Source of the DNA: Mycobacterium sp.
Lineage (GTDB): Bacteria > Actinomycetota > Actinomycetes > Mycobacteriales > Mycobacteriaceae
Assembly: GCA_025965975.1 (NCBI GenBank)
Contig: JAOPVX010000020.1
Location: 1-59,361, forward strand
Direction of reading: 5' to 3'
Length of the DNA: 59,361 nt
The notes beneath the pieces were generated by a model. The model saw only the letters and a list, made by a program, of their open reading frames with translations. It did not search any database and had not been told where the DNA came from. Below, piece by piece: positions 1 through 59,361 of this stretch (the stretch's first letter is position 1; each line of letters begins with the position of its first letter). The position numbers were made by a program, and so were the translations under genes.

Positions 1-363
1 ATTGTCGGCGGACCGGCAAGCACATTTCGGAGTTCCCCTCCGCCCAACAGTGCGCCACCGCTGCATGGACCGATCGTATCGGGCGGCGACGCCGCGACAC
101 GATGTCCGAATCCCGCGTGTTCGCCCAAGAACCGACTAACTCCGGTGACGTTTCATCGGCCAGAGCTCCCGTCCACTGCATCACAAGGGTGGTGGGTCGT
201 CGCCGCCGGCGGCTGGTGGTGGTGGTGCGGGGCCGACGTACGCGGCCTCGCGAGCGGTGGCGGCCGGGCAGAGCGTCGCGGGCTTCGCGGGCTCGGTGGT
301 TGCGGCGGCATTTGGTCGCGATCGAGGACTTCGTATCACCCGAGATTCTTGCCGACGTGTTTC

Positions 364-377
364 TGACTATCTCGTCA
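364..377. promoter_or_regulatory. Distal copy of the TTCTGAC-type operator motif
   Basis: TGACTATCTCGTCA, preceded by TTC, matches the promoter-proximal copy at 519-532 in all but two positions. It lies 171 bp before the start of the first acyl-CoA dehydrogenase gene. It could be an auxiliary operator or a duplicated promoter remnant. Function is inferred from recurrence only. Confidence 0.4.
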
Positions 378-516
378 CCACTGACGCAGGAATCCCGCGA
401 CCGGTTTGGTGGAAGTCGATGGCCGATCTTGCCATGGGTGGCATGATCCCCCCTGCGGCTGGATGGCGAGCCACTGATCGTCGGGGTGCGATCCATCGTC
501 GGGCTGGAGCTTTATT

Positions 517-540
517 TCTGACTATCGTGTCACTTATACT
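517..540 (+). promoter_or_regulatory. Promoter/operator of the 0.5-4.7 kb operon
   Basis: TTCTGACTATCGTGTCAC is a quasi-palindrome (TGAC-N6-GTCA) followed by TATACT at 535-540, a plausible -10 hexamer, only 8 bp before the ATG. The short spacing suggests a leaderless or nearly leaderless transcript. The same motif recurs at 16546, 16636 and 21272 before other operons of this island, so a shared TetR-family repressor is likely. Confidence 0.5.
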
Positions 541-548
541 CACTCGCT

Positions 549-1721
549 ATGGACCTGGATTTCACGCCGGATCAGGAGCAGTTCCGTGACCGGGTCCGCA
601 CCTGGCTCGACGAGAACAAGCCGACCGAACCACGACCGCGCGACGACGCCGCCATGCGTGAGTACGACCTGGCCTGGCAGCGCTCCCAGTGGGAGGGTGG
701 CTGGGCAGGCATCGCCTGGCCGACGGAGTACGGCGGCAAGGGGCTGACCCTGCTGCAGCAATTGATCTGGTACGAGGAATACGCGGCGCGGGGCTTTCCC
801 GGTATCGACGCGTGTTTCGTCGGGCTGTCGCACGCCGGGCCGACCCTGATCACCCGGGCCACCGACGACCAGAAGTCGTTTCACCTCCCGAAAATCCTGC
901 GGGGCGAGGTCATCTGGTGTCAGGGCTTCTCCGAACCCGAAGCGGGGTCGGACCTGGCCGCGCTGCGCACCAAGGCGGTGATCGACGGCGACGAGCTGGT
1001 GGTGTCGGGGCAGAAGCTGTGGACGAGCTTCGCCACCGTCGCCGACTACCAGGAGTTGTTGGTGCGCACCGACAGCAGCGGCAGCAAGCACACCGGAATC
1101 ACCTGGGTCATCTGCGACATGACGGCGCCAGGTATCGAGGTGCGCCCGATCGAGACCATCGAGGGCGGTTCGGAGTTCTGCGAGGTGTTCTACGACAACG
1201 TCCGCATTCCGATGTCGAATGTGGTGGGCGCCCTCGGCGAGGGCTGGTCGGTAGCGATGGCGACGCTGTCGTTCGAGCGGGGCACCGCGTTCACCGCACA
1301 TCAGGTGCGGCTGGCCAAGACCATCGAGGACCTGATCGATTACGCCCGTGATCACGTCGGCCCCGACGGCCGTCGGCCCGCGATCGCCGACGATGAAATC
1401 GCCAGGCGGCTGGCCAGGGCGCGCGCCTCGGTCGCGTCGCTGCGTGCATTGACCTACACCAACATCTGCGAGGCGATGAAGACCGAGACGCCTGGCCCGC
1501 GCGGCTCGATCGTGAAGCTGATGTACGCCGAACTGGCCAAGGAGATCGGCAAGCTCGCGATCGATGTCGTCGGTCCGGCCGCAATCCGACGGTCGTCGCG
1601 GTGGGACGCCGAAGGCTGGGTGGGCTATTACTACTACGCCTTCTCGCAGGCCATCGCCGGCGGAACATCGGAGATCCAGCGCAACATCATCGGCGAACGC
1701 GTGTTGGGCCTGCCGCGATGA
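549..1721 (+). CDS. Acyl-CoA dehydrogenase (FadE-like), first subunit of a pair
   Basis: This 390-residue protein has the usual acyl-CoA dehydrogenase length and order: N-terminal helical domain, the FAD-contacting stretch WCQGFSEPEAGSD at residues 123-135, and the C-terminal signature GGTSEIQRNIIGERVLGLPR ending the protein. It would oxidise an acyl-CoA to the 2,3-enoyl-CoA using FAD in the cytoplasm. The next gene, 12 bp on, encodes a shorter and more divergent acyl-CoA dehydrogenase. In mycobacterial steroid side-chain degradation such adjacent pairs form alpha2beta2 enzymes, and I infer the same here. The ATG lies just after the 517-540 promoter motif. The true substrate is unknown. Confidence 0.9.
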   Translation: MDLDFTPDQEQFRDRVRTWLDENKPTEPRPRDDAAMREYDLAWQRSQWEGGWAGIAWPTEYGGKGLTLLQQLIWYEEYAARGFPGIDACFVGLSHAGPTLITRATDDQKSFHLPKILRGEVIWCQGFSEPEAGSDLAALRTKAVIDGDELVVSGQKLWTSFATVADYQELLVRTDSSGSKHTGITWVICDMTAPGIEVRPIETIEGGSEFCEVFYDNVRIPMSNVVGALGEGWSVAMATLSFERGTAFTAHQVRLAKTIEDLIDYARDHVGPDGRRPAIADDEIARRLARARASVASLRALTYTNICEAMKTETPGPRGSIVKLMYAELAKEIGKLAIDVVGPAAIRRSSRWDAEGWVGYYYYAFSQAIAGGTSEIQRNIIGERVLGLPR

Positions 1722-1733
1722 GAGGAGACGGTC

Positions 1734-2756
1734 GTGGATCTGCTGCCAGGGCCTGAACAGCTCGAACTCGTCTCGGCCGCAGGCCAGTTCCTCGCTGAAC
1801 GGATGCCGATCGAGCGCATCCGCGCCGACCGCGACGCGCAATCGTCGGTGCCGCAACAAATCTGGCAGCAGGGCGCCGAGCTGGGTCTGCTGACATTGGG
1901 CCTGCCGGAAGAGTTCGGCGGTTCGGGCCGGCCCTTCGACGACGAGGTGCTGCTGCACATCGAACTGGGCAGGCGGCTCGCGCCGGGACCGTTCCTCGCA
2001 GCCACCCTGGCCGCGCGGGTCGCCGCGAAATGCGGCGATCGAGCGCTCGCCGGCCAGATCGGTTCGGGGGAAGCGCTCGTCACGCTGGCGGTGTTGCGCG
2101 GCCACGGAGAGGTCCGCCCGATCAAGGGCACCTTCGACCTGTTCGATCATGACGGCGCTCGGTATGCGCTCGTGGTGGGGCGCGGGGGCGCCGCGCTGGC
2201 AGACATCGCCTCGTTCGGTCGGTCCGTTGCCGTCGAATCGGTCGATCCCGGAATTCGGATGGCAACGGCCACTGTGCAATCCGCAGAACCGGTGCATTGG
2301 CTGTCGGCCGACGAGGAATGGATCTGGGGCCGCGCGGTGGCGTTGTCGGCGGCGTTTCTCACCGGCCTTGCGTCGGCTGCCGCGGCCCTGGCGACCGAAT
2401 ACGCAAAGACACGAGTGCAGTTCGGCAAGCCGATCGGTGTGCACCAGGCCATCAAACACGCCTGTGTGAACATGGAAATCGGGGCGCAAGCCGCGCAGGC
2501 GCAGACGTTGTTCGCGGCGATCACACTGGAATCCGGCCGGGCCGACGCATTGGGGCAGCTGCTTTCCGCCATGGCGGTTGCCGGGTCGGCGGCCGTCGAC
2601 AATGCCGCCGCGGGGATCCACGTGTTCGGTGGAATGGGATACACCTTCGAAAGCGACATGCACCTGTACCTCAAACGCGCGCATGTGTTTCGGCACCTGT
2701 TGATCGAACCCGCCGAGGTGCTGGCCGAGCTGCTGGCACAGGACCGCGCACAGTGA
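1734..2756 (+). CDS. Acyl-CoA dehydrogenase (FadE-like), second subunit of a pair
   Basis: A 340-residue protein, short for the family. It keeps the YAKTRVQFGKPIG helix at about residue 222 and a GGMGYTFESDMHLY segment near residue 300, both typical of the partner (beta-type) subunit of heteromeric acyl-CoA dehydrogenases. It lacks the GGTSEIQRN ending of its neighbour, which fits division of labour within one complex. The start is GTG, with AGAGGAG just upstream. Its stop overlaps the GTG of the next gene (GTGA), so translation is probably coupled. Subunit pairing is inferred from context. Confidence 0.85.
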   Translation: MDLLPGPEQLELVSAAGQFLAERMPIERIRADRDAQSSVPQQIWQQGAELGLLTLGLPEEFGGSGRPFDDEVLLHIELGRRLAPGPFLAATLAARVAAKCGDRALAGQIGSGEALVTLAVLRGHGEVRPIKGTFDLFDHDGARYALVVGRGGAALADIASFGRSVAVESVDPGIRMATATVQSAEPVHWLSADEEWIWGRAVALSAAFLTGLASAAAALATEYAKTRVQFGKPIGVHQAIKHACVNMEIGAQAAQAQTLFAAITLESGRADALGQLLSAMAVAGSAAVDNAAAGIHVFGGMGYTFESDMHLYLKRAHVFRHLLIEPAEVLAELLAQDRAQ

Positions 2757-3904
2757 GCGGCGCGATCGCCATTGCCGGCGTGGCACTCTCGGATGTCGGC
2801 CGCGTCGACGACAAAGGTCCCTATGAGCTGATGGCTCAGGCCAGCCGTCGGGCGCTGGCCGAAGCCGGTCTCTCGCCCGCCGACGTCGACGGATTGGCGT
2901 CGACCGGACAAGGCACCCTGCCCCCAGTCGACGTGGGTGAGTATCTGGGACTGCGGCCCCGGTGGGTGGACTCGACCGCGGTCGGCGGCGCGTCATGGGA
3001 GGTGATGGCCTCGCACGCGGCCGACGCGATCACCGCCGAGCACGCAGATGTCGTCCTACTGACCTACGGCTCGACCGCCCGAGCCGACCTCAAGAAGGGC
3101 TTGCGCGGTGCCAACATCAATTGGGGCGCGCGCGGGCCGCTGCAGTGGGAGGCGCCCTACGGGCACACCCTGATCTCGAAGTACGCGATGGCGGCGCGTC
3201 GGCACATGCACCAGTACGGCACCACCATCGAGCAACTCGCCGAGGTCGCGGTGAGCGCGCGGTTCAACGCCGCGGACAATCCGGACGCGTACTACCGGGA
3301 CCCGATCTCGATCGATGACGTCCTGAACGGACCGATGATCGCCGACCCGTTCACCAAGCTGCACTGCTGCATTCGCAGCGACGGCGGTGCGGCGGTTGTG
3401 CTCGTCAACGCCGACAGGGTGAGGGATCTGCGATCGCGGCCGGTGTGGGTGCTTGGCGCGGCCGAGACCACCTCGCACATGTTGACCTCGCAGTGGGACG
3501 ACATGACGGTCGGACCCGCGGCGGTGAGCGGCCCGCTGGCGTTCGCGCGTGCCGGGGTGCGGCCCGCCGACGTCGATGTGGCCGAGTTGTACGACGCGTT
3601 CACCTACATGCTGCTGCTCACGCTCGAGGACCTCGGCTTCTGTCCCAAGGGGGAGGGCGGCCGGTTTGTCGAGAAGGGCTCGCTTCGCCTGGGGGGTGAA
3701 CTGCCCACCAACACCGACGGCGGCGGCCTTTCGGCATGTCACCCGGGCCAGCGCGGGCTGTTCCTGCTCGTCGAGGCGGTGCGTCAGCTGCGTGGGGAGT
3801 GCGGACCGCGGCAGGTGCCCGACGCGAAGATCGCCTGCGTCAGCGGAACCGGCGGCTGGTTCTGCTCAAGCGGCACAATGATTCTCGGCGTGGAAGAACC
3901 GTAG
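2753..3904 (+). CDS. Thiolase-fold lipid-transfer-type protein (Ltp/SCPx-like)
   Basis: 383 residues, GTG start overlapping the upstream stop. The fold is a thiolase without the classical active-site motifs. Where thiolases have NEAF this protein has ELYDAFTYM, and near the C-terminus it has NTDGGGLSACHPG. These are features of the Ltp/SCP-x subfamily, whose characterised actinobacterial members cleave beta-hydroxy- or beta-keto-acyl-CoAs. The other two Ltp-like proteins of this window carry an NxHGG...LSE version at the same place, so this one belongs to a separate branch. Unlike those two it has no DUF35 gene directly after it. It may perform thiolysis or retro-aldol cleavage of the product of the two dehydrogenases upstream. 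Confidence 0.8.
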   Translation: MSGAIAIAGVALSDVGRVDDKGPYELMAQASRRALAEAGLSPADVDGLASTGQGTLPPVDVGEYLGLRPRWVDSTAVGGASWEVMASHAADAITAEHADVVLLTYGSTARADLKKGLRGANINWGARGPLQWEAPYGHTLISKYAMAARRHMHQYGTTIEQLAEVAVSARFNAADNPDAYYRDPISIDDVLNGPMIADPFTKLHCCIRSDGGAAVVLVNADRVRDLRSRPVWVLGAAETTSHMLTSQWDDMTVGPAAVSGPLAFARAGVRPADVDVAELYDAFTYMLLLTLEDLGFCPKGEGGRFVEKGSLRLGGELPTNTDGGGLSACHPGQRGLFLLVEAVRQLRGECGPRQVPDAKIACVSGTGGWFCSSGTMILGVEEP

Positions 3905-3924
3905 ATGTCAGACAGGAGCGATTC

Positions 3925-4740
3925 ATGGGAAATCTGGAAGGACGCGTTGCGTTCATCACGGGCGCTGCCCGCGGGCAGGGTCGTGCCCACGCGGTCCGGC
4001 TTGCCGCCGAGGGCGCAGACATCATCGCGCTCGACATCTGCCGCGACATCGACACGATGGACTACCCGAACGCCACCGCGGATGAGCTCGACGAAACGGT
4101 GAAGCTCGTCGAGAACGAGGGGCGCCGAATCATCGCGCATCAGGCCGACGTTCGCGACGCCGACGCTCTCGAGCAGATCGTGCGCGACGGCGTCAAGGAA
4201 CTCGGCCGCCTCGACATCGTCATCGCCAACGCCGGGATTATTCGGCTGGGCGACGGTGGCGACCGCCGCCAGGTCTTCCGGGACATCATCGACGTCAACC
4301 TGATCGGCGTGTGGAACACCGTGGAGGCGGCCATCCCCGCACTGATCGATGGTGGCCGCGGCGGATCCATCGTGCTCACCAGTTCGAGCGCGGGCCTGAA
4401 GGGCACCGGAACCGACCGGGCGGGCGGCCAGGCCTACACCGCGGCCAAACGTGGCCTGGTGGGTTTGATGCAGGTGTGGGCGAACCACCTGGCGCTGTAC
4501 TCGATTCGCGTCAACACGATCCACCCGACCGGGGTGGCCACCGGCATGGTGATGAACGAGGCGATGGCGGCGCTGGTGGCCGCCGAGGACGTCGCGGTGA
4601 CGGCGATGCAGAACGCGTTGCCGATCCCGGTGCTGATGCCCGAGGACATCGCCGGTGCGGTCGCCTTCCTGGTGTCCGACGAGGCGAAGTTCATCACCGG
4701 TACGGCATGGCCACTCGATGCTGGCTTCGCCGTGCGATAG
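3925..4740 (+). CDS. Short-chain dehydrogenase, mycofactocin-coupled type
   Basis: 271 residues, ATG preceded by CAGGAGCG. The N-terminus has the Rossmann motif TGAARGQGRAH at about residues 12-22. After strand 2 there is a longer-than-usual insertion (ICRDIDTMDYPNATADELDE), a hallmark of SDRs that hold NAD non-exchangeably and pass electrons to mycofactocin. The NAG motif and YTAAKRG active site (Tyr, Lys) are present. It would oxidise a secondary alcohol or hydroxyacyl-CoA. It is the fourth gene of the operon starting at 549. The mycofactocin link comes from family resemblance; no mycofactocin genes are in the window. Confidence 0.85.
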   Translation: MGNLEGRVAFITGAARGQGRAHAVRLAAEGADIIALDICRDIDTMDYPNATADELDETVKLVENEGRRIIAHQADVRDADALEQIVRDGVKELGRLDIVIANAGIIRLGDGGDRRQVFRDIIDVNLIGVWNTVEAAIPALIDGGRGGSIVLTSSSAGLKGTGTDRAGGQAYTAAKRGLVGLMQVWANHLALYSIRVNTIHPTGVATGMVMNEAMAALVAAEDVAVTAMQNALPIPVLMPEDIAGAVAFLVSDEAKFITGTAWPLDAGFAVR

Positions 4741-4746
4741 CAGAAC

Positions 4747-4762
4747 TAATGGATTGACATTA
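4747..4762. promoter_or_regulatory. Candidate TetR operator TAATG-N6-CATTA
   Basis: TAATGGATTGACATTA is an inverted repeat with 5-bp arms, overlapping a TTGACA hexamer (4754-4759) that could be a -35 box, 74 bp before the CoA-transferase gene. A closely matching element (TAATG-N6-TATTA) lies at 7981-7996 beside the TetR gene of this cluster, suggesting one repressor for both sites. Confidence 0.45.
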
Positions 4763-4835
4763 ATCTTGACGACTGCCAAGCTGGCGTGGCGCGCGTCACA
4801 GCGCCGCAAGTCGTCGGATTCTGCGAGGAGCACTG

Positions 4836-7286
4836 ATGGCGTCAGCCGCATCCGAAGGTCCGCTCACCGGTGTGGTGGTCGTGGACCTGTCCACAACGCT
4901 GCCGGGTGCGCAGGCAACGCAGTTCCTCGCCGACTGCGGCGCCGACGTCATCATGGTCGAGCCGCCGGACGGCAGCCCACTGCGACAACTGGCGGGTTGG
5001 CCCGCGCTACTGCGCGGCAAGCGCAGCGTCACCCTGGATCTCCACGACGACGCCGATCTCGACCGACTGCGCGCGCTGCTGCGCCGCGCCGATGTCATGG
5101 TCAACACGCTGCGGCCCGCCGCCGCCCAGCGTCTTGGCCTCACTCACGAGGTGCTGGCCGAGCGGTATCCGCGACTCGTGGTCGGCGCCATCACCGGTTG
5201 GGGGTCGACCGGTCCCTGGCGCAACTACAAGGGGTGGGAAGCGCTGGTGATGGCGAAGACCGGCGTCATGCACGAGAAGCGCGGGCTGACAGCGCGTCCT
5301 GGGCCGGCGTTCATCACCGCACCGTATGCGTCCTGGGGCGCGTCTCACGCTGCGGTGCAGGGCATCCTGGCCGCGCTGCTCGAGCGGGAGTCCAGCGGCC
5401 GCGGCCAGATCGTGGAGACCAATCTGGTCACCGGCATGGGCTCGATGGACCCGTACAACTGGTTCTACGAGATGGTGCTGGAGCGCTATCCGGGGGCCTA
5501 CGAGCCGATGGATGCCGCCTACGACGACGAGGGGCGCCCCCAGGCGTACCTCATCTACGCGCTGCTTGTGGCACCGACGAAGGACGGCCGGTGGCTGCAG
5601 TTCGCCCAGGTGTCTGCGCGGCTGATCGGTGCCTGGCTGACCGAACTCGACCTGATGGGCGAGATCGCCAACCCGAAATGGCAGGGCTTCCCGATGCTGC
5701 CGACTCCGGAGCTGCGCACCGAGTGGTGGGACTTGATGCTCGAGCGGGTGCGTGCCCGCACCCTCGCCGAATGGCAGCGGGCGATGGAGGACAACAAGGA
5801 TCTCAGCGGTGAGCTGTTGCGCAGTCCGGACGACTCACTGGACCACCCGCAGACGGTGCACGACGGACGTACCGTCACGGTGATGGACCCCGATCTGGGT
5901 CCCGTGCGGCAGCCGTCGACCCTGATTCACGCCGACGGCAAACCGTTGACCACGCTGCGGCCCGCGCCGCGACTCGGCGAGCACAACGGCTCGGTGAGCT
6001 TCGACGGGCCGACGGGTGCGACGTCGTCCCCGCAGGACCCGGCGCCCAACGCGCCCCCACTTACGGGATTGACCGTGCTGGAGTTCGGCAGCATGTTCGC
6101 CGGGCCCTACGGCGCCACTCTGCTGGCCGACCTCGGTGCGCGCGTGATCAAGGTGGAACCGCTGCAGGGCGACAACATCCGCACCCTGGTGGCCTTCCCC
6201 GAAGCCGGCGGGGGAAAGGTGTTGCAGGGCAAGGAAAGCGTCGCCGTCGACTTCACCAAGCCCGAAGGGCTCGAGCTGGTCTACGAGCTCGCCAAGCGCT
6301 CCGATGTTGTGCTGCAGTGTTTCCGCGGCAAGGCGGCCGAGCGGGCCAAGATCGACGAGGCGTCACTGCGGGCCGTCAATCCCAATCTCGCATTCGTGAC
6401 CACGTCCGGCTACGGCGTCGACGGACCGTTTTCGCACCGCGCCGCGTATGCACCCTCCATCGGCGCGGCGTCCGGCCTGTCGTTGATCGACAGCCAAGAC
6501 GGCGGCCAGGCGCCCGCCGACCTGGACGACACGCACCGCAGAGCCGTGAGGCTGCACGCGGGTGGCGCGGTGCCCGCCGTGCAATCCGACGGGATCGCCG
6601 CGCACGGTGTCGGCTCGGCGTTGATGGTCGCCCTTTACGCGCAGCGCCGCGGCATCAAGCTGCCGAACCTGGTCACCACGATGCTGGGCACCGTGCAGCA
6701 GGCGCTGGTACCGCACAACACGGGTTACGCGGGCCGACCGGAGATCAAGGCGGGCGACGACTCGTTCTTCGGTCTGAATGCGCTCTACCGGATGTACCGC
6801 GCGGCCGACGGTTTCGTGTTCCTTGCCGCGCCGCTGCCACACGAGTGGCCGGCACTGGCGAAGGCCACGGCACCGTACGTTGACCTGCACGCCGACGAAC
6901 GATTCGCCACCGCCGAATCGCGGGCGCAACACGACGACGCACTCACCGGGGCATTGACTCCGGTGTTCGCGACGAAGACCAAGGTGGCGTGGGAAGCCGA
7001 AATGACCGCACAGGATGTCGGATGCGTCGAGGTGGTGGAACGCAACTCCGAACTGGTGCTGCAGACCGACCCCTACTTCGAGGCCGGGTATTCGGTGCAG
7101 GCGTACAGCCCGATCTTCGAGGAGCATCGCCGGCTGGCCCCGTTGTGCCGGTTCTCCCGATCGCGCTCCAAGGCCGAGGCGGGCTGCACGATCGGCCAGC
7201 ACACCGATGCGGTGCTGCGCGAGATCGGGCTCGACGACGACAAGATCGCCGACCTGCGCTCACGCGAAATCGTCGGCGGCAGTTAG
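4836..7286 (+). CDS. Double-length CaiB/BaiF family III CoA-transferase
   Basis: 816 residues, twice the normal size, with two family III CoA-transferase domains in tandem (about 9-390 and 405-810). Each begins with a Rossmann-like segment: LSTTLPGAQATQFLADCGAD, then EFGSMFAGPYGATLLADLGA. Family III enzymes move CoA between carboxylic acids through an aspartyl-CoA intermediate. The second half has an Asp at residue 585 (QSDGIAAHG) where the nucleophile is expected; the first half has ASWGASHAA at the matching place and seems to lack it. The protein may work as an intramolecular heterodimer with one active half. It probably activates or deactivates a pathway acid. Its stop overlaps the stop of the convergent TetR gene. 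Confidence 0.88.
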   Translation: MASAASEGPLTGVVVVDLSTTLPGAQATQFLADCGADVIMVEPPDGSPLRQLAGWPALLRGKRSVTLDLHDDADLDRLRALLRRADVMVNTLRPAAAQRLGLTHEVLAERYPRLVVGAITGWGSTGPWRNYKGWEALVMAKTGVMHEKRGLTARPGPAFITAPYASWGASHAAVQGILAALLERESSGRGQIVETNLVTGMGSMDPYNWFYEMVLERYPGAYEPMDAAYDDEGRPQAYLIYALLVAPTKDGRWLQFAQVSARLIGAWLTELDLMGEIANPKWQGFPMLPTPELRTEWWDLMLERVRARTLAEWQRAMEDNKDLSGELLRSPDDSLDHPQTVHDGRTVTVMDPDLGPVRQPSTLIHADGKPLTTLRPAPRLGEHNGSVSFDGPTGATSSPQDPAPNAPPLTGLTVLEFGSMFAGPYGATLLADLGARVIKVEPLQGDNIRTLVAFPEAGGGKVLQGKESVAVDFTKPEGLELVYELAKRSDVVLQCFRGKAAERAKIDEASLRAVNPNLAFVTTSGYGVDGPFSHRAAYAPSIGAASGLSLIDSQDGGQAPADLDDTHRRAVRLHAGGAVPAVQSDGIAAHGVGSALMVALYAQRRGIKLPNLVTTMLGTVQQALVPHNTGYAGRPEIKAGDDSFFGLNALYRMYRAADGFVFLAAPLPHEWPALAKATAPYVDLHADERFATAESRAQHDDALTGALTPVFATKTKVAWEAEMTAQDVGCVEVVERNSELVLQTDPYFEAGYSVQAYSPIFEEHRRLAPLCRFSRSRSKAEAGCTIGQHTDAVLREIGLDDDKIADLRSREIVGGS

Positions 7287-7969
7287 TCGTTGGGCGACTC
7301 GGACATCAGCGCGCGGGTCTCGTAGGACACCGGCGCGGTCAACATGCCGACCCAGGTGTCGACGTAGTTGTGCAGCTGCGCCTCGCTCATGCCGCGACCC
7401 GACCGGGCTGCCGCAGCCAGAACGCTGATCAGGCCGATGTAGAGCTGGAAGGTGCGGCCGCGGCGGATCCGTTCGGGCAGGTCCTGAAGCGCGGCGTCGA
7501 CGAGCTCCTCCAACCGCTCCTGCGTCCACTCGTCCTCGAGATGATCCGGCCAGTAGTCGACGCGGGCCCGCGGGTCCTCGCTCAGCCGGGCCAGGAACGG
7601 CACGAACATCTCGCCTGCCGCGATGCTGTTGGCCAGCGGCCGCACCAGCAGCCACACCACCGCGCGTGGATCCGCTTCCTTGCCCTCGTCGCGCATGCGG
7701 GCCAACATCTCCTGCCGATCCGTGCCAAGACCGCGCTGGCGGTAGGCGATCAGCGACCGGATCAGGCCGTCGCGGGAGCCGAAGTGATACCGGATCACCG
7801 ACGTGTTCGACTGGCCGGCCGCCTGCTGAATCTCGCTCAGCGTGACGGCTTCGATGCCTTTGGTGGCGAAGAGGCGCTCGGCCACTTCCATCAGCATCAC
7901 GCGAGTCGATTCGCCAGAAGAATTGCGCCGACGCGCGACAGCGGGCACCTCGGTCTCGACGTTCACCAT
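7283..7969 (-). CDS. TetR/AcrR-family repressor
   Basis: 228 residues. The helix-turn-helix is at about residues 43-70 (TLSEIQQAAGQSNTSVIRYHF), followed by an all-helical ligand domain without recognisable family signature. It is divergent from the amidohydrolase gene, and a palindrome in their shared promoter lies only about 11 bp from its start, as expected for autoregulation. The same type of palindrome precedes the CoA-transferase gene. It overlaps the end of that gene by 4 bp, tail to tail. The ligand is unknown; a CoA ester or pathway intermediate would be usual. Confidence 0.88.
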   Translation of the reverse strand: MVNVETEVPAVARRRNSSGESTRVMLMEVAERLFATKGIEAVTLSEIQQAAGQSNTSVIRYHFGSRDGLIRSLIAYRQRGLGTDRQEMLARMRDEGKEADPRAVVWLLVRPLANSIAAGEMFVPFLARLSEDPRARVDYWPDHLEDEWTQERLEELVDAALQDLPERIRRGRTFQLYIGLISVLAAAARSGRGMSEAQLHNYVDTWVGMLTAPVSYETRALMSESPND

Positions 7970-7980
7970 CCGGCCAATAG

Positions 7981-7996
7981 TAATGTAGTTCTATTA
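7981..7996. promoter_or_regulatory. Candidate TetR operator in a divergent promoter
   Basis: TAATGTAGTTCTATTA lies between the TetR gene and the amidohydrolase gene. It sits within a wider inverted repeat AATAG-N10-CTATT (7976-7995). It resembles the 4747-4762 element. The position fits control of both divergent genes. Confidence 0.5.
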
Positions 7997-8062
7997 GAAA
8001 ATCTGGACTTCGGGACATCGGCCTGTCATGCTCGTTGGAGCAGGACAGCCACGGGAGGACGA

Positions 8063-9199
8063 ATGAGCATGATCTGGACGAACTCGGGTGACTCCCACTT
8101 TCTGGAGCCCGACGATCTGTGGCGGTCCCGGCTGCCCAAGCACCTCGCCGAACTGACGCCGCACGCCGAGAAGGATCCCGATGGTGAGTACGAAACCGTG
8201 TCGGTCGACGGTCAGATCTTTCGGCGCAAGCTGCCGTCCTCAGCGATGGAGGCATTCATCGAGGAGTCGATGAAACCGCAGGGCATCCGCGACGCCCGCG
8301 CCCGGCTGGGCGATCTCGACAAGGAAGGCGTCTGGGGCGAGGTCATCTTCCCGTCGCTGGGCATGTGGGGATCGACCTTCCGCACGCCCGAACTTCTCAA
8401 GGCCTGCATGCGCGCCAGCAACGAGTGGGCACTAGAGGACATCGTCGCGGTGTCGCCGCGGTACGTGGTGACCGCTCAGGTGTCGACGTTGGTCGTGGAG
8501 GACGCGATCGAAGAGCTGCACTGGGCTGCGGAGAACGGCTTCAAGGCCGTATTTCTGCCCACCACACCGCATCCCAGCGCCCCCGACTGGCACCGCAAGG
8601 AATGGGAGCCCTTCTGGGCGGCCGCCGAGAAGGCAGGCATGGTGATCGCCTTCCACATCGGCACCGATCCGGTGGACATGACGGTCGGCGGGGCCTCCGG
8701 CGGTGCGGGCATGGTCTACCGCGGACCGGGTGGCGCGGTGCTGAACTATGCGGAGACGACGTTCTCGGGCCAGCGCGCGGCGATGAAGATGGTGGCCTCC
8801 GGGGCCCTGGATCGGCATCCCAATCTGAAGGTGCTGATCTCCGAGGGCGGCGCCACCTGGGTCCCGTTCCTTGGCGACCGGATGGTCGAGGGGTATCGCC
8901 AGCACCACATGGCGGTTCGCCCGAAACTTTCTCGCAGCCCGAAGGAAATCCTCTACAGCCAGGTGTACGCGTCGTTCCAGCACGACGAGACCGCGGTGGC
9001 GGCCTTCGAGCACATGGGCTACCGCAACGTGATGTTCGGCAGCGACTACCCGCACATGGAGGGCACATTCGGCCACACCCAGGACACGCTGAAGGGGCTG
9101 TTCGACGGGGTCAGCGACGAAACGCGGCTGCGCATAACACAGGGCACGTTCTACGAGCTGTTCCCCGATGTGCCGCCCGTCCCGGCCGAAACCGCCTGA
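8063..9199 (+). CDS. Amidohydrolase-2 (ACMSD-like) family protein
   Basis: 378 residues, ATG with GGGAGGAC just before it. The protein shows the amidohydrolase-2 pattern: an early DSHFLEP motif (residues 10-16), AFHIGTDP in the middle and GSDYPHMEG near residue 325, where the family places metal ligands and a catalytic Asp. Members are metal-dependent hydrolases or decarboxylases. In mycobacterial catabolic islands they often accompany Ltp and acyl-CoA dehydrogenase genes, and some act on ring-cleavage products or CoA esters. The first gene of an operon with the Ltp/DUF35 pair, it is divergent from the TetR gene. The exact reaction is unknown. Confidence 0.82.
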   Translation: MSMIWTNSGDSHFLEPDDLWRSRLPKHLAELTPHAEKDPDGEYETVSVDGQIFRRKLPSSAMEAFIEESMKPQGIRDARARLGDLDKEGVWGEVIFPSLGMWGSTFRTPELLKACMRASNEWALEDIVAVSPRYVVTAQVSTLVVEDAIEELHWAAENGFKAVFLPTTPHPSAPDWHRKEWEPFWAAAEKAGMVIAFHIGTDPVDMTVGGASGGAGMVYRGPGGAVLNYAETTFSGQRAAMKMVASGALDRHPNLKVLISEGGATWVPFLGDRMVEGYRQHHMAVRPKLSRSPKEILYSQVYASFQHDETAVAAFEHMGYRNVMFGSDYPHMEGTFGHTQDTLKGLFDGVSDETRLRITQGTFYELFPDVPPVPAETA

Positions 9200-9204
9200 G
9201 CAAA

Positions 9205-10434
9205 GTGCCGAATTCAACGAGGCGGCGCGACGTCGCGATCGTCGGCATCGGCGCAACGCCGTATTACAAGCGGGGTGGGTCGCTGCCGAAAACCACGACC
9301 GAGCTCGGCTGCGAGGCCATCCTTGCGGCGTGTGAGGACGCCGGGCTGGCGGTCACCGACATCGACGGGTTCGCGTACTACTCGGGCGCCAGCGCGGGGT
9401 ACACCGAGAAAATGGACACGGCGGACTTCATGGAGACCCTCGGGATTCCCGAAGTCCGGTTCACCGCCGCGCTGACCTCCGGCGGTGGTGGTTCGGCAGG
9501 CGCGATCGGACTGGCGCGTGCGGCGATCGTCGCGGGCGACGCGAACGTCGTGGTCACCCTGATGGCGCTGCAGCAGTCCAATCAGCGCCTGGGAACGGTG
9601 TTTTCAGCGGTGCCCCCCGACCCGATCACCTCGTTCCTGCAGCCCGCCGGGCTGTCGGGACCGGGCCATCTGATGTCGGTGCTGGCTCGGCGGCACATGC
9701 ATCTCTACGGCACCCGACGCGAAGCGTTCGCCGAAATCGCCATGTCCACCCGGGTCAATGCGATGAACCGCCCCAAGGCGATGCATCGGGAACCGCTGAC
9801 GCTGCAGGACTACTTCAACGCGCGGATGATCGCAGAACCGTTGTGCCTCTACGACTTCTGTCAGGAGACCGACGGCGCGGTCGCGGTCATCACCACCAGC
9901 GCCGAGCGGGCCAAGGATCTACGCCGGCCGCCGGTGCCGGTGGTCGCGGCGGCCCACGGGGGTGTGCGGGACTGGGGTCGAGCGTTCGCCTGGATGGGGA
10001 TGCCCGACGAGTACTTCGCGTCGTCGGGCAACAAACCGATCGCCGCGCGGCTCTACCAACAGGCCGGCATCACCGCCGACGACATCGACGTGGCCCTGCT
10101 CTACGACCACTTCACGCCCATGGTGCTGATGCAACTCGAGGACTACGGGTTCTGCGAAAAGGGCGATGGCGGCGCTTTCGTGGAGAGCGGCGCGATCCGC
10201 TTCGACGGTGGCTCCATTCCCGTCAACACCCACGGCGGCCAACTCTCGGAGGCCTACATCATCGGGATGACGCACATCATGGAAGGCGTCGAACAGATGC
10301 GCGGCACCGCGATCAACCAGGTGGCCGACGCCGAACTGGCGTTGGTCACGGGTGGCCCCGCCAGCCTCCCGGTCAGCGGACTCGTCCTCGGGCGCGCTGG
10401 GGCGAGCGAAGCGACGGGGGAGAGTCGGGCATGA
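9205..10434 (+). CDS. Thiolase-fold lipid-transfer-type protein (Ltp-like aldolase/thiolase)
   Basis: 409 residues from a GTG 5 bp after the amidohydrolase stop; the next start in frame is far inside the conserved IVGIGATPYYKR strand, so GTG is preferred. The protein has ALLYDHFTPM in place of the thiolase NEAF motif and NTHGGQLSEAY near residue 345, as in Ltp2-type proteins that perform retro-aldol cleavage of beta-hydroxyacyl-CoA side chains. Those enzymes require a DUF35 partner, and one is encoded directly downstream with a 4-bp overlap. I infer an aldolase-type heteromer; thiolysis cannot be excluded. Confidence 0.8.
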   Translation: MPNSTRRRDVAIVGIGATPYYKRGGSLPKTTTELGCEAILAACEDAGLAVTDIDGFAYYSGASAGYTEKMDTADFMETLGIPEVRFTAALTSGGGGSAGAIGLARAAIVAGDANVVVTLMALQQSNQRLGTVFSAVPPDPITSFLQPAGLSGPGHLMSVLARRHMHLYGTRREAFAEIAMSTRVNAMNRPKAMHREPLTLQDYFNARMIAEPLCLYDFCQETDGAVAVITTSAERAKDLRRPPVPVVAAAHGGVRDWGRAFAWMGMPDEYFASSGNKPIAARLYQQAGITADDIDVALLYDHFTPMVLMQLEDYGFCEKGDGGAFVESGAIRFDGGSIPVNTHGGQLSEAYIIGMTHIMEGVEQMRGTAINQVADAELALVTGGPASLPVSGLVLGRAGASEATGESRA

Positions 10435-10871
10435 GCGCACCCCCGGCGACGTTGGCGACCACCATTCCGGGCGAGCACGTCCGGATCGCCGTGAACCACA
10501 CCACCGAACCCTTCTGGGACGCCGCCAAACAACGGCGGCTGGTGGCCCCGCAATGCGCCGACTGCGGCAGCTTCCGGATGCCGCCGACGCCGTTCTGCCC
10601 GAACTGTCGGTCAGCGGAAATCAATTGGGTTGAACTATCCGGGGAAGCAACGGTTTACAGCTTCGCGGTGGTGCACGGGTTCCCGGGAATGCCTGACCTT
10701 CTCCTGCTGCCCGCGGTCCTTGATCTGCCCGATGCGCCCGGCGCCCGACTCGTTTCCAACATCGTCGACGTCGCGCCTGCCGATATCGCGATCGGTATGC
10801 GGGTGCGGGTGGACTTCTCGCCGATCGCCGAGGGCTGGATGCTGCCCATCTTCCGGCTGGCCTCCGCCTAA
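10431..10871 (+). CDS. DUF35 OB-fold/zinc-ribbon protein, partner of the Ltp-like enzyme
   Basis: 146 residues. A zinc ribbon (CADCGSFRMPPTPFCPNC, about residues 39-56) is followed by the OB-fold (SGEATVYSFAVVHG onward). DUF35 proteins bind acyl-CoA and pair with Ltp-type thiolases or MaoC hydratases. Its ATG overlaps the stop of the Ltp-like gene (ATGA), the usual arrangement for an obligate complex. Both cysteine pairs are intact, unlike the DUF35 at 34456. Confidence 0.88.
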   Translation: MSAPPATLATTIPGEHVRIAVNHTTEPFWDAAKQRRLVAPQCADCGSFRMPPTPFCPNCRSAEINWVELSGEATVYSFAVVHGFPGMPDLLLLPAVLDLPDAPGARLVSNIVDVAPADIAIGMRVRVDFSPIAEGWMLPIFRLASA

Positions 10872-10890
10872 TCGAAGGGAGTGATCAACC

Positions 10891-11097
10891 GTGTCCGACG
10901 ACAACGCACTTCACGAAAAGCCACTCGAATTCCTCACCAGTATCGCCAACACCGGCGGGTCCTGCGACGGCCAGGCGATCCTGCCCGAGAACGGGCACTA
11001 CCGGTGCACCTGCTCGTGTGACAACTGGGTCATCGAGGTCGACGATCCGCAGGAAGGCCTGCGCCAGGCCAGAATTCACACCGGAAGCTTGAGGTGA
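10891..11097 (+). CDS. Small cysteine-containing protein of unknown function
   Basis: A 68-residue acidic protein from a GTG with AAGGGAG upstream. It contains a compact CTCSCDNW motif (residues 45-52) and an upstream Cys at residue 30 (GGSCDGQAI), which could bind a metal or Fe-S centre but match no family I know. It lies between the DUF35 and SnoaL-like genes in the same orientation with short spacing, so it is very likely a real, co-transcribed gene. No function is assigned. Confidence 0.6.
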   Translation: MSDDNALHEKPLEFLTSIANTGGSCDGQAILPENGHYRCTCSCDNWVIEVDDPQEGLRQARIHTGSLR

Positions 11098-11107
11098 GCG
11101 AACGCAC

Positions 11108-11689
11108 ATGACAGATCGAGCGGAAGTCGAGCGCGAGTTCCGGCGGTATTTCATGACCGGCCCGGTGCTGGAGGACTGGCAGGCCTGGGCGAATCTGTTC
11201 ACCGACGATGCCACCTATTTCGACCACTTCTACGGGACCTTCACCGGACCCGAAGAGATCACCGCGTTCCTGGAGGGAACCATGGGAGCGGCACCGCAGG
11301 TCTACAGCCCGCTGCTGTGGTACGTGATCGACGGCGACCGCGTGTCCTACAAGGTCCTCAACCGGGCCGACAACCCGCAACCCGGTGGTGAACCTATCGA
11401 CTTCCCGTCGTATCAGTTCATCGAATACGCCGGCAGCGGTAAGTGGCGTTCGGAGGAAGACGTGTGGGTGATGGCAGAGATGAAGCGCTTCGCCAAGCAG
11501 TACGCCGAGGCGGAGGCGGCCAATCCGCAGGCGCTGCAGCAGAAGCTGCGCCGCGACGACTGGGGACAGTGGGTGGACTGGGCTCGCCCCGAACCCGGGC
11601 ATCAGGCCGACCCGTCCTGGTTGGGCAAGGACGGATTTACCCCGTTCTCCAGCATCCGTGACATCAACTTTGGCGTCCGATCGCATTGA
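11108..11689 (+). CDS. SnoaL/NTF2-like fold protein
   Basis: 193 residues. The N-terminal two thirds have the alpha+beta-barrel pattern of SnoaL/NTF2-like enzymes (WANLFTDDATYFDHFYGTFTG and later YVIDGDRVSYKVLNRAD), a fold used by ketosteroid isomerases, dehydratases and cyclases on hydrophobic ring compounds. A charged C-terminal extension of about 50 residues contains WGQWVDWARPEPGHQ. Its stop overlaps the TTG start of the next gene. It may isomerise or hydrate a pathway intermediate; the active site cannot be named confidently. Confidence 0.7.
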   Translation: MTDRAEVEREFRRYFMTGPVLEDWQAWANLFTDDATYFDHFYGTFTGPEEITAFLEGTMGAAPQVYSPLLWYVIDGDRVSYKVLNRADNPQPGGEPIDFPSYQFIEYAGSGKWRSEEDVWVMAEMKRFAKQYAEAEAANPQALQQKLRRDDWGQWVDWARPEPGHQADPSWLGKDGFTPFSSIRDINFGVRSH

Positions 11690-12501
11690 GCGCAGTCACC
11701 AAGGTCATCGGTTTCATCGGTGCGGGGCAACTCGGAGAACCGATGGTGGCGCGGCTGGTCGCTGCCGGCCACGACGTGCTGGTGCACGCCCGCCGACCCG
11801 AGGTGCGCGACCGGGTGGCGTCACAGGGCGCATCGATGGCCGATTCGGTGGCCGACCTGGCCCGGCAGACCGACATCCTGATCTCGTGCCTGTTCTCCGA
11901 CGCCCAGCTCAAAGAGGCCGGCCTCGGTCCCGACGGCTTGATCGCCAACGCCAAACCAGGCTCAGTGTTCGTCTCGCACACCACCGGCACCCTGTCCACC
12001 CTGGCCGCGCTGCGGGACAGCCATTCGCCTCCGCCGGTCATCCTCGACGCTCCGGTCAGCGGCACCGCCGAGAACATCGACGCAGGCACGCTCACAGTTC
12101 TGCTCGGCGGACCGAGCGATGCGGTGCAGATGGTGACGCCGGTGCTGGCCGCGTATGCCGATCCCATCGTGGCGACCGGCGAACTCGGCAGCGCGCTGGC
12201 CATCAAGCTCGTCAACAACCTGTTGTTCTCCTGCAACGCTCAGCTTCTAGCCGCGGCAATACAACTGGGTCAAGCACTCGGCGTTGACCCCGGCGCACTG
12301 CTCTCCGCGCTGCAGGTATGCAGCAGCGCGAGCCACGCGGCGGCACAGGCCCATCGCGTAGGCGGGATCGAGGCCTTCACCGAGGCGGCCACGCCCTTTC
12401 TGCGCAAGGACATCGCCGCCGCTCTGGAGGCGGCCGGCGATGCGGGCGTGGACCTCGGCCTGCTGGGCGTGGTCGTGGACTCAGGGCCGCTGGACCTCTG
12501 A
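11686..12501 (+). CDS. NAD(P)-dependent beta-hydroxyacid dehydrogenase (HIBADH/6PGDH-like)
   Basis: 271 residues from a TTG that overlaps the previous stop (TTGA). The N-terminal Rossmann motif is GFIGAGQLGEPM. The family substrate motif appears as DAPVSGTAEN (the usual form is DAPVSGG), and the catalytic Lys is in KLVNNLLFS, as in 3-hydroxyisobutyrate and tartronate semialdehyde dehydrogenases. It would oxidise a short beta-hydroxy acid or reduce the semialdehyde, perhaps a small product released by the aldolase. It ends 20 bp inside the convergent frameshifted gene. Confidence 0.85.
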   Translation: MSAVTKVIGFIGAGQLGEPMVARLVAAGHDVLVHARRPEVRDRVASQGASMADSVADLARQTDILISCLFSDAQLKEAGLGPDGLIANAKPGSVFVSHTTGTLSTLAALRDSHSPPPVILDAPVSGTAENIDAGTLTVLLGGPSDAVQMVTPVLAAYADPIVATGELGSALAIKLVNNLLFSCNAQLLAAAIQLGQALGVDPGALLSALQVCSSASHAAAQAHRVGGIEAFTEAATPFLRKDIAAALEAAGDAGVDLGLLGVVVDSGPLDL

Positions 12502-13121
12502 CGGGACGGTTGTAGCGTCGCGGCCCACCGTTGCCAAGGCGGATGGCCGGAACGGTTGTGTCTGATAGTGCTTCGCCATCGCACTTCCCACGGGACCGAG
12601 AAGCATCTGCATGCGCTGGGTGAGTCGGTTGAACAACCGAACCAACTCGGCGTCGTGCCGACCGTCGTCGGCGAGCAGAAACCGCTCGAGATGTTCTTCC
12701 CCCGCCGGCCAGCTCGACGGTCGTTCGCCGAGCAACCCCTCCAGGTCGGTCAGGTCGTCCTGCTGGACCTGCCCGCCGACCTCGTCGAAACGTTGCAGGT
12801 GGCGGCGAGCCGGAATCCGGCACGGGCTTCGTAGGCGGTCTTCTCGTCGGGGGCGGGGAAATCCCGCATGGACTGCACCAGGTATGCCAGCGCGGTGGTG
12901 ATGGGTGTGCGCTCGGCGGGGTCCGGAGCCGCCAGCGTCTCAAGGGAGATCCCGAGATTCTCCGCAATCGCCTCCATCGCCATCCGATTGGTCAGGCAGC
13001 ACCAGTACAGGTTCATCATGTGGTTCGAACCCGCGGTCGGCCTGCCCTTGGAATCGACCGGATTGCGACGCAACCAGCCCAGCGCGAAATCCCTTACGAC
13101 TTCAGTGGTGAACTCAGTCAT
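12481..13121 (-). pseudogene. Frameshifted gene of unknown function
   Basis: Two frames on the minus strand together give one protein of about 212 residues. The first part (13121 to about 12799) runs MTEFTTEVVRDFALGWLRRN to GFRLAATCN; the second, in another frame, continues as FDEVGGQVQQDDLTDLEGLL and ends with VPSEVQRP. The switch needs one missing base near 12797-12801. The join reads smoothly, so this is either a recent 1-base loss or a sequencing error. A good GGGAGA site precedes the ATG, and it follows the SDR gene by 18 bp as the last gene of the P450 operon. I do not recognise the family; it looks helical and cytoplasmic. Confidence 0.7.
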
Positions 13122-13139
13122 TCGTCTCCCATCGGGGTC

Positions 13140-14063
13140 CTAACTGCCGAGTCGCAGTCCGGTGTTGCGTGTGCCGAAGACGTCGGTTGCCATGATCATC
13201 CCGAGCTTGCCTGCCTCCCAGCGCTTTTGGCCGTTCGATACCGTCGTGACCGGGTGCCAGCCCTTGAGCAACTGAAGGTCCTCACCGAGTGCGCGGATCA
13301 ACTGTCCACTGATATGGCCGGCCTCAGGGCTGGCCAGCCAGGCCACCACGGGTGAACTGAGCGACGGGTCCTTGGGGTCGAACTCGTCCTCGGAGCGCTG
13401 GTCGGGTTCGATCGGCGCGGCGGCGCCGGGCATCGTCGCCGACATCCTGGTCCGGCCGCCGGGGCTGATGATGTTGGCGGTGGCGCCGATCGACGCGAGT
13501 TCCAGGCTCAGCGTCTGCGTCAGACCGACGATCGCAGCCTTGGCCGCGCTGTAGTTCGTCTGCCCGAAGTGCCCGTGCAGGCCCGCGCCTGATGTGGTGT
13601 TGATGATCCGGCCGTAGACCTTCGCGCCTGTCTGCTTGGACTCCGCGCGCCATTTGCGCGCGACCGCCCGGCTGGTGAGCCAGCTGCCCCGCACGTGCAC
13701 CCGCATCACGAGGTCGAAGTCGTCGACGGTCATGTTCCAGATCGTCTTGTCGCGGACGATGCCTGCGTTGTTGACGATGATGTCGAGCCGGCCCAGTTGC
13801 GAGTACGCCCGTTCGACGGCAAGGTCCACCTGCTCCTCGTCACCGACATCGCTGAAGTCCGAAACCGCTTTGCCGCCACCGCCTTCGATGATCGCAACCA
13901 CCTCGTCGGCAACCTTGCCGGTGCCCTCGCCTGCCAGCGTGGTGCCCAGATCGTTGACGATTACGGTGGCGCCGTGTTTGGCCAGTTCGAGTGCGTGGCC
14001 GCGTCCGATGCCGTGGCCCGCACCGGTGACGAGCGCGATCTTGCCGTCGAGCAGTCCGGTCAT
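13140..14063 (-). CDS. Short-chain dehydrogenase, hydroxyacyl-CoA dehydrogenase type
   Basis: 307 residues with TGAGHGIGRGHALELAKHGA near the N-terminus, NNAGIVRD and the active site YSAAKA preceded by a Ser-rich strand. The longer C-terminal half and the VNDLGTT strand resemble the SDR domain of peroxisomal-type 3-hydroxyacyl-CoA dehydrogenases, so the substrate is probably a beta-hydroxyacyl-CoA. It overlaps the stop of the DUF35 gene upstream by 4 bp in the order P450, crotonase, DUF35, SDR. Control is presumably from the motif at 16546. Confidence 0.85.
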   Translation of the reverse strand: MTGLLDGKIALVTGAGHGIGRGHALELAKHGATVIVNDLGTTLAGEGTGKVADEVVAIIEGGGGKAVSDFSDVGDEEQVDLAVERAYSQLGRLDIIVNNAGIVRDKTIWNMTVDDFDLVMRVHVRGSWLTSRAVARKWRAESKQTGAKVYGRIINTTSGAGLHGHFGQTNYSAAKAAIVGLTQTLSLELASIGATANIISPGGRTRMSATMPGAAAPIEPDQRSEDEFDPKDPSLSSPVVAWLASPEAGHISGQLIRALGEDLQLLKGWHPVTTVSNGQKRWEAGKLGMIMATDVFGTRNTGLRLGS

Positions 14064-14491
14064 TCGTTCTCCTCATCCGGGGTGAAGACGGTCAGATACG
14101 GGCTTTCGGGGTCGTCGGCGTCGACCGGCCGAAAGGAAGCGGTGACTGCCATCCCGACCCGCAGCCCATCGGGCCCAGCGCCTTCGATGGTGGTCATCAC
14201 CCTCGGACCTTCGGCCAGTTCGACGATCGCCGCCACGTACGGCAGCCGGTCGCGAAACGGCGGTAAGTCGTTGGCGTACACCGTCGAGTAGGTGTACAGC
14301 GTTCCTGTGCCGCTGGCCTGTACCGGTTGGACATCATCGCTCCAGCAGTGCGGGCAGAACGGTCGCGGGTAGTGGTGCACCTTGGCGCATGCCCCGCACC
14401 CGGCGATCAGCAACCGGCCCTGCCTGGCAGCGTCCCAGTAGGGCACGCTGGCCGAATCGATGATCGGGATGTCTGCTCGCGCCACGATCAC
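14060..14491 (-). CDS. DUF35 OB-fold/zinc-ribbon acyl-CoA-binding protein
   Basis: 143 residues from a GTG that overlaps the crotonase stop (GTGA); a second GTG two codons on is also possible. The ribbon CGAC...FCPHC (about residues 28-48) is intact and the OB-fold follows. No Ltp gene adjoins it, so its partner must be encoded elsewhere in the cluster; the Ltp-like protein at 2753, which has no DUF35 neighbour, is one candidate. Confidence 0.82.
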   Translation of the reverse strand: MIVARADIPIIDSASVPYWDAARQGRLLIAGCGACAKVHHYPRPFCPHCWSDDVQPVQASGTGTLYTYSTVYANDLPPFRDRLPYVAAIVELAEGPRVMTTIEGAGPDGLRVGMAVTASFRPVDADDPESPYLTVFTPDEENE

Positions 14492-15282
14492 CCGCCGGTG
14501 AACTCGGTCGGGCGTTTGTCGATGAACGCCTGCACGCCCTCTTTGGAGTCGTGTGCGTACGACTGGATCTCCTGCGCCATCGCCTCGGCCACGAACGCGC
14601 CGGCCCGGTCGGTGTCGGGGGAGTCGTTGAGCAGGCGCTTGGTGAAGGCCACCGCGGTGGTGGGCGCCGCCGCGAGCCGGACGGCGAAATCCGCCACGGC
14701 CGAATCGAGCTCCTCGGCCGGAACGACGCGGTTCACCAGGCCGAGCGTCAAAGCCTCTGCGGCAGTCAGCCGTTCGCCGAAGAAAGCCATCTCCTTGGCC
14801 TTCTGCATTCCTATCCGACGCGGCAGCAAGTAGCACCCACCGCCGTCGACGACCAATCCCCGCTTCACAAAGGATTCGGCGAAATACGCGTTCTCGGTGG
14901 CCACCACTAGATCTGAGGCGTACACGAGGTGAGCGCCCACGCCGGTCGCCGCGCCCTGCACGGCGGCGATCACCGGCTTGTTGCAGTCCAGCACGCTGGC
15001 CACCAGTTTCTGGGCGCCGTTCATGATGCGGCGCATCGGATCCATCACCCGCTTCTCGACCGTGGCGCGCCGGTCGGCCAAGGACGCCACGTCGGCGCCC
15101 GCGCAGAAGTGCTTGCCGTTGGCGCGCAACACGATCACGCGCACCTTCTCGTCGGCATCGGCGGTCGCCAGCAGCGTGATCAGGGCGTCGCGGTCGTCGG
15201 GTCGCACCGCGTTGGCGGCTTCGGGCCGGTTCAGCGTGATGGTCTGAATGCCACCGGTCAGATGGGACAGGATCGTGCTCAT
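14488..15282 (-). CDS. Enoyl-CoA hydratase/isomerase (crotonase) family, probably an isomerase
   Basis: 264 residues. The oxyanion-hole segments HFCAGADVASL and AAVQGAATGVGAHL are present. The two hydratase glutamates are not: the first position reads GAHLVYASDL and the second AESFVKRGL. An Asp in VVDGGG matches the catalytic Asp of PaaG-type isomerases, so a double-bond isomerase or ring-expansion-type role is more likely than hydration. It overlaps both neighbours by 4 bp in the P450 operon. Confidence 0.8.
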   Translation of the reverse strand: MSTILSHLTGGIQTITLNRPEAANAVRPDDRDALITLLATADADEKVRVIVLRANGKHFCAGADVASLADRRATVEKRVMDPMRRIMNGAQKLVASVLDCNKPVIAAVQGAATGVGAHLVYASDLVVATENAYFAESFVKRGLVVDGGGCYLLPRRIGMQKAKEMAFFGERLTAAEALTLGLVNRVVPAEELDSAVADFAVRLAAAPTTAVAFTKRLLNDSPDTDRAGAFVAEAMAQEIQSYAHDSKEGVQAFIDKRPTEFTGG

Positions 15283-16532
15283 GCTGTGTAGCTTGCCGTC
15301 AGGTGCTTGACGCCGTTGACGAAATTCGAACGCAGCATCACCGGCTCACCCACCGAGGCGATATCGGGGTAACGGTCGAACAGCATCTTGAACGCCACGT
15401 TGAGTTCGAGCCGGGCCAGATGTGCGCCGAGGCAGAAATGCGGACCGGGACCGCCGAACGCGACGTGGTTGTTGGGTGTGCGAGCGATGTCGAACACCTC
15501 TGGATCGGCGAACACCGCCGGGTCGCGATTGGCCGCCGGATACCAGACGACGACCTTGTCGCCCTCGTTGAAGGTGTGGCTACCCGACTCGAGCGCCACT
15601 CCGTCGCGAGTGACGGTGCGCCGCATGTGGATCACCGGGCTCGCGTAGCGCAGGATCTCCTCCACGGCGGTCGCTGCCAGGTTCTGGTAGTCGGCGACGA
15701 GCCGGTCGCGCTGTTCGGGGTGACCGCTGAGGACGTGCAGCCCGTGTGTCAGCGCATTGCGGGTGGTCTCATTGCCCGCGCCGATCAGCAGGATGAAGAA
15801 CTTCGCCAGCTCCTGCGGCGTCAGGTTCTCCTCGTCGGACGTGACCAGCTTGCTGATCACGTCGTTGGTCGGGTGGGCGATGCGGTCCTCGGCGATTCCC
15901 TTCAACAGCTCGATGAGCTTCTCGCTCGCCTCGGTGATGGCCGCCTCGATGCCCGCAGCGGTCTGTTCGGGAACGTACTCGGGATCCGATGCACCAAGCA
16001 CCACGTTCGTCGCCCTCAGGATGAACTGTTCGTGGTCCCGCGGCACGCCAAGCATGTTGTCGATGATGCGCAGCGGCAGCAGGGTCGCGAAGTCGGCGAC
16101 GAAGTCGCACTGGCCAGATACGGGCATCTCGTCGAGGATCTCGGCGGTGGTCTGTTCGACCAAGCCGCGAAGCTCGGAGAGCATGCGCGGGGTGAAGCCG
16201 CGGGAGACGATCTTGCGCAGCCGCATGTGCTCCGGATCGTCCATGTCGATGATGGAGCCGCGGTACTCCCGCATCTCCGGGGTCTGATCGAAGATCTGGG
16301 TGCCCTGCCCTGAGCTGAACTCGGCCGGACGCCTGCTGATGTCGACCACGTCGGCGTGAGTGCCGACCGCCCAGAAACCGCGGACCTTCTGTGCGTCGGG
16401 CCGATTGGTGCGGACGAAGACCGGCCGTCCGGCGTCACGAAGCCGCCGGTAGAGGTCGGGTCTCTCGGCTGGGCGCTCCTGCCACCACCCCAGGTCGATC
16501 AGCGGCGCGAACTCACGTTCGTCGGTATGCAT
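15279..16532 (-). CDS. Cytochrome P450
   Basis: 417 residues from the ATG; a GTG two codons upstream is an alternative. The I-helix has GAGNETTRNA, the K-helix EEILRYASP, and the heme loop FGGPGPHFCLG with the axial Cys near residue 367. It is a soluble bacterial class I P450 that would hydroxylate a hydrophobic substrate with electrons from a ferredoxin. It is the first gene of an operon running to 12481. An operator-like motif (TTAGTGTCACTAA) lies 18 bp before the ATG. The CYP family number cannot be given from inspection. Confidence 0.93.
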   Translation of the reverse strand: MHTDEREFAPLIDLGWWQERPAERPDLYRRLRDAGRPVFVRTNRPDAQKVRGFWAVGTHADVVDISRRPAEFSSGQGTQIFDQTPEMREYRGSIIDMDDPEHMRLRKIVSRGFTPRMLSELRGLVEQTTAEILDEMPVSGQCDFVADFATLLPLRIIDNMLGVPRDHEQFILRATNVVLGASDPEYVPEQTAAGIEAAITEASEKLIELLKGIAEDRIAHPTNDVISKLVTSDEENLTPQELAKFFILLIGAGNETTRNALTHGLHVLSGHPEQRDRLVADYQNLAATAVEEILRYASPVIHMRRTVTRDGVALESGSHTFNEGDKVVVWYPAANRDPAVFADPEVFDIARTPNNHVAFGGPGPHFCLGAHLARLELNVAFKMLFDRYPDIASVGEPVMLRSNFVNGVKHLTASYTA

Positions 16533-16545
16533 GAGCACCTGGCAA

Positions 16546-16564
16546 TTCTGGCATTAGTGTCACT
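16546..16564. promoter_or_regulatory. Operator motif before the P450 operon
   Basis: TTCTGGCATTAGTGTCACT matches the 517-535 element (TTCTGACTATCGTGTCACT) at 15 of 19 positions. It contains the near-perfect palindrome TTAGTG-T-CACTAA (16554-16566). It lies in reverse orientation relative to the P450 gene, 14 bp before its ATG. A second copy, at 16636, faces the divergent SDR gene. Confidence 0.5.
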
Positions 16565-16635
16565 AAAGTACAACCGCCTATAGCCAGCAGAAATACAAGA
16601 ATATGAGACAACACCACCGCGATTTGTTGTACTGT

Positions 16636-16651
16636 TCTGACTATCCTGTCA
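16636..16651. promoter_or_regulatory. Operator motif before the SDR/Gfo-Idh operon
   Basis: TTCTGACTATCCTGTCA contains TGAC-N6-GTCA at 16638-16651. It differs from the 519-532 site at a single base. The GTG start of the SDR gene is 21 bp downstream. Together with 16546-16564 it gives each divergent gene its own copy. Confidence 0.5.
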
Positions 16652-16672
16652 TTACCGCGAAGGGATGCATGA

Positions 16673-17461
16673 GTGGATCTGGGACTGCGCGACAAGGCCT
16701 TCGTGATCATCGGTGGATCGGCGGGAATGGGCTTGGCCGCCGGGCACGTACTCGCCGCAGACGGCGCGTCGGTGGCCGTCGTCGGACGCGATCAGGCTCG
16801 AGCCAAGGATGCCGCCGCCGCACTGTCGAAGTCCGGCGCCTCGACCGCGTACGGCCTGACCCACGACGCGAGCCGTCCCGGCGAGGCGGTGGCCGCCGTC
16901 GACGAGGCGGTCGGGCTGCTCGGCCGGTTGGACGGGATCGCGATCACGATGGGCACCGCGGGCATGATGCCGATCGACTCCGACGACGAGGCGTGGGAGG
17001 CCGCGTTCCGCGACGTGCTGCTGGCCACCACGCGTAGCGTGCAGGCGGCGCTGCCGCACCTGGCCGAGACCAACGGCGCGATCGTCACCACGGCCGCGTA
17101 CTCGGCGCGCTCGCCACACGAGCCGCGGCTGCCGTATGCGAGCCTCAAGGCCGCGGTGTCCACGTTCACCCGCGGCATCGCGCGCACCCACGGCAAGGAC
17201 GGCGTCCGGGCCAACTGCATCGCGCCGGGTGCGGTGGAAACCGATGCGCTGCATGCGATCCGCGGGTATGTCGCCGAGAACAAGGGCTATCCCTACGACG
17301 AGGCGCTGGAACGCGCACTGGTCGAGGACTTCGGGTTCGATGCCGCCCTTGGACGGCCGGGACAACCCGACGAAGTCGGCGCGCTGATCGCGTTTCTACT
17401 ATCGCAGCGTTGCGGCTTCCTCACCGGGCAGACCATCGGTGTGGACGGCGGGGCGCCATGA
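16673..17461 (+). CDS. Short-chain dehydrogenase/reductase
   Basis: 262 residues from a GTG. The cofactor motif is variant (GGSAGMGLAAG in place of TGxxxGxG), the Ser-Tyr-Lys site reads TTAAYSARS then YASLK, and the C-terminus ends in the usual GQTIGVDGGAP. It is an NAD(P)-dependent oxidoreductase for an unknown alcohol or ketone. It starts an operon with the Gfo/Idh/MocA gene 31 bp downstream. Confidence 0.85.
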   Translation: MDLGLRDKAFVIIGGSAGMGLAAGHVLAADGASVAVVGRDQARAKDAAAALSKSGASTAYGLTHDASRPGEAVAAVDEAVGLLGRLDGIAITMGTAGMMPIDSDDEAWEAAFRDVLLATTRSVQAALPHLAETNGAIVTTAAYSARSPHEPRLPYASLKAAVSTFTRGIARTHGKDGVRANCIAPGAVETDALHAIRGYVAENKGYPYDEALERALVEDFGFDAALGRPGQPDEVGALIAFLLSQRCGFLTGQTIGVDGGAP

Positions 17462-17492
17462 ACCTTCGAACTGCCCAGTGGAAGGAGTGGCA

Positions 17493-18581
17493 ATGACCCT
17501 GCGGGTCGGCATCATCGGGGTGGGCTGGGGAAGCCATGTACAGGTCCCAGGCTTCCGCGCGGCCGACGGCTTCGAACCGGTGGCGCTGTGCGCGCGCACG
17601 CCCGAGCGACTGGAACGTGTCGCGGGCAAGCTCGGCATCTCCGAGACGGCCACCGACTGGGAGTCGTTCGTCGCCCGTGACGATCTCGATGTCATTTCCG
17701 TGGCGACACCGACGGTGATGCACCGCGACATGACGTTGGCGGCGCTGGATGCAGGCAAGGCCGTGCTGTGTGAGAAGCCGTTGGCCGGTGACCTGGATGC
17801 CGCACGCGACATGGTTCGCGCCGCGGACAAGTCCAGCCGACCCACCGCCTGCTGCTTCGAGAACCGTTGGAATCCAGACTGGTTGGCGGTCGCCGCCCTC
17901 GTCGGCGAGGGCTTTCTCGGCAAGCAGTACGTCGCAAGGGTGAGCCGTAGCGCGTCGTACTGGCATCCGAGTCACCCGCCCCAGGCGCGTTGGATGTACG
18001 ACCGCGACCAGGGTGGCGGATACCTGGCCGGGATGCTGGTGCACGACCTGGACTTCCTGTGCAGCCTGCTCGGGCGACCGGAGTCGGTGTGCGCCGAAGT
18101 CCGCACCAGTGAACCGAGTCGCGAGCTGCCGGACGGCGAGACCCTGACCGTCACCGCCGACGACACCGCGGCGTTGTTGATGCGGCTGGAGTCCGGGCTG
18201 ACGGCCATCCTGAGTGTGTCGGTGATCGGCGCGCACGCCGACCACTACCGCCTTGAGTTGTTCGGCTCCGACGGCACCATCATCGGCGACGGCGATCTGC
18301 GTTCTGCCAACTACCTGGCGGGCACGGCCGCCGACGACGGCCTGAGTCCACTGGCAGTCAACGAACGCGAACCTGCCCACCCCGAGCATCTGCCCAAGGG
18401 ACTGGCCGGACACGCCGCCAGGGCGATGGCGCTGATGCTGAAGGACTGGCTGCCCGCGTTCGACGGCGGAGAAAGCAAAGCCGCGACGTTCGACGACGGC
18501 CTGCTGAGCCTCGCCGTGATCGACGCCGCGCAGCGCTCAGCCAAGGGCGGCGGCTGGGAGCGCGTGCACGCGACCGTCTGA
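17493..18581 (+). CDS. Gfo/Idh/MocA-family NAD(P)-dependent oxidoreductase
   Basis: 362 residues from the ATG preceded by GAAGGAGTGG. The N-terminal Rossmann motif GVGWGSHVQVPGF and the family EKP motif (VLCEKPLAGD, near residue 95) are clear, followed by the alpha/beta dimerisation domain. Family members oxidise or reduce sugars, inositols or cyclic alcohols. Here the context suggests a cyclic alcohol or enol intermediate rather than sugar use. The TGA stop lies inside the stem of a terminator-like hairpin. Confidence 0.85.
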   Translation: MTLRVGIIGVGWGSHVQVPGFRAADGFEPVALCARTPERLERVAGKLGISETATDWESFVARDDLDVISVATPTVMHRDMTLAALDAGKAVLCEKPLAGDLDAARDMVRAADKSSRPTACCFENRWNPDWLAVAALVGEGFLGKQYVARVSRSASYWHPSHPPQARWMYDRDQGGGYLAGMLVHDLDFLCSLLGRPESVCAEVRTSEPSRELPDGETLTVTADDTAALLMRLESGLTAILSVSVIGAHADHYRLELFGSDGTIIGDGDLRSANYLAGTAADDGLSPLAVNEREPAHPEHLPKGLAGHAARAMALMLKDWLPAFDGGESKAATFDDGLLSLAVIDAAQRSAKGGGWERVHATV

Positions 18582-18597
18582 CTAGATCTCGTCAGAC
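18576..18597. terminator. Bidirectional hairpin holding both stop codons
   Basis: GTCTGAC-TAGATCTC-GTCAGAC is a perfect 7-bp inverted repeat between two convergent genes. The TGA stop of the Gfo/Idh gene (18579-18581) is in the left arm and the TGA of the alcohol dehydrogenase gene (18592-18594) is its mirror image in the right arm. There is no U-tract, as is usual for mycobacterial terminators. Confidence 0.6.
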
Positions 18598-19722
18598 GCC
18601 GCCCTCGGCGGCCGGATATATCAGCACCCCACGGATGTTCGCGCCGGCATGCATGTCGGCATAGCCGTCGTTGACCTTCTCCAATGGATACGTTCTGGTC
18701 ACCATCGACTCCAAATCGACCTGGCCCGCACTGGCCATTTCGAGGATCTTGGGGATGTCGGCGCGCGGATTGCCCGACCCGTACAACGTCCCCACGATCT
18801 GCTTCTCGGTCAGGGTGAGGTCCATCAGGTTGGCCCTGATGTCGCGTTCCAGCATCGGGTGGATGTTGGTGACGACCAGTCGTCCGCGCTTGGCCGTCAT
18901 GGCCAGCGCCTGCCCGATCAACTGCCCGTCGCCGACCCCCATCGCGCAGATGAACCGGTCGGCGCCCCGGTCCCAGGTTGCCTCGGCGACAACGCCTTTG
19001 GCCTCCGCCCAGTCCGCCGCGGTGTGGGTGGCGCCCATCTTGCGGGCTTCGTCGCGCTTGTACTCCGACGGATCGATCACGGTGATGGTGCGGGCACCCG
19101 CCAGCCGGGCGCCCTGCACGGCGGCCGCGCCGATACCGCCGACCCCGGCGACCACCACGGTGTCACCCGGGCGCACATCCGCCGCGTACACCGCCGATCC
19201 CCATCCGGTGACGAACCCACACCCCAGCAGGCAGGCCAGGTCAAGGCGGTAGTGCTGGGGGATCTTGACGCAACTTGCTTCGTGCACGACGGTGTGATGC
19301 GCGAAAGACCCCACCCCGCAAGCCAATGCGAGGTCCTGACCGCAGGCGTGATGACGGGCGGTCTCGTCGTAGATCTGCATGCCCGAGTAGATCTTGGCGC
19401 CCAGGTCGCACAGGCTCTGATGACCCGTCGAGCAGGACCGACAACGGCCGCATGACGGGATGAAGCTGAACACCACGTGGTCGCCCGGGACAAGCCAGGA
19501 CACATGGTCACCCACCGCCGTCACCACGCCTGCGCCCTCGTGGCCGCCGATGCACGGGAGCCTGATGGGCATGTCGCCGGTGACAAGGTGGTCGTCGGAG
19601 TGACACATGCCGGACGCGTGCAACTCCACAAGGACCTCTTGCGCCTTCGGCGGGTCCAGGTCGATGGTCTCGACCGACCACGGGCTGTTGCGCTCCCAGA
19701 GCACCGCCGCCTGCGTCTGCAT
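18592..19722 (-). CDS. Zinc-containing NDMA-dependent-type alcohol dehydrogenase
   Basis: 376 residues from the ATG that overlaps the aldehyde dehydrogenase stop (TGATG); AAAGGA precedes it. Catalytic-zinc residues Cys40 and GHE at 60-62, structural-zinc cysteines 91, 94, 97 and 105 and the VAGVGGIGAAAVQGA cofactor loop mark a medium-chain alcohol dehydrogenase. Overall it resembles the NDMA-dependent group of actinobacteria, whose cofactor is not exchanged and whose electrons go to mycofactocin. It would oxidise a primary alcohol made by a P450, and the aldehyde dehydrogenase upstream would complete oxidation to the acid. Confidence 0.9.
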   Translation of the reverse strand: MQTQAAVLWERNSPWSVETIDLDPPKAQEVLVELHASGMCHSDDHLVTGDMPIRLPCIGGHEGAGVVTAVGDHVSWLVPGDHVVFSFIPSCGRCRSCSTGHQSLCDLGAKIYSGMQIYDETARHHACGQDLALACGVGSFAHHTVVHEASCVKIPQHYRLDLACLLGCGFVTGWGSAVYAADVRPGDTVVVAGVGGIGAAAVQGARLAGARTITVIDPSEYKRDEARKMGATHTAADWAEAKGVVAEATWDRGADRFICAMGVGDGQLIGQALAMTAKRGRLVVTNIHPMLERDIRANLMDLTLTEKQIVGTLYGSGNPRADIPKILEMASAGQVDLESMVTRTYPLEKVNDGYADMHAGANIRGVLIYPAAEGGV

Positions 19723-21185
19723 CAATTGTCCTTTCTGGACTGACGAACGATGACCTGATACTCGACGAAACCGGCGATGCCCTCTGGGCCGCCTTCGCGG
19801 CCGATGCCCGACATCTTGAAACCGCCGAACGGGCTACCGAAGTCCAGCACGGCAGTCGAATTGATCGCCACCGACCCGGCCTGCAGTTGTGACGCAACGG
19901 CCGCGGCTCGATCGTCGCCGGCCGACCACACCGCACCGACCAGCCCGTAGCGCGAATCGTTGGCAATGGCCACCGCCTCCGACGCCGCGTCACCGACCGA
20001 ATCGTCATACCCGATCACCACCGCGACCGGACCGAACACCTCCTCACGGGCGATCTCCATGTCGTTGGTGGCCGCGACCACCGTGGGAGTGACGAACCAT
20101 CCGGACCCCTTGGGGCGTGTTCCGCCGGTGAGGATGGTGGCGCCGTCGGCCCGCGCCCGTTGCAAAAACCCCTCGATCCTGTCGCGCGCGGCCTCGTTGA
20201 TGACGGGGCCGATGTCGGTGGATCGGTCGGCAGGGTCGCCGACCACCAGGTCGGCCACCGCCGCGGTCAGCGCGTCGGCGAACTCGTCGTATCGGCTGCG
20301 GGGCAACAGAATTCGGGTAAGTGCGGCGCACAATTGGCCGTTGTTCCCCATCACCCCGGCGACGAGCCCGGGCACCGTCGATTCGAGCGGCGCGTCGGGT
20401 AACACGACGGCGGCGGACTTCCCGCCGAGTTCGGTGCTGCATCGGCGGATTCGCGACCCGCACGCCGCGGCGATCTGCGCCCCCACAGTGGTGGACCCGG
20501 TGAAGCTGACTTTGTCGACACCGGGATGCGACGTCAGCGCCTGCCCGGTGGCCGCCCCGCCGTTGACGACGTTCACGACGCCGTCGGGAAGCCCGGCCTC
20601 CTCTATCGCCTCGGTCAGCACACCGATGCTCAGCGGTGCGTCCGGTGCGGGCTTGAGCACGACGGTGCATCCGGCGGCCAGCGCAGGCCCGAGCTTGAGC
20701 GCGGCGATGAACAGCGGGGTGTTCCACGGGATGATCGCGCCGACCACACCGACCGGCAGCTGCCGAACGTCCACCGTGCCGCCGGCGAGCGACGGGCGGG
20801 TGGATTCGAACGGATAGTCGGGCGTGATCGACGCATAGGCCCGAAGCACGCCGACGGCCGTGAGCACCTGGCCGAACGTGCTCCAGGATCGCGGCGAGCC
20901 GATCTCGGCGGTGGTCAGGTCGGCGAGCACGCCCTTGCGGGCGGTCAGCGCCGCGGCCAGCCGGCCAAGTGCCGCCGCCCTGTCGGCCGCAGAGGCATCG
21001 CGCCACGGCGGGGAGACCAACGCCGCACGAGCGGCTGCGACGGCGGCATCCACCTCGGCTCTGCCGGCGCTACCCACCGTTCCCAGCAGGTCCCCGCTCG
21101 CCGGGGACCGCACCTCGAGCCGGCCTTCTGCGCCGGTGTCCGGCGCCCACTTCCCGGCGACGTAGCTCGCTGCGAACTCCAACAT
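19722..21185 (-). CDS. Aldehyde dehydrogenase (NAD(P)+-dependent)
   Basis: 487 residues from the ATG at MLEFAASY, the normal family length; an upstream start would add 15 residues with no better ribosome site. The general base is Glu252 in STELGGKS, and the nucleophile is Cys286 in NNGQLCAAL. It oxidises an aldehyde to the carboxylic acid. Translation appears coupled to the downstream alcohol dehydrogenase through a TGATG overlap. The acid would then need CoA activation by the CoA-transferase or a ligase. Confidence 0.93.
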   Translation of the reverse strand: MLEFAASYVAGKWAPDTGAEGRLEVRSPASGDLLGTVGSAGRAEVDAAVAAARAALVSPPWRDASAADRAAALGRLAAALTARKGVLADLTTAEIGSPRSWSTFGQVLTAVGVLRAYASITPDYPFESTRPSLAGGTVDVRQLPVGVVGAIIPWNTPLFIAALKLGPALAAGCTVVLKPAPDAPLSIGVLTEAIEEAGLPDGVVNVVNGGAATGQALTSHPGVDKVSFTGSTTVGAQIAAACGSRIRRCSTELGGKSAAVVLPDAPLESTVPGLVAGVMGNNGQLCAALTRILLPRSRYDEFADALTAAVADLVVGDPADRSTDIGPVINEAARDRIEGFLQRARADGATILTGGTRPKGSGWFVTPTVVAATNDMEIAREEVFGPVAVVIGYDDSVGDAASEAVAIANDSRYGLVGAVWSAGDDRAAAVASQLQAGSVAINSTAVLDFGSPFGGFKMSGIGREGGPEGIAGFVEYQVIVRQSRKDN

Positions 21186-21271
21186 ACCGGCTGATTCTGG
21201 CAGCAATGTCATCTTTGGACAAGGGCTCATACGTGCAGAAATCGGATATCTGGTTTCGCGCTGGCTCTTTT

Positions 21272-21288
21272 TCTGACAGTATTGGTCA
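21272..21288. promoter_or_regulatory. Operator motif before the MaoC/tandem-TetR operon
   Basis: TTCTGACAGTATTGGTCA has the same TTCTGAC and GTCA ends as the sites at 517 and 16636, with a spacer one base longer (TGAC-N7-GTCA). It ends 2 bp before the ATG of the first MaoC gene. The operon encodes a tandem-domain TetR, which makes autoregulation through this site plausible. Confidence 0.45.
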
Positions 21289-21290
21289 CT

Positions 21291-21728
21291 ATGAGTTCAT
21301 CGCAGGAGGCGACCGAGCGCCCGGTATCGGGGCAGCCGTGGGAGGTCGTCGTCGAGCGCGGGAAGATCGCCGAGTTCGCCGACGCCATGGGTTCCGACAA
21401 CCCCGCCTACCGCGGACCCGACGCGATGATCCCGCCGACCTTCCTGACGACCGCGGCCCGATGGGCGCCGCCCGGTTCTCGGGTAAGCGTCGGGTTCGAC
21501 CGCAAGCGGTTGTTGCACGGCGAACAGGAGTACGTGTTTCACACCGCGCCGCCCAGATCCGGCGACATCCTGACCGCGCACGAGCGGATCGTCGAGCGCT
21601 TCTCCAAGCCAGGCGAGCGTGGTGGGACCATGCGGTTCGCGACGGTACTCACCGAGTATCGGACCTCCGACGGGACCCTGGTCGCCGAGGCCAAGGCCAC
21701 CTTCATCGAGACGGCGCCGCGCCGATGA
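21291..21728 (+). CDS. MaoC-like hot-dog subunit (FAS1-N/HadA type)
   Basis: 145 residues. A TTG three codons upstream is possible but lies within the operator, so ATG 21291 is chosen. The protein has the N-terminal MaoC pattern (FADAMGSDNPAYRG, IPPTFLTT) without the catalytic Asp/His hydratase motif. It is therefore the non-catalytic, substrate-binding half of a heteromeric enoyl-CoA hydratase, with the next gene as the catalytic half. The stop overlaps that gene (ATGA). Confidence 0.85.
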   Translation: MSSSQEATERPVSGQPWEVVVERGKIAEFADAMGSDNPAYRGPDAMIPPTFLTTAARWAPPGSRVSVGFDRKRLLHGEQEYVFHTAPPRSGDILTAHERIVERFSKPGERGGTMRFATVLTEYRTSDGTLVAEAKATFIETAPRR

Positions 21729-22207
21729 GCCCCGGCGAAGAGTATGGGACCCAGACCGCGCCCGCCGAGGTTCAGCTCGGCGTCCAGCCCACGCCCCGTC
21801 AATTCGGCCCCTTGACCCGCCAGATGTTCGTCCGCTATGCCGGCGCGTCGGGGGATCTCAACCCGATGCATTACGACGACGAGCTGGCGCGCTCGGGCGG
21901 CTACCCGTCGGTGTTCGGCCAGGGGATGCTGACCGCCTCGCTGCTGGCGACATTCGCCACCGACTGGCTCGGCGCAGACACCATTCGCCGTTTCGCGGTA
22001 CGTTTCCGCGAGCAGGTTTGGCCCAACGACGTGCTGACCTGCTCCGGTACCGTCGCTGCGATCGTCGCCGACGGGGATGCCGACCGGGTGACCGTGGACC
22101 TGGCGGCCACCAGGCAGACGGGCGGTGTGGCTGTCACCGGCTCGGCCGATTTCGTCATCCCGCGAAACGCGGCAGCGTACGGCGCGGGCCGTGCCAGTCG
22201 GCCATAG
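21725..22207 (+). CDS. MaoC-like enoyl-CoA hydratase, catalytic subunit
   Basis: 160 residues with the hydratase-2 motif YAGASGDLNPMHYD (about residues 37-50), which contains the catalytic Asp and His. It would hydrate a bulky 2-enoyl-CoA in a heterodimer with the protein encoded immediately upstream. The start codon overlaps the preceding stop. The 12-bp gap to the tandem TetR gene suggests a three-gene operon. Confidence 0.88.
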   Translation: MSPGEEYGTQTAPAEVQLGVQPTPRQFGPLTRQMFVRYAGASGDLNPMHYDDELARSGGYPSVFGQGMLTASLLATFATDWLGADTIRRFAVRFREQVWPNDVLTCSGTVAAIVADGDADRVTVDLAATRQTGGVAVTGSADFVIPRNAAAYGAGRASRP

Positions 22208-22219
22208 GCTGGTTGCACC

Positions 22220-23560
22220 ATGTCCGAAGCGTCCATCGTCCGCCGCGCCAGCTACGGCCCCTCCAGCCCTGAGGTTGGTGCCCGCGGCGCCAGCACGCGA
22301 ACCCGGATCACCGAGGTGTCGCTCGAGCTGTTCGGCCGTGTCGGCTACTTCGACACGTCGGTCGATGCCATCGCGAAGGCCGCAGGCGTTTCGCGCGCCG
22401 CGCTCTATCAGTACTTCCACGGCAAGGACGAGATCTTCCTGGAACTGCTCAACGAGTGCGGTAGCGCGCTGTTCCGGGTGGCGCGCCGGATCGGTCCGCT
22501 GGGCCCCGACGAGGTCGGCTTCGACAACCTGAATTGGTGGCTGGGCGAGTGGAGTTGGGTATTCGAGAAGTACTCCACGATGTTCGTTCAGTGGACGGCG
22601 ATCGCGACATCGGACACCAAAGTGCGCCCGCAGATCGAGTCCTTCGTGCGCAGTTACAACCACCGTGTCGCCGAGCGTCTCGCAGCATCGGGGCTGAGCG
22701 GCCTCGATCCCGAGGTCGCGGCGATGACGATGACGGCACTGGTGCACCGCATCAACCTGTTCGTTCACACCGATCGCGCCTACGGGCGCAGCGCCAAGAC
22801 CGCGGTGGACACGTTGTCGGTGTTCCTGCAGCTTGCGCTCTTCCCCGACACACCGCCGTCGGTGCTGACCTCGTTGCGTCTGCAGGCGAGCACTGATCCG
22901 GTCGCAGATGTCGACGCGATAGTGATACCGCCGGAGCCGGACATCGACGGCCTTTCGATCAGTGACCGCACCGCCAAGCTGAGCAAGCGGGCGGTCAACA
23001 CGGTCACGGCCCTGGCCGACGCGGGCGCCGGCCAGTTTCGGGCACGCGGTTATCGCAGCACCAGTGTGGATGACATCGTCGAGGCGGCCAACGTCGCGCG
23101 GGGGACGTTCTACAAATACTTCACCGACAAGCAGGACCTGCTCACCGCCGTCGGCGCCGAAATCTACGAAGCCGGAAGGGCGTTCGCGGAGCGGATCACC
23201 CACCTGGACCCACTCGATGACGAGCCCACACTGCGGCAATGGTTGGCCACCTATGTCGAGTTCTACGACCGCTATTCGGGCTGCATCGACGCATGGGCGG
23301 AGGGCACCACGGACAATCCGACCGTCGTCGCGCTCGGGGAGAACGGTCAGGTGCTGATGGATGTCGGCGCGGCCAGGATGTTGATGAATCGGTCTTGGCC
23401 TTACCCGTTCGATCCGGTCGTGGCCGCGCTGATCGTGCGCGCCCTGGTGACGCGGGTGCCGCAGGCCGCGCTCGATGTGCCCGAGCCCATCGACGACGAC
23501 GGCGTCGTCGATCTGTTGGTCACCTGCGTCAAGCGCGGGTTCTTCGGTCACCCGACGTAG
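22220..23560 (+). CDS. Tandem double-TetR regulator (Mce3R-like architecture)
   Basis: 446 residues, twice the usual TetR size. There are two complete TetR units: the first DNA-binding helix pair is at residues 46-76 (TSVDAIAKAAGVSRAALYQYF) and the second at about 281-311 (TSVDDIVEAANVARGTFYKYF), each followed by its own helical ligand domain. Mce3R of M. tuberculosis, a regulator of a lipid-uptake locus, has the same built-in dimer design and recognises an asymmetric operator. Here the gene lies behind a MaoC hydratase pair and the 21272 motif, so it probably represses its own operon and perhaps the other TTCTGAC sites. Its 3' end overlaps the convergent dioxygenase gene by 32 bp. Confidence 0.88.
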   Translation: MSEASIVRRASYGPSSPEVGARGASTRTRITEVSLELFGRVGYFDTSVDAIAKAAGVSRAALYQYFHGKDEIFLELLNECGSALFRVARRIGPLGPDEVGFDNLNWWLGEWSWVFEKYSTMFVQWTAIATSDTKVRPQIESFVRSYNHRVAERLAASGLSGLDPEVAAMTMTALVHRINLFVHTDRAYGRSAKTAVDTLSVFLQLALFPDTPPSVLTSLRLQASTDPVADVDAIVIPPEPDIDGLSISDRTAKLSKRAVNTVTALADAGAGQFRARGYRSTSVDDIVEAANVARGTFYKYFTDKQDLLTAVGAEIYEAGRAFAERITHLDPLDDEPTLRQWLATYVEFYDRYSGCIDAWAEGTTDNPTVVALGENGQVLMDVGAARMLMNRSWPYPFDPVVAALIVRALVTRVPQAALDVPEPIDDDGVVDLLVTCVKRGFFGHPT

Positions 23561-24413
23561 CGACCGCCATTCCCGTGATCCATTCGGGCACCGGCTCGTA
23601 GACGAGTGGAGTAACGGGCCTCCCGCCGCCTGCGGCGCCGGCGGCGACCCAGGTCCGGATCTCGTTCGCGCCTGCGCCGGCTTGCACGTGCGCTGAGTCA
23701 ACGAGGCGGGTGAGCGCCGCGGCGTCCCAGGTTGACATCGCCCGCAACACTTCGGCATCCCACTCCGGCCGTATCTTGTTGCGCGCGTCCGCCATCCCCG
23801 CGGCGATGATTCGCGCGCGTTCGTCGTCGCTGAGTTCGTAGGCGTCGACTTCCAGGCTCGGCGGCGAATGGGATAGTCCGCCAGTGCCGATCAGCAACAC
23901 GCGCTGATCCACCGCGTCGAGGAACCGCGCCACCGCGGCGCCGAAATCGGCGACTCGCCGACCGGTCGGCAGTGGCGCTGTCGCACAGTTCACCGCTACC
24001 GGAATGACCGGCTTGGCGTCCAACTCGCCCAACAGATCCCGAATCGGCTGTGCGAAAGCATGGTCCAGTCCGATGTCGCGACACACCGCGACGTCGAATC
24101 CCTCCGTAAGCAAGTGTTCGCACAGTCCACGAGCCAACGTCGACGGGACAGCGATGTCTCCGGCGGGACGGCGGCCTTCCGCGATGATCGACGCCGACAG
24201 TGCCACCCCGAATGTCGGCACCACAGTGGTGAATGCGCGACGGTGGTCACCGCCGAACACGATCACGATGTCGGGGTCGAAGCTGCCTACCTCATCCGCG
24301 GCCTGCGCCAAGGCCGTCCGGAACTTTCGGCCGAACACCTGCTCGACGTCGCGCTCCTTGCCGGGACTGTGGCTCGCACAGACGACCAGCCGACGAGGTG
24401 TCACGGAAGTCAT
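23529..24413 (-). CDS. Class III extradiol ring-cleavage dioxygenase (MhpB/LigB-like)
   Basis: 294 residues. It matches MhpB-type 2,3-dihydroxyphenylpropionate 1,2-dioxygenases along most of its length: CASHSPG near the start, VIVFGGDHRRAF, GLDHAFAQPI, GTGGLSHSPP and NEIRTWVAAGAAG towards the end. The histidines in HSP, DH, DHAF and LSHS fit the iron ligands and acid/base residues of the class. It would open a catechol-type ring next to the hydroxyls. It is encoded third after a P450 and its ferredoxin with 4-bp overlaps, so the P450 may provide a hydroxyl group on the ring substrate. Operon control is probably through the 26023 operator. Confidence 0.88.
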   Translation of the reverse strand: MTSVTPRRLVVCASHSPGKERDVEQVFGRKFRTALAQAADEVGSFDPDIVIVFGGDHRRAFTTVVPTFGVALSASIIAEGRRPAGDIAVPSTLARGLCEHLLTEGFDVAVCRDIGLDHAFAQPIRDLLGELDAKPVIPVAVNCATAPLPTGRRVADFGAAVARFLDAVDQRVLLIGTGGLSHSPPSLEVDAYELSDDERARIIAAGMADARNKIRPEWDAEVLRAMSTWDAAALTRLVDSAHVQAGAGANEIRTWVAAGAAGGGRPVTPLVYEPVPEWITGMAVATSGDRRTRA

Positions 24414-24616
24414 TCCGTCACGGATATCGCGCTCTCGGGGCAGTTCGCGGCGCCGGTGCGTGCCTCCTCGGCCTGCGCGGGCGGCACCTCACCTTCCCCG
24501 ATACCTTCCCCGATCACGTGGCCGTATCCCTGGTCGTCGTCCGCGAAGACGTTGGGCGCCAACGAGTAACACAGGCCGTGGCCCATGCATTTGGCGGAAT
24601 CGATCGTTGCTTTCAT
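24410..24616 (-). CDS. P450-associated ferredoxin with a His in the cluster motif
   Basis: 68 residues. The cluster motif is C-x2-H-x2-C (CMGHGLC, residues 10-16) with a distal CPES Cys near residue 60. The third-cysteine position is His, as in many mycobacterial 3Fe-4S or variant 4Fe-4S ferredoxins that reduce P450s. An acidic insertion (EGIGEGEVPPAQAEE) lengthens the middle. It overlaps the P450 upstream and the dioxygenase downstream by 4 bp each, so all three are probably made together. Confidence 0.92.
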   Translation of the reverse strand: MKATIDSAKCMGHGLCYSLAPNVFADDDQGYGHVIGEGIGEGEVPPAQAEEARTGAANCPESAISVTE

Positions 24617-25806
24617 GCGGGATCGTCGGCCTCGATCGTCAAGCGCAGGGTGTCAAGGCCGACCGTTCCCCGTGGCCAGTGCACCCGGGGCGCGGTGCCC
24701 GGCGTGATGTGATAATTCGGGATGAGCCTGTGCCATTCCTCGTAGAGCACCTGCATTTCCAGCCGCGCGAGGTGTGAGCCGAGGCAACGATGTACGCCCA
24801 TGCCAAAGCTGATGTGCCGATTCTCGGTGCGGTGGAAGTCGATCGCGTAGGGGTCGGAGAACAGCCGCTCGTCACGATTCGCCACGGCCAGGTAGCTGGT
24901 GATCCGGCTGCCTTCCGGCAGCGTGTGCCCGGCTACCGTCACCTCCTCGGTGTTCACCCGGGGGATGAACGGCGCAGGGGGATCCAGTCGGAGCAACTCC
25001 TCCATCGCGGCGGGAATGAGCGACGGGTCGGTCACGATTTCCCGGCGTCTCTCTGGGTTCTCGGCAAGGCGCTGCATCCCGAATCCAAGGGCATCCATCA
25101 CCGTGTCCAGACCGGCAAGTATGAAAAGGAAGCACAGGCCGATGACCTCTTCATCAGAAAGGGCATCGGGTGGTTCGATGTTGAGCACCTGACTGAGCAC
25201 GTCGTCTCCGGGGACACCGCGGCGCTTCTGGATGAGGTCGGTGAGGTACATGAAGAGTTCGAGCGCCTTCTGCATGCCTTCTTGTGCCGCTTCGTCAACC
25301 GATGTCTGGCCCGACGCGGCGCTGAGGCCAAGGACTGCGTTCTTCCACTCGATGAACTGGTCGCGCATGTCGAGCGGCAGTCCGAACAACGTGAGAAACA
25401 CCTGGATCGGGAACACGGCGGCGACCTCGGCGATGAAGTCGCATTCTCCGCGCTGCGCGATCGGCTCGATCAGCTCGACGACCTGCCTGCGCAGATCGGG
25501 CTCGAGGGGCTTGATCACGCGGGGACTGAAGAACGGCTGCAGGATGCGACGGTAGTGAGCCTGCTCGGGAGGGTCGAACGCGATGGGCACCAACGGGACT
25601 GGACTGGCGAGCACGTCGAACGCCCGCTTCGACGAGAACACCGATGGGTTCTTGAGGATGAGTTCCACCACATCTCGATGCGTGGCCGCGTAGCCGTCCT
25701 CCACTTCGACGACGGGGTGCTCGTCCATCTGGTGCCAAGCGTCGTCGCGGGCCTCCGGCATCGGCAGGTCGTCGGTGCAAACCTTGGGAAGTGCCTCGGT
25801 GGTCAA
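24613..25806 (-). CDS. Cytochrome P450
   Basis: 397 residues. The I-helix reads LAGLDTVMDALG (the usual acidic/Thr pair is partly altered), the K-helix MEELLRLDPP and the heme loop FGMGVHRCLGSHLARLE with Cys341. It is the first gene of a P450-ferredoxin-dioxygenase operon and closely resembles the P450 at 27896 (shared SPVPLVPIA motif, LAGLDTV helix), so the two look like paralogues under the same regulator. A hydrophobic cyclic substrate is likely. The 26023 operator is 217 bp upstream. Confidence 0.93.
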   Translation of the reverse strand: MTTEALPKVCTDDLPMPEARDDAWHQMDEHPVVEVEDGYAATHRDVVELILKNPSVFSSKRAFDVLASPVPLVPIAFDPPEQAHYRRILQPFFSPRVIKPLEPDLRRQVVELIEPIAQRGECDFIAEVAAVFPIQVFLTLFGLPLDMRDQFIEWKNAVLGLSAASGQTSVDEAAQEGMQKALELFMYLTDLIQKRRGVPGDDVLSQVLNIEPPDALSDEEVIGLCFLFILAGLDTVMDALGFGMQRLAENPERRREIVTDPSLIPAAMEELLRLDPPAPFIPRVNTEEVTVAGHTLPEGSRITSYLAVANRDERLFSDPYAIDFHRTENRHISFGMGVHRCLGSHLARLEMQVLYEEWHRLIPNYHITPGTAPRVHWPRGTVGLDTLRLTIEADDPA

Positions 25807-26022
25807 TCCCGTCCTCGATTCCTACTCCGTGCGCGGGCGTGCGAACTGTGACCGCGGTTACTCCTGGAAGTTTGCCACTACCGTCAGATATAGACAACAC
25901 CCTGGATTGTTGATCCGAGGCTCCTAACGTGCTGCATCGGGTTCTACCAGGGATATTGGTGCCATTTCACCGCCAGACATAATTAGACATTGCCGTCAGA
26001 CATCGCCGATCCGTTGACAGTC

Positions 26023-26038
26023 TGACAGTGAACTGCCA
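26023..26038. promoter_or_regulatory. TGRCAGT-NN-ACTGYCA operator, site 1
   Basis: TGACAGTGAACTGCCA has one TGACAGT half and one ACTGCCA half around a GA spacer. It lies 38 bp before the AveC-family gene and in the divergent promoter region of the P450 operon. The surrounding 270-bp intergenic stretch (25807-26076) also has three AGACAT repeats at about 25975-26011 and no gene. Confidence 0.65.
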
Positions 26039-26076
26039 TCTTTGGAGATCGTGAGAACGCCAAAGGGCGCGTCGTC

Positions 26077-27126
26077 GTGACAGACCTCAAGAGCACCGAC
26101 CGCGTCGACGGAGCGGGACCGTATTCACCCGTCCCCGCGGACATCAAAACCCTTCGGCCGGTTCTCTTTTGGTCGGGCGTTGGAACGGTCTGCGTAGCCT
26201 TCGCCACCTACGTCTATCTGTCGTGGATACTCTCGGGTAACGCCACGCCGGTCGACCCGGGACCCGACCCGATACCCGGCGTCACCCGCCTCGCGATGAC
26301 CGCCTTCCAAATCGCCTGTCCCGTCCTGGCTGTCGTTGCGATCGTCTACGTGATCCGAAAGAGCCTGCGCGAGCGCCGACTGTGCGTCGAGGCGGCGATC
26401 GTCATCGGCTCGGCGATCGCGTGGTGGCACGATCCGCTGATCAACTGGTTCCAACCCGTGCTCTTCTACAACGCCGGACTGGTCAACTTCGGGAACTGGA
26501 CCGAGAACATCCCGGGCTGGCTGAGCCCGGACGGACGTCTGATGGCCGAGCCGGTGCTGATGATCGGCATGATCTACATCTGGATGCCGCTGGCCATGGG
26601 GTCGCTGGCGCGGTGGGCGATGGGGAAGGCCCGCCACCGTTGGCCGACGCTGGGACCAGTCCGCACCTTCTGCAGCGGCTGGCTCGCCGTGTTCGTCGTC
26701 GAGTTCCCCCTCGAGGTCGTTGCGCTGCACAGCGGGCTGCTCGGCTATCCGGCGTCGATTCCAGAGCTGACGTTGTGGGTCGGGCGGACGGTGCAGTTGC
26801 CGTTGTACGGGCCGGTGCTGTGGTCATTGGTGTTGAGTTCCAGCGGTGCGCTGATGTTCTTCCGGAACAAGAAGGGACAGATCCGAGTCGAGACCGGCAT
26901 CGAAACGCTGCGCCGGGCGGGGACGAAAACGAAGGCTCTGCTGCGGGTGCTGGCTGTCACGGGTTTCCTGCATGTGGTGGCGATCGGGGTCTACGACATT
27001 CCGATCAACCTGGCAGGCATCTACGCCGGACCGACTCAGACTTATCCGACCTACCTGCGCACACAATTCTGCGGACCTGGCACGCCCCGGCCCTGCCCGG
27101 ACGGCACCCGCTTCGAAGACCCGTAG
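26077..27126 (+). CDS. AveC-family integral membrane protein (spirocyclase-like)
   Basis: 349 residues from a GTG. About seven hydrophobic segments are visible, starting with PVLFWSGVGTVCVAFATYVY after a soluble N-terminus. Conserved features of the family include WWHDPLINWF, FGNWTENIPGW, AEPVL and a C-terminal CGPGTPRPCPDG. AveC in avermectin producers is a spirocyclase/dehydratase. The many mycobacterial homologues have no proven reaction and often sit in terpenoid or steroid-type catabolic clusters. The operator 38 bp upstream places it in the same regulon as the P450s. A cyclisation or dehydration role is only a guess. Confidence 0.78.
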   Translation: MTDLKSTDRVDGAGPYSPVPADIKTLRPVLFWSGVGTVCVAFATYVYLSWILSGNATPVDPGPDPIPGVTRLAMTAFQIACPVLAVVAIVYVIRKSLRERRLCVEAAIVIGSAIAWWHDPLINWFQPVLFYNAGLVNFGNWTENIPGWLSPDGRLMAEPVLMIGMIYIWMPLAMGSLARWAMGKARHRWPTLGPVRTFCSGWLAVFVVEFPLEVVALHSGLLGYPASIPELTLWVGRTVQLPLYGPVLWSLVLSSSGALMFFRNKKGQIRVETGIETLRRAGTKTKALLRVLAVTGFLHVVAIGVYDIPINLAGIYAGPTQTYPTYLRTQFCGPGTPRPCPDGTRFEDP

Positions 27127-27137
27127 GCGTAGGCCTG

Positions 27138-27728
27138 CTACTTCAACACCGAAGGCAGCGCGGCGAACTCCTGCCGAATCAGATCGTCGAGCGCACGATT
27201 GGGGGCCGACAGCCATCGGATGATGGCGCGCTCGACCAGCAGCATTCCGATCGACGCCAGCAGCCGGCACTCATCATCCGGCGCCGCCAGTCGGCGCCGC
27301 TCGGCGATCACCTTCGCCACGGTGTCCGCATTGGCCCGGTGGTTCTGACGCTCACGGCCCTGCAGAACAAAGGACGAGTCGACCGCTTCGTGATACTGCG
27401 CGATCCGCTTGCGGATGCGTTTCAGGCCCGGCGCCAGTAACGCGAAGGAGTCAGCCATGGCTTCGTAGTCCGACAGCGCGTCGTCCTGGGCAAGGAAGAC
27501 GCCGCTGAACGCGTTGACGAAGCCGTACTCGCCGGAGAACAGAACCGATTCCTTGGTGGGGAAGTAGCGGAAGAACGTCCGCGGCGACACACCGGCGGCG
27601 TCAGCGATCTCGTCTGTCGTTGTCTGCTCATACCCGTTGGCGCTGAACAGATTCAGGGCGGCCTCCAGCAGCGCGGTCCGCATCTTGTTCGCATGTTCGC
27701 TCCGCGGCGAACGATCGCCCCGCGCCAT
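27138..27728 (-). CDS. TetR-family repressor, likely master of the TGRCAGT regulon
   Basis: 196 residues with the helix-turn-helix TTDEIADAAGVSPRTFFRYF at about residues 36-55 and a C-terminal helical domain. It is divergent from a P450 gene; the only palindrome in their shared promoter is the TGACAGT operator at 27833. Five similar sites lie before genes on both sides, and this is the only single-domain TetR gene inside the regulon next to such a site. I therefore infer that it binds them all. It ends 12 bp from the AveC-family gene, tail to tail. Confidence 0.87.
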   Translation of the reverse strand: MARGDRSPRSEHANKMRTALLEAALNLFSANGYEQTTTDEIADAAGVSPRTFFRYFPTKESVLFSGEYGFVNAFSGVFLAQDDALSDYEAMADSFALLAPGLKRIRKRIAQYHEAVDSSFVLQGRERQNHRANADTVAKVIAERRRLAAPDDECRLLASIGMLLVERAIIRWLSAPNRALDDLIRQEFAALPSVLK

Positions 27729-27832
27729 CGGTCATCCTCCTCGGCCGCATCGTCGATGAAGACAATACAACCACCCCGAATGTGTAGTCCGTCGTTGACA
27801 CCCGTTGCCGCGCGGACGATACTCGTCAGTTG

Positions 27833-27848
27833 TGACAGTCTACTGTCA
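27833..27848. promoter_or_regulatory. TGRCAGT-NN-ACTGYCA operator, site 2
   Basis: TGACAGTCTACTGTCA is a perfect palindrome with 7-bp arms and a CT spacer. It lies 47 bp before the P450 start and about 105 bp before the TetR start, so it can serve both divergent genes. Confidence 0.7.
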
Positions 27849-27895
27849 TAGTTTGAGACCGCAATCGCCTGCGGCAGGAAAGGGATTTCCCGAAC

Positions 27896-29074
27896 ATGAC
27901 CGAAATCGCCTTGAACGGCACCGCGAACATCAATGACCTGCCCTTTGGGACGGATCGTTCACGCGCCTGGCGGGAGCTGCGCGAGGCGGGCGAGGCGGTG
28001 ACCTCCGGCGAGGAGATCGTCTTGACCAGTGCCTCGGCGGTCGAGTTCGCGGCGAAGAAGCCCGAAATCTTCTCCTCCGCGCGGGCCTTCGACCGACTGG
28101 GCAGCCCGGTTCCGCTCGTTCCGATTGCCATCGATCCGCCCGAACACACCCGGTTCCGTCGCATGCTTGATCCGTTCTTCAGCCCCAAGAAGATGGCCGA
28201 GCGAGAGCCGGAGTTGCGCAGGCAGGCCGGCGAACTGATCGACGCGATCGTGGCCAAGGGTGAATGCGACGTGGTTCCGGAACTTGCCACACCGTTTCCC
28301 TCCCAGGTCTTTTTGACGCTGTTCGGGCTGCCGATGGCCGACCGCGACAAGCTGGTGCAGTGGAAGGACTCGATCCTGGAGTTCACCGACCCGAGTAGCG
28401 CTGAAGCGACGCCAGAGGTTCTCGCCCACGCATTGGAACTGTTCACCTATCTGACCGAACACATAGCCGAGCGGCGCGCCAACACCACGGGCGGCGACAT
28501 GCTCACTCAGCTGATGCAAAACAGCGAGGACGGCGGAATGTCCGACAACGAGATCCTCGGGCTGTGTTTCATGTTCGTGCTCGCCGGTCTCGATACCGTC
28601 ACCTCTGCGGTGGGATTCTCGCTGGCGAAACTCGCAGGCGATGCCGATCTGCGTCACCGCATCAGCAACGACTACGGCCTGATTCCGGTTTTCATCGATG
28701 ACATGCTGCGTGTCGACGGCCCAGTCCCGTTCGCCCCGCGGGTCACCACCGAGGAGGTCGAAGTCGCGGGCAGGGTGGTGCCGAAGGATTCAACGGTCAT
28801 GCTCGCCTATGGCAGCGCCGATCGCGACCCGCGGCGCTACCAGGACGCCGACAACGTCCATTTGGACAGCAAGGCGGTGCATTTCGCGTTCGGGCGTGGC
28901 CCGCACAGGTGCCTGGGCTCGCATCTCGCGCGCCTGGAGCTGCGGCTCATTCTCGAGGAGTGGCACACGCGCATCCCCGACTACACCTTGGCAGACGGCA
29001 AGGCACCGCAGATGCCCTGGCCCGCGGGAACGATGGGACTCGAGTCGGTCCCGCTGACCTTCAAGCCGCGATAG
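27896..29074 (+). CDS. Cytochrome P450
   Basis: 392 residues from an ATG preceded by AGGAAAGGGA. The I-helix is LAGLDTVTSAVG, and the heme loop FGRGPHRCLGSHLARLE puts the axial Cys at residue 339. It is a soluble class I P450 and a near relative of the 24613 protein. No ferredoxin adjoins it, so it may share the one encoded at 24410. A perfect regulon operator is 47 bp upstream. Confidence 0.93.
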   Translation: MTEIALNGTANINDLPFGTDRSRAWRELREAGEAVTSGEEIVLTSASAVEFAAKKPEIFSSARAFDRLGSPVPLVPIAIDPPEHTRFRRMLDPFFSPKKMAEREPELRRQAGELIDAIVAKGECDVVPELATPFPSQVFLTLFGLPMADRDKLVQWKDSILEFTDPSSAEATPEVLAHALELFTYLTEHIAERRANTTGGDMLTQLMQNSEDGGMSDNEILGLCFMFVLAGLDTVTSAVGFSLAKLAGDADLRHRISNDYGLIPVFIDDMLRVDGPVPFAPRVTTEEVEVAGRVVPKDSTVMLAYGSADRDPRRYQDADNVHLDSKAVHFAFGRGPHRCLGSHLARLELRLILEEWHTRIPDYTLADGKAPQMPWPAGTMGLESVPLTFKPR

Positions 29075-29083
29075 GGGAGCGAG

Positions 29084-30004
29084 CTACCGCACTTTCGGGA
29101 TCACCTCTTCGGCGACCCAGGCCATGTGGTCTAAGTAGGCGTTGAAGTTATCGAGCGGTGGCGGGTTGACCCAGGTGTCGGTGACGCCGCACTCGGCCAG
29201 CATGCTGCAGTTGTCGATCACCCGCTGTGCGCTCTGGCCGAATTGTGCGCGTGGGTCGTCGACGATCGCATGCTCCTGGCCGATCGACAGCATGGCGAGG
29301 CTATAGAACACCGAGAACGGGCGGCCATCGAACCCGGGCGCCGACCGGAGATAGTCCATCTTCGCAGGCAGCTCGTTGGGCTTGGTCAGCCAAGGCGCCC
29401 AGCCGTCACCGAATCGCGCGGCACGTCGAAGAACGGCGTCGGCGTCGCCGCCCATCCAGATGACGGGATGCGGTTTGTGAATCGGCTTGGGGCCGAAGGC
29501 GATGTCGTCGAATTTCACGAACTCGCCGTCGAAACTCGGTGTGTCGCTGTGCCACAGCTCGAACATCGCGGCCAGTGACTCGTCGGCGATGCGGCCGCGT
29601 TTGGAGAAGGGCACGCCGATCGCGTCGTACTCCTCCTTGAGCCAACCCACGCCGACCGTGACCTGAGCGCGGCCGCCGCTGAGCCAGTCCAGTGTTGCGA
29701 TGGATTTGGCCGCGATGACCGGATTGTGCAGGGGCAGGATCGTCACCATCGAACCGATGGTGATCGTCGAGGTCGCGCCGGCGAGGAACGCCTGTGCCGT
29801 GGTGGCGTCGAAGTAGTGGTTGCCGGACAGCTCGAGGTGGCTGGTCGGCGTCAGGTAGTGCTCCGGCAGGAACACCATTGCATATCCGAGGCGTTCGGCG
29901 GTCTGGGCGGTAAGCGCGATGTCCTGACCGGTCAGGCCCTGCTCCCACGGTTGGGTGATCGCTGCGACGTGCATGCAGTTGGGCAGGTATACAGCGAATC
30001 TCAT
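29084..30004 (-). CDS. LLM-class (F420-dependent-type) oxidoreductase
   Basis: 306 residues from ATG 30004; the longer frame begins inside the operator and is rejected. The TIM-barrel luciferase-like pattern is clear: MRFAVYLPN start, VFLPEHYL, GVGWLKEEYDAIGV and WMGGDADAVLRRAARFGDGW. In mycobacteria such enzymes usually use F420 for hydride transfer to or from carbonyls or double bonds. It is convergent with the P450 (10-bp gap) and divergent from the EthD-like operon. The 30048 operator lies 43 bp upstream. Confidence 0.9.
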   Translation of the reverse strand: MRFAVYLPNCMHVAAITQPWEQGLTGQDIALTAQTAERLGYAMVFLPEHYLTPTSHLELSGNHYFDATTAQAFLAGATSTITIGSMVTILPLHNPVIAAKSIATLDWLSGGRAQVTVGVGWLKEEYDAIGVPFSKRGRIADESLAAMFELWHSDTPSFDGEFVKFDDIAFGPKPIHKPHPVIWMGGDADAVLRRAARFGDGWAPWLTKPNELPAKMDYLRSAPGFDGRPFSVFYSLAMLSIGQEHAIVDDPRAQFGQSAQRVIDNCSMLAECGVTDTWVNPPPLDNFNAYLDHMAWVAEEVIPKVR

Positions 30005-30047
30005 TATGTGCCTTCCGGGTTCGGCCGGGACCTGGTGCGAAAGACTA

Positions 30048-30063
30048 TGGCAGTGAACTGCCA
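30048..30063. promoter_or_regulatory. TGRCAGT-NN-ACTGYCA operator, site 3
   Basis: TGGCAGTGAACTGCCA is a perfect palindrome with 7-bp arms and a GA spacer. It is the GC variant of the motif. It faces the LLM oxidoreductase gene and is 48 bp, centre to centre, from site 4. Confidence 0.65.
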
Positions 30064-30095
30064 CACGTCAATCTCCTCGTACGCGGCGTTGACTG

Positions 30096-30111
30096 TGACA
30101 GTCAACTGTCA
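30096..30111. promoter_or_regulatory. TGRCAGT-NN-ACTGYCA operator, site 4
   Basis: TGACAGTCAACTGTCA is a perfect palindrome with 7-bp arms and a CA spacer, 44 bp before the EthD-like gene. An extra partial half-site, TTGACTGTGACAG, leads into it. It should control the operon running to about 35.7 kb. Confidence 0.7.
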
Positions 30112-30155
30112 TAGTGTCACTGGTAGCACCGGCCGACGTGAAAGGTGTGTCTCCC

Positions 30156-30521
30156 ATGGCCCAAGACATCTTCGTTGTGTTGACCAACCCGATCGAGGGC
30201 GAGGACGAGGCGTTCAACACGTGGTACGACGCGCAGCATGTGCCCGAGGTCCTCGACGTACCCGGGGTGGTCGCGGCACAGCGCTACGACATCGCGGAGG
30301 TGAACGTCCCCGACGATCAGGACCTGCCCGCACAGTTGCCGCCGCCGACACACCGCTACATGGTCATCTACGAGCTGGACAACGACCCCGACGTAGTGAT
30401 GGCCGAATTCCTCAAGCGCGTCATGGCGGGCACGCTGTCGTTGGGCGAATGGCTGGATCTGAGCACGATCTCGTTGACGGGATGGACTCCCCGCGGCGAC
30501 CGTGTGGTGGCGGGGTCATAG
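30156..30521 (+). CDS. EthD/dimeric alpha-beta-barrel-like protein
   Basis: 121 residues from ATG 30156. The pattern FVVLTNPIEGEDEAFNTWYDAQHVPEVLDVPGV is typical of ferredoxin-like dimeric alpha-beta-barrel proteins with the WYDxxH motif (EthD/DUF4286 group). These are found beside P450 and ring-modifying genes; some act as accessory or isomerase-type proteins. It is the first gene of the operon behind operator site 4. Its TAG stop shares a base with the GTG of the nitroreductase gene. The function is not established. Confidence 0.75.
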   Translation: MAQDIFVVLTNPIEGEDEAFNTWYDAQHVPEVLDVPGVVAAQRYDIAEVNVPDDQDLPAQLPPPTHRYMVIYELDNDPDVVMAEFLKRVMAGTLSLGEWLDLSTISLTGWTPRGDRVVAGS

Positions 30522-31129
30522 TGGGCGAACTGCTGGCCGTCATGCACGCCCAGCGTGCCTGTCGGCGATTCGACCCTGACGGCAAGGTTTTGGACGGCGA
30601 CCTCGAGCGCATGCTCGAGGCCGCGGTCCACGCCCCGAGCGCCGAGAACACCCAGCCGTGGTCGTTCGTCGTGGTGCGCAACGAGGAGGCACGGGCGCAG
30701 CTGGCCGACTGGTGGACCGAGACATGGAACGCTGGCGGCGGTGATTTCGTGCGGCAGAGCCTCGATGACAAGGTGCTGGTGGCCGACCTCGAATACGGTT
30801 TCAACCGAGGGGGATTCGCTGCGGCGCCGGTGGTAGTCGTGGTCTGCGCCGACACCGAACGGGTGCCGGAGATCTACGCACCGTCCTCGATCTATCCCGC
30901 GGTGCAGAATCTACTGCTCGCCGCGGCCGACCTTGGTTACGCCTCCTGCTTGACGACCGGGCTCACCACCTTCGGGGTCGACCGGGTCCGCGAGAAACTG
31001 CAGCTGCCCGACACGTTGTTGCCCATGGCCGCGGTATACCTCGGCAGGTCGGCCAGGAAGCTGTCGCCGTCCCGTCGTCGTCCTGCCCCCACGGTGACGT
31101 ACCGCGAACAATTCGGCAACCCCTGGTGA
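30521..31129 (+). CDS. Nitroreductase-family FMN oxidoreductase
   Basis: 202 residues from a GTG overlapping the previous stop by one base; an internal ATG seven codons on is possible. FMN-binding features are the early RACRRFDPDG, the APSAENTQPWSFVVVR strand and SIYPAVQNLLLAAADLGY. Family enzymes use NAD(P)H to reduce nitro groups, quinones or activated double bonds. A ring or enone reduction would suit this operon. Confidence 0.88.
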   Translation: MGELLAVMHAQRACRRFDPDGKVLDGDLERMLEAAVHAPSAENTQPWSFVVVRNEEARAQLADWWTETWNAGGGDFVRQSLDDKVLVADLEYGFNRGGFAAAPVVVVVCADTERVPEIYAPSSIYPAVQNLLLAAADLGYASCLTTGLTTFGVDRVREKLQLPDTLLPMAAVYLGRSARKLSPSRRRPAPTVTYREQFGNPW

Positions 31130-31157
31130 CGAGCTTGACGAGAACGGAGCGCTACCA

Positions 31158-33308
31158 ATGCCGTTGGCGATAACCGAAGACCACCGCGCACTCGCCGACG
31201 TCGCCAAGGCGATGGTGGTCGGACGCTCCGGCACCGCGGGTGCCCGCCGGATTCTGCTCGACCGCGAGGCCGGCGGCCGTTGGTGGGCCGAGGACGGCCT
31301 CTGGAAAGAGATTGTGTCTACCGGCTGGCTCGGGCTGCACGTCGAGGAGGCCTTCGGCGGCCAGGGCTACGGCCTGGCGGAGCTCACGATCGTGCTGGAG
31401 CAGCTCGGTCGCGCGGCGATCGGCGGCCCGTTCCTACCAACGGTGGCCGTCGCGGCGGTGATCGCCGAGGTCGGCACCGACGAGCAGCGCAAGCGGTGGC
31501 TGCCGCGTCTAACGTCGGGCGACGTCGTGGCGGGTATCGGCGCCACCAGCGATGCGGTACAGACGGATTCGGCCGTTACTGCCGAAGCGGTCGCCACGCT
31601 AGCCGAGCCGGAAGCCGACCTGTTTCTGCTTCCGGTGGGGGACGACCTGCTGGTGGTCGAACCCGGCGACGGCCTTACCACCCGAGTCACCGACTCCCAG
31701 GATCAGCTCATGCGGCCGGTGACCGTCCTGAGCCTGAGCGCAGCCCCGGTCGCCGACACCCTTCCCGGCGCGGCGCCGTCGGCTGCAAGGATCATGCGCC
31801 TGCTCGCGACCGCGGAAGCGGTCGGTGGCCTGGCCGCGTGCACCGAGATGTCGACGGCCTATGCGGCGACGCGCGAACAGTTCGGTCGGCCGATCGGCTC
31901 GTTCCAGGCGGTCAAACATCACTGCGCGAACATGCTCGTCGACTCCGAACTGGCGGTTGCGGTTGCCTGGGACGCGGCACGCGCCGCTGGGGCGGAGGCC
32001 GACCTGGCCGCCGCTATGGCAGCCGGGCATGTGTTGCCGGCGTATCGACGTGCGGCGCTGCAGAACGTGCAGATCCACGGCGGCATCGGTTACACCTGGG
32101 AACACGACGCCCACCTCTACATCAGGCGGGCAACCGTGTTGCTCGCGTTCGTCGGCGGCGCGCCCGCGTTGCGTGACGCGGTCATCGAACTGCAGAGCAC
32201 CGGACTGCGCCGCCGTCACTCGGTGGACCTGCCGCCCGAGGCCGAGCAGTACCGCGGGGCCGCAGCGGAGTTCCGCGCCGGCCTCGCCCGCACCGACGAT
32301 GGCGAGCAACAGAAGGTTTGGGCCAGAAGCGGATACCTTCAACCGCACTGGCCCGAGCCGTATGGTCGGGCCGCCGACTCCGTCGAGCAGCTGATCATCG
32401 AAGAGGTGCTCGACGGCCTCGACAAGCCCAGCCTCGGGTTGGGTACCTGGGTGTTGCCCACGCTGCTGCAGCACGGCAGCGAGGAGCAGATCGAGCGCTT
32501 GATGTGGCCCAGCCTCGAGGGGGAACTGCGCTGGTGCCAGTTGTTCAGCGAACCGGGCGCTGGATCGGATGCTGCCGCGGTGGCCACCAAGGCCGCCAGG
32601 GTCGATGACGGCTGGTTGGTGACCGGGCAAAAGGTATGGACCAGCGACGCCATGAACTGCCAGCGCGGCCTGGCCACCGTTCGCACGGATCCCAACGCGC
32701 CCAAACACAAGGGGATCACCGCGATGATCATCGATCTCGCCGACCCCGGTGTCGAGGTCCGTCCACTGACGGAGATTACCGGCGAAACGCTGTTCAACGA
32801 GGTGTTCTTCAACGAGGTCTTCGTGGCCGACCACGACGTCGTCGGTGCCGTGAACTCCGGCTGGACCGTCGCGATGGCGACGTTCGGCAATGAACGCGTG
32901 TCGATCGGTGGTGGGTCGGTGACGCTACCGGCCGACGAGCTGATCGGTCTGCTGGCTCGATACCGCGCAGGCGACGGCGGTCTGGCACGCGAGGTCGGCG
33001 CACTGCTCATCGAGGCGTATGCGCTTGCGGCGCTGAACCTTCGACAGGCGGCCCGCGCGGTGTTCGACGCCGGGCCGGGTATCGAGGGAAACATCGCAAA
33101 ACTGTTCGGGGCCGAGCACGCTCAACGTGTCGCGGAACTCGCGCTGACCGTCGCCGGTTCCTCGGTGCTGACCGGGGGCGAAGGTGGCGTGGTGCACGAC
33201 TACCTGTTCAGCCGGTGCCTGACCATCGCGGGAGGGACGTCGGAGGTCCTCAGGAATCTCATCGCCGAACGGATTCTCGGACTGCCCCGAGAGCCGGCGG
33301 CGAAGTAG
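31158..33308 (+). CDS. Fused two-domain acyl-CoA dehydrogenase (FadE34-like architecture)
   Basis: 716 residues comprising two acyl-CoA dehydrogenase units. The N-terminal half (1-about 350) has YAATREQFGRPIG and HGGIGYTWEHDAHLY, resembling the beta-type subunit encoded at 1734. The C-terminal half (about 365-716) has WCQLFSEPGAGSD and ends in AGGTSEVLRNLIAERILGLP, resembling the subunit at 549. FadE34 of M. tuberculosis, which acts on a steroid side-chain acyl-CoA, has this size and double plan. I infer a bulky ring-bearing acyl-CoA substrate. The operon position is between the nitroreductase and an Ltp-like gene. Confidence 0.88.
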   Translation: MPLAITEDHRALADVAKAMVVGRSGTAGARRILLDREAGGRWWAEDGLWKEIVSTGWLGLHVEEAFGGQGYGLAELTIVLEQLGRAAIGGPFLPTVAVAAVIAEVGTDEQRKRWLPRLTSGDVVAGIGATSDAVQTDSAVTAEAVATLAEPEADLFLLPVGDDLLVVEPGDGLTTRVTDSQDQLMRPVTVLSLSAAPVADTLPGAAPSAARIMRLLATAEAVGGLAACTEMSTAYAATREQFGRPIGSFQAVKHHCANMLVDSELAVAVAWDAARAAGAEADLAAAMAAGHVLPAYRRAALQNVQIHGGIGYTWEHDAHLYIRRATVLLAFVGGAPALRDAVIELQSTGLRRRHSVDLPPEAEQYRGAAAEFRAGLARTDDGEQQKVWARSGYLQPHWPEPYGRAADSVEQLIIEEVLDGLDKPSLGLGTWVLPTLLQHGSEEQIERLMWPSLEGELRWCQLFSEPGAGSDAAAVATKAARVDDGWLVTGQKVWTSDAMNCQRGLATVRTDPNAPKHKGITAMIIDLADPGVEVRPLTEITGETLFNEVFFNEVFVADHDVVGAVNSGWTVAMATFGNERVSIGGGSVTLPADELIGLLARYRAGDGGLAREVGALLIEAYALAALNLRQAARAVFDAGPGIEGNIAKLFGAEHAQRVAELALTVAGSSVLTGGEGGVVHDYLFSRCLTIAGGTSEVLRNLIAERILGLPREPAAK

Positions 33309-33322
33309 ATCGGAGAGTCGGA

Positions 33323-34459
33323 ATGACCTGTGCCGTAGTGGGAATCGGCCGCACGACGTACTCGCGGAACTCCGGCCGGACCACTCGCGGCATGGCGGTG
33401 GCCGCGTGCAGGGACGCGATCGCCGACGCCGGACTCACCTCCGCCGACATCGATGGCATCTGCACCTACATGGCTAACGACTCCGAGCAGCCCATCAACG
33501 TCGGATGGGCGCTGGGGATCGACGAATTGGCTTGGGCCAACGCCATGTACGGCGGCGGAAACCTCGTTGCCGATCAGATCGCCACGGCGGCCGCCGTCAT
33601 CGAGGCGGGCATGTGCAGGGCGGTGCTGGTGTACCGGTCCCTCAACGGCCGCTCCGGGCACCGCTTCGGCCACGTCGAGGGACCGATGCAGGTTGGGAAC
33701 CACGACCAATTCGACGCCGCGTCGGGGTTCTTGGTTCCCCCACAGTGGATCGCCATGTGGGCGCGTCGGCATCAGCACGAGTACGGCTCAACATGTGAAG
33801 ACCTGGGTCAGATCGCCATCACGCAGCGAGCCCACGCGGCGCCGAACGAGCACGCCCTGCGCCGTGAGGCGCTGAGCATGGATGAGTACCTGGCGGCGCG
33901 CTGGATCAATGAGCCGTTCCGGGTGCTGGACTGCACGTCGGAGGTGGACGGTGCGGTGGCCATCCTGATCACCGGGGAGGACATGGCCCGCGACTGCAAG
34001 CAGCCGCCGACGTGGTTGGTCGGATCGTCGAACTCCCAGGGCGGTTCCGGATGGACCGAGTGGGACGACCCGACCGAGATGTTCTCGCGCACCGCCGGTC
34101 CGAAGATCTGGGAGAACACCGGGCTGACACCGGCCGATATGGACGTGGCGTGCATGTACGACTGCTTCACGTACACCGTGATGGCGACCATGGAGGGGTT
34201 CGGCTTCTGCGAGAAGGGCGAAGTGGGGAAGTTCTTCTCGACGGGGCGTGCCACGTACGGCGGCGACGTGGTGGTCAATCCACATGGCGGCCTGCTGTCC
34301 GAGGGGTACATCCACGGGCTGAACCATCACTACGAGGCGGCGCTGCAACTGCGCCACGCGGCGGGGGTCCGCCAGGTCGATGACGCGCAACTGGCACTCG
34401 TCACCGCGGGTGCGGGTCCTTACGGCGGCGCCAACGTATACAGCAGGGAGAAGCCATGA
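33323..34459 (+). CDS. Thiolase-fold lipid-transfer-type protein (Ltp-like)
   Basis: 378 residues from ATG 33323, 14 bp after the dehydrogenase stop. It has ACMYDCFTYTVM in place of the thiolase NEAF motif and NPHGGLLSEGY near residue 320, matching the Ltp2-type retro-aldolase branch. The partner DUF35 gene overlaps its stop by 4 bp. It would cleave the chain after dehydrogenation and hydration, although no hydratase is in this operon; the MaoC pair at 21.3-22.2 kb could supply it. Confidence 0.82.
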   Translation: MTCAVVGIGRTTYSRNSGRTTRGMAVAACRDAIADAGLTSADIDGICTYMANDSEQPINVGWALGIDELAWANAMYGGGNLVADQIATAAAVIEAGMCRAVLVYRSLNGRSGHRFGHVEGPMQVGNHDQFDAASGFLVPPQWIAMWARRHQHEYGSTCEDLGQIAITQRAHAAPNEHALRREALSMDEYLAARWINEPFRVLDCTSEVDGAVAILITGEDMARDCKQPPTWLVGSSNSQGGSGWTEWDDPTEMFSRTAGPKIWENTGLTPADMDVACMYDCFTYTVMATMEGFGFCEKGEVGKFFSTGRATYGGDVVVNPHGGLLSEGYIHGLNHHYEAALQLRHAAGVRQVDDAQLALVTAGAGPYGGANVYSREKP

Positions 34460-34875
34460 CCAACTCGGTACTGCTGCCTCCAGTTCCGGTCCCCGATCCC
34501 GACACGGCGCCGTACTGGGAAGGATTGAAGAACGGCAAATTGATGCTGAGCCGCTGCGACGACACCGGCAGGTGGATACACCCGCCGCTCGAGCGCAGCC
34601 GGTTCACCGGCGGCCCCGTGCATTTCGAGGAGGTCAGCGGCGAGGGAGCGATCTACAGCTACATCGTTGTGCGGCAGGCGTTGGTGCCGGGGCGGATGCC
34701 GCCGTTCGTCATTGCCCTGGTCGAACTGGCCGAGCAGCCGGGGCTGCGGATCAGCGCCGTCATCGACGCCGACCCCGCGGATGTTCGCATCGGCCAGCGC
34801 GTGGAACTCCGCATCGTCGACCTGGGCGAAAGCGGTTACCGGATCCCCGAATTCGTCATCAAGTATCCGGCTTAG
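34456..34875 (+). CDS. DUF35 OB-fold protein with a degenerate zinc ribbon
   Basis: 139 residues. The OB-fold is normal (SGEGAIYSYIVVRQA onward). The ribbon region reads RCDDTGRWIHPPLERSRF and keeps only one of the four expected cysteines, so zinc is probably not bound. It overlaps the stop of the Ltp-like gene (ATGA), and pairing with it is very likely. The other three DUF35 proteins of the window have intact ribbons. Confidence 0.83.
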   Translation: MTNSVLLPPVPVPDPDTAPYWEGLKNGKLMLSRCDDTGRWIHPPLERSRFTGGPVHFEEVSGEGAIYSYIVVRQALVPGRMPPFVIALVELAEQPGLRISAVIDADPADVRIGQRVELRIVDLGESGYRIPEFVIKYPA

Positions 34876-34884
34876 GAGTCGCAC

Positions 34885-35709
34885 ATGGGCAGAATGGACG
34901 GCCGCGTCGCCTTCATCACCGGAGCGGCGCGGGGACAAGGGCGGTCGCACGCGGTCCGATTGGCCGAGGAGGGCGCCGACATCGTCGGCGTGGACATCTG
35001 CCGCCAGCTCGACGGCGTGCTCTATTCCCTGGCCACGCCCGAGGACCTAGACGAGACGGTGAACCTGGTCGAGAAGACCGGCAGGCGGATGGTCGGGCGC
35101 CACGCCGACGTCCGTGATCGCAAGGCATTGGCCGCCGCGTTCGCCGACGGTGTCGCCGAGTTCGGGCACATCGATACCGTCGTCGCCAATGCGGGCATCC
35201 TGCTGAACCGTGTCGACGAACCCGACCCGGAGGCGGCGTGGGAACTCGGGATCGGCGTGATGCTCACCGGAGTCTGGAACACCATGCAGATCGCCACCGA
35301 CCACATGATCGAGGCGGGTCACGGCGGGGCGATCATCGTGACCAGCTCGATGGCCGGCCTGCGGGCGCTCACCGACGGCACCGGCGGATCCGATGCCTAC
35401 GCCGCCGCCAAGATCGGCGTCACCGGCCTGGTCCGCGCCTACGCGCAACGGTTGGCACCCAACAACATTCGCGTCAACGCGATTGCGCCTACCGGGGTGG
35501 CGACAACGATGATCGTCGACAACCCTGCGTTGTTCGAAGTGATCGAGAAGCACGCGCACCTGGCCAGTGCCTTCAAGAACTCCCTGCCGGTTCAGCTCAT
35601 CGAACCGGGAGATGTCAGCGAGACGGTGTTGTTCCTCGCCGCCAACGACAGCGGGCGGTACTACACCGGCAGCACGCTGATGGTCGACGCAGGCATGAAC
35701 ATCGCCTGA
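34885..35709 (+). CDS. Short-chain dehydrogenase, mycofactocin-coupled type
   Basis: 274 residues. TGAARGQGRSHAVRLAEEGAD at the N-terminus, the characteristic insertion with LATPEDLDETVNLVE, and YAAAKIGVTGL at the active site make it a close relative of the 3925 protein, one in each catabolic island. It would oxidise a secondary alcohol and pass electrons to mycofactocin. It is the last gene of the operon that starts at 30156. Confidence 0.86.
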   Translation: MGRMDGRVAFITGAARGQGRSHAVRLAEEGADIVGVDICRQLDGVLYSLATPEDLDETVNLVEKTGRRMVGRHADVRDRKALAAAFADGVAEFGHIDTVVANAGILLNRVDEPDPEAAWELGIGVMLTGVWNTMQIATDHMIEAGHGGAIIVTSSMAGLRALTDGTGGSDAYAAAKIGVTGLVRAYAQRLAPNNIRVNAIAPTGVATTMIVDNPALFEVIEKHAHLASAFKNSLPVQLIEPGDVSETVLFLAANDSGRYYTGSTLMVDAGMNIA

Positions 35710-35716
35710 TTGTTCT

Positions 35717-35739
35717 TTAGTCAATCAATGGTTGACTAA
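35717..35739. promoter_or_regulatory. Operator TTAGTCAA-N7-TTGACTAA
   Basis: A perfect inverted repeat with 8-bp arms lies between the SDR stop and the next gene, 65 bp before its ATG. It differs from the TGRCAGT operator. The operon it precedes ends with its own TetR gene (37419), the obvious candidate ligand-responsive repressor. Confidence 0.65.
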
Positions 35740-35804
35740 CGCGGTCGGGAGTGGTTACTGTGACCGTCGTCTCACCCGCTCACGGCCAAGCCAGGGGAGT
35801 TCGC

Positions 35805-36536
35805 ATGCACGTCAAGATCGAAAAGGCGGCCGCGTGGCTCGGGCTGGCGATGGTGGGCGGGTTTCTGGTGATGTTCTGGTTCATCGCCGGCCTCATCCCG
35901 CCGATGAACCCCAGCGACAGCGCCCAGCAGACCGCGCAGATCTACGTCGACAAAGACTGGCGCATCCGCATCGGACTTGCCCTGATGATCCTGTTCGCAT
36001 GGCTTTTCGCGCCGTTCTTCGCGCTGCTGTCCCGCCAAGTTCGACGGATCGAGGGCTACTGGGGTGTCATGTCGCTCACCCAGGTGATGTTGAGCGTGAC
36101 ATTCCCGTTCGGGTTCTCACTGTGCGCACTGTTCGCCGTCGCCGCCGCGTACCGCCCCGAGCGCAACCCCGACGTGACACAGGCGCTCAACGACATGTTC
36201 TGGTTCATCTTCGTCGGACTGGTCGGCCCGCTCATCACGCAGGTGGTCATCCTCGCTTTCTGTGTCTTCATCGACAAGCGAGAGGTGCCGAGCTTCCCGC
36301 GCTGGTTCGGCTACTTCAACATCTGGTACGCGATCCTCGGAGTGCCTGGATGTGCGATCTATCTGTTCAAGACCGGCCCCCTGGCGTGGAACGGGCTGTT
36401 CGCCTTCTGGATTCCGCTGACGGTGTTCACGATCTGGATGATTGTGACGACGGTGATGCTCGTCAAGGCGGTCGATGTCGAGGCCGCCGAACGCGAAGCG
36501 AATGCCGCCGAGCGCGTGTGGGAACCGGCGGCGTGA
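35805..36536 (+). CDS. Integral membrane protein of unknown function
   Basis: 243 residues from ATG 35805, preceded by AGGGGAG. Six or so hydrophobic segments are visible, for example LGLAMVGGFLVMFWFIAGL near the start and FAFWIPLTVFTIWMIVTTVM near the end. A loop DSAQQTAQIYVDKDWRIRIG lies after the first. I know similar proteins only as conserved actinobacterial membrane proteins. Its position before orphan oxidase subunits III and IV suggests a role in a membrane redox complex. The stop overlaps the next start. Confidence 0.7.
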   Translation: MHVKIEKAAAWLGLAMVGGFLVMFWFIAGLIPPMNPSDSAQQTAQIYVDKDWRIRIGLALMILFAWLFAPFFALLSRQVRRIEGYWGVMSLTQVMLSVTFPFGFSLCALFAVAAAYRPERNPDVTQALNDMFWFIFVGLVGPLITQVVILAFCVFIDKREVPSFPRWFGYFNIWYAILGVPGCAIYLFKTGPLAWNGLFAFWIPLTVFTIWMIVTTVMLVKAVDVEAAEREANAAERVWEPAA

Positions 36537-37150
36537 GTCAGGCGGCCGCCCGGCTGGCCGCCAAACCGGGCCGGGCACCGCAGGGCAACTCGGGCGATCG
36601 CCACGTTCCCGGCGAGCCGGGAGTGTGGATCCTCCTGTTCGGCGACATGCTCGTGTTCGGCGTGTTTTTCGCGACGTTCATGTACCAGCGGTCGCTGGCG
36701 CCCGTGCTGTTCGACGAGTCACGCCAGACACTGAGTATCGGTATCGGCCTTGCGAATACGTTGATCCTGCTGACGAGTTCGCTGTTCGTCGTCACGGCGA
36801 TCCGCGCCATCCGCCCTTCACAACGTCTGGCGGCCCGATGGCTTCTGGTCGGCGCGCTTGCGTGCGGGCTGGCGTTCGTCGGCCTCAAGGTCGTCGAATA
36901 CACCGCCAAGGTCAACGAGGGCCACACTCCCAACCAGAACGCCTTCTACCTGTACTACTTCATCCTCACCGGCCTGCACCTGTTCCACGTATTCATCGGA
37001 ATCGTCGTCCTGGTCCTGCTTTTGACTCAGGCGGGCAAACCTGACCTCAGTGTCAACAGGATGGCCTTCGTCGAGGGCGGCGCATGTTTCTGGCACCTCG
37101 TTGACCTGCTCTGGATCGTCTTGTTCCCGCTCCTCTACCTGGTGAGTTGA
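36533..37150 (+). CDS. Heme-copper oxidase subunit III-like protein (NorE/CtaE type)
   Basis: 205 residues from a GTG that overlaps the upstream stop. About five membrane segments and the motifs WILLFGDMLVFGVFF, LTGLHLFHVFIGI and FWHLVDLLWIVLF are those of oxidase subunit III/NorE proteins. No catalytic subunit I or CuA subunit is encoded nearby. It may attach to a housekeeping oxidase or take part in a dedicated electron-transfer complex for this island. Confidence 0.87.
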   Translation: MSQAAARLAAKPGRAPQGNSGDRHVPGEPGVWILLFGDMLVFGVFFATFMYQRSLAPVLFDESRQTLSIGIGLANTLILLTSSLFVVTAIRAIRPSQRLAARWLLVGALACGLAFVGLKVVEYTAKVNEGHTPNQNAFYLYYFILTGLHLFHVFIGIVVLVLLLTQAGKPDLSVNRMAFVEGGACFWHLVDLLWIVLFPLLYLVS

Positions 37151-37152
37151 CC

Positions 37153-37419
37153 ATGACGCTTTCGCTATTTCGTGCGCGATCCACGGTGGTGTGGGTCGTT
37201 CTCATCGTCGCCACCATCGTGTCGTGGGCGGTGGGCTCCGAGCATGGGACCGGCTCGGCCATCGCCGTCGTCGTCCTGGGGGTCGCCGTGTTCAAGGTCC
37301 GCTACGTCGGCCTCGACTTCATGGAGCTTAGGCAGGCGCCGCTGCTGCTACGCGGAATGTTCGAGTGTTACTGCGTCGTGCTGTGGTGCGTGCTGGCCGG
37401 CATGTATCTGTGGCTGTGA
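37153..37419 (+). CDS. Prokaryotic cytochrome c oxidase subunit IV-like protein
   Basis: 88 residues from ATG 37153; a TTG two codons upstream overlaps the previous stop and is also possible. Three hydrophobic segments around FKVRYVGLDFMELRQAP match the small COX4-type subunit found next to NorE/subunit III proteins. Its TGA stop overlaps the ATG of the TetR gene. Confidence 0.78.
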   Translation: MTLSLFRARSTVVWVVLIVATIVSWAVGSEHGTGSAIAVVVLGVAVFKVRYVGLDFMELRQAPLLLRGMFECYCVVLWCVLAGMYLWL

Positions 37420-38048
37420 TGACGGCACGCGAGGGCAAGCGGGTCCGGCGTGGCAGTGCCCCGGGATTGATTCACGAGGCTGCCAGGGAGGTCTTCGCCG
37501 AACAGGGATACGGTGCCACGACGCGCGAGATCGCCTCGCGCGCCGGGGTATCGCACGATCTGATCTTTCGCTACTTCGACAGCAAGGAGAAGCTGTTCTT
37601 CGACGCCGTCGTCACCCCACTGCTGGACGCCGTCGACGAGATGCACCAAGGGTGGCTCGACCACCCGAACCTGCGAACCATGAGTGCCGACCAGCTGGTC
37701 GGGCGGTTCACCGCCGGCTTCTACGAATTCATGTCGACGAATCAATCCATTGCTCGTGCGATGGTGCACCTGTTCGCCGGAGGCTCCACCGAAGGGGAAC
37801 TCGAGCGGCTGCGTGAACGCATCAGTGAGACGTTGGCGCCCATGATCGCGCCCGTCGATGCCTATCTCACGAGTGAAGGGCTGCGACACTCGTCGCCGGC
37901 ATTGCAGCTACGTCTGATGATGTTGTTCGTCGGTGTGGCGGCCACCTTCCTGCGGAGCACCTACCGCACCGATGACGACGTACCCGGTTCCGAGGAGATC
38001 GTCGACGAGTTGTCCCGCTTCATGTCAAACGGACTGCGCGACAGCTAA
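37419..38048 (+). CDS. TetR-family repressor of the oxidase-subunit operon
   Basis: 209 residues from the ATG overlapping the previous stop (TGATG). The helix-turn-helix is TTREIASRAGVSHDLIFRYF at about residues 33-52. As the last gene of the operon behind the TTAGTCAA palindrome it is likely autoregulated. The inducer is unknown. Confidence 0.87.
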   Translation: MTAREGKRVRRGSAPGLIHEAAREVFAEQGYGATTREIASRAGVSHDLIFRYFDSKEKLFFDAVVTPLLDAVDEMHQGWLDHPNLRTMSADQLVGRFTAGFYEFMSTNQSIARAMVHLFAGGSTEGELERLRERISETLAPMIAPVDAYLTSEGLRHSSPALQLRLMMLFVGVAATFLRSTYRTDDDVPGSEEIVDELSRFMSNGLRDS

Positions 38049-38062
38049 ACAGCGGCCGTGGC

Positions 38063-39181
38063 TTAGCGCAACAGCGTGTCGGTGCCGAGGTCCGAATAGG
38101 CCTCGGCAAACCGTCCCATGACGGCGCTCACGACCTCGACCGAATACATCTGCTCCGGCGCGATGGCCCACATGCAGAATCCCCATGCCGGGCTCTGCCG
38201 GTATGCGGTCCACATCTGCTCGCGGTCGGGCGCCGACGCGACACCGGTGTCGAGCAGTCGGCCGCGGTAGTCGTCAAGGAGTTCACGTTCATGGTCGCGG
38301 CGATCGTCGGGGGGTAGTGCAGCGATCAGCGCGTAGCCGACGTCGTGCGACCACGAACCGCGCCGAATCAATTGCCAGTCAAGGACACCCATGCGGCCGT
38401 CGGGCAGCATGTAGGTGTTGCGCGGATGTGGATCGCCGTGCAACACGGTGATCGGTTCGCGCGACACCCGCTCCTGCAGGCTCCAGAATGACGCTTCGAT
38501 CCCGTCCATGTCGGTGCCGGTGGCATCGAGTAATGCCGTCTTGTAAGGCGCCTCGACGAGCGTGCGGATGATCGCGAAGCCGTTGGCACGCAGGAACTCT
38601 GCGAACCCGCCCGTGACCGGATGCTGGAGCCAGGACAGGTCGCCGCCGTCATCCAGTCGCGGGCTGCCCCAGTACGCGGAGTGCACCCGGCCCAACGTTG
38701 TCAACAACTCATCGACCTGCTCGACCGAAAGGCCCTCCACCGCATCGGGAACCTCCGCTCCGCGCAGCGTGATGTCCTCACCGAGGATGAGAAACTGCGC
38801 AGGACCGTCCAGATGGTCGGCGAAATAGGTCGTCATGGTCTCAACGTCGAGGTCCGCGCGGAGGTCGCGGTAGAACCTCGTCTCGTCGTCGTACAGCACC
38901 GTCCCGCCGCCACCTTCGGACAGCGAGACATCGAATTCCTCCGGCAGGTCGTGCACCGTGCTCAACTGAGTCTTGACGAAGAGCCGCCGCGGCAGTGCGG
39001 TGTCAGGGTCGGCATAGTCGACATCGAGGTGCAGGTGCGAGGTGGTGCCCTGCCAGGTGCGGCGCACCGTGACACCGGTGACGGTCGCGCCCGGGTCGTG
39101 GCGGCGAAGCAACGACGTCAACACCTCGGGCGTCACGTCGTCGGCGGAGCGCAGCGGAACGGGCAGGGCTTGGCTGGTCAT
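38063..39181 (-). CDS. APH/choline-kinase-type phosphotransferase
   Basis: 372 residues from ATG 39181; the longer frame would run to the edge of the operator. The kinase catalytic loop LHGDPHPRN and the metal-binding LDWQ (in place of DFG) are present, with the nucleotide-binding strand RRLFVKTQL earlier. Family members phosphorylate small alcohols, sugars, antibiotics or, in some actinobacterial catabolic clusters, hydroxyl groups of lipids. Operator site 5 lies 30 bp upstream. It is convergent with the oxidase-operon TetR gene. Confidence 0.88.
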   Translation of the reverse strand: MTSQALPVPLRSADDVTPEVLTSLLRRHDPGATVTGVTVRRTWQGTTSHLHLDVDYADPDTALPRRLFVKTQLSTVHDLPEEFDVSLSEGGGGTVLYDDETRFYRDLRADLDVETMTTYFADHLDGPAQFLILGEDITLRGAEVPDAVEGLSVEQVDELLTTLGRVHSAYWGSPRLDDGGDLSWLQHPVTGGFAEFLRANGFAIIRTLVEAPYKTALLDATGTDMDGIEASFWSLQERVSREPITVLHGDPHPRNTYMLPDGRMGVLDWQLIRRGSWSHDVGYALIAALPPDDRRDHERELLDDYRGRLLDTGVASAPDREQMWTAYRQSPAWGFCMWAIAPEQMYSVEVVSAVMGRFAEAYSDLGTDTLLR

Positions 39182-39211
39182 GTGTGCATCCTCGTCGACG
39201 AATTCCAATTA

Positions 39212-39227
39212 TGACAGTCGACTGTCA
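39212..39227. promoter_or_regulatory. TGRCAGT-NN-ACTGYCA operator, site 5
   Basis: TGACAGTCGACTGTCA is a fully symmetric palindrome with 7-bp arms and a CG spacer, 30 bp before the phosphotransferase gene. It is identical to sites 2 and 4 outside the spacer. Confidence 0.7.
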
Positions 39228-39258
39228 CACTATCAGCGATACGTGCCGGATTGTCCTG

Positions 39259-39714
39259 TTACGCCGCCACTGGACGGAACAAAGGAAGCCACACCCGGCT
39301 CTCCTCTTCACCCGACATCGCCGTCCAGTCTTCGAAGAAGACCTCGACCGGCAAGCCGACGTGGATGTCATCGGCCGACACATCGACGACATTGGTGATG
39401 AGCCGAACGTCGGGCTCGTCGGCGAGCTCCACCATCGCAACGATGTAGGGAGGGTCGAGCCCGGGTATCCACGGCTGCCGATTGACGGTGTATGCGGCAA
39501 CGGTGGCCCTGCCGGACACCGGCTCCGGTGCGACGTCGGTGCTTCTGCAGCGCCAGCACGCCGGGCCCGGTGGATGAAAAAAGTGTCCGCAACCGTGACA
39601 GCGATTGATCAGCAACTCCCCGTTGCGCCCGCCCGTCCAGAAGGCCGTCGACTCGGGTGTCGGGCTGGGCACCAACCGGGTCTGGGGTCTGCGATATGCG
39701 GAATCGGTCGTCAT
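39259..39714 (-). CDS. DUF35 OB-fold/zinc-ribbon protein
   Basis: 151 residues. An intact ribbon, CHGCGHFFHPPGPACWRC at about residues 39-56, precedes the OB-fold (SGRATVAAYTVNRQP). The gene follows the SDR gene by 3 bp on the same strand, and no Ltp gene adjoins it. Its partner is probably one of the Ltp-like proteins of this island, perhaps that at 33323, whose own DUF35 has lost the ribbon. Confidence 0.85.
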   Translation of the reverse strand: MTTDSAYRRPQTRLVPSPTPESTAFWTGGRNGELLINRCHGCGHFFHPPGPACWRCRSTDVAPEPVSGRATVAAYTVNRQPWIPGLDPPYIVAMVELADEPDVRLITNVVDVSADDIHVGLPVEVFFEDWTAMSGEEESRVWLPLFRPVAA

Positions 39715-39717
39715 GAG

Positions 39718-40533
39718 CTAGGTCTCCTGCCAGTTACAGCCGGTCAGTTCCGCGGATACGTCCCAAAGTCTGCGAGCGCTTTCCGGATCGCGCGCTATGG
39801 CGACGAGCTTTGTCGGTTTCGGTTTACCCCACTGGTGCAGCGGCCCACGGGGCGCTATGTAGGTCCCACTGGGAAGCCCGGTGGTGACCGCTTGAATGCT
39901 CGACCGTGCACCATCGGCCGGGCTCTGGGCGATGCGAGGCGACAGCGCGCGGCCTGCCCACTGCAACAGACCGGAACCGTCGCGGGTGATGTCGGTCGCC
40001 GTCATCCCGGGATCGGACGCGTACGCGGCCCGACCGCGCCGGGCCAGCTCCTGCACGAAGAGCATGTTCGCCAGCTTGGACTCGCCGTACGCAGACCACG
40101 GGTGGTAGCGGCGCCGGTGCCAGTTCAGGTCATCGAAGTGAATGCGGGCGAGCGCGTAGTTGCTGCTGGCCACGACGACGATCCGGTCGCGGATCCGGTC
40201 ACCGAGCAGGCATGTCAGGGCGAAATGGCCGAGGTGATTGGTGCCCATGTGGGCCTCGAAACCGTCGGCGGTCCGGGTCAGCGGCAGACCGAGAATGCCT
40301 GCGTTGTTGACCAGGACATCGACGTAGTCCACCGACTCGGCGAACTTGCGGACGCTGGCCAGGTCAGCGAGGTCCAATTCGGCCACCTCGATGTTGCCGC
40401 TCATCGATGCGGCGGCTTGATGTGCCTTGCTCAGTGTTCGGCACGCGATCACCACATCGTGGCCCGAGGAGGCCAGCGCCGTCGCCGTCGCCCTACCCAC
40501 CCCGCTGTTTCCGCCCGTGACGATGATCCGCAC
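39718..40533 (-). CDS. Short-chain dehydrogenase (retinol dehydrogenase-like)
   Basis: 271 residues from GTG 40533, chosen because AAAGGAGG lies about 10 bp upstream; two upstream ATGs are inside a 15-bp direct repeat. TGGNSGVGRAT, NNAGILGLP, HLGHFALT and the active site YGESKLAN are those of retinol/protochlorophyllide-type SDRs, which act on hydrophobic alcohols and ketones. Operator site 6 is 50 bp upstream. The DUF35 gene follows. Confidence 0.86.
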   Translation of the reverse strand: MRIIVTGGNSGVGRATATALASSGHDVVIACRTLSKAHQAAASMSGNIEVAELDLADLASVRKFAESVDYVDVLVNNAGILGLPLTRTADGFEAHMGTNHLGHFALTCLLGDRIRDRIVVVASSNYALARIHFDDLNWHRRRYHPWSAYGESKLANMLFVQELARRGRAAYASDPGMTATDITRDGSGLLQWAGRALSPRIAQSPADGARSSIQAVTTGLPSGTYIAPRGPLHQWGKPKPTKLVAIARDPESARRLWDVSAELTGCNWQET

Positions 40534-40550
40534 GCCCGTCCGGCCTCCTT

Positions 40551-40580
40551 TTGGTGTCTGACGCATTGGCGTCTGACGCA
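40551..40580. repeat. Two 15-bp direct repeats
   Basis: TTGGTGTCTGACGCA (40551-40565) is followed at once by TTGGCGTCTGACGCA (40566-40580), one mismatch. The pair sits between the SDR ribosome site and operator site 6. It creates the false N-terminal repeat MRQTPMRQTP in the longer frame. Confidence 0.75.
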
Positions 40581-40583
40581 CTC

Positions 40584-40599
40584 AAACAGTAAACTGTTT
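40584..40599. promoter_or_regulatory. Divergent ACAGT-NN-ACTGT palindrome, operator site 6
   Basis: AAACAGTAAACTGTTT is a perfect palindrome with 7-bp arms. The inner ACAGT-NN-ACTGT core equals the other sites while the outer bases differ (AA/TT in place of TG/CA). It lies 50 bp before the SDR start, at the same distance as the other sites. Confidence 0.5.
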
Positions 40600-40934
40600 A
40601 TCGCTTTGGTCGAAATATGTTAGGGGTATGTTGGCGACGCCGAGGGATGTGCTGGGATCTCGTCCGTGTCGCAAAGCCAATGGGCCTACTTCGACAGGCA
40701 ACCACCAGCCGCCCTCTGGGCAAATGCTCACCAATTCCAGATGGGATGCTGTCCGACCAGGTCAGCTGGGTTTGTGAAGCGGGATTACTATCCGCCCAGC
40801 AAGCTCCTGAGCCGGATATGGCGGCGCGACAAGCCGCAGCCGCTGATTATGGCCCGGCTCTAGGCACGTACTTTGGACCCGACGAGCGTGCACACACAAG
40901 CCAACCAAGCCCGAAGTGCCACAGAGGAGCAAAC
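40600..40934. other. Intergenic stretch before the Mce-associated genes
   Basis: About 335 bp without a gene. The reading frame of the next gene stays open upstream to 40617, but the extension (Cys/Trp/Arg-rich, no homology pattern) lacks a good start. The clear GAGGAGC site before 40935 argues against it. No palindrome or repeat was noticed here. Confidence 0.5.
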
Positions 40935-41639
40935 ATGGCAGACGATGCTGCCTCCCCCGAAGGGGAACTGAGCAAGTCGACGGCCACCGAGGAGACGTCG
41001 AGCGCCGCCGAACCGGATTCTGGCGGTAGCGAGACCGCCGAGGTCGCCGAGACCGAAAAGGCGGCGGACGGTGACGAGGACAGCGCCGACTACGACGAGG
41101 AAGCCGACGAGGAAGCCCCCGACGAGGAAACCGCGCCCGCCAAGCCGCGGATGTCGCACCTGCGGTTGGCGACGCTCGCCGGACTGGTCGTGGTGGTGGC
41201 GCTCGCCGGTCTGACCGGCTGGCTGGGGTTCCGCACCTACCAGTCGCATCAGGCCGATCAACAACGCAAGCTCTTCCTCCAGGTCGGCAGGCAGGGCGCG
41301 CTGAACCTGACCACGATCGACTGGCAGCAGGCCGACGCGAACGTGCAGCGCATTCTGGACTCCGCGACCGGAACCTTCTATGACGACTTCCAGAAGCGTT
41401 CGCAGCCGTTCATCGAAGTCGTTAAGCAGGCGCACTCCAAGTCGGTCGGCAGCATCGCGGAGGCGGGGTTGGAGCCAAACTCCATCACCGACAACGGGGC
41501 ACAAGTGTTGGTCGCGGTGACGGTCAAGACCTCGAACGCGGGTGCACCCGACCAGCAGCCGCGCTCCTGGCGGATGCGGATCTCAGTACAGAAGGTCGGC
41601 GACGAGGCGAAGGTGAACAACGTGGAGTTCGTCCCGTGA
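40935..41639 (+). CDS. Mce-associated membrane protein (Mas/Omam type)
   Basis: 234 residues from ATG 40935 with GAGGAGC upstream. An acidic, disordered N-terminus rich in Glu, Asp and Ala (about 1-70) is followed by one membrane helix (LATLAGLVVVVALAGLTGWLGF) and an extracytoplasmic domain typical of Mce-associated proteins. Those proteins stabilise Mce lipid-import complexes. Here no yrbE or mce gene is present, so this is an orphan like OmamA/OmamB of M. tuberculosis. Its stop overlaps the GTG of its paralogue. Confidence 0.85.
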   Translation: MADDAASPEGELSKSTATEETSSAAEPDSGGSETAEVAETEKAADGDEDSADYDEEADEEAPDEETAPAKPRMSHLRLATLAGLVVVVALAGLTGWLGFRTYQSHQADQQRKLFLQVGRQGALNLTTIDWQQADANVQRILDSATGTFYDDFQKRSQPFIEVVKQAHSKSVGSIAEAGLEPNSITDNGAQVLVAVTVKTSNAGAPDQQPRSWRMRISVQKVGDEAKVNNVEFVP

Positions 41640-42361
41640 GCAAGCACAGCGAAGAGGAAAGCGTGAAGGAAGAGACCTCAGCCGACACCGATACCGGGCA
41701 GGCCGAGAAGACGGCGACCGAGGAATTGGCCGACAAAACCGATGACGTCGACAAGACCGATGACGTCGACAAAGCCGACGAGGTCGACAAGGCCGACGAG
41801 GTCGAAAAGGCCGACGAGCCAACCGAAAGCGCCGATGAGGCATTCCAGGCCGCAGAACCGGAGAAGCCCAACCGGCGCATCCAGTGGGCGCGGGTGTTCG
41901 CGTTCGGCGTCCTTCCCGCAGTCGCGCTGCTGCTGGCGATGGGCGCGGGATACCTGAAGTGGATGGACAATTCGGTGCGCGACTCAGAGCGCGCTCGCGA
42001 CACCTCGGTGCAGGCCGCCAAGGAAAGCACCGTCGCACTGTTGTCGTACAAGCCCGACACCGTCGAACAACAGCTCACCGCCGCCCGCGATCGGCTGACC
42101 GGCGAGTTCCGCAACTCGTACACGTCGCTGACCAACGATGTCGTGATCCCTGGTGCCAGGCAGAAGCAGATCTCGGCGGTGGCAACGGTTCCTGCCGCTG
42201 CCACGGTGTCCGCTAAGCCGAACCACGCCGTGGTCATGGTATTCGTCAACCAGACCGTGGTGGTCGGAAAGGACGCGCCGACCGACACCGCATCCGCCGT
42301 GCGGGTCACTATGGACAAGATCGGCGATCGCTGGCTGATCTCCCAATTCGACCCGGTGTAG
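41636..42361 (+). CDS. Mce-associated membrane protein, second orphan paralogue
   Basis: 241 residues from a GTG overlapping the previous stop. The plan is as in its neighbour: an acidic N-terminus, one membrane helix (about residues 83-103) and an outer domain ending [10 protein letters not shown]. The N-terminus holds five copies of a six-residue unit DK(T/A)D(D/E)V (residues 33-62). The pair probably forms a heteromer that supports a Mce transporter encoded elsewhere. Confidence 0.85.
41732..41821 (+). repeat. Five 18-bp in-frame tandem repeats
   Basis: Five consecutive 18-bp units encode [24 protein letters not shown] and EKADEP in the cytoplasmic tail of the Mce-associated protein. The units are close enough at the DNA level for copy-number change by slippage. 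Confidence 0.8.
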
Positions 42362-42362
42362 C

Positions 42363-43265
42363 GTGGCCGAGCCACAGCTGTTCGACGTCACGGCGCCGAC
42401 CGTACAGCTGCGTGCGCTGACCTGTGGCTCCGCTGACGCGCCAATAGCGTTGTGCCTGCATGGTTTCCCCGACACCGCCTACACTTGGCGCAAGCTTGCG
42501 CCACAGCTGGTGGACGCGGGGTGGCGCGTGGTTGCGCCGTTCCTGCGCGGCTATGCGCCGACGTCGGTCCCGTCGGATGGCAGCTACCACGTCGGCGCGC
42601 TGATGGACGACGCGCTGCGGGTACTGGAGGCGGCGGGCCCGACGGGACGCGACGTGTTCATCGGTCACGACTGGGGCGCCATCGCCGGAGCAGGCCTTGC
42701 CGCGATGCCCGACAGCCCATTCACCAAGGCCGTGATCATGTCGGTACCGCTGTCTGCGGCATTCCGGCCGCTCGGTCATGTGCCGCAATCCGGGAAACTG
42801 GCGGCGAAACTGCCGCGTCAGCTGCTTCACAGCTGGTACATCATGTATTTCCAATTGCCATGGCTACCAGACCGTTCCGCGTCATGGGTAGTCCCGAAGT
42901 TGTGGCGGGACTGGTCGCCCGGATACCGCGCAGACGAAGACCTGCGCTACGTCGACGCCGCGATCGGCGCACCGGAGCGGTGGCGCGCCGCGCTCGGGTA
43001 CTACCGCGCGGCCTTGCGTGGCGGCCGGCCACCGGCCCAGTACGCCGAACTCCACCAGCATTGGCTGTCCGCGCCGCGGTTGCCGACGCTGTTTCTGCAC
43101 GGCACGGGCGATGGCTGTTCCGAGGATTACACGCCGTGGATTGAGCGGGTGTTGCCCGACGACAGCGAGATTGCGCTCGTTAAGAATGGCGGGCATTTCC
43201 TGCAGCTCGATCAGGCCGACGTCGTCGCGCGTCACATCGTCGACTTCGTGGAGGAGGCGATCTAG
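42363..43265 (+). CDS. Alpha/beta-hydrolase, epoxide hydrolase-like
   Basis: 300 residues from a GTG 1 bp after the previous stop. It has the HGFPDTAYTW oxyanion motif, the nucleophile elbow GHDWGA with Asp (rather than Ser) and the catalytic His in GGHFLQLDQ. Asp nucleophiles with HGxP point to epoxide hydrolases or dehalogenases. A Tyr-rich cap (WYIMYFQLPW) supports epoxide hydrolase. The substrate is unknown; it may be an epoxide made by a P450. Confidence 0.85.
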   Translation: MAEPQLFDVTAPTVQLRALTCGSADAPIALCLHGFPDTAYTWRKLAPQLVDAGWRVVAPFLRGYAPTSVPSDGSYHVGALMDDALRVLEAAGPTGRDVFIGHDWGAIAGAGLAAMPDSPFTKAVIMSVPLSAAFRPLGHVPQSGKLAAKLPRQLLHSWYIMYFQLPWLPDRSASWVVPKLWRDWSPGYRADEDLRYVDAAIGAPERWRAALGYYRAALRGGRPPAQYAELHQHWLSAPRLPTLFLHGTGDGCSEDYTPWIERVLPDDSEIALVKNGGHFLQLDQADVVARHIVDFVEEAI

Positions 43266-43381
43266 CCTCGTGATCCGTATTTCCATACTCGACAGCGGGA
43301 GTTACGGACTGGCCGCTTTGCCCACCAACAGCCCGATTGTCGCTCAGAGGTTGGCAATTCCGTTAGTGCCATGTCGCCTCG

Positions 43382-44185
43382 CTACGCCTTCTTCAGACCG
43401 GGATGGTTGCGCGCGATCAGCGGCAGCAGGAGCCGTCGCGGCAAATGGTGGTAGAACACCGACGCGATCCGGTTGGGCGCACCGGGAACGATGACACCTT
43501 TACCGGACGCGAGTCCGTCGACCGCGGCCCTGGCCACGGCGTCAGCCTCCTCCCACAGGAACTTCGGCAGCGCTTTCTCGCTCTCTTCGTCTGGGACACC
43601 GTGGGCCTCGAGGAAGCCGGTGTACACCGGCCCGGGGCACAGTGTGGCGGCGGTGACGCCCGTGCCGCGCAGCTCCTCCCGCATCGCCTGGGTGTAGGAC
43701 AGCACGAATGCCTTTGCCGCTCCGTATGACGCCTGGCCGGGCACTGGGCCGAACGCGCCGACCGATGCGACGTTGAGCACCGCACCCCGTCCGCGCTTGA
43801 CCATGCCAGGGACGAACCGGCTGCAGAGATCGACCACCGCGGCGACGTCGACCTCGATCAGGTTGAGTTCGGCCTCTGGATTCGATTCGGCGACAGGGCC
43901 CAAAGTGGACAGCCCTGCGTTGTTGACAAGGACGTCGGGTAAGACACCGAGCGCAGCCACCTGGTCGGGCAGGGCCGCGCGCTCGTCGCGGTTCGAGAGA
44001 TCAGCCGGCAGCACGTGTGCCCGCCCGTTCAGTTCTTCCGCCAAGACCTGCAGGCGATCGGCTCGGCGGGCCACGAGCACCAATCGGTAACCGCGGCGGG
44101 CGAATTCCCTGGCGATCTCTTCGCCGATTCCCGACGACGCACCGGTGACGACGGCGACGCCGTCGCCACTTGTAGGCGGAAGCAT
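43382..44185 (-). CDS. Short-chain dehydrogenase (classical, DltE/YqjQ-like)
   Basis: 267 residues from the ATG about 24 bp from the divergent acyltransferase start. TGASSGIGEEIAREFARRGY, NNAGLSTLGP and the active site SYGAAKAFV are intact, and the C-terminus has a hydrophobic, basic tail (FYHHLPRRLLLPLIARN). It is an NADP-type ketone reductase of unknown substrate. The 116-bp gap to the hydrolase gene contains nothing recognised. Confidence 0.85.
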   Translation of the reverse strand: MLPPTSGDGVAVVTGASSGIGEEIAREFARRGYRLVLVARRADRLQVLAEELNGRAHVLPADLSNRDERAALPDQVAALGVLPDVLVNNAGLSTLGPVAESNPEAELNLIEVDVAAVVDLCSRFVPGMVKRGRGAVLNVASVGAFGPVPGQASYGAAKAFVLSYTQAMREELRGTGVTAATLCPGPVYTGFLEAHGVPDEESEKALPKFLWEEADAVARAAVDGLASGKGVIVPGAPNRIASVFYHHLPRRLLLPLIARNHPGLKKA

Positions 44186-44208
44186 GGGGCAGACAATAGC
44201 CTGAGACG

Positions 44209-45477
44209 ATGACGGTGCGTCGGCTCTCGGCGGTCGATGCGCAAATGTATTGGATGTCCGCCAAGATCCCCAACGATCAGTTTCTGCTGTACGGCTTCGC
44301 CGGTGTGGCCTCCGATCTCGAGCAGGCGCTGGCCTCTGTCCTGGCACGGGTCAGCGGTTGCCCCGAGTTGCGGCTACGGGTGCGGGATCGGGGCCCGTTC
44401 ACCTACCCGTCGTGGATCGCGGGCGAGGTGCGTCCCGATCAGGTCGTCCTGCACGACCTCACCGACAGCAGCTGGGCGGGATGTCTGGCGGCGGTCGCGA
44501 GGTTGGCCGAACACCAATTGGACGCTCGCCGGATGACCTGGCGGCTGCACGTGTTCACACCCGTCGACGGGCCGCCTGGTGCCGGTGTCGGCACGGTGGC
44601 GGTGCTGCAGGCCACCCATGCGCTGGGAGACGGCATCCGGTCGTCGGCGCTCGCCGGATGGCTGTTCGGCCGCGCGGAGCAGGTGCCACCGGTGCAGGCG
44701 CCACCGCCGTTCCGCGGTGCGACGCTTCCGTGGAAAAGCGTCCGCGCGGCCCGTGCGCATCAACAGCTGGTCCGCGACACCGAGGCGGGACTGGTTCCCC
44801 CGCAGGCGGATTCGTGCCCGGCGCTGCACAGCAACGCGCGGCCCGACGGTGCCTGCAGCGTCCGCACGGTGCTGCGGAATCGGTCCCGGCTGCGCGGCCC
44901 GACCGTGACCGCCGGTGTGCTGGCCGCGGTGTCCACCGCATTGTCAGGCCACCTGCGTGAGCTCGGTGACGACCCGTCGACACTGGGCGCCGAGGTGCCG
45001 ATGGCGAAAGCCGGTGTCCGCCAGGCGTACAACCATTTCGGCAACGTCGGCGTTAAACTGTATCCGGAGTTGGACTTCGGTGAGCGCGCCGACCGGATCG
45101 TCGAGGACCTGGCCCAGCGGCGTCGCAGGGCGGGACATCCGGCGATGCTTGCGTCAGACCGGGCGTTCGCCGCGGTGCCTGCGGCGCTATTGCGCTGGGG
45201 CGTCGGGCAGTTCGACCCGACGCTGCGGTCACCGACCGTCATCGGAAACACCGTCGTCTCCAGCGTCAACCGCGGAGCGGCCGATTTGCGCTTCGGTGAG
45301 TTGCCCGTCGTGCTGACTGCCGGCTACCCCGGCCTGTCGCCGATGATGGGCCTGACGCACGGCGTGCACGGCATCGGCGACACCATCGCGATCAGCGTGC
45401 ACGCCGCCGAGTCGGCGATCGGTGATGTCGACGCCTACGTCGAGCGGCTCGAAAGCGCGTTCCGATCCGCCGAGTAG
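44209..45477 (+). CDS. WS/DGAT-type acyltransferase
   Basis: 422 residues, with the condensation-like fold of wax ester synthase/diacylglycerol acyltransferases. The catalytic motif HxxxDG is present as THALGDG near residue 140, though the first of the usual two histidines is Thr. Towards the end are GNTVVSSVNRG and the DUF1298-type C-terminus. It transfers an acyl group from acyl-CoA to an alcohol acceptor to make storage or envelope lipid. It is divergent from the SDR. Confidence 0.82.
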   Translation: MTVRRLSAVDAQMYWMSAKIPNDQFLLYGFAGVASDLEQALASVLARVSGCPELRLRVRDRGPFTYPSWIAGEVRPDQVVLHDLTDSSWAGCLAAVARLAEHQLDARRMTWRLHVFTPVDGPPGAGVGTVAVLQATHALGDGIRSSALAGWLFGRAEQVPPVQAPPPFRGATLPWKSVRAARAHQQLVRDTEAGLVPPQADSCPALHSNARPDGACSVRTVLRNRSRLRGPTVTAGVLAAVSTALSGHLRELGDDPSTLGAEVPMAKAGVRQAYNHFGNVGVKLYPELDFGERADRIVEDLAQRRRRAGHPAMLASDRAFAAVPAALLRWGVGQFDPTLRSPTVIGNTVVSSVNRGAADLRFGELPVVLTAGYPGLSPMMGLTHGVHGIGDTIAISVHAAESAIGDVDAYVERLESAFRSAE

Positions 45478-45492
45478 CCGGCGGCGGCGCTG

Positions 45493-45801
45493 TCAGTTGG
45501 TCCGGGTCAGCGCCTCGAGGGGTTGGTAGTGCTGCATCTCCTCAATATCGTCGACATACGGCCTGATCGGTGGAAAGAACCGCCGGAACTGCTCGCTGGG
45601 GCGAAATTTGCCAAGGTGATCGTCTGTCGAGGTCCAGTGGATGCGCAGCACGAATCGCTCCGGTTCCTCCTCGCACTGCGAGAGCTCATAACCCAGGCAG
45701 TACGGGCTGTCGTCCAGCGCCTTCGCCGCGTTGCGGTACGCGTCGACGAACTGTTCGCGCCGGCCATCGTCGATTCGGTACCGGATGTATTCGATGGCCA
45801 C
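45493..45801 (-). CDS. Antibiotic-biosynthesis-monooxygenase-like (ABM) small protein
   Basis: 102 residues from GTG 45801 (IEYIRYRIDDGRREQF). The dimeric alpha-beta-barrel pattern with LGYELSQCEEEPERFVLRIHW is typical of ABM proteins, which include cofactor-free monooxygenases and heme-degrading enzymes. It follows the F420 reductase-like gene by 2 bp and may use or sense the same substrate. Confidence 0.78.
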   Translation of the reverse strand: MAIEYIRYRIDDGRREQFVDAYRNAAKALDDSPYCLGYELSQCEEEPERFVLRIHWTSTDDHLGKFRPSEQFRRFFPPIRPYVDDIEEMQHYQPLEALTRTN

Positions 45802-45803
45802 CG

Positions 45804-46418
45804 TCAGTCCTTTCCCCGAAGGAGCCCGAAGCCCCAATTGGTGCCGAACCCGCGCCGCAGCGCGAGGTGGATCCAGATCAACGCATACGGCTCAAGCAGC
45901 CGGGCCAGCGTGAGGTCGCCTGCGTCAACGACCTCGAAGCCCAGCTGCGTCACCAGGTCGGTCGTGACCTGCTTGGCCGCCTCGTCGTCGCCGCAGACGA
46001 ACATGACCGGTGCGCTTGGCAATCGGGGATGGTCCATACTCGGCGCGCCGATCTGATTCATGGCCTTGCACACCTGCGCGCCAGGGGCCCACGCCGCGAC
46101 CTGCTCGGCGCCGGAGGTGGTGTGCCCGATCTCCAGCGCGGTGACGTCGGGGGTGAGCGGGTTGGTGCAGTCGATGAGCACCTTGCCCGCGAGGTCGCCG
46201 CACGCCTTGACGGCTTGCTCGGTGCCCTGCCACGGCGTGCACAACACGACGACGTCGGTGCCTTGAACGGTTGCCGCGTTGGTCGCGGTTGGCGCGTCGA
46301 GGTCGGCGTACTTGGCGTCGTCGGGGGAGCGGACGCCGTAGGTGATGTCGTGGTCGGTGCGCCATCGTCCGCCGAGAGCGCGCCCGACGTTGCCCGCTCC
46401 GATGATTGCAATCTTCAT
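45804..46418 (-). CDS. NADPH-dependent F420 reductase-like protein
   Basis: 204 residues from ATG 46418. The Rossmann motif IIGAGNVGRALGGRW is followed by the NADP/F420 reductase pattern (CTPWQGTEQAV, DCTNPLTPD, KAMNQIG). Family members exchange hydride between NADPH and F420 or reduce related substrates. Divergent from the HxlR regulator gene, with the ABM gene downstream, it looks like a small redox-stress unit. Confidence 0.83.
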   Translation of the reverse strand: MKIAIIGAGNVGRALGGRWRTDHDITYGVRSPDDAKYADLDAPTATNAATVQGTDVVVLCTPWQGTEQAVKACGDLAGKVLIDCTNPLTPDVTALEIGHTTSGAEQVAAWAPGAQVCKAMNQIGAPSMDHPRLPSAPVMFVCGDDEAAKQVTTDLVTQLGFEVVDAGDLTLARLLEPYALIWIHLALRRGFGTNWGFGLLRGKD

Positions 46419-46493
46419 GGGGACTACGCTACGGCCGAGGGCGGTCACCGATAAGAACGCACTTTGAGGTGAGTTACGGACCGGGAGGTTGGT

Positions 46494-46817
46494 GTGGACG
46501 ACCAGTTCGGATGTCCGGTGGAGGCCACCCTCGCGGTCATCGGTGGCAAGTGGAAGGCCGTACTGATCTTCCACATGATGCACACCGGACCGCACCGTTT
46601 CGCCGAGTTGCGGCGCAAGACGACCGGTATCAGTGACCGCGTGCTGACCCGTCAACTGCGGGAGCTGGCGACCGACGGCGTCGTCCAACGCGAGGTGTTC
46701 CCGGAAGTTCCGCCGCGCGTCGAGTATTCGCTGACCGAGTACGGTGAGTCGCTGCGGCCGGTGACCGAGGCGATGTGCCAGTGGGGCAAGCGGCACATGA
46801 CCGCGGGCGTCGCGTAG
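46494..46817 (+). CDS. HxlR-family winged-helix regulator
   Basis: 107 residues from a GTG. CPVEATLAVIGGKWK at the N-terminus, RFAELRRKTTGISDRVLTRQL as the recognition region and VEYSLTEYGESL in the wing are typical HxlR features. It likely regulates the divergent F420 reductase-like/ABM operon across the 75-bp gap. A redox or quinone signal through its single N-terminal Cys is common in the family. Confidence 0.87.
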   Translation: MDDQFGCPVEATLAVIGGKWKAVLIFHMMHTGPHRFAELRRKTTGISDRVLTRQLRELATDGVVQREVFPEVPPRVEYSLTEYGESLRPVTEAMCQWGKRHMTAGVA

Positions 46818-46834
46818 GCCACAACCCGCGGGCG

Positions 46835-47440
46835 TTAATCCGGGGTGCGCAACGACTCGATCCCGACGTCGAGCGCCGCTTCGAGATAACCGAGGTCGCC
46901 GGTGGCGAGCATGACGCCGACGCCGCCCTGGATCCCGGCGAGCAGCGCGGCGGCGATCCGATCCGCATCGAGCCTGGCGGCCACCTTGCCCTGTGTCTGC
47001 ATGTGCCGCACCCCGGCCGCGATCTCATCGTGCCACTTGCGCATGAGCGCCGAGGTGACGGCCTGAGCGCCGGGTGTGCTGCGGCCGATCTCGGACATCA
47101 GCACGGCGAGCGGGCAGTGCTGGCCCTGGCGCCGGTACCGGTCGACGACGGCATCGCGCCACCGCTGCCACGCCGCCCACGACGTCAACGCACCCAGATA
47201 TGGCTGCTGGTCGTCGAGGACCATCTGGGCCTCGCGCTCGGCGACCGCCAGCAGCAGCTGCTCCTTACCGTCCGGGAAATAGTGAAACAGCTGGCTTTTG
47301 GAGGTCTTGGTGCGCGCCCGAATGTCGTCGAGCGTGGCAACGGCGACACCGCGTTCGCGGATCTCTGTGGCGGCGCCCTCGATGATGCGCTGCCGTGTCG
47401 CTTGGCCCTTCGCCGTCAACGTCTGGACTTGCAGGTCCAT
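46835..47440 (-). CDS. TetR/AcrR-family repressor
   Basis: 201 residues with the helix-turn-helix TLDDIRARTKTSKSQLFHYF near residues 37-56 and a C-terminal domain like that of YxaF-type regulators (CPLAVLMSEIG). It is divergent from the SDR gene with a 24-bp gap that contains a direct repeat CAGTG-TAC-CAGTG at 47451-47463, a possible operator. Confidence 0.86.
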   Translation of the reverse strand: MDLQVQTLTAKGQATRQRIIEGAATEIRERGVAVATLDDIRARTKTSKSQLFHYFPDGKEQLLLAVAEREAQMVLDDQQPYLGALTSWAAWQRWRDAVVDRYRRQGQHCPLAVLMSEIGRSTPGAQAVTSALMRKWHDEIAAGVRHMQTQGKVAARLDADRIAAALLAGIQGGVGVMLATGDLGYLEAALDVGIESLRTPD

Positions 47441-47464
47441 TTTCGACAGTGTACCAGTGGACCC

Positions 47465-48229
47465 ATGAGTCCAAACACCACGCGGCTTGCCGGCCGCACA
47501 GCACTGGTAACCGGTTCAACGGGCGGCCTCGGGGTCGCCATCGCCTCCGCACTGGCCGCGCAGGGCGCCGTCGTCATCGTCAGCGGCCGCGACAAGGCCC
47601 GTGGCGACGCCGTCGTCGCCGACATCCGGTCCGCAGGCGGCACCTGCGAGTTCGTCGTCGCCGACCTCGGCGCGGGCGAACACGAGGTGCGCCGACTGGC
47701 CGAGCAGGCCACCGCCGCCGCGGGAGGGCGGATCGACATCCTGGTCAACAACGCCGCGATGCTGCTCATGCCGACGCCGAGCGCCGACATTTCCGAACAA
47801 CTGCTGCGTGACGCGTTCGCGGTCAACGTGTTCGCGCCGTTCCTGCTGACCGGAGCGCTGGCGCCGGCGATGGTGCAGCGGGGCCGGGGCGCGATCGTCA
47901 ACATCGGGTCGATCACCGGGCTGCGTGGCGGCGACGGTTCCGCGATCTACAGCGCCAACAAAGCGGCGGTTCACTCGTTCACCCAATCGTGGGCCGCCGA
48001 GTACGGGCGGTTCGGTGTGCGGGTCAACGCCGTCGCGCCGGGACCGATCGCGACCGAACGCCAGGCGCAGTTCGCTGATCACGTCGCTCCGGTGCTGGCC
48101 CGCATCCCGTCGCGGCGGATGAGCACACCGGCCGAGGTCGCCGCCGCGGTGGTGTTCCTTGCCAGCGACGACGCCGCCAACATTCACGGCGCCGTTCTGA
48201 GCGTGGACGGGGGCTGGGCGGCCGTTTAA
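47465..48229 (+). CDS. Short-chain dehydrogenase/reductase
   Basis: 254 residues from ATG 47465. TGSTGGLGVAIASALAAQGA, NNAAMLLMP and the active site IYSANKAAV are intact, with the classic ending VLSVDGGWAAV. It is probably the target of the divergent TetR regulator. The substrate is unknown. Confidence 0.87.
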   Translation: MSPNTTRLAGRTALVTGSTGGLGVAIASALAAQGAVVIVSGRDKARGDAVVADIRSAGGTCEFVVADLGAGEHEVRRLAEQATAAAGGRIDILVNNAAMLLMPTPSADISEQLLRDAFAVNVFAPFLLTGALAPAMVQRGRGAIVNIGSITGLRGGDGSAIYSANKAAVHSFTQSWAAEYGRFGVRVNAVAPGPIATERQAQFADHVAPVLARIPSRRMSTPAEVAAAVVFLASDDAANIHGAVLSVDGGWAAV

Positions 48230-48251
48230 CACATGGCCTAGATTTTGTTGC

Positions 48252-48788
48252 ATGACTGCGTACCACACGGCCATCGACACCGGACTGCTGATTCTTCGGG
48301 TGGTGCTGGGTCTGACCATGGCCGCACACGGTTACAACAAATTCTTCGGGAAAGGTGGCCTGAAGGGCACCGCGGGCTGGTTCGACAGCATGGGCATGAA
48401 GCCGGGCATGTTCCACGCCAGGGTCGCCGCCACCACCGAGATGTCGGCCGGGCTCGGCTTGGCGGCCGGCCTGTTGACGCCGATTCCCGCGGCGGGCTTC
48501 GTCTCGCTGATGCTGGTTGCGGCCTGGACCGTGCACCGGCCCAACGGCTTCTTCATCGTCAAGGAGGGCTGGGAGTACAACCTGATACTGGCCGTGTCGG
48601 CGGTCGCGGTGGCCACGATCGGGCCTGGCAAGTTCAGCCTTGACTACGCGCTGTTCCACGCGACGAGCTTCTACGACTTCCTGCACGGCTGGTGGGGTCT
48701 GCTCATCTCGGCCGGGCTGGGGCTCGCAGGCGGCATCGGCCAGCTGGTGATCTTCTGGCGGCCACCGGCGAAGGCCGACGCCTCCTAA
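48252..48788 (+). CDS. DoxX-family membrane protein
   Basis: 178 residues with four hydrophobic segments. The DoxX pattern is present: LLILRVVLGLTMAAHGYNKFF at the start, then AGLGLAAGLLTPIPAAGF. In mycobacteria a DoxX protein takes part in a membrane oxidoreductase complex for thiol stress, but many paralogues are uncharacterised. It stands 23 bp after the SDR. Confidence 0.85.
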   Translation: MTAYHTAIDTGLLILRVVLGLTMAAHGYNKFFGKGGLKGTAGWFDSMGMKPGMFHARVAATTEMSAGLGLAAGLLTPIPAAGFVSLMLVAAWTVHRPNGFFIVKEGWEYNLILAVSAVAVATIGPGKFSLDYALFHATSFYDFLHGWWGLLISAGLGLAGGIGQLVIFWRPPAKADAS

Positions 48789-48796
48789 ATCGCCGA

Positions 48797-48846
48797 ATGT
48801 AACGCCATGGCGAGAATCCACGCGATTTTGCGCCGTGCCGTTACAT
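48797..48846. repeat. 16-bp inverted repeat, possible terminator or dispersed element
   Basis: ATGTAACGCCATGGCG (48797-48812) and CGCCGTGCCGTTACAT (48831-48846) are complementary at 14 of 16 positions around an 18-bp loop. The hairpin follows the DoxX stop by 9 bp, so it may end that transcript. Confidence 0.6.
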
Positions 48847-48867
48847 GCGCAAACCGATTCCACTCGG

Positions 48868-48883
48868 CTAGAACACGTTCTAG
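48868..48883. promoter_or_regulatory. KstR-type operator
   Basis: CTAGAACACGTTCTAG has perfect 7-bp arms with a 2-bp spacer and matches the published mycobacterial KstR consensus TnnAACnnGTTnnA. It lies 11 bp before the DUF3556 gene, over its likely promoter. KstR represses cholesterol-uptake and degradation genes, so this gene is probably induced by sterols. Confidence 0.75.
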
Positions 48884-48894
48884 TCTCATGCGTC

Positions 48895-50634
48895 ATGGGG
48901 TTCTTGAAGCAGGACGCACCCGTCATCGACTACGAAGAGTGGAGTAAGGGCACCCGCGCCGAGAAGATCGTTCCGATGGCCAGGCACTGGGCCGAGGTGG
49001 GATTCGGGACGCCCGTGGTGCTGCACCTCTTCTACGTCGTCAAGATTCTGCTGTACATCCTTGGTGGTTGGCTGTTCGCACTGGCCACCAAGGGCATCGA
49101 CGGCTTCACCAACGTGGCGTCGGTGTACGCCGAGCCGATCGTGTTCGAGAAAGTCGTGCTCTACACCATGCTGTTCGAGGTTGTCGGGCTCGGATGCGGA
49201 TTCGGCCCGCTGAACAACCGGTTCTTCCCGCCGATGGGGTCGATCCTGTACTGGTTGCGGCCCAAGACGATTCGGCTTCCGCCGTGGCCCAACCGGATAC
49301 CGCTGACCAAGGGCACGGCACGCACGCCGTTCGATGCGGCGCTGTATGCGGCGCTGCTCGTGATGCTTGTGGTCGCGTTGTTCTCCGACGGCACCGGGCC
49401 GATACCGGCGTTGGGCACGACCGTTGGCGTGCTCCCGCTCTGGCAGATCTGGACGATCCTTGGTCTGCTCGCGGTGCTCAGCCTGCGCGACAAGGTGATC
49501 TTCCTGGCCGCCCGCGGCGAGGTGTACGCGTCGTTCACCGTGGCGTTCCTGTTCGCCGGGGTGGACATGATCATCGCCGCCAAGCTCGTCTGCCTGGTGA
49601 TCTGGCTCGGCGCGGCGACGTCGAAGCTCAACAGGCACTTCCCGTTCGTCATCTCGACGATGATGAGCAACAACCCGGTGTTCCGGCCGCGGTTCATCAA
49701 GCGCAGGTTCTTCGAGCACTTCCCCGACGACCTGCGGCCAGGGCGGCTGTCACGGACGCTCGCGCACTTCAGCACCGCGATCGAGGGGCTCGTCCCGCTG
49801 GTGTTGTTCTTCTCCCACGGCGGCTGGCCGACGGCGATCGCGGCATTCGTGATGATCTGCTTCCACTTCGGCATCCTGTCGTCGATACCGATGGGGGTGC
49901 CGCTGGAGTGGAACGTGTTCATGATGTTCAGCGTGCTTGCGCTGTTCGTCGGCCACGCCAAATTGGGGCTCAGCGATCTGCAGAGCCCGCTGCCGATCGT
50001 GCTCTTCCTCGTCGTCGCGGGCACCGTGGTGCTCGGAAACCTGTTCCCGCGCAAGGTGTCGTTCCTGCCTGGCATGCGGTACTACGCCGGCAACTGGGAC
50101 ACCGGGTTGTGGTGCATCAAGCCGTCGGCAGACCGCAAGATCGCGAACGGCGTTGTGTCGATCGCGAGCATGCCGCAGGCTCAGATGGAGCGGTATTACG
50201 GCAGCCAGGAGACCGCGCAGATGTACCTCTACATGGGATATGCGTTCCGCGCCTTCAACAGTCACGGCCGCGCGATGTTCACCCTTGCCCACCGGGCAAT
50301 GGCAGGGCAGAACGAGGACGACTACGTCCTGACCGACGGCGAGCGGATCTGTTCGACGGCTATCGGCTGGAACTTCGGCGATGGCCACATGCACAACGAG
50401 CGGCTGATCGAGGCATTGCAGGAGCGGTGCCACTTTGAGCCGGGCGAGGTGCGCATCGTGTTGATCGACGCCCAGCCGATCCACAAGCAGCGGCAGGAGT
50501 ACCGGCTCGTCGACGCCGCCACTGGCGAATTCGAAAGCGGCTATGTAAAAGTCGCGGACATGGTGACGCGCCAGCCGTGGGATGACACGGTGCCGGTGCG
50601 CGTGACGTGGTCGGCGGCGACCGCTAGCCCGTGA
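48895..50634 (+). CDS. DUF3556-type large membrane protein
   Basis: 579 residues from ATG 48895. A short N-terminal soluble segment (MGFLKQDAPVIDYEEW) is followed by about ten hydrophobic stretches and a soluble C-terminal part with FRAFNSHGRAMFTLAHRAM. I match it to the actinobacterial DUF3556 family, which has no known reaction. The KstR-type box directly upstream suggests a role in sterol or lipid handling at the membrane. It stands alone in its transcription unit. Confidence 0.8.
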   Translation: MGFLKQDAPVIDYEEWSKGTRAEKIVPMARHWAEVGFGTPVVLHLFYVVKILLYILGGWLFALATKGIDGFTNVASVYAEPIVFEKVVLYTMLFEVVGLGCGFGPLNNRFFPPMGSILYWLRPKTIRLPPWPNRIPLTKGTARTPFDAALYAALLVMLVVALFSDGTGPIPALGTTVGVLPLWQIWTILGLLAVLSLRDKVIFLAARGEVYASFTVAFLFAGVDMIIAAKLVCLVIWLGAATSKLNRHFPFVISTMMSNNPVFRPRFIKRRFFEHFPDDLRPGRLSRTLAHFSTAIEGLVPLVLFFSHGGWPTAIAAFVMICFHFGILSSIPMGVPLEWNVFMMFSVLALFVGHAKLGLSDLQSPLPIVLFLVVAGTVVLGNLFPRKVSFLPGMRYYAGNWDTGLWCIKPSADRKIANGVVSIASMPQAQMERYYGSQETAQMYLYMGYAFRAFNSHGRAMFTLAHRAMAGQNEDDYVLTDGERICSTAIGWNFGDGHMHNERLIEALQERCHFEPGEVRIVLIDAQPIHKQRQEYRLVDAATGEFESGYVKVADMVTRQPWDDTVPVRVTWSAATASP

Positions 50635-50770
50635 CGTCGCCAGCCGTGTGCTCTTGGTCACAACGCCCCGGCGGACGACTGATTCACCTGCCGTTTGACC
50701 AGGTGTGCAACCCAGCAATCTGTACGGACGGGTCGGCGGCGCCGATCACGACGCCGGACGGGGGCGTCAG

Positions 50771-50813
50771 CCTACCAACCAGTAGGTTGACCTAGTAAAC
50801 CTTGTTCGTTTAC
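50771..50813. promoter_or_regulatory. Two palindromes before the thiolase operon
   Basis: CCTAC-CAACCA-GTAGG (50771-50786) and GTAAAC-CTTGTTC-GTTTAC (50795-50813) are perfect inverted repeats 8 bp apart, ending 54 bp before the thiolase ATG. Two regulators, or one regulator and an unusual promoter, may act here. The rest of the 233-bp gap from 50635 holds no gene. Confidence 0.5.
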
Positions 50814-50867
50814 GTTCGAGGGTGAACCCGCGCAGGGACAGAATCCACCTCTCAAAGGAGTAGTGCC

Positions 50868-52013
50868 ATGGCTGAAGCCGTCATCGTCGAGGCCGTGCGG
50901 TCGCCGGTCGGCAAGCGCAACGGCGGGCTGTCGGGAGTGCACCCCGGCGAACTGTCCGCACAGGTGCTCAACGGCCTGGCCGAGCGCGCAGGCATCGACC
51001 CGGAGATCGTCGACGACGTCATCTGGGGATGTGTCATACAGGCAGGCGAGCAGGCCCTCGACGTCGCCCGTACCGCAGTACTTGCTGCGGGCTGGCCCGA
51101 GAGCGTCCCCGGCGTCACAGTCGACCGGCAGTGCGGGTCGAGCCAGCAGTCGGTGCACTTCGCCGCGGCCGGCGTGGTGGCAGGGCACTACGACGTGGTT
51201 GTCGCGGGCGGTGTCGAGTCGATGTCGCGCACACCCATGGGCGCCTCGCTGGCCAACGGTGGCCACCCGTACCCGGAGGCCTTCCGCACCCGCTACACCC
51301 AGACGCCGAACCAGGGCATCGGCGCGGAGATGATCGCCGAGCAGTGGGGCTTCGACCGCACCGCGGTCGACGAGTTCTCGCTGGCGTCGCACGAGAAGGC
51401 CGCCGCTGCGCAGGATTCCGGTGCATTCGATGACCAGATCGTGGCGATCAAGGACCAGGACGGCAACCCGGTGCTCAAGGATGAAGGCATCCGCCGCGGC
51501 ACCACCATCGAGAAGATGGCTCAGCTCAAGCCGGCGTTCAAGGACGACGGCGTGATCCACGCAGGCAACTCCAGCCAGATCTCCGACGGCTCGGCCGCGC
51601 TGCTCTTCATGTCGGCCGAGAAGGCGAAGTCGTTGGGGCTTAAGCCGATCGCGAAGGTGCACACCGCGACGCTGGCGGGCGCCGATCCGGTGATCATGCT
51701 GACCGCGCCGATCCCGGCTACCCAGAAGGCGCTGAAGCGCTCGGGCCTACGGCTCGAGGACATCGGCGTGTTCGAGGTCAACGAGGCGTTCGCGCCGGTG
51801 CCGCTGGCGTGGCTGGCCGACATCGGCGCCGACGAGAAGAAGCTCAACCCGAACGGCGGCGCAATCGCGCTCGGCCACCCGCTTGGCGGATCCGGGGCCC
51901 GGATCATGACCACGATGCTCTACCACATGCGGGACAAGGGAATTCGCTACGGCCTGCAGACCATGTGCGAGGGTGGAGGTCAGGCCAACGCCACCATCCT
52001 GGAGCTGCTGTGA
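50868..52013 (+). CDS. Acetyl-CoA acyltransferase (thiolase, FadA type)
   Basis: 381 residues with an AAAGGAG site before the ATG. All classical catalytic motifs are present: Cys89 in VDRQCGSSQQ, NEAFAPV, GGAIALGHPLGGSGAR with the catalytic His, and the second Cys in CEGGGQAN. It performs the last step of beta-oxidation, releasing acetyl- or propionyl-CoA. It heads an operon with an enoyl-CoA hydratase and an acyl-CoA dehydrogenase. Confidence 0.93.
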   Translation: MAEAVIVEAVRSPVGKRNGGLSGVHPGELSAQVLNGLAERAGIDPEIVDDVIWGCVIQAGEQALDVARTAVLAAGWPESVPGVTVDRQCGSSQQSVHFAAAGVVAGHYDVVVAGGVESMSRTPMGASLANGGHPYPEAFRTRYTQTPNQGIGAEMIAEQWGFDRTAVDEFSLASHEKAAAAQDSGAFDDQIVAIKDQDGNPVLKDEGIRRGTTIEKMAQLKPAFKDDGVIHAGNSSQISDGSAALLFMSAEKAKSLGLKPIAKVHTATLAGADPVIMLTAPIPATQKALKRSGLRLEDIGVFEVNEAFAPVPLAWLADIGADEKKLNPNGGAIALGHPLGGSGARIMTTMLYHMRDKGIRYGLQTMCEGGGQANATILELL

Positions 52014-52807
52014 CCGACACCGTGACGAGCGCCGCCGCTCTCACCGAGCGGCGGGGCAACGTCCTGCTCATCACGCTGAACCGTCCGGAGGCGCGCAACG
52101 CGGTCAACAGCGCGGTGAGCACCGCGGTGGGCGACGCGCTGCATGAGGCCCAGGACGACCAGGAGGTGCGCGCGGTGGTTATCACCGGCGCCGGTGAGTC
52201 CTTCTGCGCGGGAGCTGATCTGAAGGCCATCTCGCGGCGGGAGAATCTGTTCCACCCCGACCACGGTGAATGGGGTTTCGCGGGCTACGTACACCACTAC
52301 ATCGACAAGCCGACCATCGCCGCGGTCAATGGCACCGCGCTGGGCGGGGGCACCGAGCTCGCGCTCGCCAGCGACCTTGTGGTGGCCGAGGACCGCGCGA
52401 AGTTCGGGCTCCCCGAGGTCAAGCGCGGGCTCATCGCCGCCGCAGGCGGCGTGTTCCGCATCGTCGATCACCTGCCGCGCAAGGTCGCGATGGAGCTGCT
52501 GTTCACCGGCGAGCCGATGAGCTCTGCGGACGCGCTGAAGTGGGGCCTGATCAACCAGGTTGTCCCCGACGGCACCGCGGTGGACGCCGCGCTGGCGCTC
52601 GCCGAGCGGATCACCGCGAACGCGCCGCTGGCGGTATGGGCCAGCAAGCGGGTGGCCAACGGCGTCGACGACGGCGTCATCACCGACGACGAGGTCGGCT
52701 GGTCTCGCACCGTGCGCGAGATCACCGCGCTGATCAGGTCTGAGGACGCAAGGGAAGGACCGCTGGCGTTCGCCGAGAAGCGGCAGCCGGTCTGGAAAGC
52801 CAAGTAG
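52010..52807 (+). CDS. Enoyl-CoA hydratase (crotonase)
   Basis: 265 residues from a GTG overlapping the thiolase stop (GTGA). The oxyanion segments SFCAGADLKAI and NGTALGGGTELALASDL and both glutamates (GTEL and FGLPEVKRGL) are intact, so it is a true hydratase, in contrast to the 14488 protein. It acts between the acyl-CoA dehydrogenase and thiolase of this operon; the hydroxyacyl-CoA dehydrogenase is missing here. Confidence 0.92.
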   Translation: MTDTVTSAAALTERRGNVLLITLNRPEARNAVNSAVSTAVGDALHEAQDDQEVRAVVITGAGESFCAGADLKAISRRENLFHPDHGEWGFAGYVHHYIDKPTIAAVNGTALGGGTELALASDLVVAEDRAKFGLPEVKRGLIAAAGGVFRIVDHLPRKVAMELLFTGEPMSSADALKWGLINQVVPDGTAVDAALALAERITANAPLAVWASKRVANGVDDGVITDDEVGWSRTVREITALIRSEDAREGPLAFAEKRQPVWKAK

Positions 52808-52818
52808 GAGAAGACACA

Positions 52819-53961
52819 TTGAAGAGACTGGTATTCGAACCCGAGCACGAGCAGCTGCGGGAGACTGCGCGTCAGTTTCTCGAAAAAGAGTGCGCGCCAT
52901 ACACCGAGAAGTGGGAGAGCGAGCGCCTCGTCGACCGCGAATCGTACGTGGCCGCAGGCAAATACGGGCTCATCGGCTTCAACATGCCAGAGGAGTACGG
53001 CGGTGGAGGCGTCGACGACTTCCGCTTCAACGCCGTGATCGTCGAAGAGTTCTCCAAGTTCGGTCCCGCGACACCTGGCGTGAGTCTGCAGAACGACATC
53101 GTCGGCCCGTACTTCGCGTCGCTGGCGACCGACGAGCAGAAGCAGCGGTGGCTGCCTGGCTACATCACCGGTGAGCTCATCGGCGCGATCGCGATGACCG
53201 AGCCCGGTGCCGGTAGCGACCTGGCAGGCATCAAGGCGTCGGCGGTGCGCGACGGTGACGACTGGATTCTCAACGGCTCAAAGACATTCATCTCTGCGGG
53301 TATCAACAGCGACCTGGTGATCGTCGTCGCCCGTACCGACCCCGAGGCGGGGCACAAGGGCTTCTCGCTACTGGTCGTCGAGCGCGGCATGGAGGGGTTC
53401 ACCCGAGGGCGCAAGCTCGACAAGATGGGCCTGCACGCCGCCGACACCGCCGAGCTGCACTTCGAGAACGTGCGCGTGCCCGCCACCAACATCCTCGGTC
53501 TCCAGGGGCGCGGCTTCTACCACCTGATGCACAACCTGCCGTCCGAGCGGTTGTCCATCGCGATCGCCGCCATCGCGGGCGCCAGGGCCACGTTTAACGA
53601 GACACTGCAGTACGTCAAGGACCGCAAGGCGTTCGGGCAGCCGATCGGCACCTTCCAGCACAACCGGTTCCTGATGGCCGAGATGGACACCGAGCTCGAG
53701 ATCGCCGAGTCCTACATCGACCGCTGCCTGCGGGCGGCCGTCGACAAGGAGCTGACCGCGGTGCAGGCGTCGAAGGCCAAGTGGTGGTGCACCGAGCTCG
53801 GCAAGCGCGTCGTCGACAACTGCGTTCAGCTGCACGGCGGGTACGGCTACATGAACGAGTACAAGGTCGCGCGTGACTACGTCGACGTCCGGATCCAGAC
53901 GATCTTCGGCGGCACGACCGAGATCATGAAAGAGATCATCGGCCGCGACCTCGGGCTCTAG
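52819..53961 (+). CDS. Acyl-CoA dehydrogenase (long-chain/FadE type)
   Basis: 380 residues from a TTG with AGGAGAAG upstream. All family blocks are present: MTEPGAGSDLAGIKASA, DRKAFGQPIGTFQHNRF, HGGYGYMNEYKVARDY and FGGTTEIMKEIIGRDLGL. The Glu in YMNEY matches the catalytic base of the isovaleryl/long-chain branch. It is a self-contained, homotetrameric-type enzyme, unlike the paired and fused dehydrogenases in the islands. Its stop lies in the first copy of a 25-bp repeat. Confidence 0.92.
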   Translation: MKRLVFEPEHEQLRETARQFLEKECAPYTEKWESERLVDRESYVAAGKYGLIGFNMPEEYGGGGVDDFRFNAVIVEEFSKFGPATPGVSLQNDIVGPYFASLATDEQKQRWLPGYITGELIGAIAMTEPGAGSDLAGIKASAVRDGDDWILNGSKTFISAGINSDLVIVVARTDPEAGHKGFSLLVVERGMEGFTRGRKLDKMGLHAADTAELHFENVRVPATNILGLQGRGFYHLMHNLPSERLSIAIAAIAGARATFNETLQYVKDRKAFGQPIGTFQHNRFLMAEMDTELEIAESYIDRCLRAAVDKELTAVQASKAKWWCTELGKRVVDNCVQLHGGYGYMNEYKVARDYVDVRIQTIFGGTTEIMKEIIGRDLGL

Positions 53962-54018
53962 CCGGCTCAGCCGGCGCGGGCTCTAGCCGGCTCAGCCGGC
54001 GTGGGTTCTAGCCGGCCG
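53953..54018. terminator. Tandem 25-bp repeats forming hairpins at a convergent gene end
   Basis: About 2.6 copies of a 25-bp unit (53953-53977, 53978-54002, then a partial copy) each contain GCCGG-CTCAG-CCGGC, a 5-bp stem with 5-base loop. CTAG in the first copy supplies the TAG stop of the acyl-CoA dehydrogenase gene, and CTAG in the last partial copy supplies the TAG of the fasciclin gene on the other strand. The array probably acts as a two-way terminator. Confidence 0.6.
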
Positions 54019-54733
54019 CCGGAGAGGGCACGTGCTGGTCCGCAGGCGGCGGCGGGGGTGCCTCCGCCGTCGTGGTGGTCGTCGCTGTCGTGGAGCTGGT
54101 GCCCGTCGGGGTGATCGGCTCGGGAGCCTGCGCTGGATCCAGAACCGTGTCGATCATGTAGATCCGCGCATCGCTGGCCTGGATTCCGCCGCAGACGAGC
54201 TTGGCGGTGTCGTTGACCTTGATGTCGCCGCCCTTGCCCGTCACCTTGATCTCGGCGCCCTGCTGCGTTGGCCGCTGGCCCTTCAGATCGTCTGGGCCAA
54301 GCAGGCCGAGGAAGACGTGGTAGTAGTCGAGCTTCGCCAACGCCGCCGGGTCGGCCTTGATGGCGTCAAGCCGGCCGGGTTCCATCGCCGCGAACGCGTC
54401 GTTCGTCGGCGCGAACACCACGTACGGGCCGTTGTTGAGCACCGAGACGATGTTGACCGCCGGGTTGGCCTGCCCGGAGATCAACGAGTTGAACGTGGAG
54501 ATGTCAGGGATGCCGGCGAGCACGGTGCCGATCGGCTGGGTGTTGAAATTCTTCCAGTTGGGCAGCTCCGTCTTGAACGCGTCACACCCCGGCCCCTGTG
54601 GATCAGGGATCGGGGTCACCGGCGTCGTATCCGGCGGTGGGTCGGCATAAGCGTTGATGGCGAGTGGCAGCGATGCAACGATCGCGACAACCCCCACGGC
54701 GGCGCCTATGGCCTTGCTGGCACGAGTCTTCAC
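54008..54733 (-). CDS. Secreted fasciclin-domain protein
   Basis: 241 residues from GTG 54733 (AGGAG upstream); the longer frame would put charged residues before the signal. The first 31 residues are a Sec signal with hydrophobic core IGAAVGVVAIVASLPLAI and a likely cut after AYA. A FAS1 domain (about 65-185, FAPTNDAFAAM) follows, then a Thr/Pro-rich tail. It probably works at the cell surface in adhesion or wall interaction. Confidence 0.85.
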   Translation of the reverse strand: MKTRASKAIGAAVGVVAIVASLPLAINAYADPPPDTTPVTPIPDPQGPGCDAFKTELPNWKNFNTQPIGTVLAGIPDISTFNSLISGQANPAVNIVSVLNNGPYVVFAPTNDAFAAMEPGRLDAIKADPAALAKLDYYHVFLGLLGPDDLKGQRPTQQGAEIKVTGKGGDIKVNDTAKLVCGGIQASDARIYMIDTVLDPAQAPEPITPTGTSSTTATTTTTAEAPPPPPADQHVPSPAAG

Positions 54734-54820
54734 TTTCGGCTCCTCAGCTTCGTTAGGTCGCATCGCATGTTAAGGGCAGCGATCACCCAACAGCAAAGTC
54801 GCATCGAGACCCTAATTCCG

Positions 54821-56149
54821 TTACAGGCCGCTGACCTGCACTTTCCGCACGTTTGCGCAGAGAACCACGGCGACGAAACACAGACAGGCCGCCAGGTAGA
54901 ACGCCGTGTCATAGTTGCCCTGCATATCGCGCAGCCGGCCAGCGCCCGCGGCGGCGATCGCCGCGCCGAGCTGGTGGGACGCGAACACCCAACCAAACAC
55001 GACGGGGGAGCGCGTGCCGAAGTAGTTGCGGCATAAAACTATCGTCGGCGGCACGGTGGCCACCCAGTCAAGGCCGTAGAAGATGACGAATACCCACGTG
55101 CCCGGTTCGGCGTGCGGCGAAAGCAGCAACGGCAACAGCAGCAGCGAGAGCCCGCGGCCGGCGTAGTAGACCACCAACAGCAGCCGGGGATCGATGCGGT
55201 CGGTGAGCCAGCCGGAGAACACCGTGCCCGCGACGTCGAGGATGCCGATGGTGGCGAGCAGCCCCGCCGCCACCGTGGTGGGCATGCCGTGGTCGTTGGC
55301 GGCAGGAATGAAATGCGTGCCGATCAACCCGTTCGTCGTCATCCCGCAGATCGCGAAGCTCGCTGCCAGCAGCCAGAAGGCAGGCACCCGTGCACCGATC
55401 CGCAACCCGTCGAAAGCGGCGGCAAAACTCGAGGCAGGCACGACAGCGGGCTCGGCCGCAGCCGTCGCACCGTATGGCGTTAAGCCCTTGTCCTGCGGGT
55501 AGTTCCGCATGAACGCCACCACCAGCGGCACCACGCCGAGGGCCGCCGCGGCGACGATCAACGACGCCAAGCGCCAGCCGTGCCGGGTGGTCACCTCGGC
55601 GACGATGGGCAGGAAGATCAGCTGCCCGGTCGCGCTCGCCGCGGTCAGCACGCCGGTGACCAGGCCGCGCCGGGCCTCGAACCAGCGCGCCGCGACGATG
55701 GCGACGAAGCCCATCGAGATCGAGCCGGTGCCAACGCCGACCAGCACGCCCCACAGCAGCACCAGCTGCCAGCTTGCGGTCATCGTCACACTCAGCGCCG
55801 ACCCCGACGCGATCAGCAGCAGCGCCGCCGACAGCACCGGTCGCACACCGAACCGGTCCATCAAGGCCGCTGCGAACGGTGCCGTCAGCCCGAACAACGT
55901 CATGTTGACCGACATCGCCAGCCCGACCACCCCGTGTGACCAGCCGAACTCGTGGTGAAGCGGGTTCATCATGACGCCAGGCACCGAGCGAAAACCCGCA
56001 GCGCCGAGGATCGCGATGAAGCTGACGGCGGCCACCACCCAGGCCAAGTGAATGCGACCCGTTGGCGTGCTTTTCCGTGCGGCGGTGAGCGTCACCGAAT
56101 CACTGTCGCGGATCCGCAGGGGCGCGACCAGTGGCATGAATGACACCAT
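54821..56149 (-). CDS. MFS transporter (monocarboxylate/OxlT-like)
   Basis: 442 residues from ATG 56149 or 56137. Twelve hydrophobic segments are visible, with the MFS loop pattern ALMDRFGVRPVLS after segment 2 and its echo LTDRIDPRLLLVV after segment 8. This branch exports or imports small carboxylates. It is followed, on the same strand upstream, by two TetR genes, the nearest ending 27 bp before its start. Confidence 0.88.
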   Translation of the reverse strand: MVSFMPLVAPLRIRDSDSVTLTAARKSTPTGRIHLAWVVAAVSFIAILGAAGFRSVPGVMMNPLHHEFGWSHGVVGLAMSVNMTLFGLTAPFAAALMDRFGVRPVLSAALLLIASGSALSVTMTASWQLVLLWGVLVGVGTGSISMGFVAIVAARWFEARRGLVTGVLTAASATGQLIFLPIVAEVTTRHGWRLASLIVAAAALGVVPLVVAFMRNYPQDKGLTPYGATAAAEPAVVPASSFAAAFDGLRIGARVPAFWLLAASFAICGMTTNGLIGTHFIPAANDHGMPTTVAAGLLATIGILDVAGTVFSGWLTDRIDPRLLLVVYYAGRGLSLLLLPLLLSPHAEPGTWVFVIFYGLDWVATVPPTIVLCRNYFGTRSPVVFGWVFASHQLGAAIAAAGAGRLRDMQGNYDTAFYLAACLCFVAVVLCANVRKVQVSGL

Positions 56150-56176
56150 TCGTTAAAAACGTGCCAGTGTCCTGCG

Positions 56177-56752
56177 CTAGCCCTCCCGCAGCACGACGGC
56201 CACCACGCTCGCCAGATCCTCGGCCGTTTGGCGGAACGTGTCGGCGCCACAGCTGGCGTGCACCAGCGCGCCGAGTAGGCCGAACTCCAGTGTCTCGGCC
56301 ACCTCGGGCCATGCGCCCGACCGCAGCGCTGCGCGCACGCGCCGCTGCAGCTCCGCGTGGATTCGCTGCCGGATCGCGCGCACGGACGGCTCGTCACAGA
56401 TCAGCGCGCTCGAGCAGGCCGCCGCGACTCCCGGCTCGTCGGCCAGCAGCATGACCAACTGTGAGAACTGGGCGGCGATCCTGGCCCGCGCGGATTGCTC
56501 GACGTCGACGATCAACGGCGCGGCACGCAACCGTTCGAGATAGATCTCGGCGACGATCGCGTCCTTCGACCGGAAGTACGCGCAGATCTCGCCATGAGAA
56601 ACGCCCGCGCGCTTGGCGATCGACCGCATGGTGATGATCGAATACGGCACTTCCCGCGCCAGATCGACCGTCGCATCCAGCACCCGGCGCCCAATCTCGT
56701 CATCGATGCGGGTGCGATCGTCGTAGGACCGCAGGTATACGACGTCAGCCAT
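56177..56752 (-). CDS. TetR-family repressor
   Basis: 191 residues from ATG 56752. The helix-turn-helix is TMRSIAKRAGVSHGEICAYF at about residues 42-61. Its start overlaps the end of the next TetR gene by 8 bp, so the two are co-transcribed. It probably controls the downstream MFS gene. Confidence 0.85.
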   Translation of the reverse strand: MADVVYLRSYDDRTRIDDEIGRRVLDATVDLAREVPYSIITMRSIAKRAGVSHGEICAYFRSKDAIVAEIYLERLRAAPLIVDVEQSARARIAAQFSQLVMLLADEPGVAAACSSALICDEPSVRAIRQRIHAELQRRVRAALRSGAWPEVAETLEFGLLGALVHASCGADTFRQTAEDLASVVAVVLREG

Positions 56753-57329
56753 TCGAGTCACTGCCCAACAGATCGGCGAGCGCGACAGCCAGTTCGTGAA
56801 GGCCGGTTTCAAGCGAATATGTCTTGTCCACAGTCCAATTCACGATGCCGCCCGTCAGTGCGCCGACGATGATATCGGCGAGCGTTTGGGCATCGTGGCG
56901 GACAGTCACCTCGCCGCGCGCCACGCCTTCCTTGACGAGTTCGAGGAACGTGTCGTGCAGGGCGAAACCCCGTTGAATGCCATACCCCGCGGCGGCCAGC
57001 ATCTCGGCGATCACCTCGCGGTAGGTGTCACTCGAACTGCTAAGGGCCGCCGCGATGTCGTCAAAGACCCCGATCAGCCGGGCGGGGATCGGTTCATCGG
57101 CGCGATCAAACACAACGTCATGCATGTTGAGCAGGCGGCGCTCGGCGAGCGCCCGCATCATGTCGTGCCGGGTGGGGAAGTGGTTGAAGAACGTTCGGTT
57201 TGCGACGTCGGCGCGCTCGCAAATGTCCTCGATCGTCGTCGCGGACACCCCCCGAACCAGGAACAGGTCGAAAGCCGCACCAAGAATCCGGTCGCGGACC
57301 TCCTGCTTGCGGCGGTCCATCCTGTTCAC
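56745..57329 (-). CDS. TetR-family repressor
   Basis: 194 residues from GTG 57329, or 191 from ATG 57320. The helix-turn-helix is TIEDICERADVANRTFFNHF at about residues 32-51. Overlap with the preceding TetR gene makes a rare TetR-TetR-MFS operon. The 284-bp gap up to the sigma-factor gene (57330-57613) holds no gene I can support. Confidence 0.85.
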   Translation of the reverse strand: MNRMDRRKQEVRDRILGAAFDLFLVRGVSATTIEDICERADVANRTFFNHFPTRHDMMRALAERRLLNMHDVVFDRADEPIPARLIGVFDDIAAALSSSSDTYREVIAEMLAAAGYGIQRGFALHDTFLELVKEGVARGEVTVRHDAQTLADIIVGALTGGIVNWTVDKTYSLETGLHELAVALADLLGSDSNG

Positions 57330-57613
57330 GGCTGCGAGCCTACTGTGGCGTTGCCGCACGGCCATTCCGACAAGTCCCCGAGGTAGCCGCAACCCCCGTC
57401 GGCCGGTTCCGTGCTCACCGCCGCCAACACCTGCGTCGCCATGCCTACGCACGGTACGAGCGATTGCAGATAAACGCAAGAGTGCAGTGATATGCATTGC
57501 CCGCCGAATACCGGGTAGCGGGAAGTCCTGACGGGTGGCAGCGGCAACGACACGACCCTCGTCGAGGGCGACTGTTGAAGAGGTGACGGCTGTCCTTCCA
57601 GATCACTTGCCAA

Positions 57614-58138
57614 ATGACGCAGGATCCGGGCAGTGCTATGTTGCGCGGGCTCTACGACGCGCACTCGGCCGCGTTGTGGCGCTACGCCCAGCGGTTGACT
57701 CGGGACCCGCACCAAGCACACGACGTGGTGCAGGAAACGCTTATGCGCGCATGGCTGCACCCCGAAATCAACGAGGATGGCAACCGATCGCCACAGGCTT
57801 GGCTATTCACCGTCGCGCGCAACATCATCATTGACGACCGCCGCAGTGCTCGGTTCCGCAACGAAGTAGCGATGTTGGAGGGTGCCGATATCGACGAGCC
57901 GTTCGATCTGCAGGACGCAACTGCCACCATCGACCGGCTGATGGTCAGGCAGGCGCTGGCTCAATTGTCCGCCGAGCACCGCGGCGTTCTCTGGCGGTCG
58001 TATTACCTGGGCTGGACGCTGGCGCGTATCGCGGAGGACCTCAAGATCGCCGAAGGCACCGTGAAGTCGAGGCAGCACTATGCGTTGCAGGCGCTGCGGC
58101 GGACGTTGCAGGACGGCCGAGAATCGGACGGCGGATGA
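57614..58138 (+). CDS. ECF sigma factor, SigL-like
   Basis: 174 residues. Region 2 is YDAHSAALWRYAQRLTRDP with DVVQETLMRAW; region 4 is LSAEHRGVLWRSYYLGW through IAEGTVKSRQHYALQALR. The sequence follows M. tuberculosis SigL closely in both regions. In that species the zinc anti-sigma RslA follows sigL; here the next gene is a broken carbonic-anhydrase-like gene and no anti-sigma is seen. It directs RNA polymerase to envelope or redox-response promoters. Confidence 0.88.
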   Translation: MTQDPGSAMLRGLYDAHSAALWRYAQRLTRDPHQAHDVVQETLMRAWLHPEINEDGNRSPQAWLFTVARNIIIDDRRSARFRNEVAMLEGADIDEPFDLQDATATIDRLMVRQALAQLSAEHRGVLWRSYYLGWTLARIAEDLKIAEGTVKSRQHYALQALRRTLQDGRESDGG

Positions 58139-58163
58139 ACGGGAGGTAGCGGGCGTCAATACC

Positions 58164-58709
58164 ATGACGCGCATGCTTCATCCGCTGATCCTGCCCGTTC
58201 GCGGTCATTCGCCCTTGCTCACGCCGAAAGCTGGGTGGCGCCAAACGCGAGTGTGATCGGCCAGGTCACGCTCGCCGCCAGGGCCAGCGTCTGGTACGGA
58301 GCCACGCTGCGCGCCGAGGCAGAGCCGATCGAGATCGGATTCGGCACGAATATCCAGCACGGGGTCACCATCCACGTCGACTCCCAATTCCCGGTCAGCA
58401 TTCCCGGTCAGCATCGGCGCCGGGGTCAGCGTCGGCGAGAACGCAGTGCTGCACGGCTGTGTCGTCGAGGACGATGCACTGATCGGCATGGGGGCCGTCA
58501 TCCTCAACGGCGCCACGATCGGCGCGGGCTCTCTGGTCGCGGCGGGCGCGTTGGTGCCACAGGGCGTCGCGGTGCCGCCACGGTCCCTGGTGACCGGCGT
58601 GCCGGGCAGTGTCCGCCGTGAGCTCAGCGATGCCGAGATCGCCAACAACCGAAACAACGCGCAGGTGTGTCAGCGGCTCATCGAGCTGCACCGCGGCGCC
58701 ATCGGCTAG
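58164..58709 (+). pseudogene. Broken gamma-carbonic-anhydrase-like gene
   Basis: The reconstructed protein reads LHPLILPVRGHSP, then [38 protein letters not shown], then [20 protein letters not shown] and ends HRGAIG, the left-handed beta-helix plan of gamma-class carbonic anhydrases. Reading it needs two frame changes. One is a missing base near 58222-58226. The other is caused by a perfect 13-bp tandem duplication at 58388-58413. Removing one unit restores the frame exactly. One change could be a sequence error, but a duplication is more likely real. The metal-site histidines of the N-terminal half are in the intact part. Confidence 0.82.
58388..58413. repeat. 13-bp tandem duplication that shifts the reading frame
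   Basis: TTCCCGGTCAGCA occurs twice in direct succession (58388-58400 and 58401-58413) with no mismatch. Thirteen is not a multiple of three, so the second copy breaks the carbonic-anhydrase-like frame. The absence of divergence points to a recent event. Confidence 0.9.
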
Positions 58710-58893
58710 CCCGCGGTCCGGCAGGTGTCCTTCGCCCCTGTGCTACCAATTTCTTACCAGCACAAGGCCTCTCACCGCATGGCCTGCTGAACAGGCCGTC
58801 GATGCGGCGTTGGCAGCGATGTTCGCGGGTGGCAGGCGCCGATAAACTCGATTTCGATCTGATGGGTTCGGGTACCTCCGTACGGTGGGTACC

Positions 58894-59361
58894 GTGCGAA
58901 TCCTGGTTACCGGCGCCACCGGCTATGTCGGCTCGCGGCTCGTCAGTGCGCTGCTCGACGCGGGCTACGACATCGTCGCCACTACTCGAAACCCCCACCG
59001 GCTGGCCGAGTTCGGCTGGCATGATCAGGTCACCGGAGTCGCACTGGACGCGCACGACGAAGCCTCGGCCAAGAAGGCGTTCGCCGACGCCGGTCCTATC
59101 GACGTCGTCTACTACCTGGTGCACGGCATCGGCCAACCGGACTTCCGCGACGCCGACAACCGCGCCGCCGCCACGGTCGCCAACGCGGCCAAGGACGCCG
59201 GGGTGCGGCGGATCGTGTATCTGGGCGGGTTCGTGCCCGACGACGACGAACTCTCCGAACACCTGATCAGTCGCGCCGAGGTCGCCGATTGTTTGAGCAT
59301 CGACGGCGGTCCGGACGTGGTGTGGCTGGGTGCGGCGATGATCATTGGCTCGGGGTCGACG
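58894..59361 (+). CDS. Partial NAD(P)-binding (atypical SDR/NmrA-like) protein, cut by the window end
   Basis: 156 codons from GTG 58894 (a GTG at 58885 is possible) stay open to the window end. RILVTGATGYVGSRLVSALL is the atypical-SDR cofactor motif, followed by ATTRNPHRL, VYYLVHGIGQPDF and RRIVYLGGFVPDD, as in NAD(P)H-binding epimerase-like proteins of mycobacteria. The catalytic Tyr-Lys pair of classical SDRs is not visible. Its role is unknown. Confidence 0.8.
   Translation, partial: MRILVTGATGYVGSRLVSALLDAGYDIVATTRNPHRLAEFGWHDQVTGVALDAHDEASAKKAFADAGPIDVVYYLVHGIGQPDFRDADNRAAATVANAAKDAGVRRIVYLGGFVPDDDELSEHLISRAEVADCLSIDGGPDVVWLGAAMIIGSGST

Follow-up and report, generated by a model that had tools for sequence, protein, structure and literature searches.

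The KstR and KstR2 cholesterol regulons are governed by TetR repressors, with palindromes at P450, FadE, Ltp and DUF35 operons. BkaR (Rv2506) is an autoregulated TetR whose palindrome, with a 16-bp core, is repeated at its own and at neighbouring catabolic promoters (PMC3920632). MftR (M. smegmatis MSMEG_1420/Rv0691c) is the mycofactocin TetR repressor and answers to long-chain acyl-CoAs; its operator core is T-N2-GGCA-N5-TGCC-N2-A (PMC8728441).

The window analysed here is a stretch of 59,361 nt from Mycobacterium sp. (contig JAOPVX010000020.1), and all coordinates are positions in it (Table 1). It carries five exact copies of the palindrome TGRCAGT-NN-ACTGYCA, one of them beside the TetR gene at 27138. 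The predicted regulon is new, though of an ordinary kind. A search of the open-access literature yielded no description of this regulon; the survey PMC4482099 gives TetR motifs as logos, which lie outside the comparison.

Table 1. Features of the catabolic island, with positions in the window; the operators are predicted.
Feature	Position	Strand	Remarks
P450a-ferredoxin-LigB operon	23529..25806	-	own conserved element at 25871-25888
Operator TGACAGTGAACTGCCA	26023..26038	.	precedes AveC-like gene; exact match; 2 mismatches to 20-mer, in the flanks
AveC-like protein, predicted regulon member	26077..27126	+	PF17198 132.8 bits
TetR-family regulator, MftR-like C-terminal domain, proposed repressor	27138..27728	-	PF00440 63.2 bits; PF17754 28.4 (cut-off 22.7)
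Operator TGACAGTCTACTGTCA	27833..27848	.	between TetR and P450b; exact match; perfect 20-mer
Cytochrome P450 (P450b), predicted regulon member	27896..29074	+	PF00067; best PDB matches 8ckn/8amo
F420-type LLM oxidoreductase, predicted regulon member	29084..30004	-	TIGR03619 209.2 bits, cut-off 166.9
Operator TGGCAGTGAACTGCCA	30048..30063	.	precedes LLM oxidoreductase; exact match; perfect 20-mer
Operator TGACAGTCAACTGTCA	30096..30111	.	precedes 121-aa/NitR/FadE/Ltp/DUF35/SDR operon; exact match; perfect 20-mer
121-aa protein, first gene of operon	30156..30521	+	gene order conserved
Nitroreductase-family protein	30521..31129	+	PF00881 105.5 bits
Double-length acyl-CoA dehydrogenase, two ACAD modules	31158..33308	+	PF00441 twice; best PDB 6wy9/6wy8
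Ltp/thiolase-like lipid-transfer protein	33323..34459	+	PF22691; best PDB match 6ok1
ChsH2-type DUF35 protein (OB + Zn ribbon)	34456..34875	+	PF01796, PF12172
Mycofactocin-coupled SDR	34885..35709	+	TIGR03971 348.8 bits, cut-off 300
EcKL/APH-like phosphotransferase, predicted regulon member	38063..39181	-	PF01636 38.3, PF02958 36.6 bits
Operator TGACAGTCGACTGTCA	39212..39227	.	precedes EcKL/APH-like kinase; exact match; perfect 20-mer
"Site 6" AAACAGTAAACTGTTT	40584..40599	.	not supported as operator; belongs to another conserved element before SDRb

The palindrome in the window and in the genome

A preliminary description of this DNA counted six copies of the palindrome, 30-50 bp before six start codons. 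Five of these are exact matches and lie at 30-47 bp, the distance from the end of the site to the start codon being 38 bp for the AveC-like gene, 47 bp for P450b, 43 bp for the LLM gene, 44 bp for the 121-aa gene and 30 bp for the kinase. Their arms are as described: fully complementary at four sites, with a hybrid (TGACAGT/ACTGCCA) at 26023. The five are the only exact matches in the 7.44-Mb assembly and all fall within 13.2 kb of the window; an order-4 Markov model predicts 0.0003 per window and 0.036 per genome. Random scatter in the genome, which had been named beforehand as a result that speaks against a regulon, is absent among the exact matches.

With relaxed stringency the signal approaches noise: genome-wide at ≤2 mismatches there are 55 matches to the motif and 52 to a reversed-pattern control, and in the window at ≤3 mismatches there are 11 matches vs 5.3 expected (11 was reached in 4 of 100 shuffles). 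Counts near control at two to three mismatches are what a chance or compositional repeat without a regulatory role would give. Such an origin is contradicted by the exact-match count, the clustering, the conservation and the operon-head placement (see below), and is scarcely credible. Other genomic sites with one mismatch, at C106 (3440), C218 (2628) and C376 (3834), fall inside open reading frames of at least 150 aa, which were mechanically listed and not judged as genes.

Conserved flanks extend the palindrome to the 20-mer TRTGRCAGTNNACTGYCAYA. Among 62 sites, which are related sequences and not independent, there is a T at -2 in 51, A or G at -1 in 58, T at +1 in 53 and T at +4 in 57. The 20-mer has no further match with 0 or 1 mismatch anywhere in the genome. 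The site at 30096 exactly fills the spacer between the -35 and -10 sequences TTGACT and TAGTGT (17-bp spacing; read by eye from examples, without statistics), and its placement is thus as for a repressor site.

The sixth copy, at 40584 (AAACAGT-AA-ACTGTTT), is a perfect palindrome, yet it differs from the consensus at four positions. A related element, AAANNGTTTACNGTTT, is kept upstream of SDRb in four of five other loci (the fifth, L058, is without it); in these elements 1-2 of the 7 arm pairs are broken and there are 5-7 mismatches from the consensus. Site 6 is not supported as an operator of the regulon, given its four mismatches and the different element that relatives keep at this position. 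The link of DUF35b/SDRb to the regulon, which had been drawn through 40584, is therefore unsupported; the motif is found in 0/7 and 0/6 of their upstream regions. The proposal of one regulon is supported for the five sites, with a narrower membership that leaves out these two genes.

The P450a-ferredoxin-LigB operon had also been counted as a member, and it is a possible one. It does have the intergenic region in common with the AveC site, its only link, but that site is 217 bp away and the operon has its own conserved element. A tentative and rather doubtful reading is that this undescribed catabolic island is governed by two interlocking controls of the TetR type. One would be the palindrome TetR and the other an Mce3R-like tandem TetR that would act on the asymmetric sequence TCTGACRGTNNTGG, an element placed before the P450a/ferredoxin/LigB operon and a MaoC pair. 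The island would then combine CYP143-like P450s, F420 and mycofactocin enzymes, an EcKL-type kinase and retro-aldol side-chain cleavage, and in relatives a PEP-utilising enzyme as well. If true, this could help to reveal what CYP143-type P450s do. A search of the window's genome at 1e-10 finds no counterpart of the PEP-utilising protein from the clusters of relatives, an empty result that shows little in an assembly that is 93.4% complete.

Conservation and co-occurrence in related genomes

The TetR at 27138 has matches at E ≤ 1e-40 in 13 of 148 genomes of the same genus, its own included; these 148 are a sample from a larger genus. At E ≤ 1e-30, 298 genomes of the order give two, its own and one of the same genus (G101), and a plasmid collection gives none at 1e-20. 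Among the genomes sampled, this TetR type is found in Mycobacterium only. The helix-turn-helix and the N-terminal arm are nearly invariant across 20 orthologues.

The near-identical palindromes are retained in many Mycobacterium species. At least three exact sites are present in 12 of the 13 genomes with a TetR orthologue vs 0 of the 135 without (Fisher p = 9e-17), and exact sites total 72 and 28 in the two groups, respectively. In 44 partly overlapping loci (L009-L052), many from close relatives and some nearly identical (L045/L046, L047/L048, L049/L050), the motif matches exactly at 78 sites and with one mismatch at another 28; the reversed control pattern matches at none in either class.

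Upstream regions from 34 sources were counted at ≤2 mismatches within 200 bp. Distinct upstream regions with a site number 15/15 for the AveC-like gene, 16/18 for P450b, 15/15 for the LLM gene, 17/17 for the 121-aa gene and 11/11 for the kinase, i.e. 74/76 for the operon heads, vs 0/60 for four operon-internal genes; TetR itself has a site in 17/18. In the window and 18 loci chosen by TetR alone the figures are 52/54 for heads and 0/33 for internal genes. A second batch (L053-L066, L072), which was fetched around known sites and favours positives, gives 32/32 for heads.

In L027, L032 and L037/L039/L040, where P450b no longer adjoins TetR, a site is still present 94-102 bp upstream of the TetR gene (the gene starts called in relatives' loci are rough). 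In L026 and L031 TetR follows the LLM gene, whose promoter carries the site. In L066 the region immediately before TetR lacks a site. Genome G098, with a TetR of 67% identity, has only one exact site; one site with one mismatch and three with two surround the TetR. Site, TetR and target genes travel as one cluster, and thus co-occurrence alone cannot assign the binder.

The predicted regulator and its competitors

The five palindromes probably serve as operators for a dimeric repressor of the TetR family, which is most probably encoded at 27138-27728 (probability about 0.8, from sequence evidence). One regulon under this TetR, the regulator already named in the preliminary description, is well supported by co-occurrence, operon-head positions and retention of the site with TetR. 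The protein has the TetR_N helix-turn-helix (PF00440) expected of the family, and a short palindrome is present at the candidate regulated promoters, including its own, as expected of a TetR regulon.

The TetR would bind the extended palindrome at five promoters: those of P450b and TetR itself, the AveC-like gene, the LLM gene, the 121-aa/NitR/FadE/Ltp/DUF35/SDR operon and the kinase. Bound TetR would block RNA polymerase and come off the DNA in response to a compound of the pathway, so that its action is presumably repression rather than activation. The effector may be a CoA thioester, a guess prompted by the MftR-type C-terminal domain and by the response of MftR itself to long-chain acyl-CoAs. 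The pathway may comprise P450 hydroxylation, CoA-ester dehydrogenation and an Ltp/DUF35-type retro-aldol cleavage; this set of enzymes points to a hydrophobic, branched or polycyclic acid as the compound broken down. The nearest solved chains to P450b are those of CYP143. The region of the 121-aa protein (30150-30521) has no Pfam match at 0.001 and the protein no PDB match at E 1; the label "EthD" was given to it by eye alone.

It is improbable that another single-chain TetR, e.g. the SbtR-like TetR at C56 (L005:6954-7580), is the main binder, or that several TetRs share the sites. The C56 TetR's own divergent P450 promoter does carry AGACAGTCAGCTGCCA and TGACAGTCAACTGTCG, orthologous loci (L060, L068, L070) keep TGACAGTTGACTGCCA beside a TetR of this type, and the recognition helices of C56-type and 27138 TetRs have, by eye, a common RT-x-(F/Y)-R pattern. 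Four of the 28 exact matches in TetR-negative genomes were inspected: those in L068 and L070 adjoin a C56-type TetR, that in L069 adjoins a gene of TetR-like appearance, and that in L071 precedes a gene that resembles, by eye, an enoyl-CoA hydratase gene. However, the C56-type TetR is also present in two genomes that lack the 27138 TetR (G007, G125) and hold only 1-2 exact sites. The C56-type sites inspected have C at -1 and A at -2, vs the R and T prevalent at sites of the window type, and a genome search with the 20-mer at ≤3 mismatches does not recover the C56 sites. Since a different TetR clade has a near-identical core, the motif alone does not name its regulator. This suggests that one operator core serves at least two TetR clades in one genome.

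The tandem (double) TetR at 22220-23560 and the TetR at 37419-38048 (TetR2) both lie within the same island, and 11 loci have the former at 78-83% identity. Regulation of the motif by either is very unlikely. The stretches examined of L037/L039/L040 have the site and the 27138 TetR but no tandem TetR, and the site bound by Mce3R, itself a tandem TetR, is 25 bp long and not palindromic (PMC11667970). TetR2 is not supported as the regulator: in six of six relatives' loci with both genes (L043, L047-L050, L057) the kinase comes right after SDRa, with no Cox3-like/TetR2 group in between, and that group carries an inverted repeat of its own (11 bp, at 35717-35739).

The 27138 TetR, of a type met here only in Mycobacterium, thus has a clean predicted operator and regulon. 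This groups a CYP143-like P450, an AveC-like protein, an F420 LLM enzyme, a mycofactocin SDR and an EcKL-type kinase into one putative co-regulated pathway. Derepression or the effector could point to the substrate of the pathway.

Comparison with known systems

The operators of KstR and KstR2 differ from the window palindrome. The 27138 TetR scores 25.7 bits against the KstR model NF033703, below the cut-off of 280, and, unlike the KstR system, its exact sites are confined to one island.

MftR is similar in part. The 27138 protein likewise has TetR_N and an MftR-type C-terminal domain (PF17754, above cut-off), and a mycofactocin-coupled SDR is within its predicted regulon. However, it falls below the cut-off of the MftR model TIGR03968 (71.0 vs 224.9 bits), and the palindrome is unlike the published MftR core (PMC8728441).

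As for BkaR, the palindrome is repeated at the TetR's own and at neighbouring catabolic promoters, but the sequence bound by BkaR, GTTA(N)T(N4)A(N)TAAC (PMC3920632), is unrelated and the genes also differ.

The C56-type SbtR-like TetR/P450 unit of this genome has an almost identical operator core. Its TetR belongs to another clade (PF21597 C-terminus, 27.4 vs cut-off 27), and its flanks and genes are different. A core common to two TetR clades calls for caution when regulons are predicted from a motif alone.

Palindromic sites and their distribution

Exact matches to TGRCAGTNNACTGYCA are present at five positions in the window (26023, 27833, 30048, 30096 and 39212), and a scan of the whole 7,437,493-base assembly shows no other; by chance, 0.0003 would be expected per window and 0.036 per genome (order-4 Markov model based on the window). 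The random spread over the genome that, according to the preliminary description, would refute the regulon is not seen for exact matches. Five of the six palindromes listed there are exact; the sixth, at 40584, has four mismatches from the consensus. Each of the five ends 30–47 bp ahead of a start codon, namely that of AveC, P450b, LLM, the 121-aa gene or the kinase. With two mismatches allowed, the genome displays 55 motif matches vs. 52 for a reversed-pattern control, and therefore only exact and one-mismatch sites are informative.

The TetR gene at 27138 is matched at E ≤ 1e-40 in 13 of 148 genomes of the genus, its own included, and is also found in 18 named Mycobacterium loci (L033–L050). 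An order-level sample yielded it at 1e-30 in only 2 of 298 genomes, both of the same genus. At least three exact sites are found in 12 of the 13 TetR-positive genomes vs. none of the 135 TetR-negative ones (Fisher p = 9e-17), with totals of 72 exact sites in the former and 28, spread over 25 genomes, in the latter. The lone exception is G098, whose TetR is 67% identical and which carries a single exact site. In 44 loci (L009–L052, some overlapping), 78 sites are exact, 28 have one mismatch and 5 have two; the reversed control gives 0, 0 and 5. No site is present in L051 and L052, which hold weak TetR matches from other genera.

The shape of the site was taken from 111 distinct contexts with at most one mismatch, 88 of them exact, in the window and L017–L072 minus L051/L052; this set therefore includes a few sites of other regulators. 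TG-CAGT and ACTG-CA are near-invariant, the 2-bp spacer is free, and the third position of each arm is mostly A/G : C/T. The flanks are also conserved: in 62 gene-oriented sites, T is found at -2 in 51, A/G at -1 in 58, T at +1 in 53, A at +2 in 41 and T at +4 in 57. Four of the five window sites match the extended 20-mer TRTGRCAGTNNACTGYCAYA without a mismatch, and no other position in the genome comes within one mismatch of it. Because the putative operator at 30096 sits between TTGACT and TAGTGT (17 bp), and TTGACA is just upstream in five AveC promoters inspected, this geometry, read by eye, suggests repression.

Operon heads and gene content

Placement was counted in distinct upstream regions from 34 sources (window, L033–L050, L053–L066, L072), a site being ≤2 mismatches within 200 bp. 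Sites precede AveC in 15/15, P450b in 16/18, LLM in 15/15, the 121-aa gene in 17/17 and the kinase in 11/11 (74/76 together), and the operon-internal genes NitR (0/13), FadE (0/18), Ltp (0/16) and DUF35a (0/13) in 0/60. Some of these loci, added later, were retrieved by way of sites already known, which favors positives; the window and loci picked by TetR alone give 52/54 heads and 0/33 internal genes. In the two loci where P450b has no site (L037, L040), the gene comes after DUF35a and runs in the same direction as the 121-aa/FadE/Ltp operon. One of 6 SDRa upstreams contains a non-exact site, 184 bp away, and 2 of 11 LigB upstreams contain a site at 138–143 bp. Nearest-site distances are narrow for each gene (AveC 31–41, P450b 39–61, kinase 26–33 bp); that of LLM is 43 bp in the window vs. 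80–86 bp in relatives.

Proposed regulon genes and other features of the window
Feature	Coordinates (strand)	Preceding site	Match
AveC-like (regulon gene)		26023	PF17198
P450b (regulon gene)		27833	nearest CYP143
F420 LLM oxidoreductase (regulon gene)		30048	TIGR03619
121-aa protein (regulon gene)		30096	no family match
Nitroreductase, NitR (regulon gene)			model match
Double acyl-CoA dehydrogenase, FadE (regulon gene)			model match
Ltp-type thiolase fold (regulon gene)			nearest 6ok1
ChsH2-type DUF35, DUF35a (regulon gene)			model match
Mycofactocin-coupled SDR, SDRa (regulon gene)			TIGR03971 above cut-off
EcKL/APH kinase (regulon gene)		39212	model match
TetR	27138..27728 (-)	27833	
Tandem TetR, 446 aa	22220-23560 (+)		Mce3R-like
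P450a/ferredoxin/LigB operon	25806 to 23529		
TCTGACRGTNNTGG element	21272-21289 (+); 25871-25888 (-)		
Membrane protein/Cox3-like/TetR group	35717-38048		
Inverted repeat TTAGTCAATCA/TGGTTGACTAA of that group	35717-35739		
AAANNGTTTACNGTTT element before SDRb	40584-40612		

Other genes with these sites in front of them in some relatives encode a CoA ligase, a PEP-utilising protein (not found in the window's genome by homology search) and a DUF7065 protein. The presence of both Ltp and DUF35 points to side-chain cleavage of an acyl-CoA by a retro-aldol reaction, as in sterol catabolism.

Two proposed groups of members have no regulon-type site within 200 bp of their first gene in the upstreams compared. 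The SDR/DUF35 pair had been included on account of 40584, but 0/6 distinct SDRb upstreams and 0/7 of DUF35b have a regulon-type site. The sequence at 40584, AAACAGTAAACTGTTT, is a perfect palindrome, yet its mismatches are at positions 1–2 and 15–16, elsewhere almost invariant. It is less probably a weak site for the protein predicted to bind the other five. Upstream of SDRb in five other loci, AAANNGTTTACNGTTT is kept in four (L053, L056, L062, L038) and absent from L058; since these copies have 1–2 of 7 arm pairs broken and 5–7 mismatches from the consensus, the conserved feature looks like a separate element.

The P450a/ferredoxin/LigB operon was likewise counted as a member, and no site is found within 200 bp of P450a in the three upstreams examined (window, L033, L034). 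Instead, TCTGACRGTNNTGGCANA is conserved at the same place in all three, and a similar TCTGACAGTATTGGTCAC at 21272, before a MaoC pair adjoining the tandem TetR, recurs in L043. The common asymmetric element, TCTGACRGTNNTGG, also at L033:11828, L034:13045 and L043:18655, precedes both the MaoC pair and the P450a operon and is conserved in relatives. Its relaxed pattern gives 5 matches at ≤3 mismatches vs. 4.7 expected by chance; those with 0 and 1 mismatch are the two window sites.

Candidate regulators

Among the TetRs examined, that at 27138 alone tracks the sites. It retains a site, 94–102 bp upstream, even in loci that lack P450b beside it (L027, L032 and L037/L039/L040), in agreement with its earlier designation as the natural regulator. 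In L026 and L031 it follows LLM, whose promoter carries a site.

The TetR at 37419 is an unlikely regulator, as none of the six relatives' loci with both SDRa and the kinase was found to have it in between. The entire group to which it belongs is absent from that junction in these six, has its own inverted repeat, and resembles an insertion under separate control.

The tandem TetR is a single protein with two TetR_N stretches, conserved nearby at 78–83% identity in 11 relatives' loci. Mce3R, a known tandem TetR, is reported to bind a non-palindromic site (PMC11667970), which makes the tandem TetR of the window an unlikely regulator of the palindromes. This protein of the window may instead use TCTGACRGTNNTGG as its operator, and a second regulator in the island is plausible.

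Another TetR, on contig C56 of the same genome, may cross-talk with the window sites, as TetRs of its type adjoin a near-identical operator core (ACTGACAGTTGACTGCCA type) there and in L060, L068 and L070; in all four, however, the operators carry C at -1 and A at -2. The C56 unit (L005:5637-7580) has its TetR, with an SbtR-like C-terminus, divergent to a P450. The operators of this type show a TGACAGT-NN-ACTGNCA core with different flanks, and a second, more degenerate copy is a few tens of bases off.

An exact TGACAGTCGACTGTCA lies directly before a gene read by eye as enoyl-CoA-hydratase-like in L071 (G055:C1:1664500-1669500), adjoining SDR (57%) and P450 (50%) homologues. The best TetR match in that genome is only E = 4e-16.

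Comparison with known regulons

An open-access literature search found no prior description of this regulon. The 27138 TetR is not MftR (71.0 vs. a 224.9-bit cut-off, and a different operator), KstR (25.7 vs. 280 bits) or BkaR (a different operator). The regulon is a very clean one and provides a handle on orphan enzymes; its predicted mechanism is ordinary and would resemble that of the BkaR, KstR and MftR regulons.
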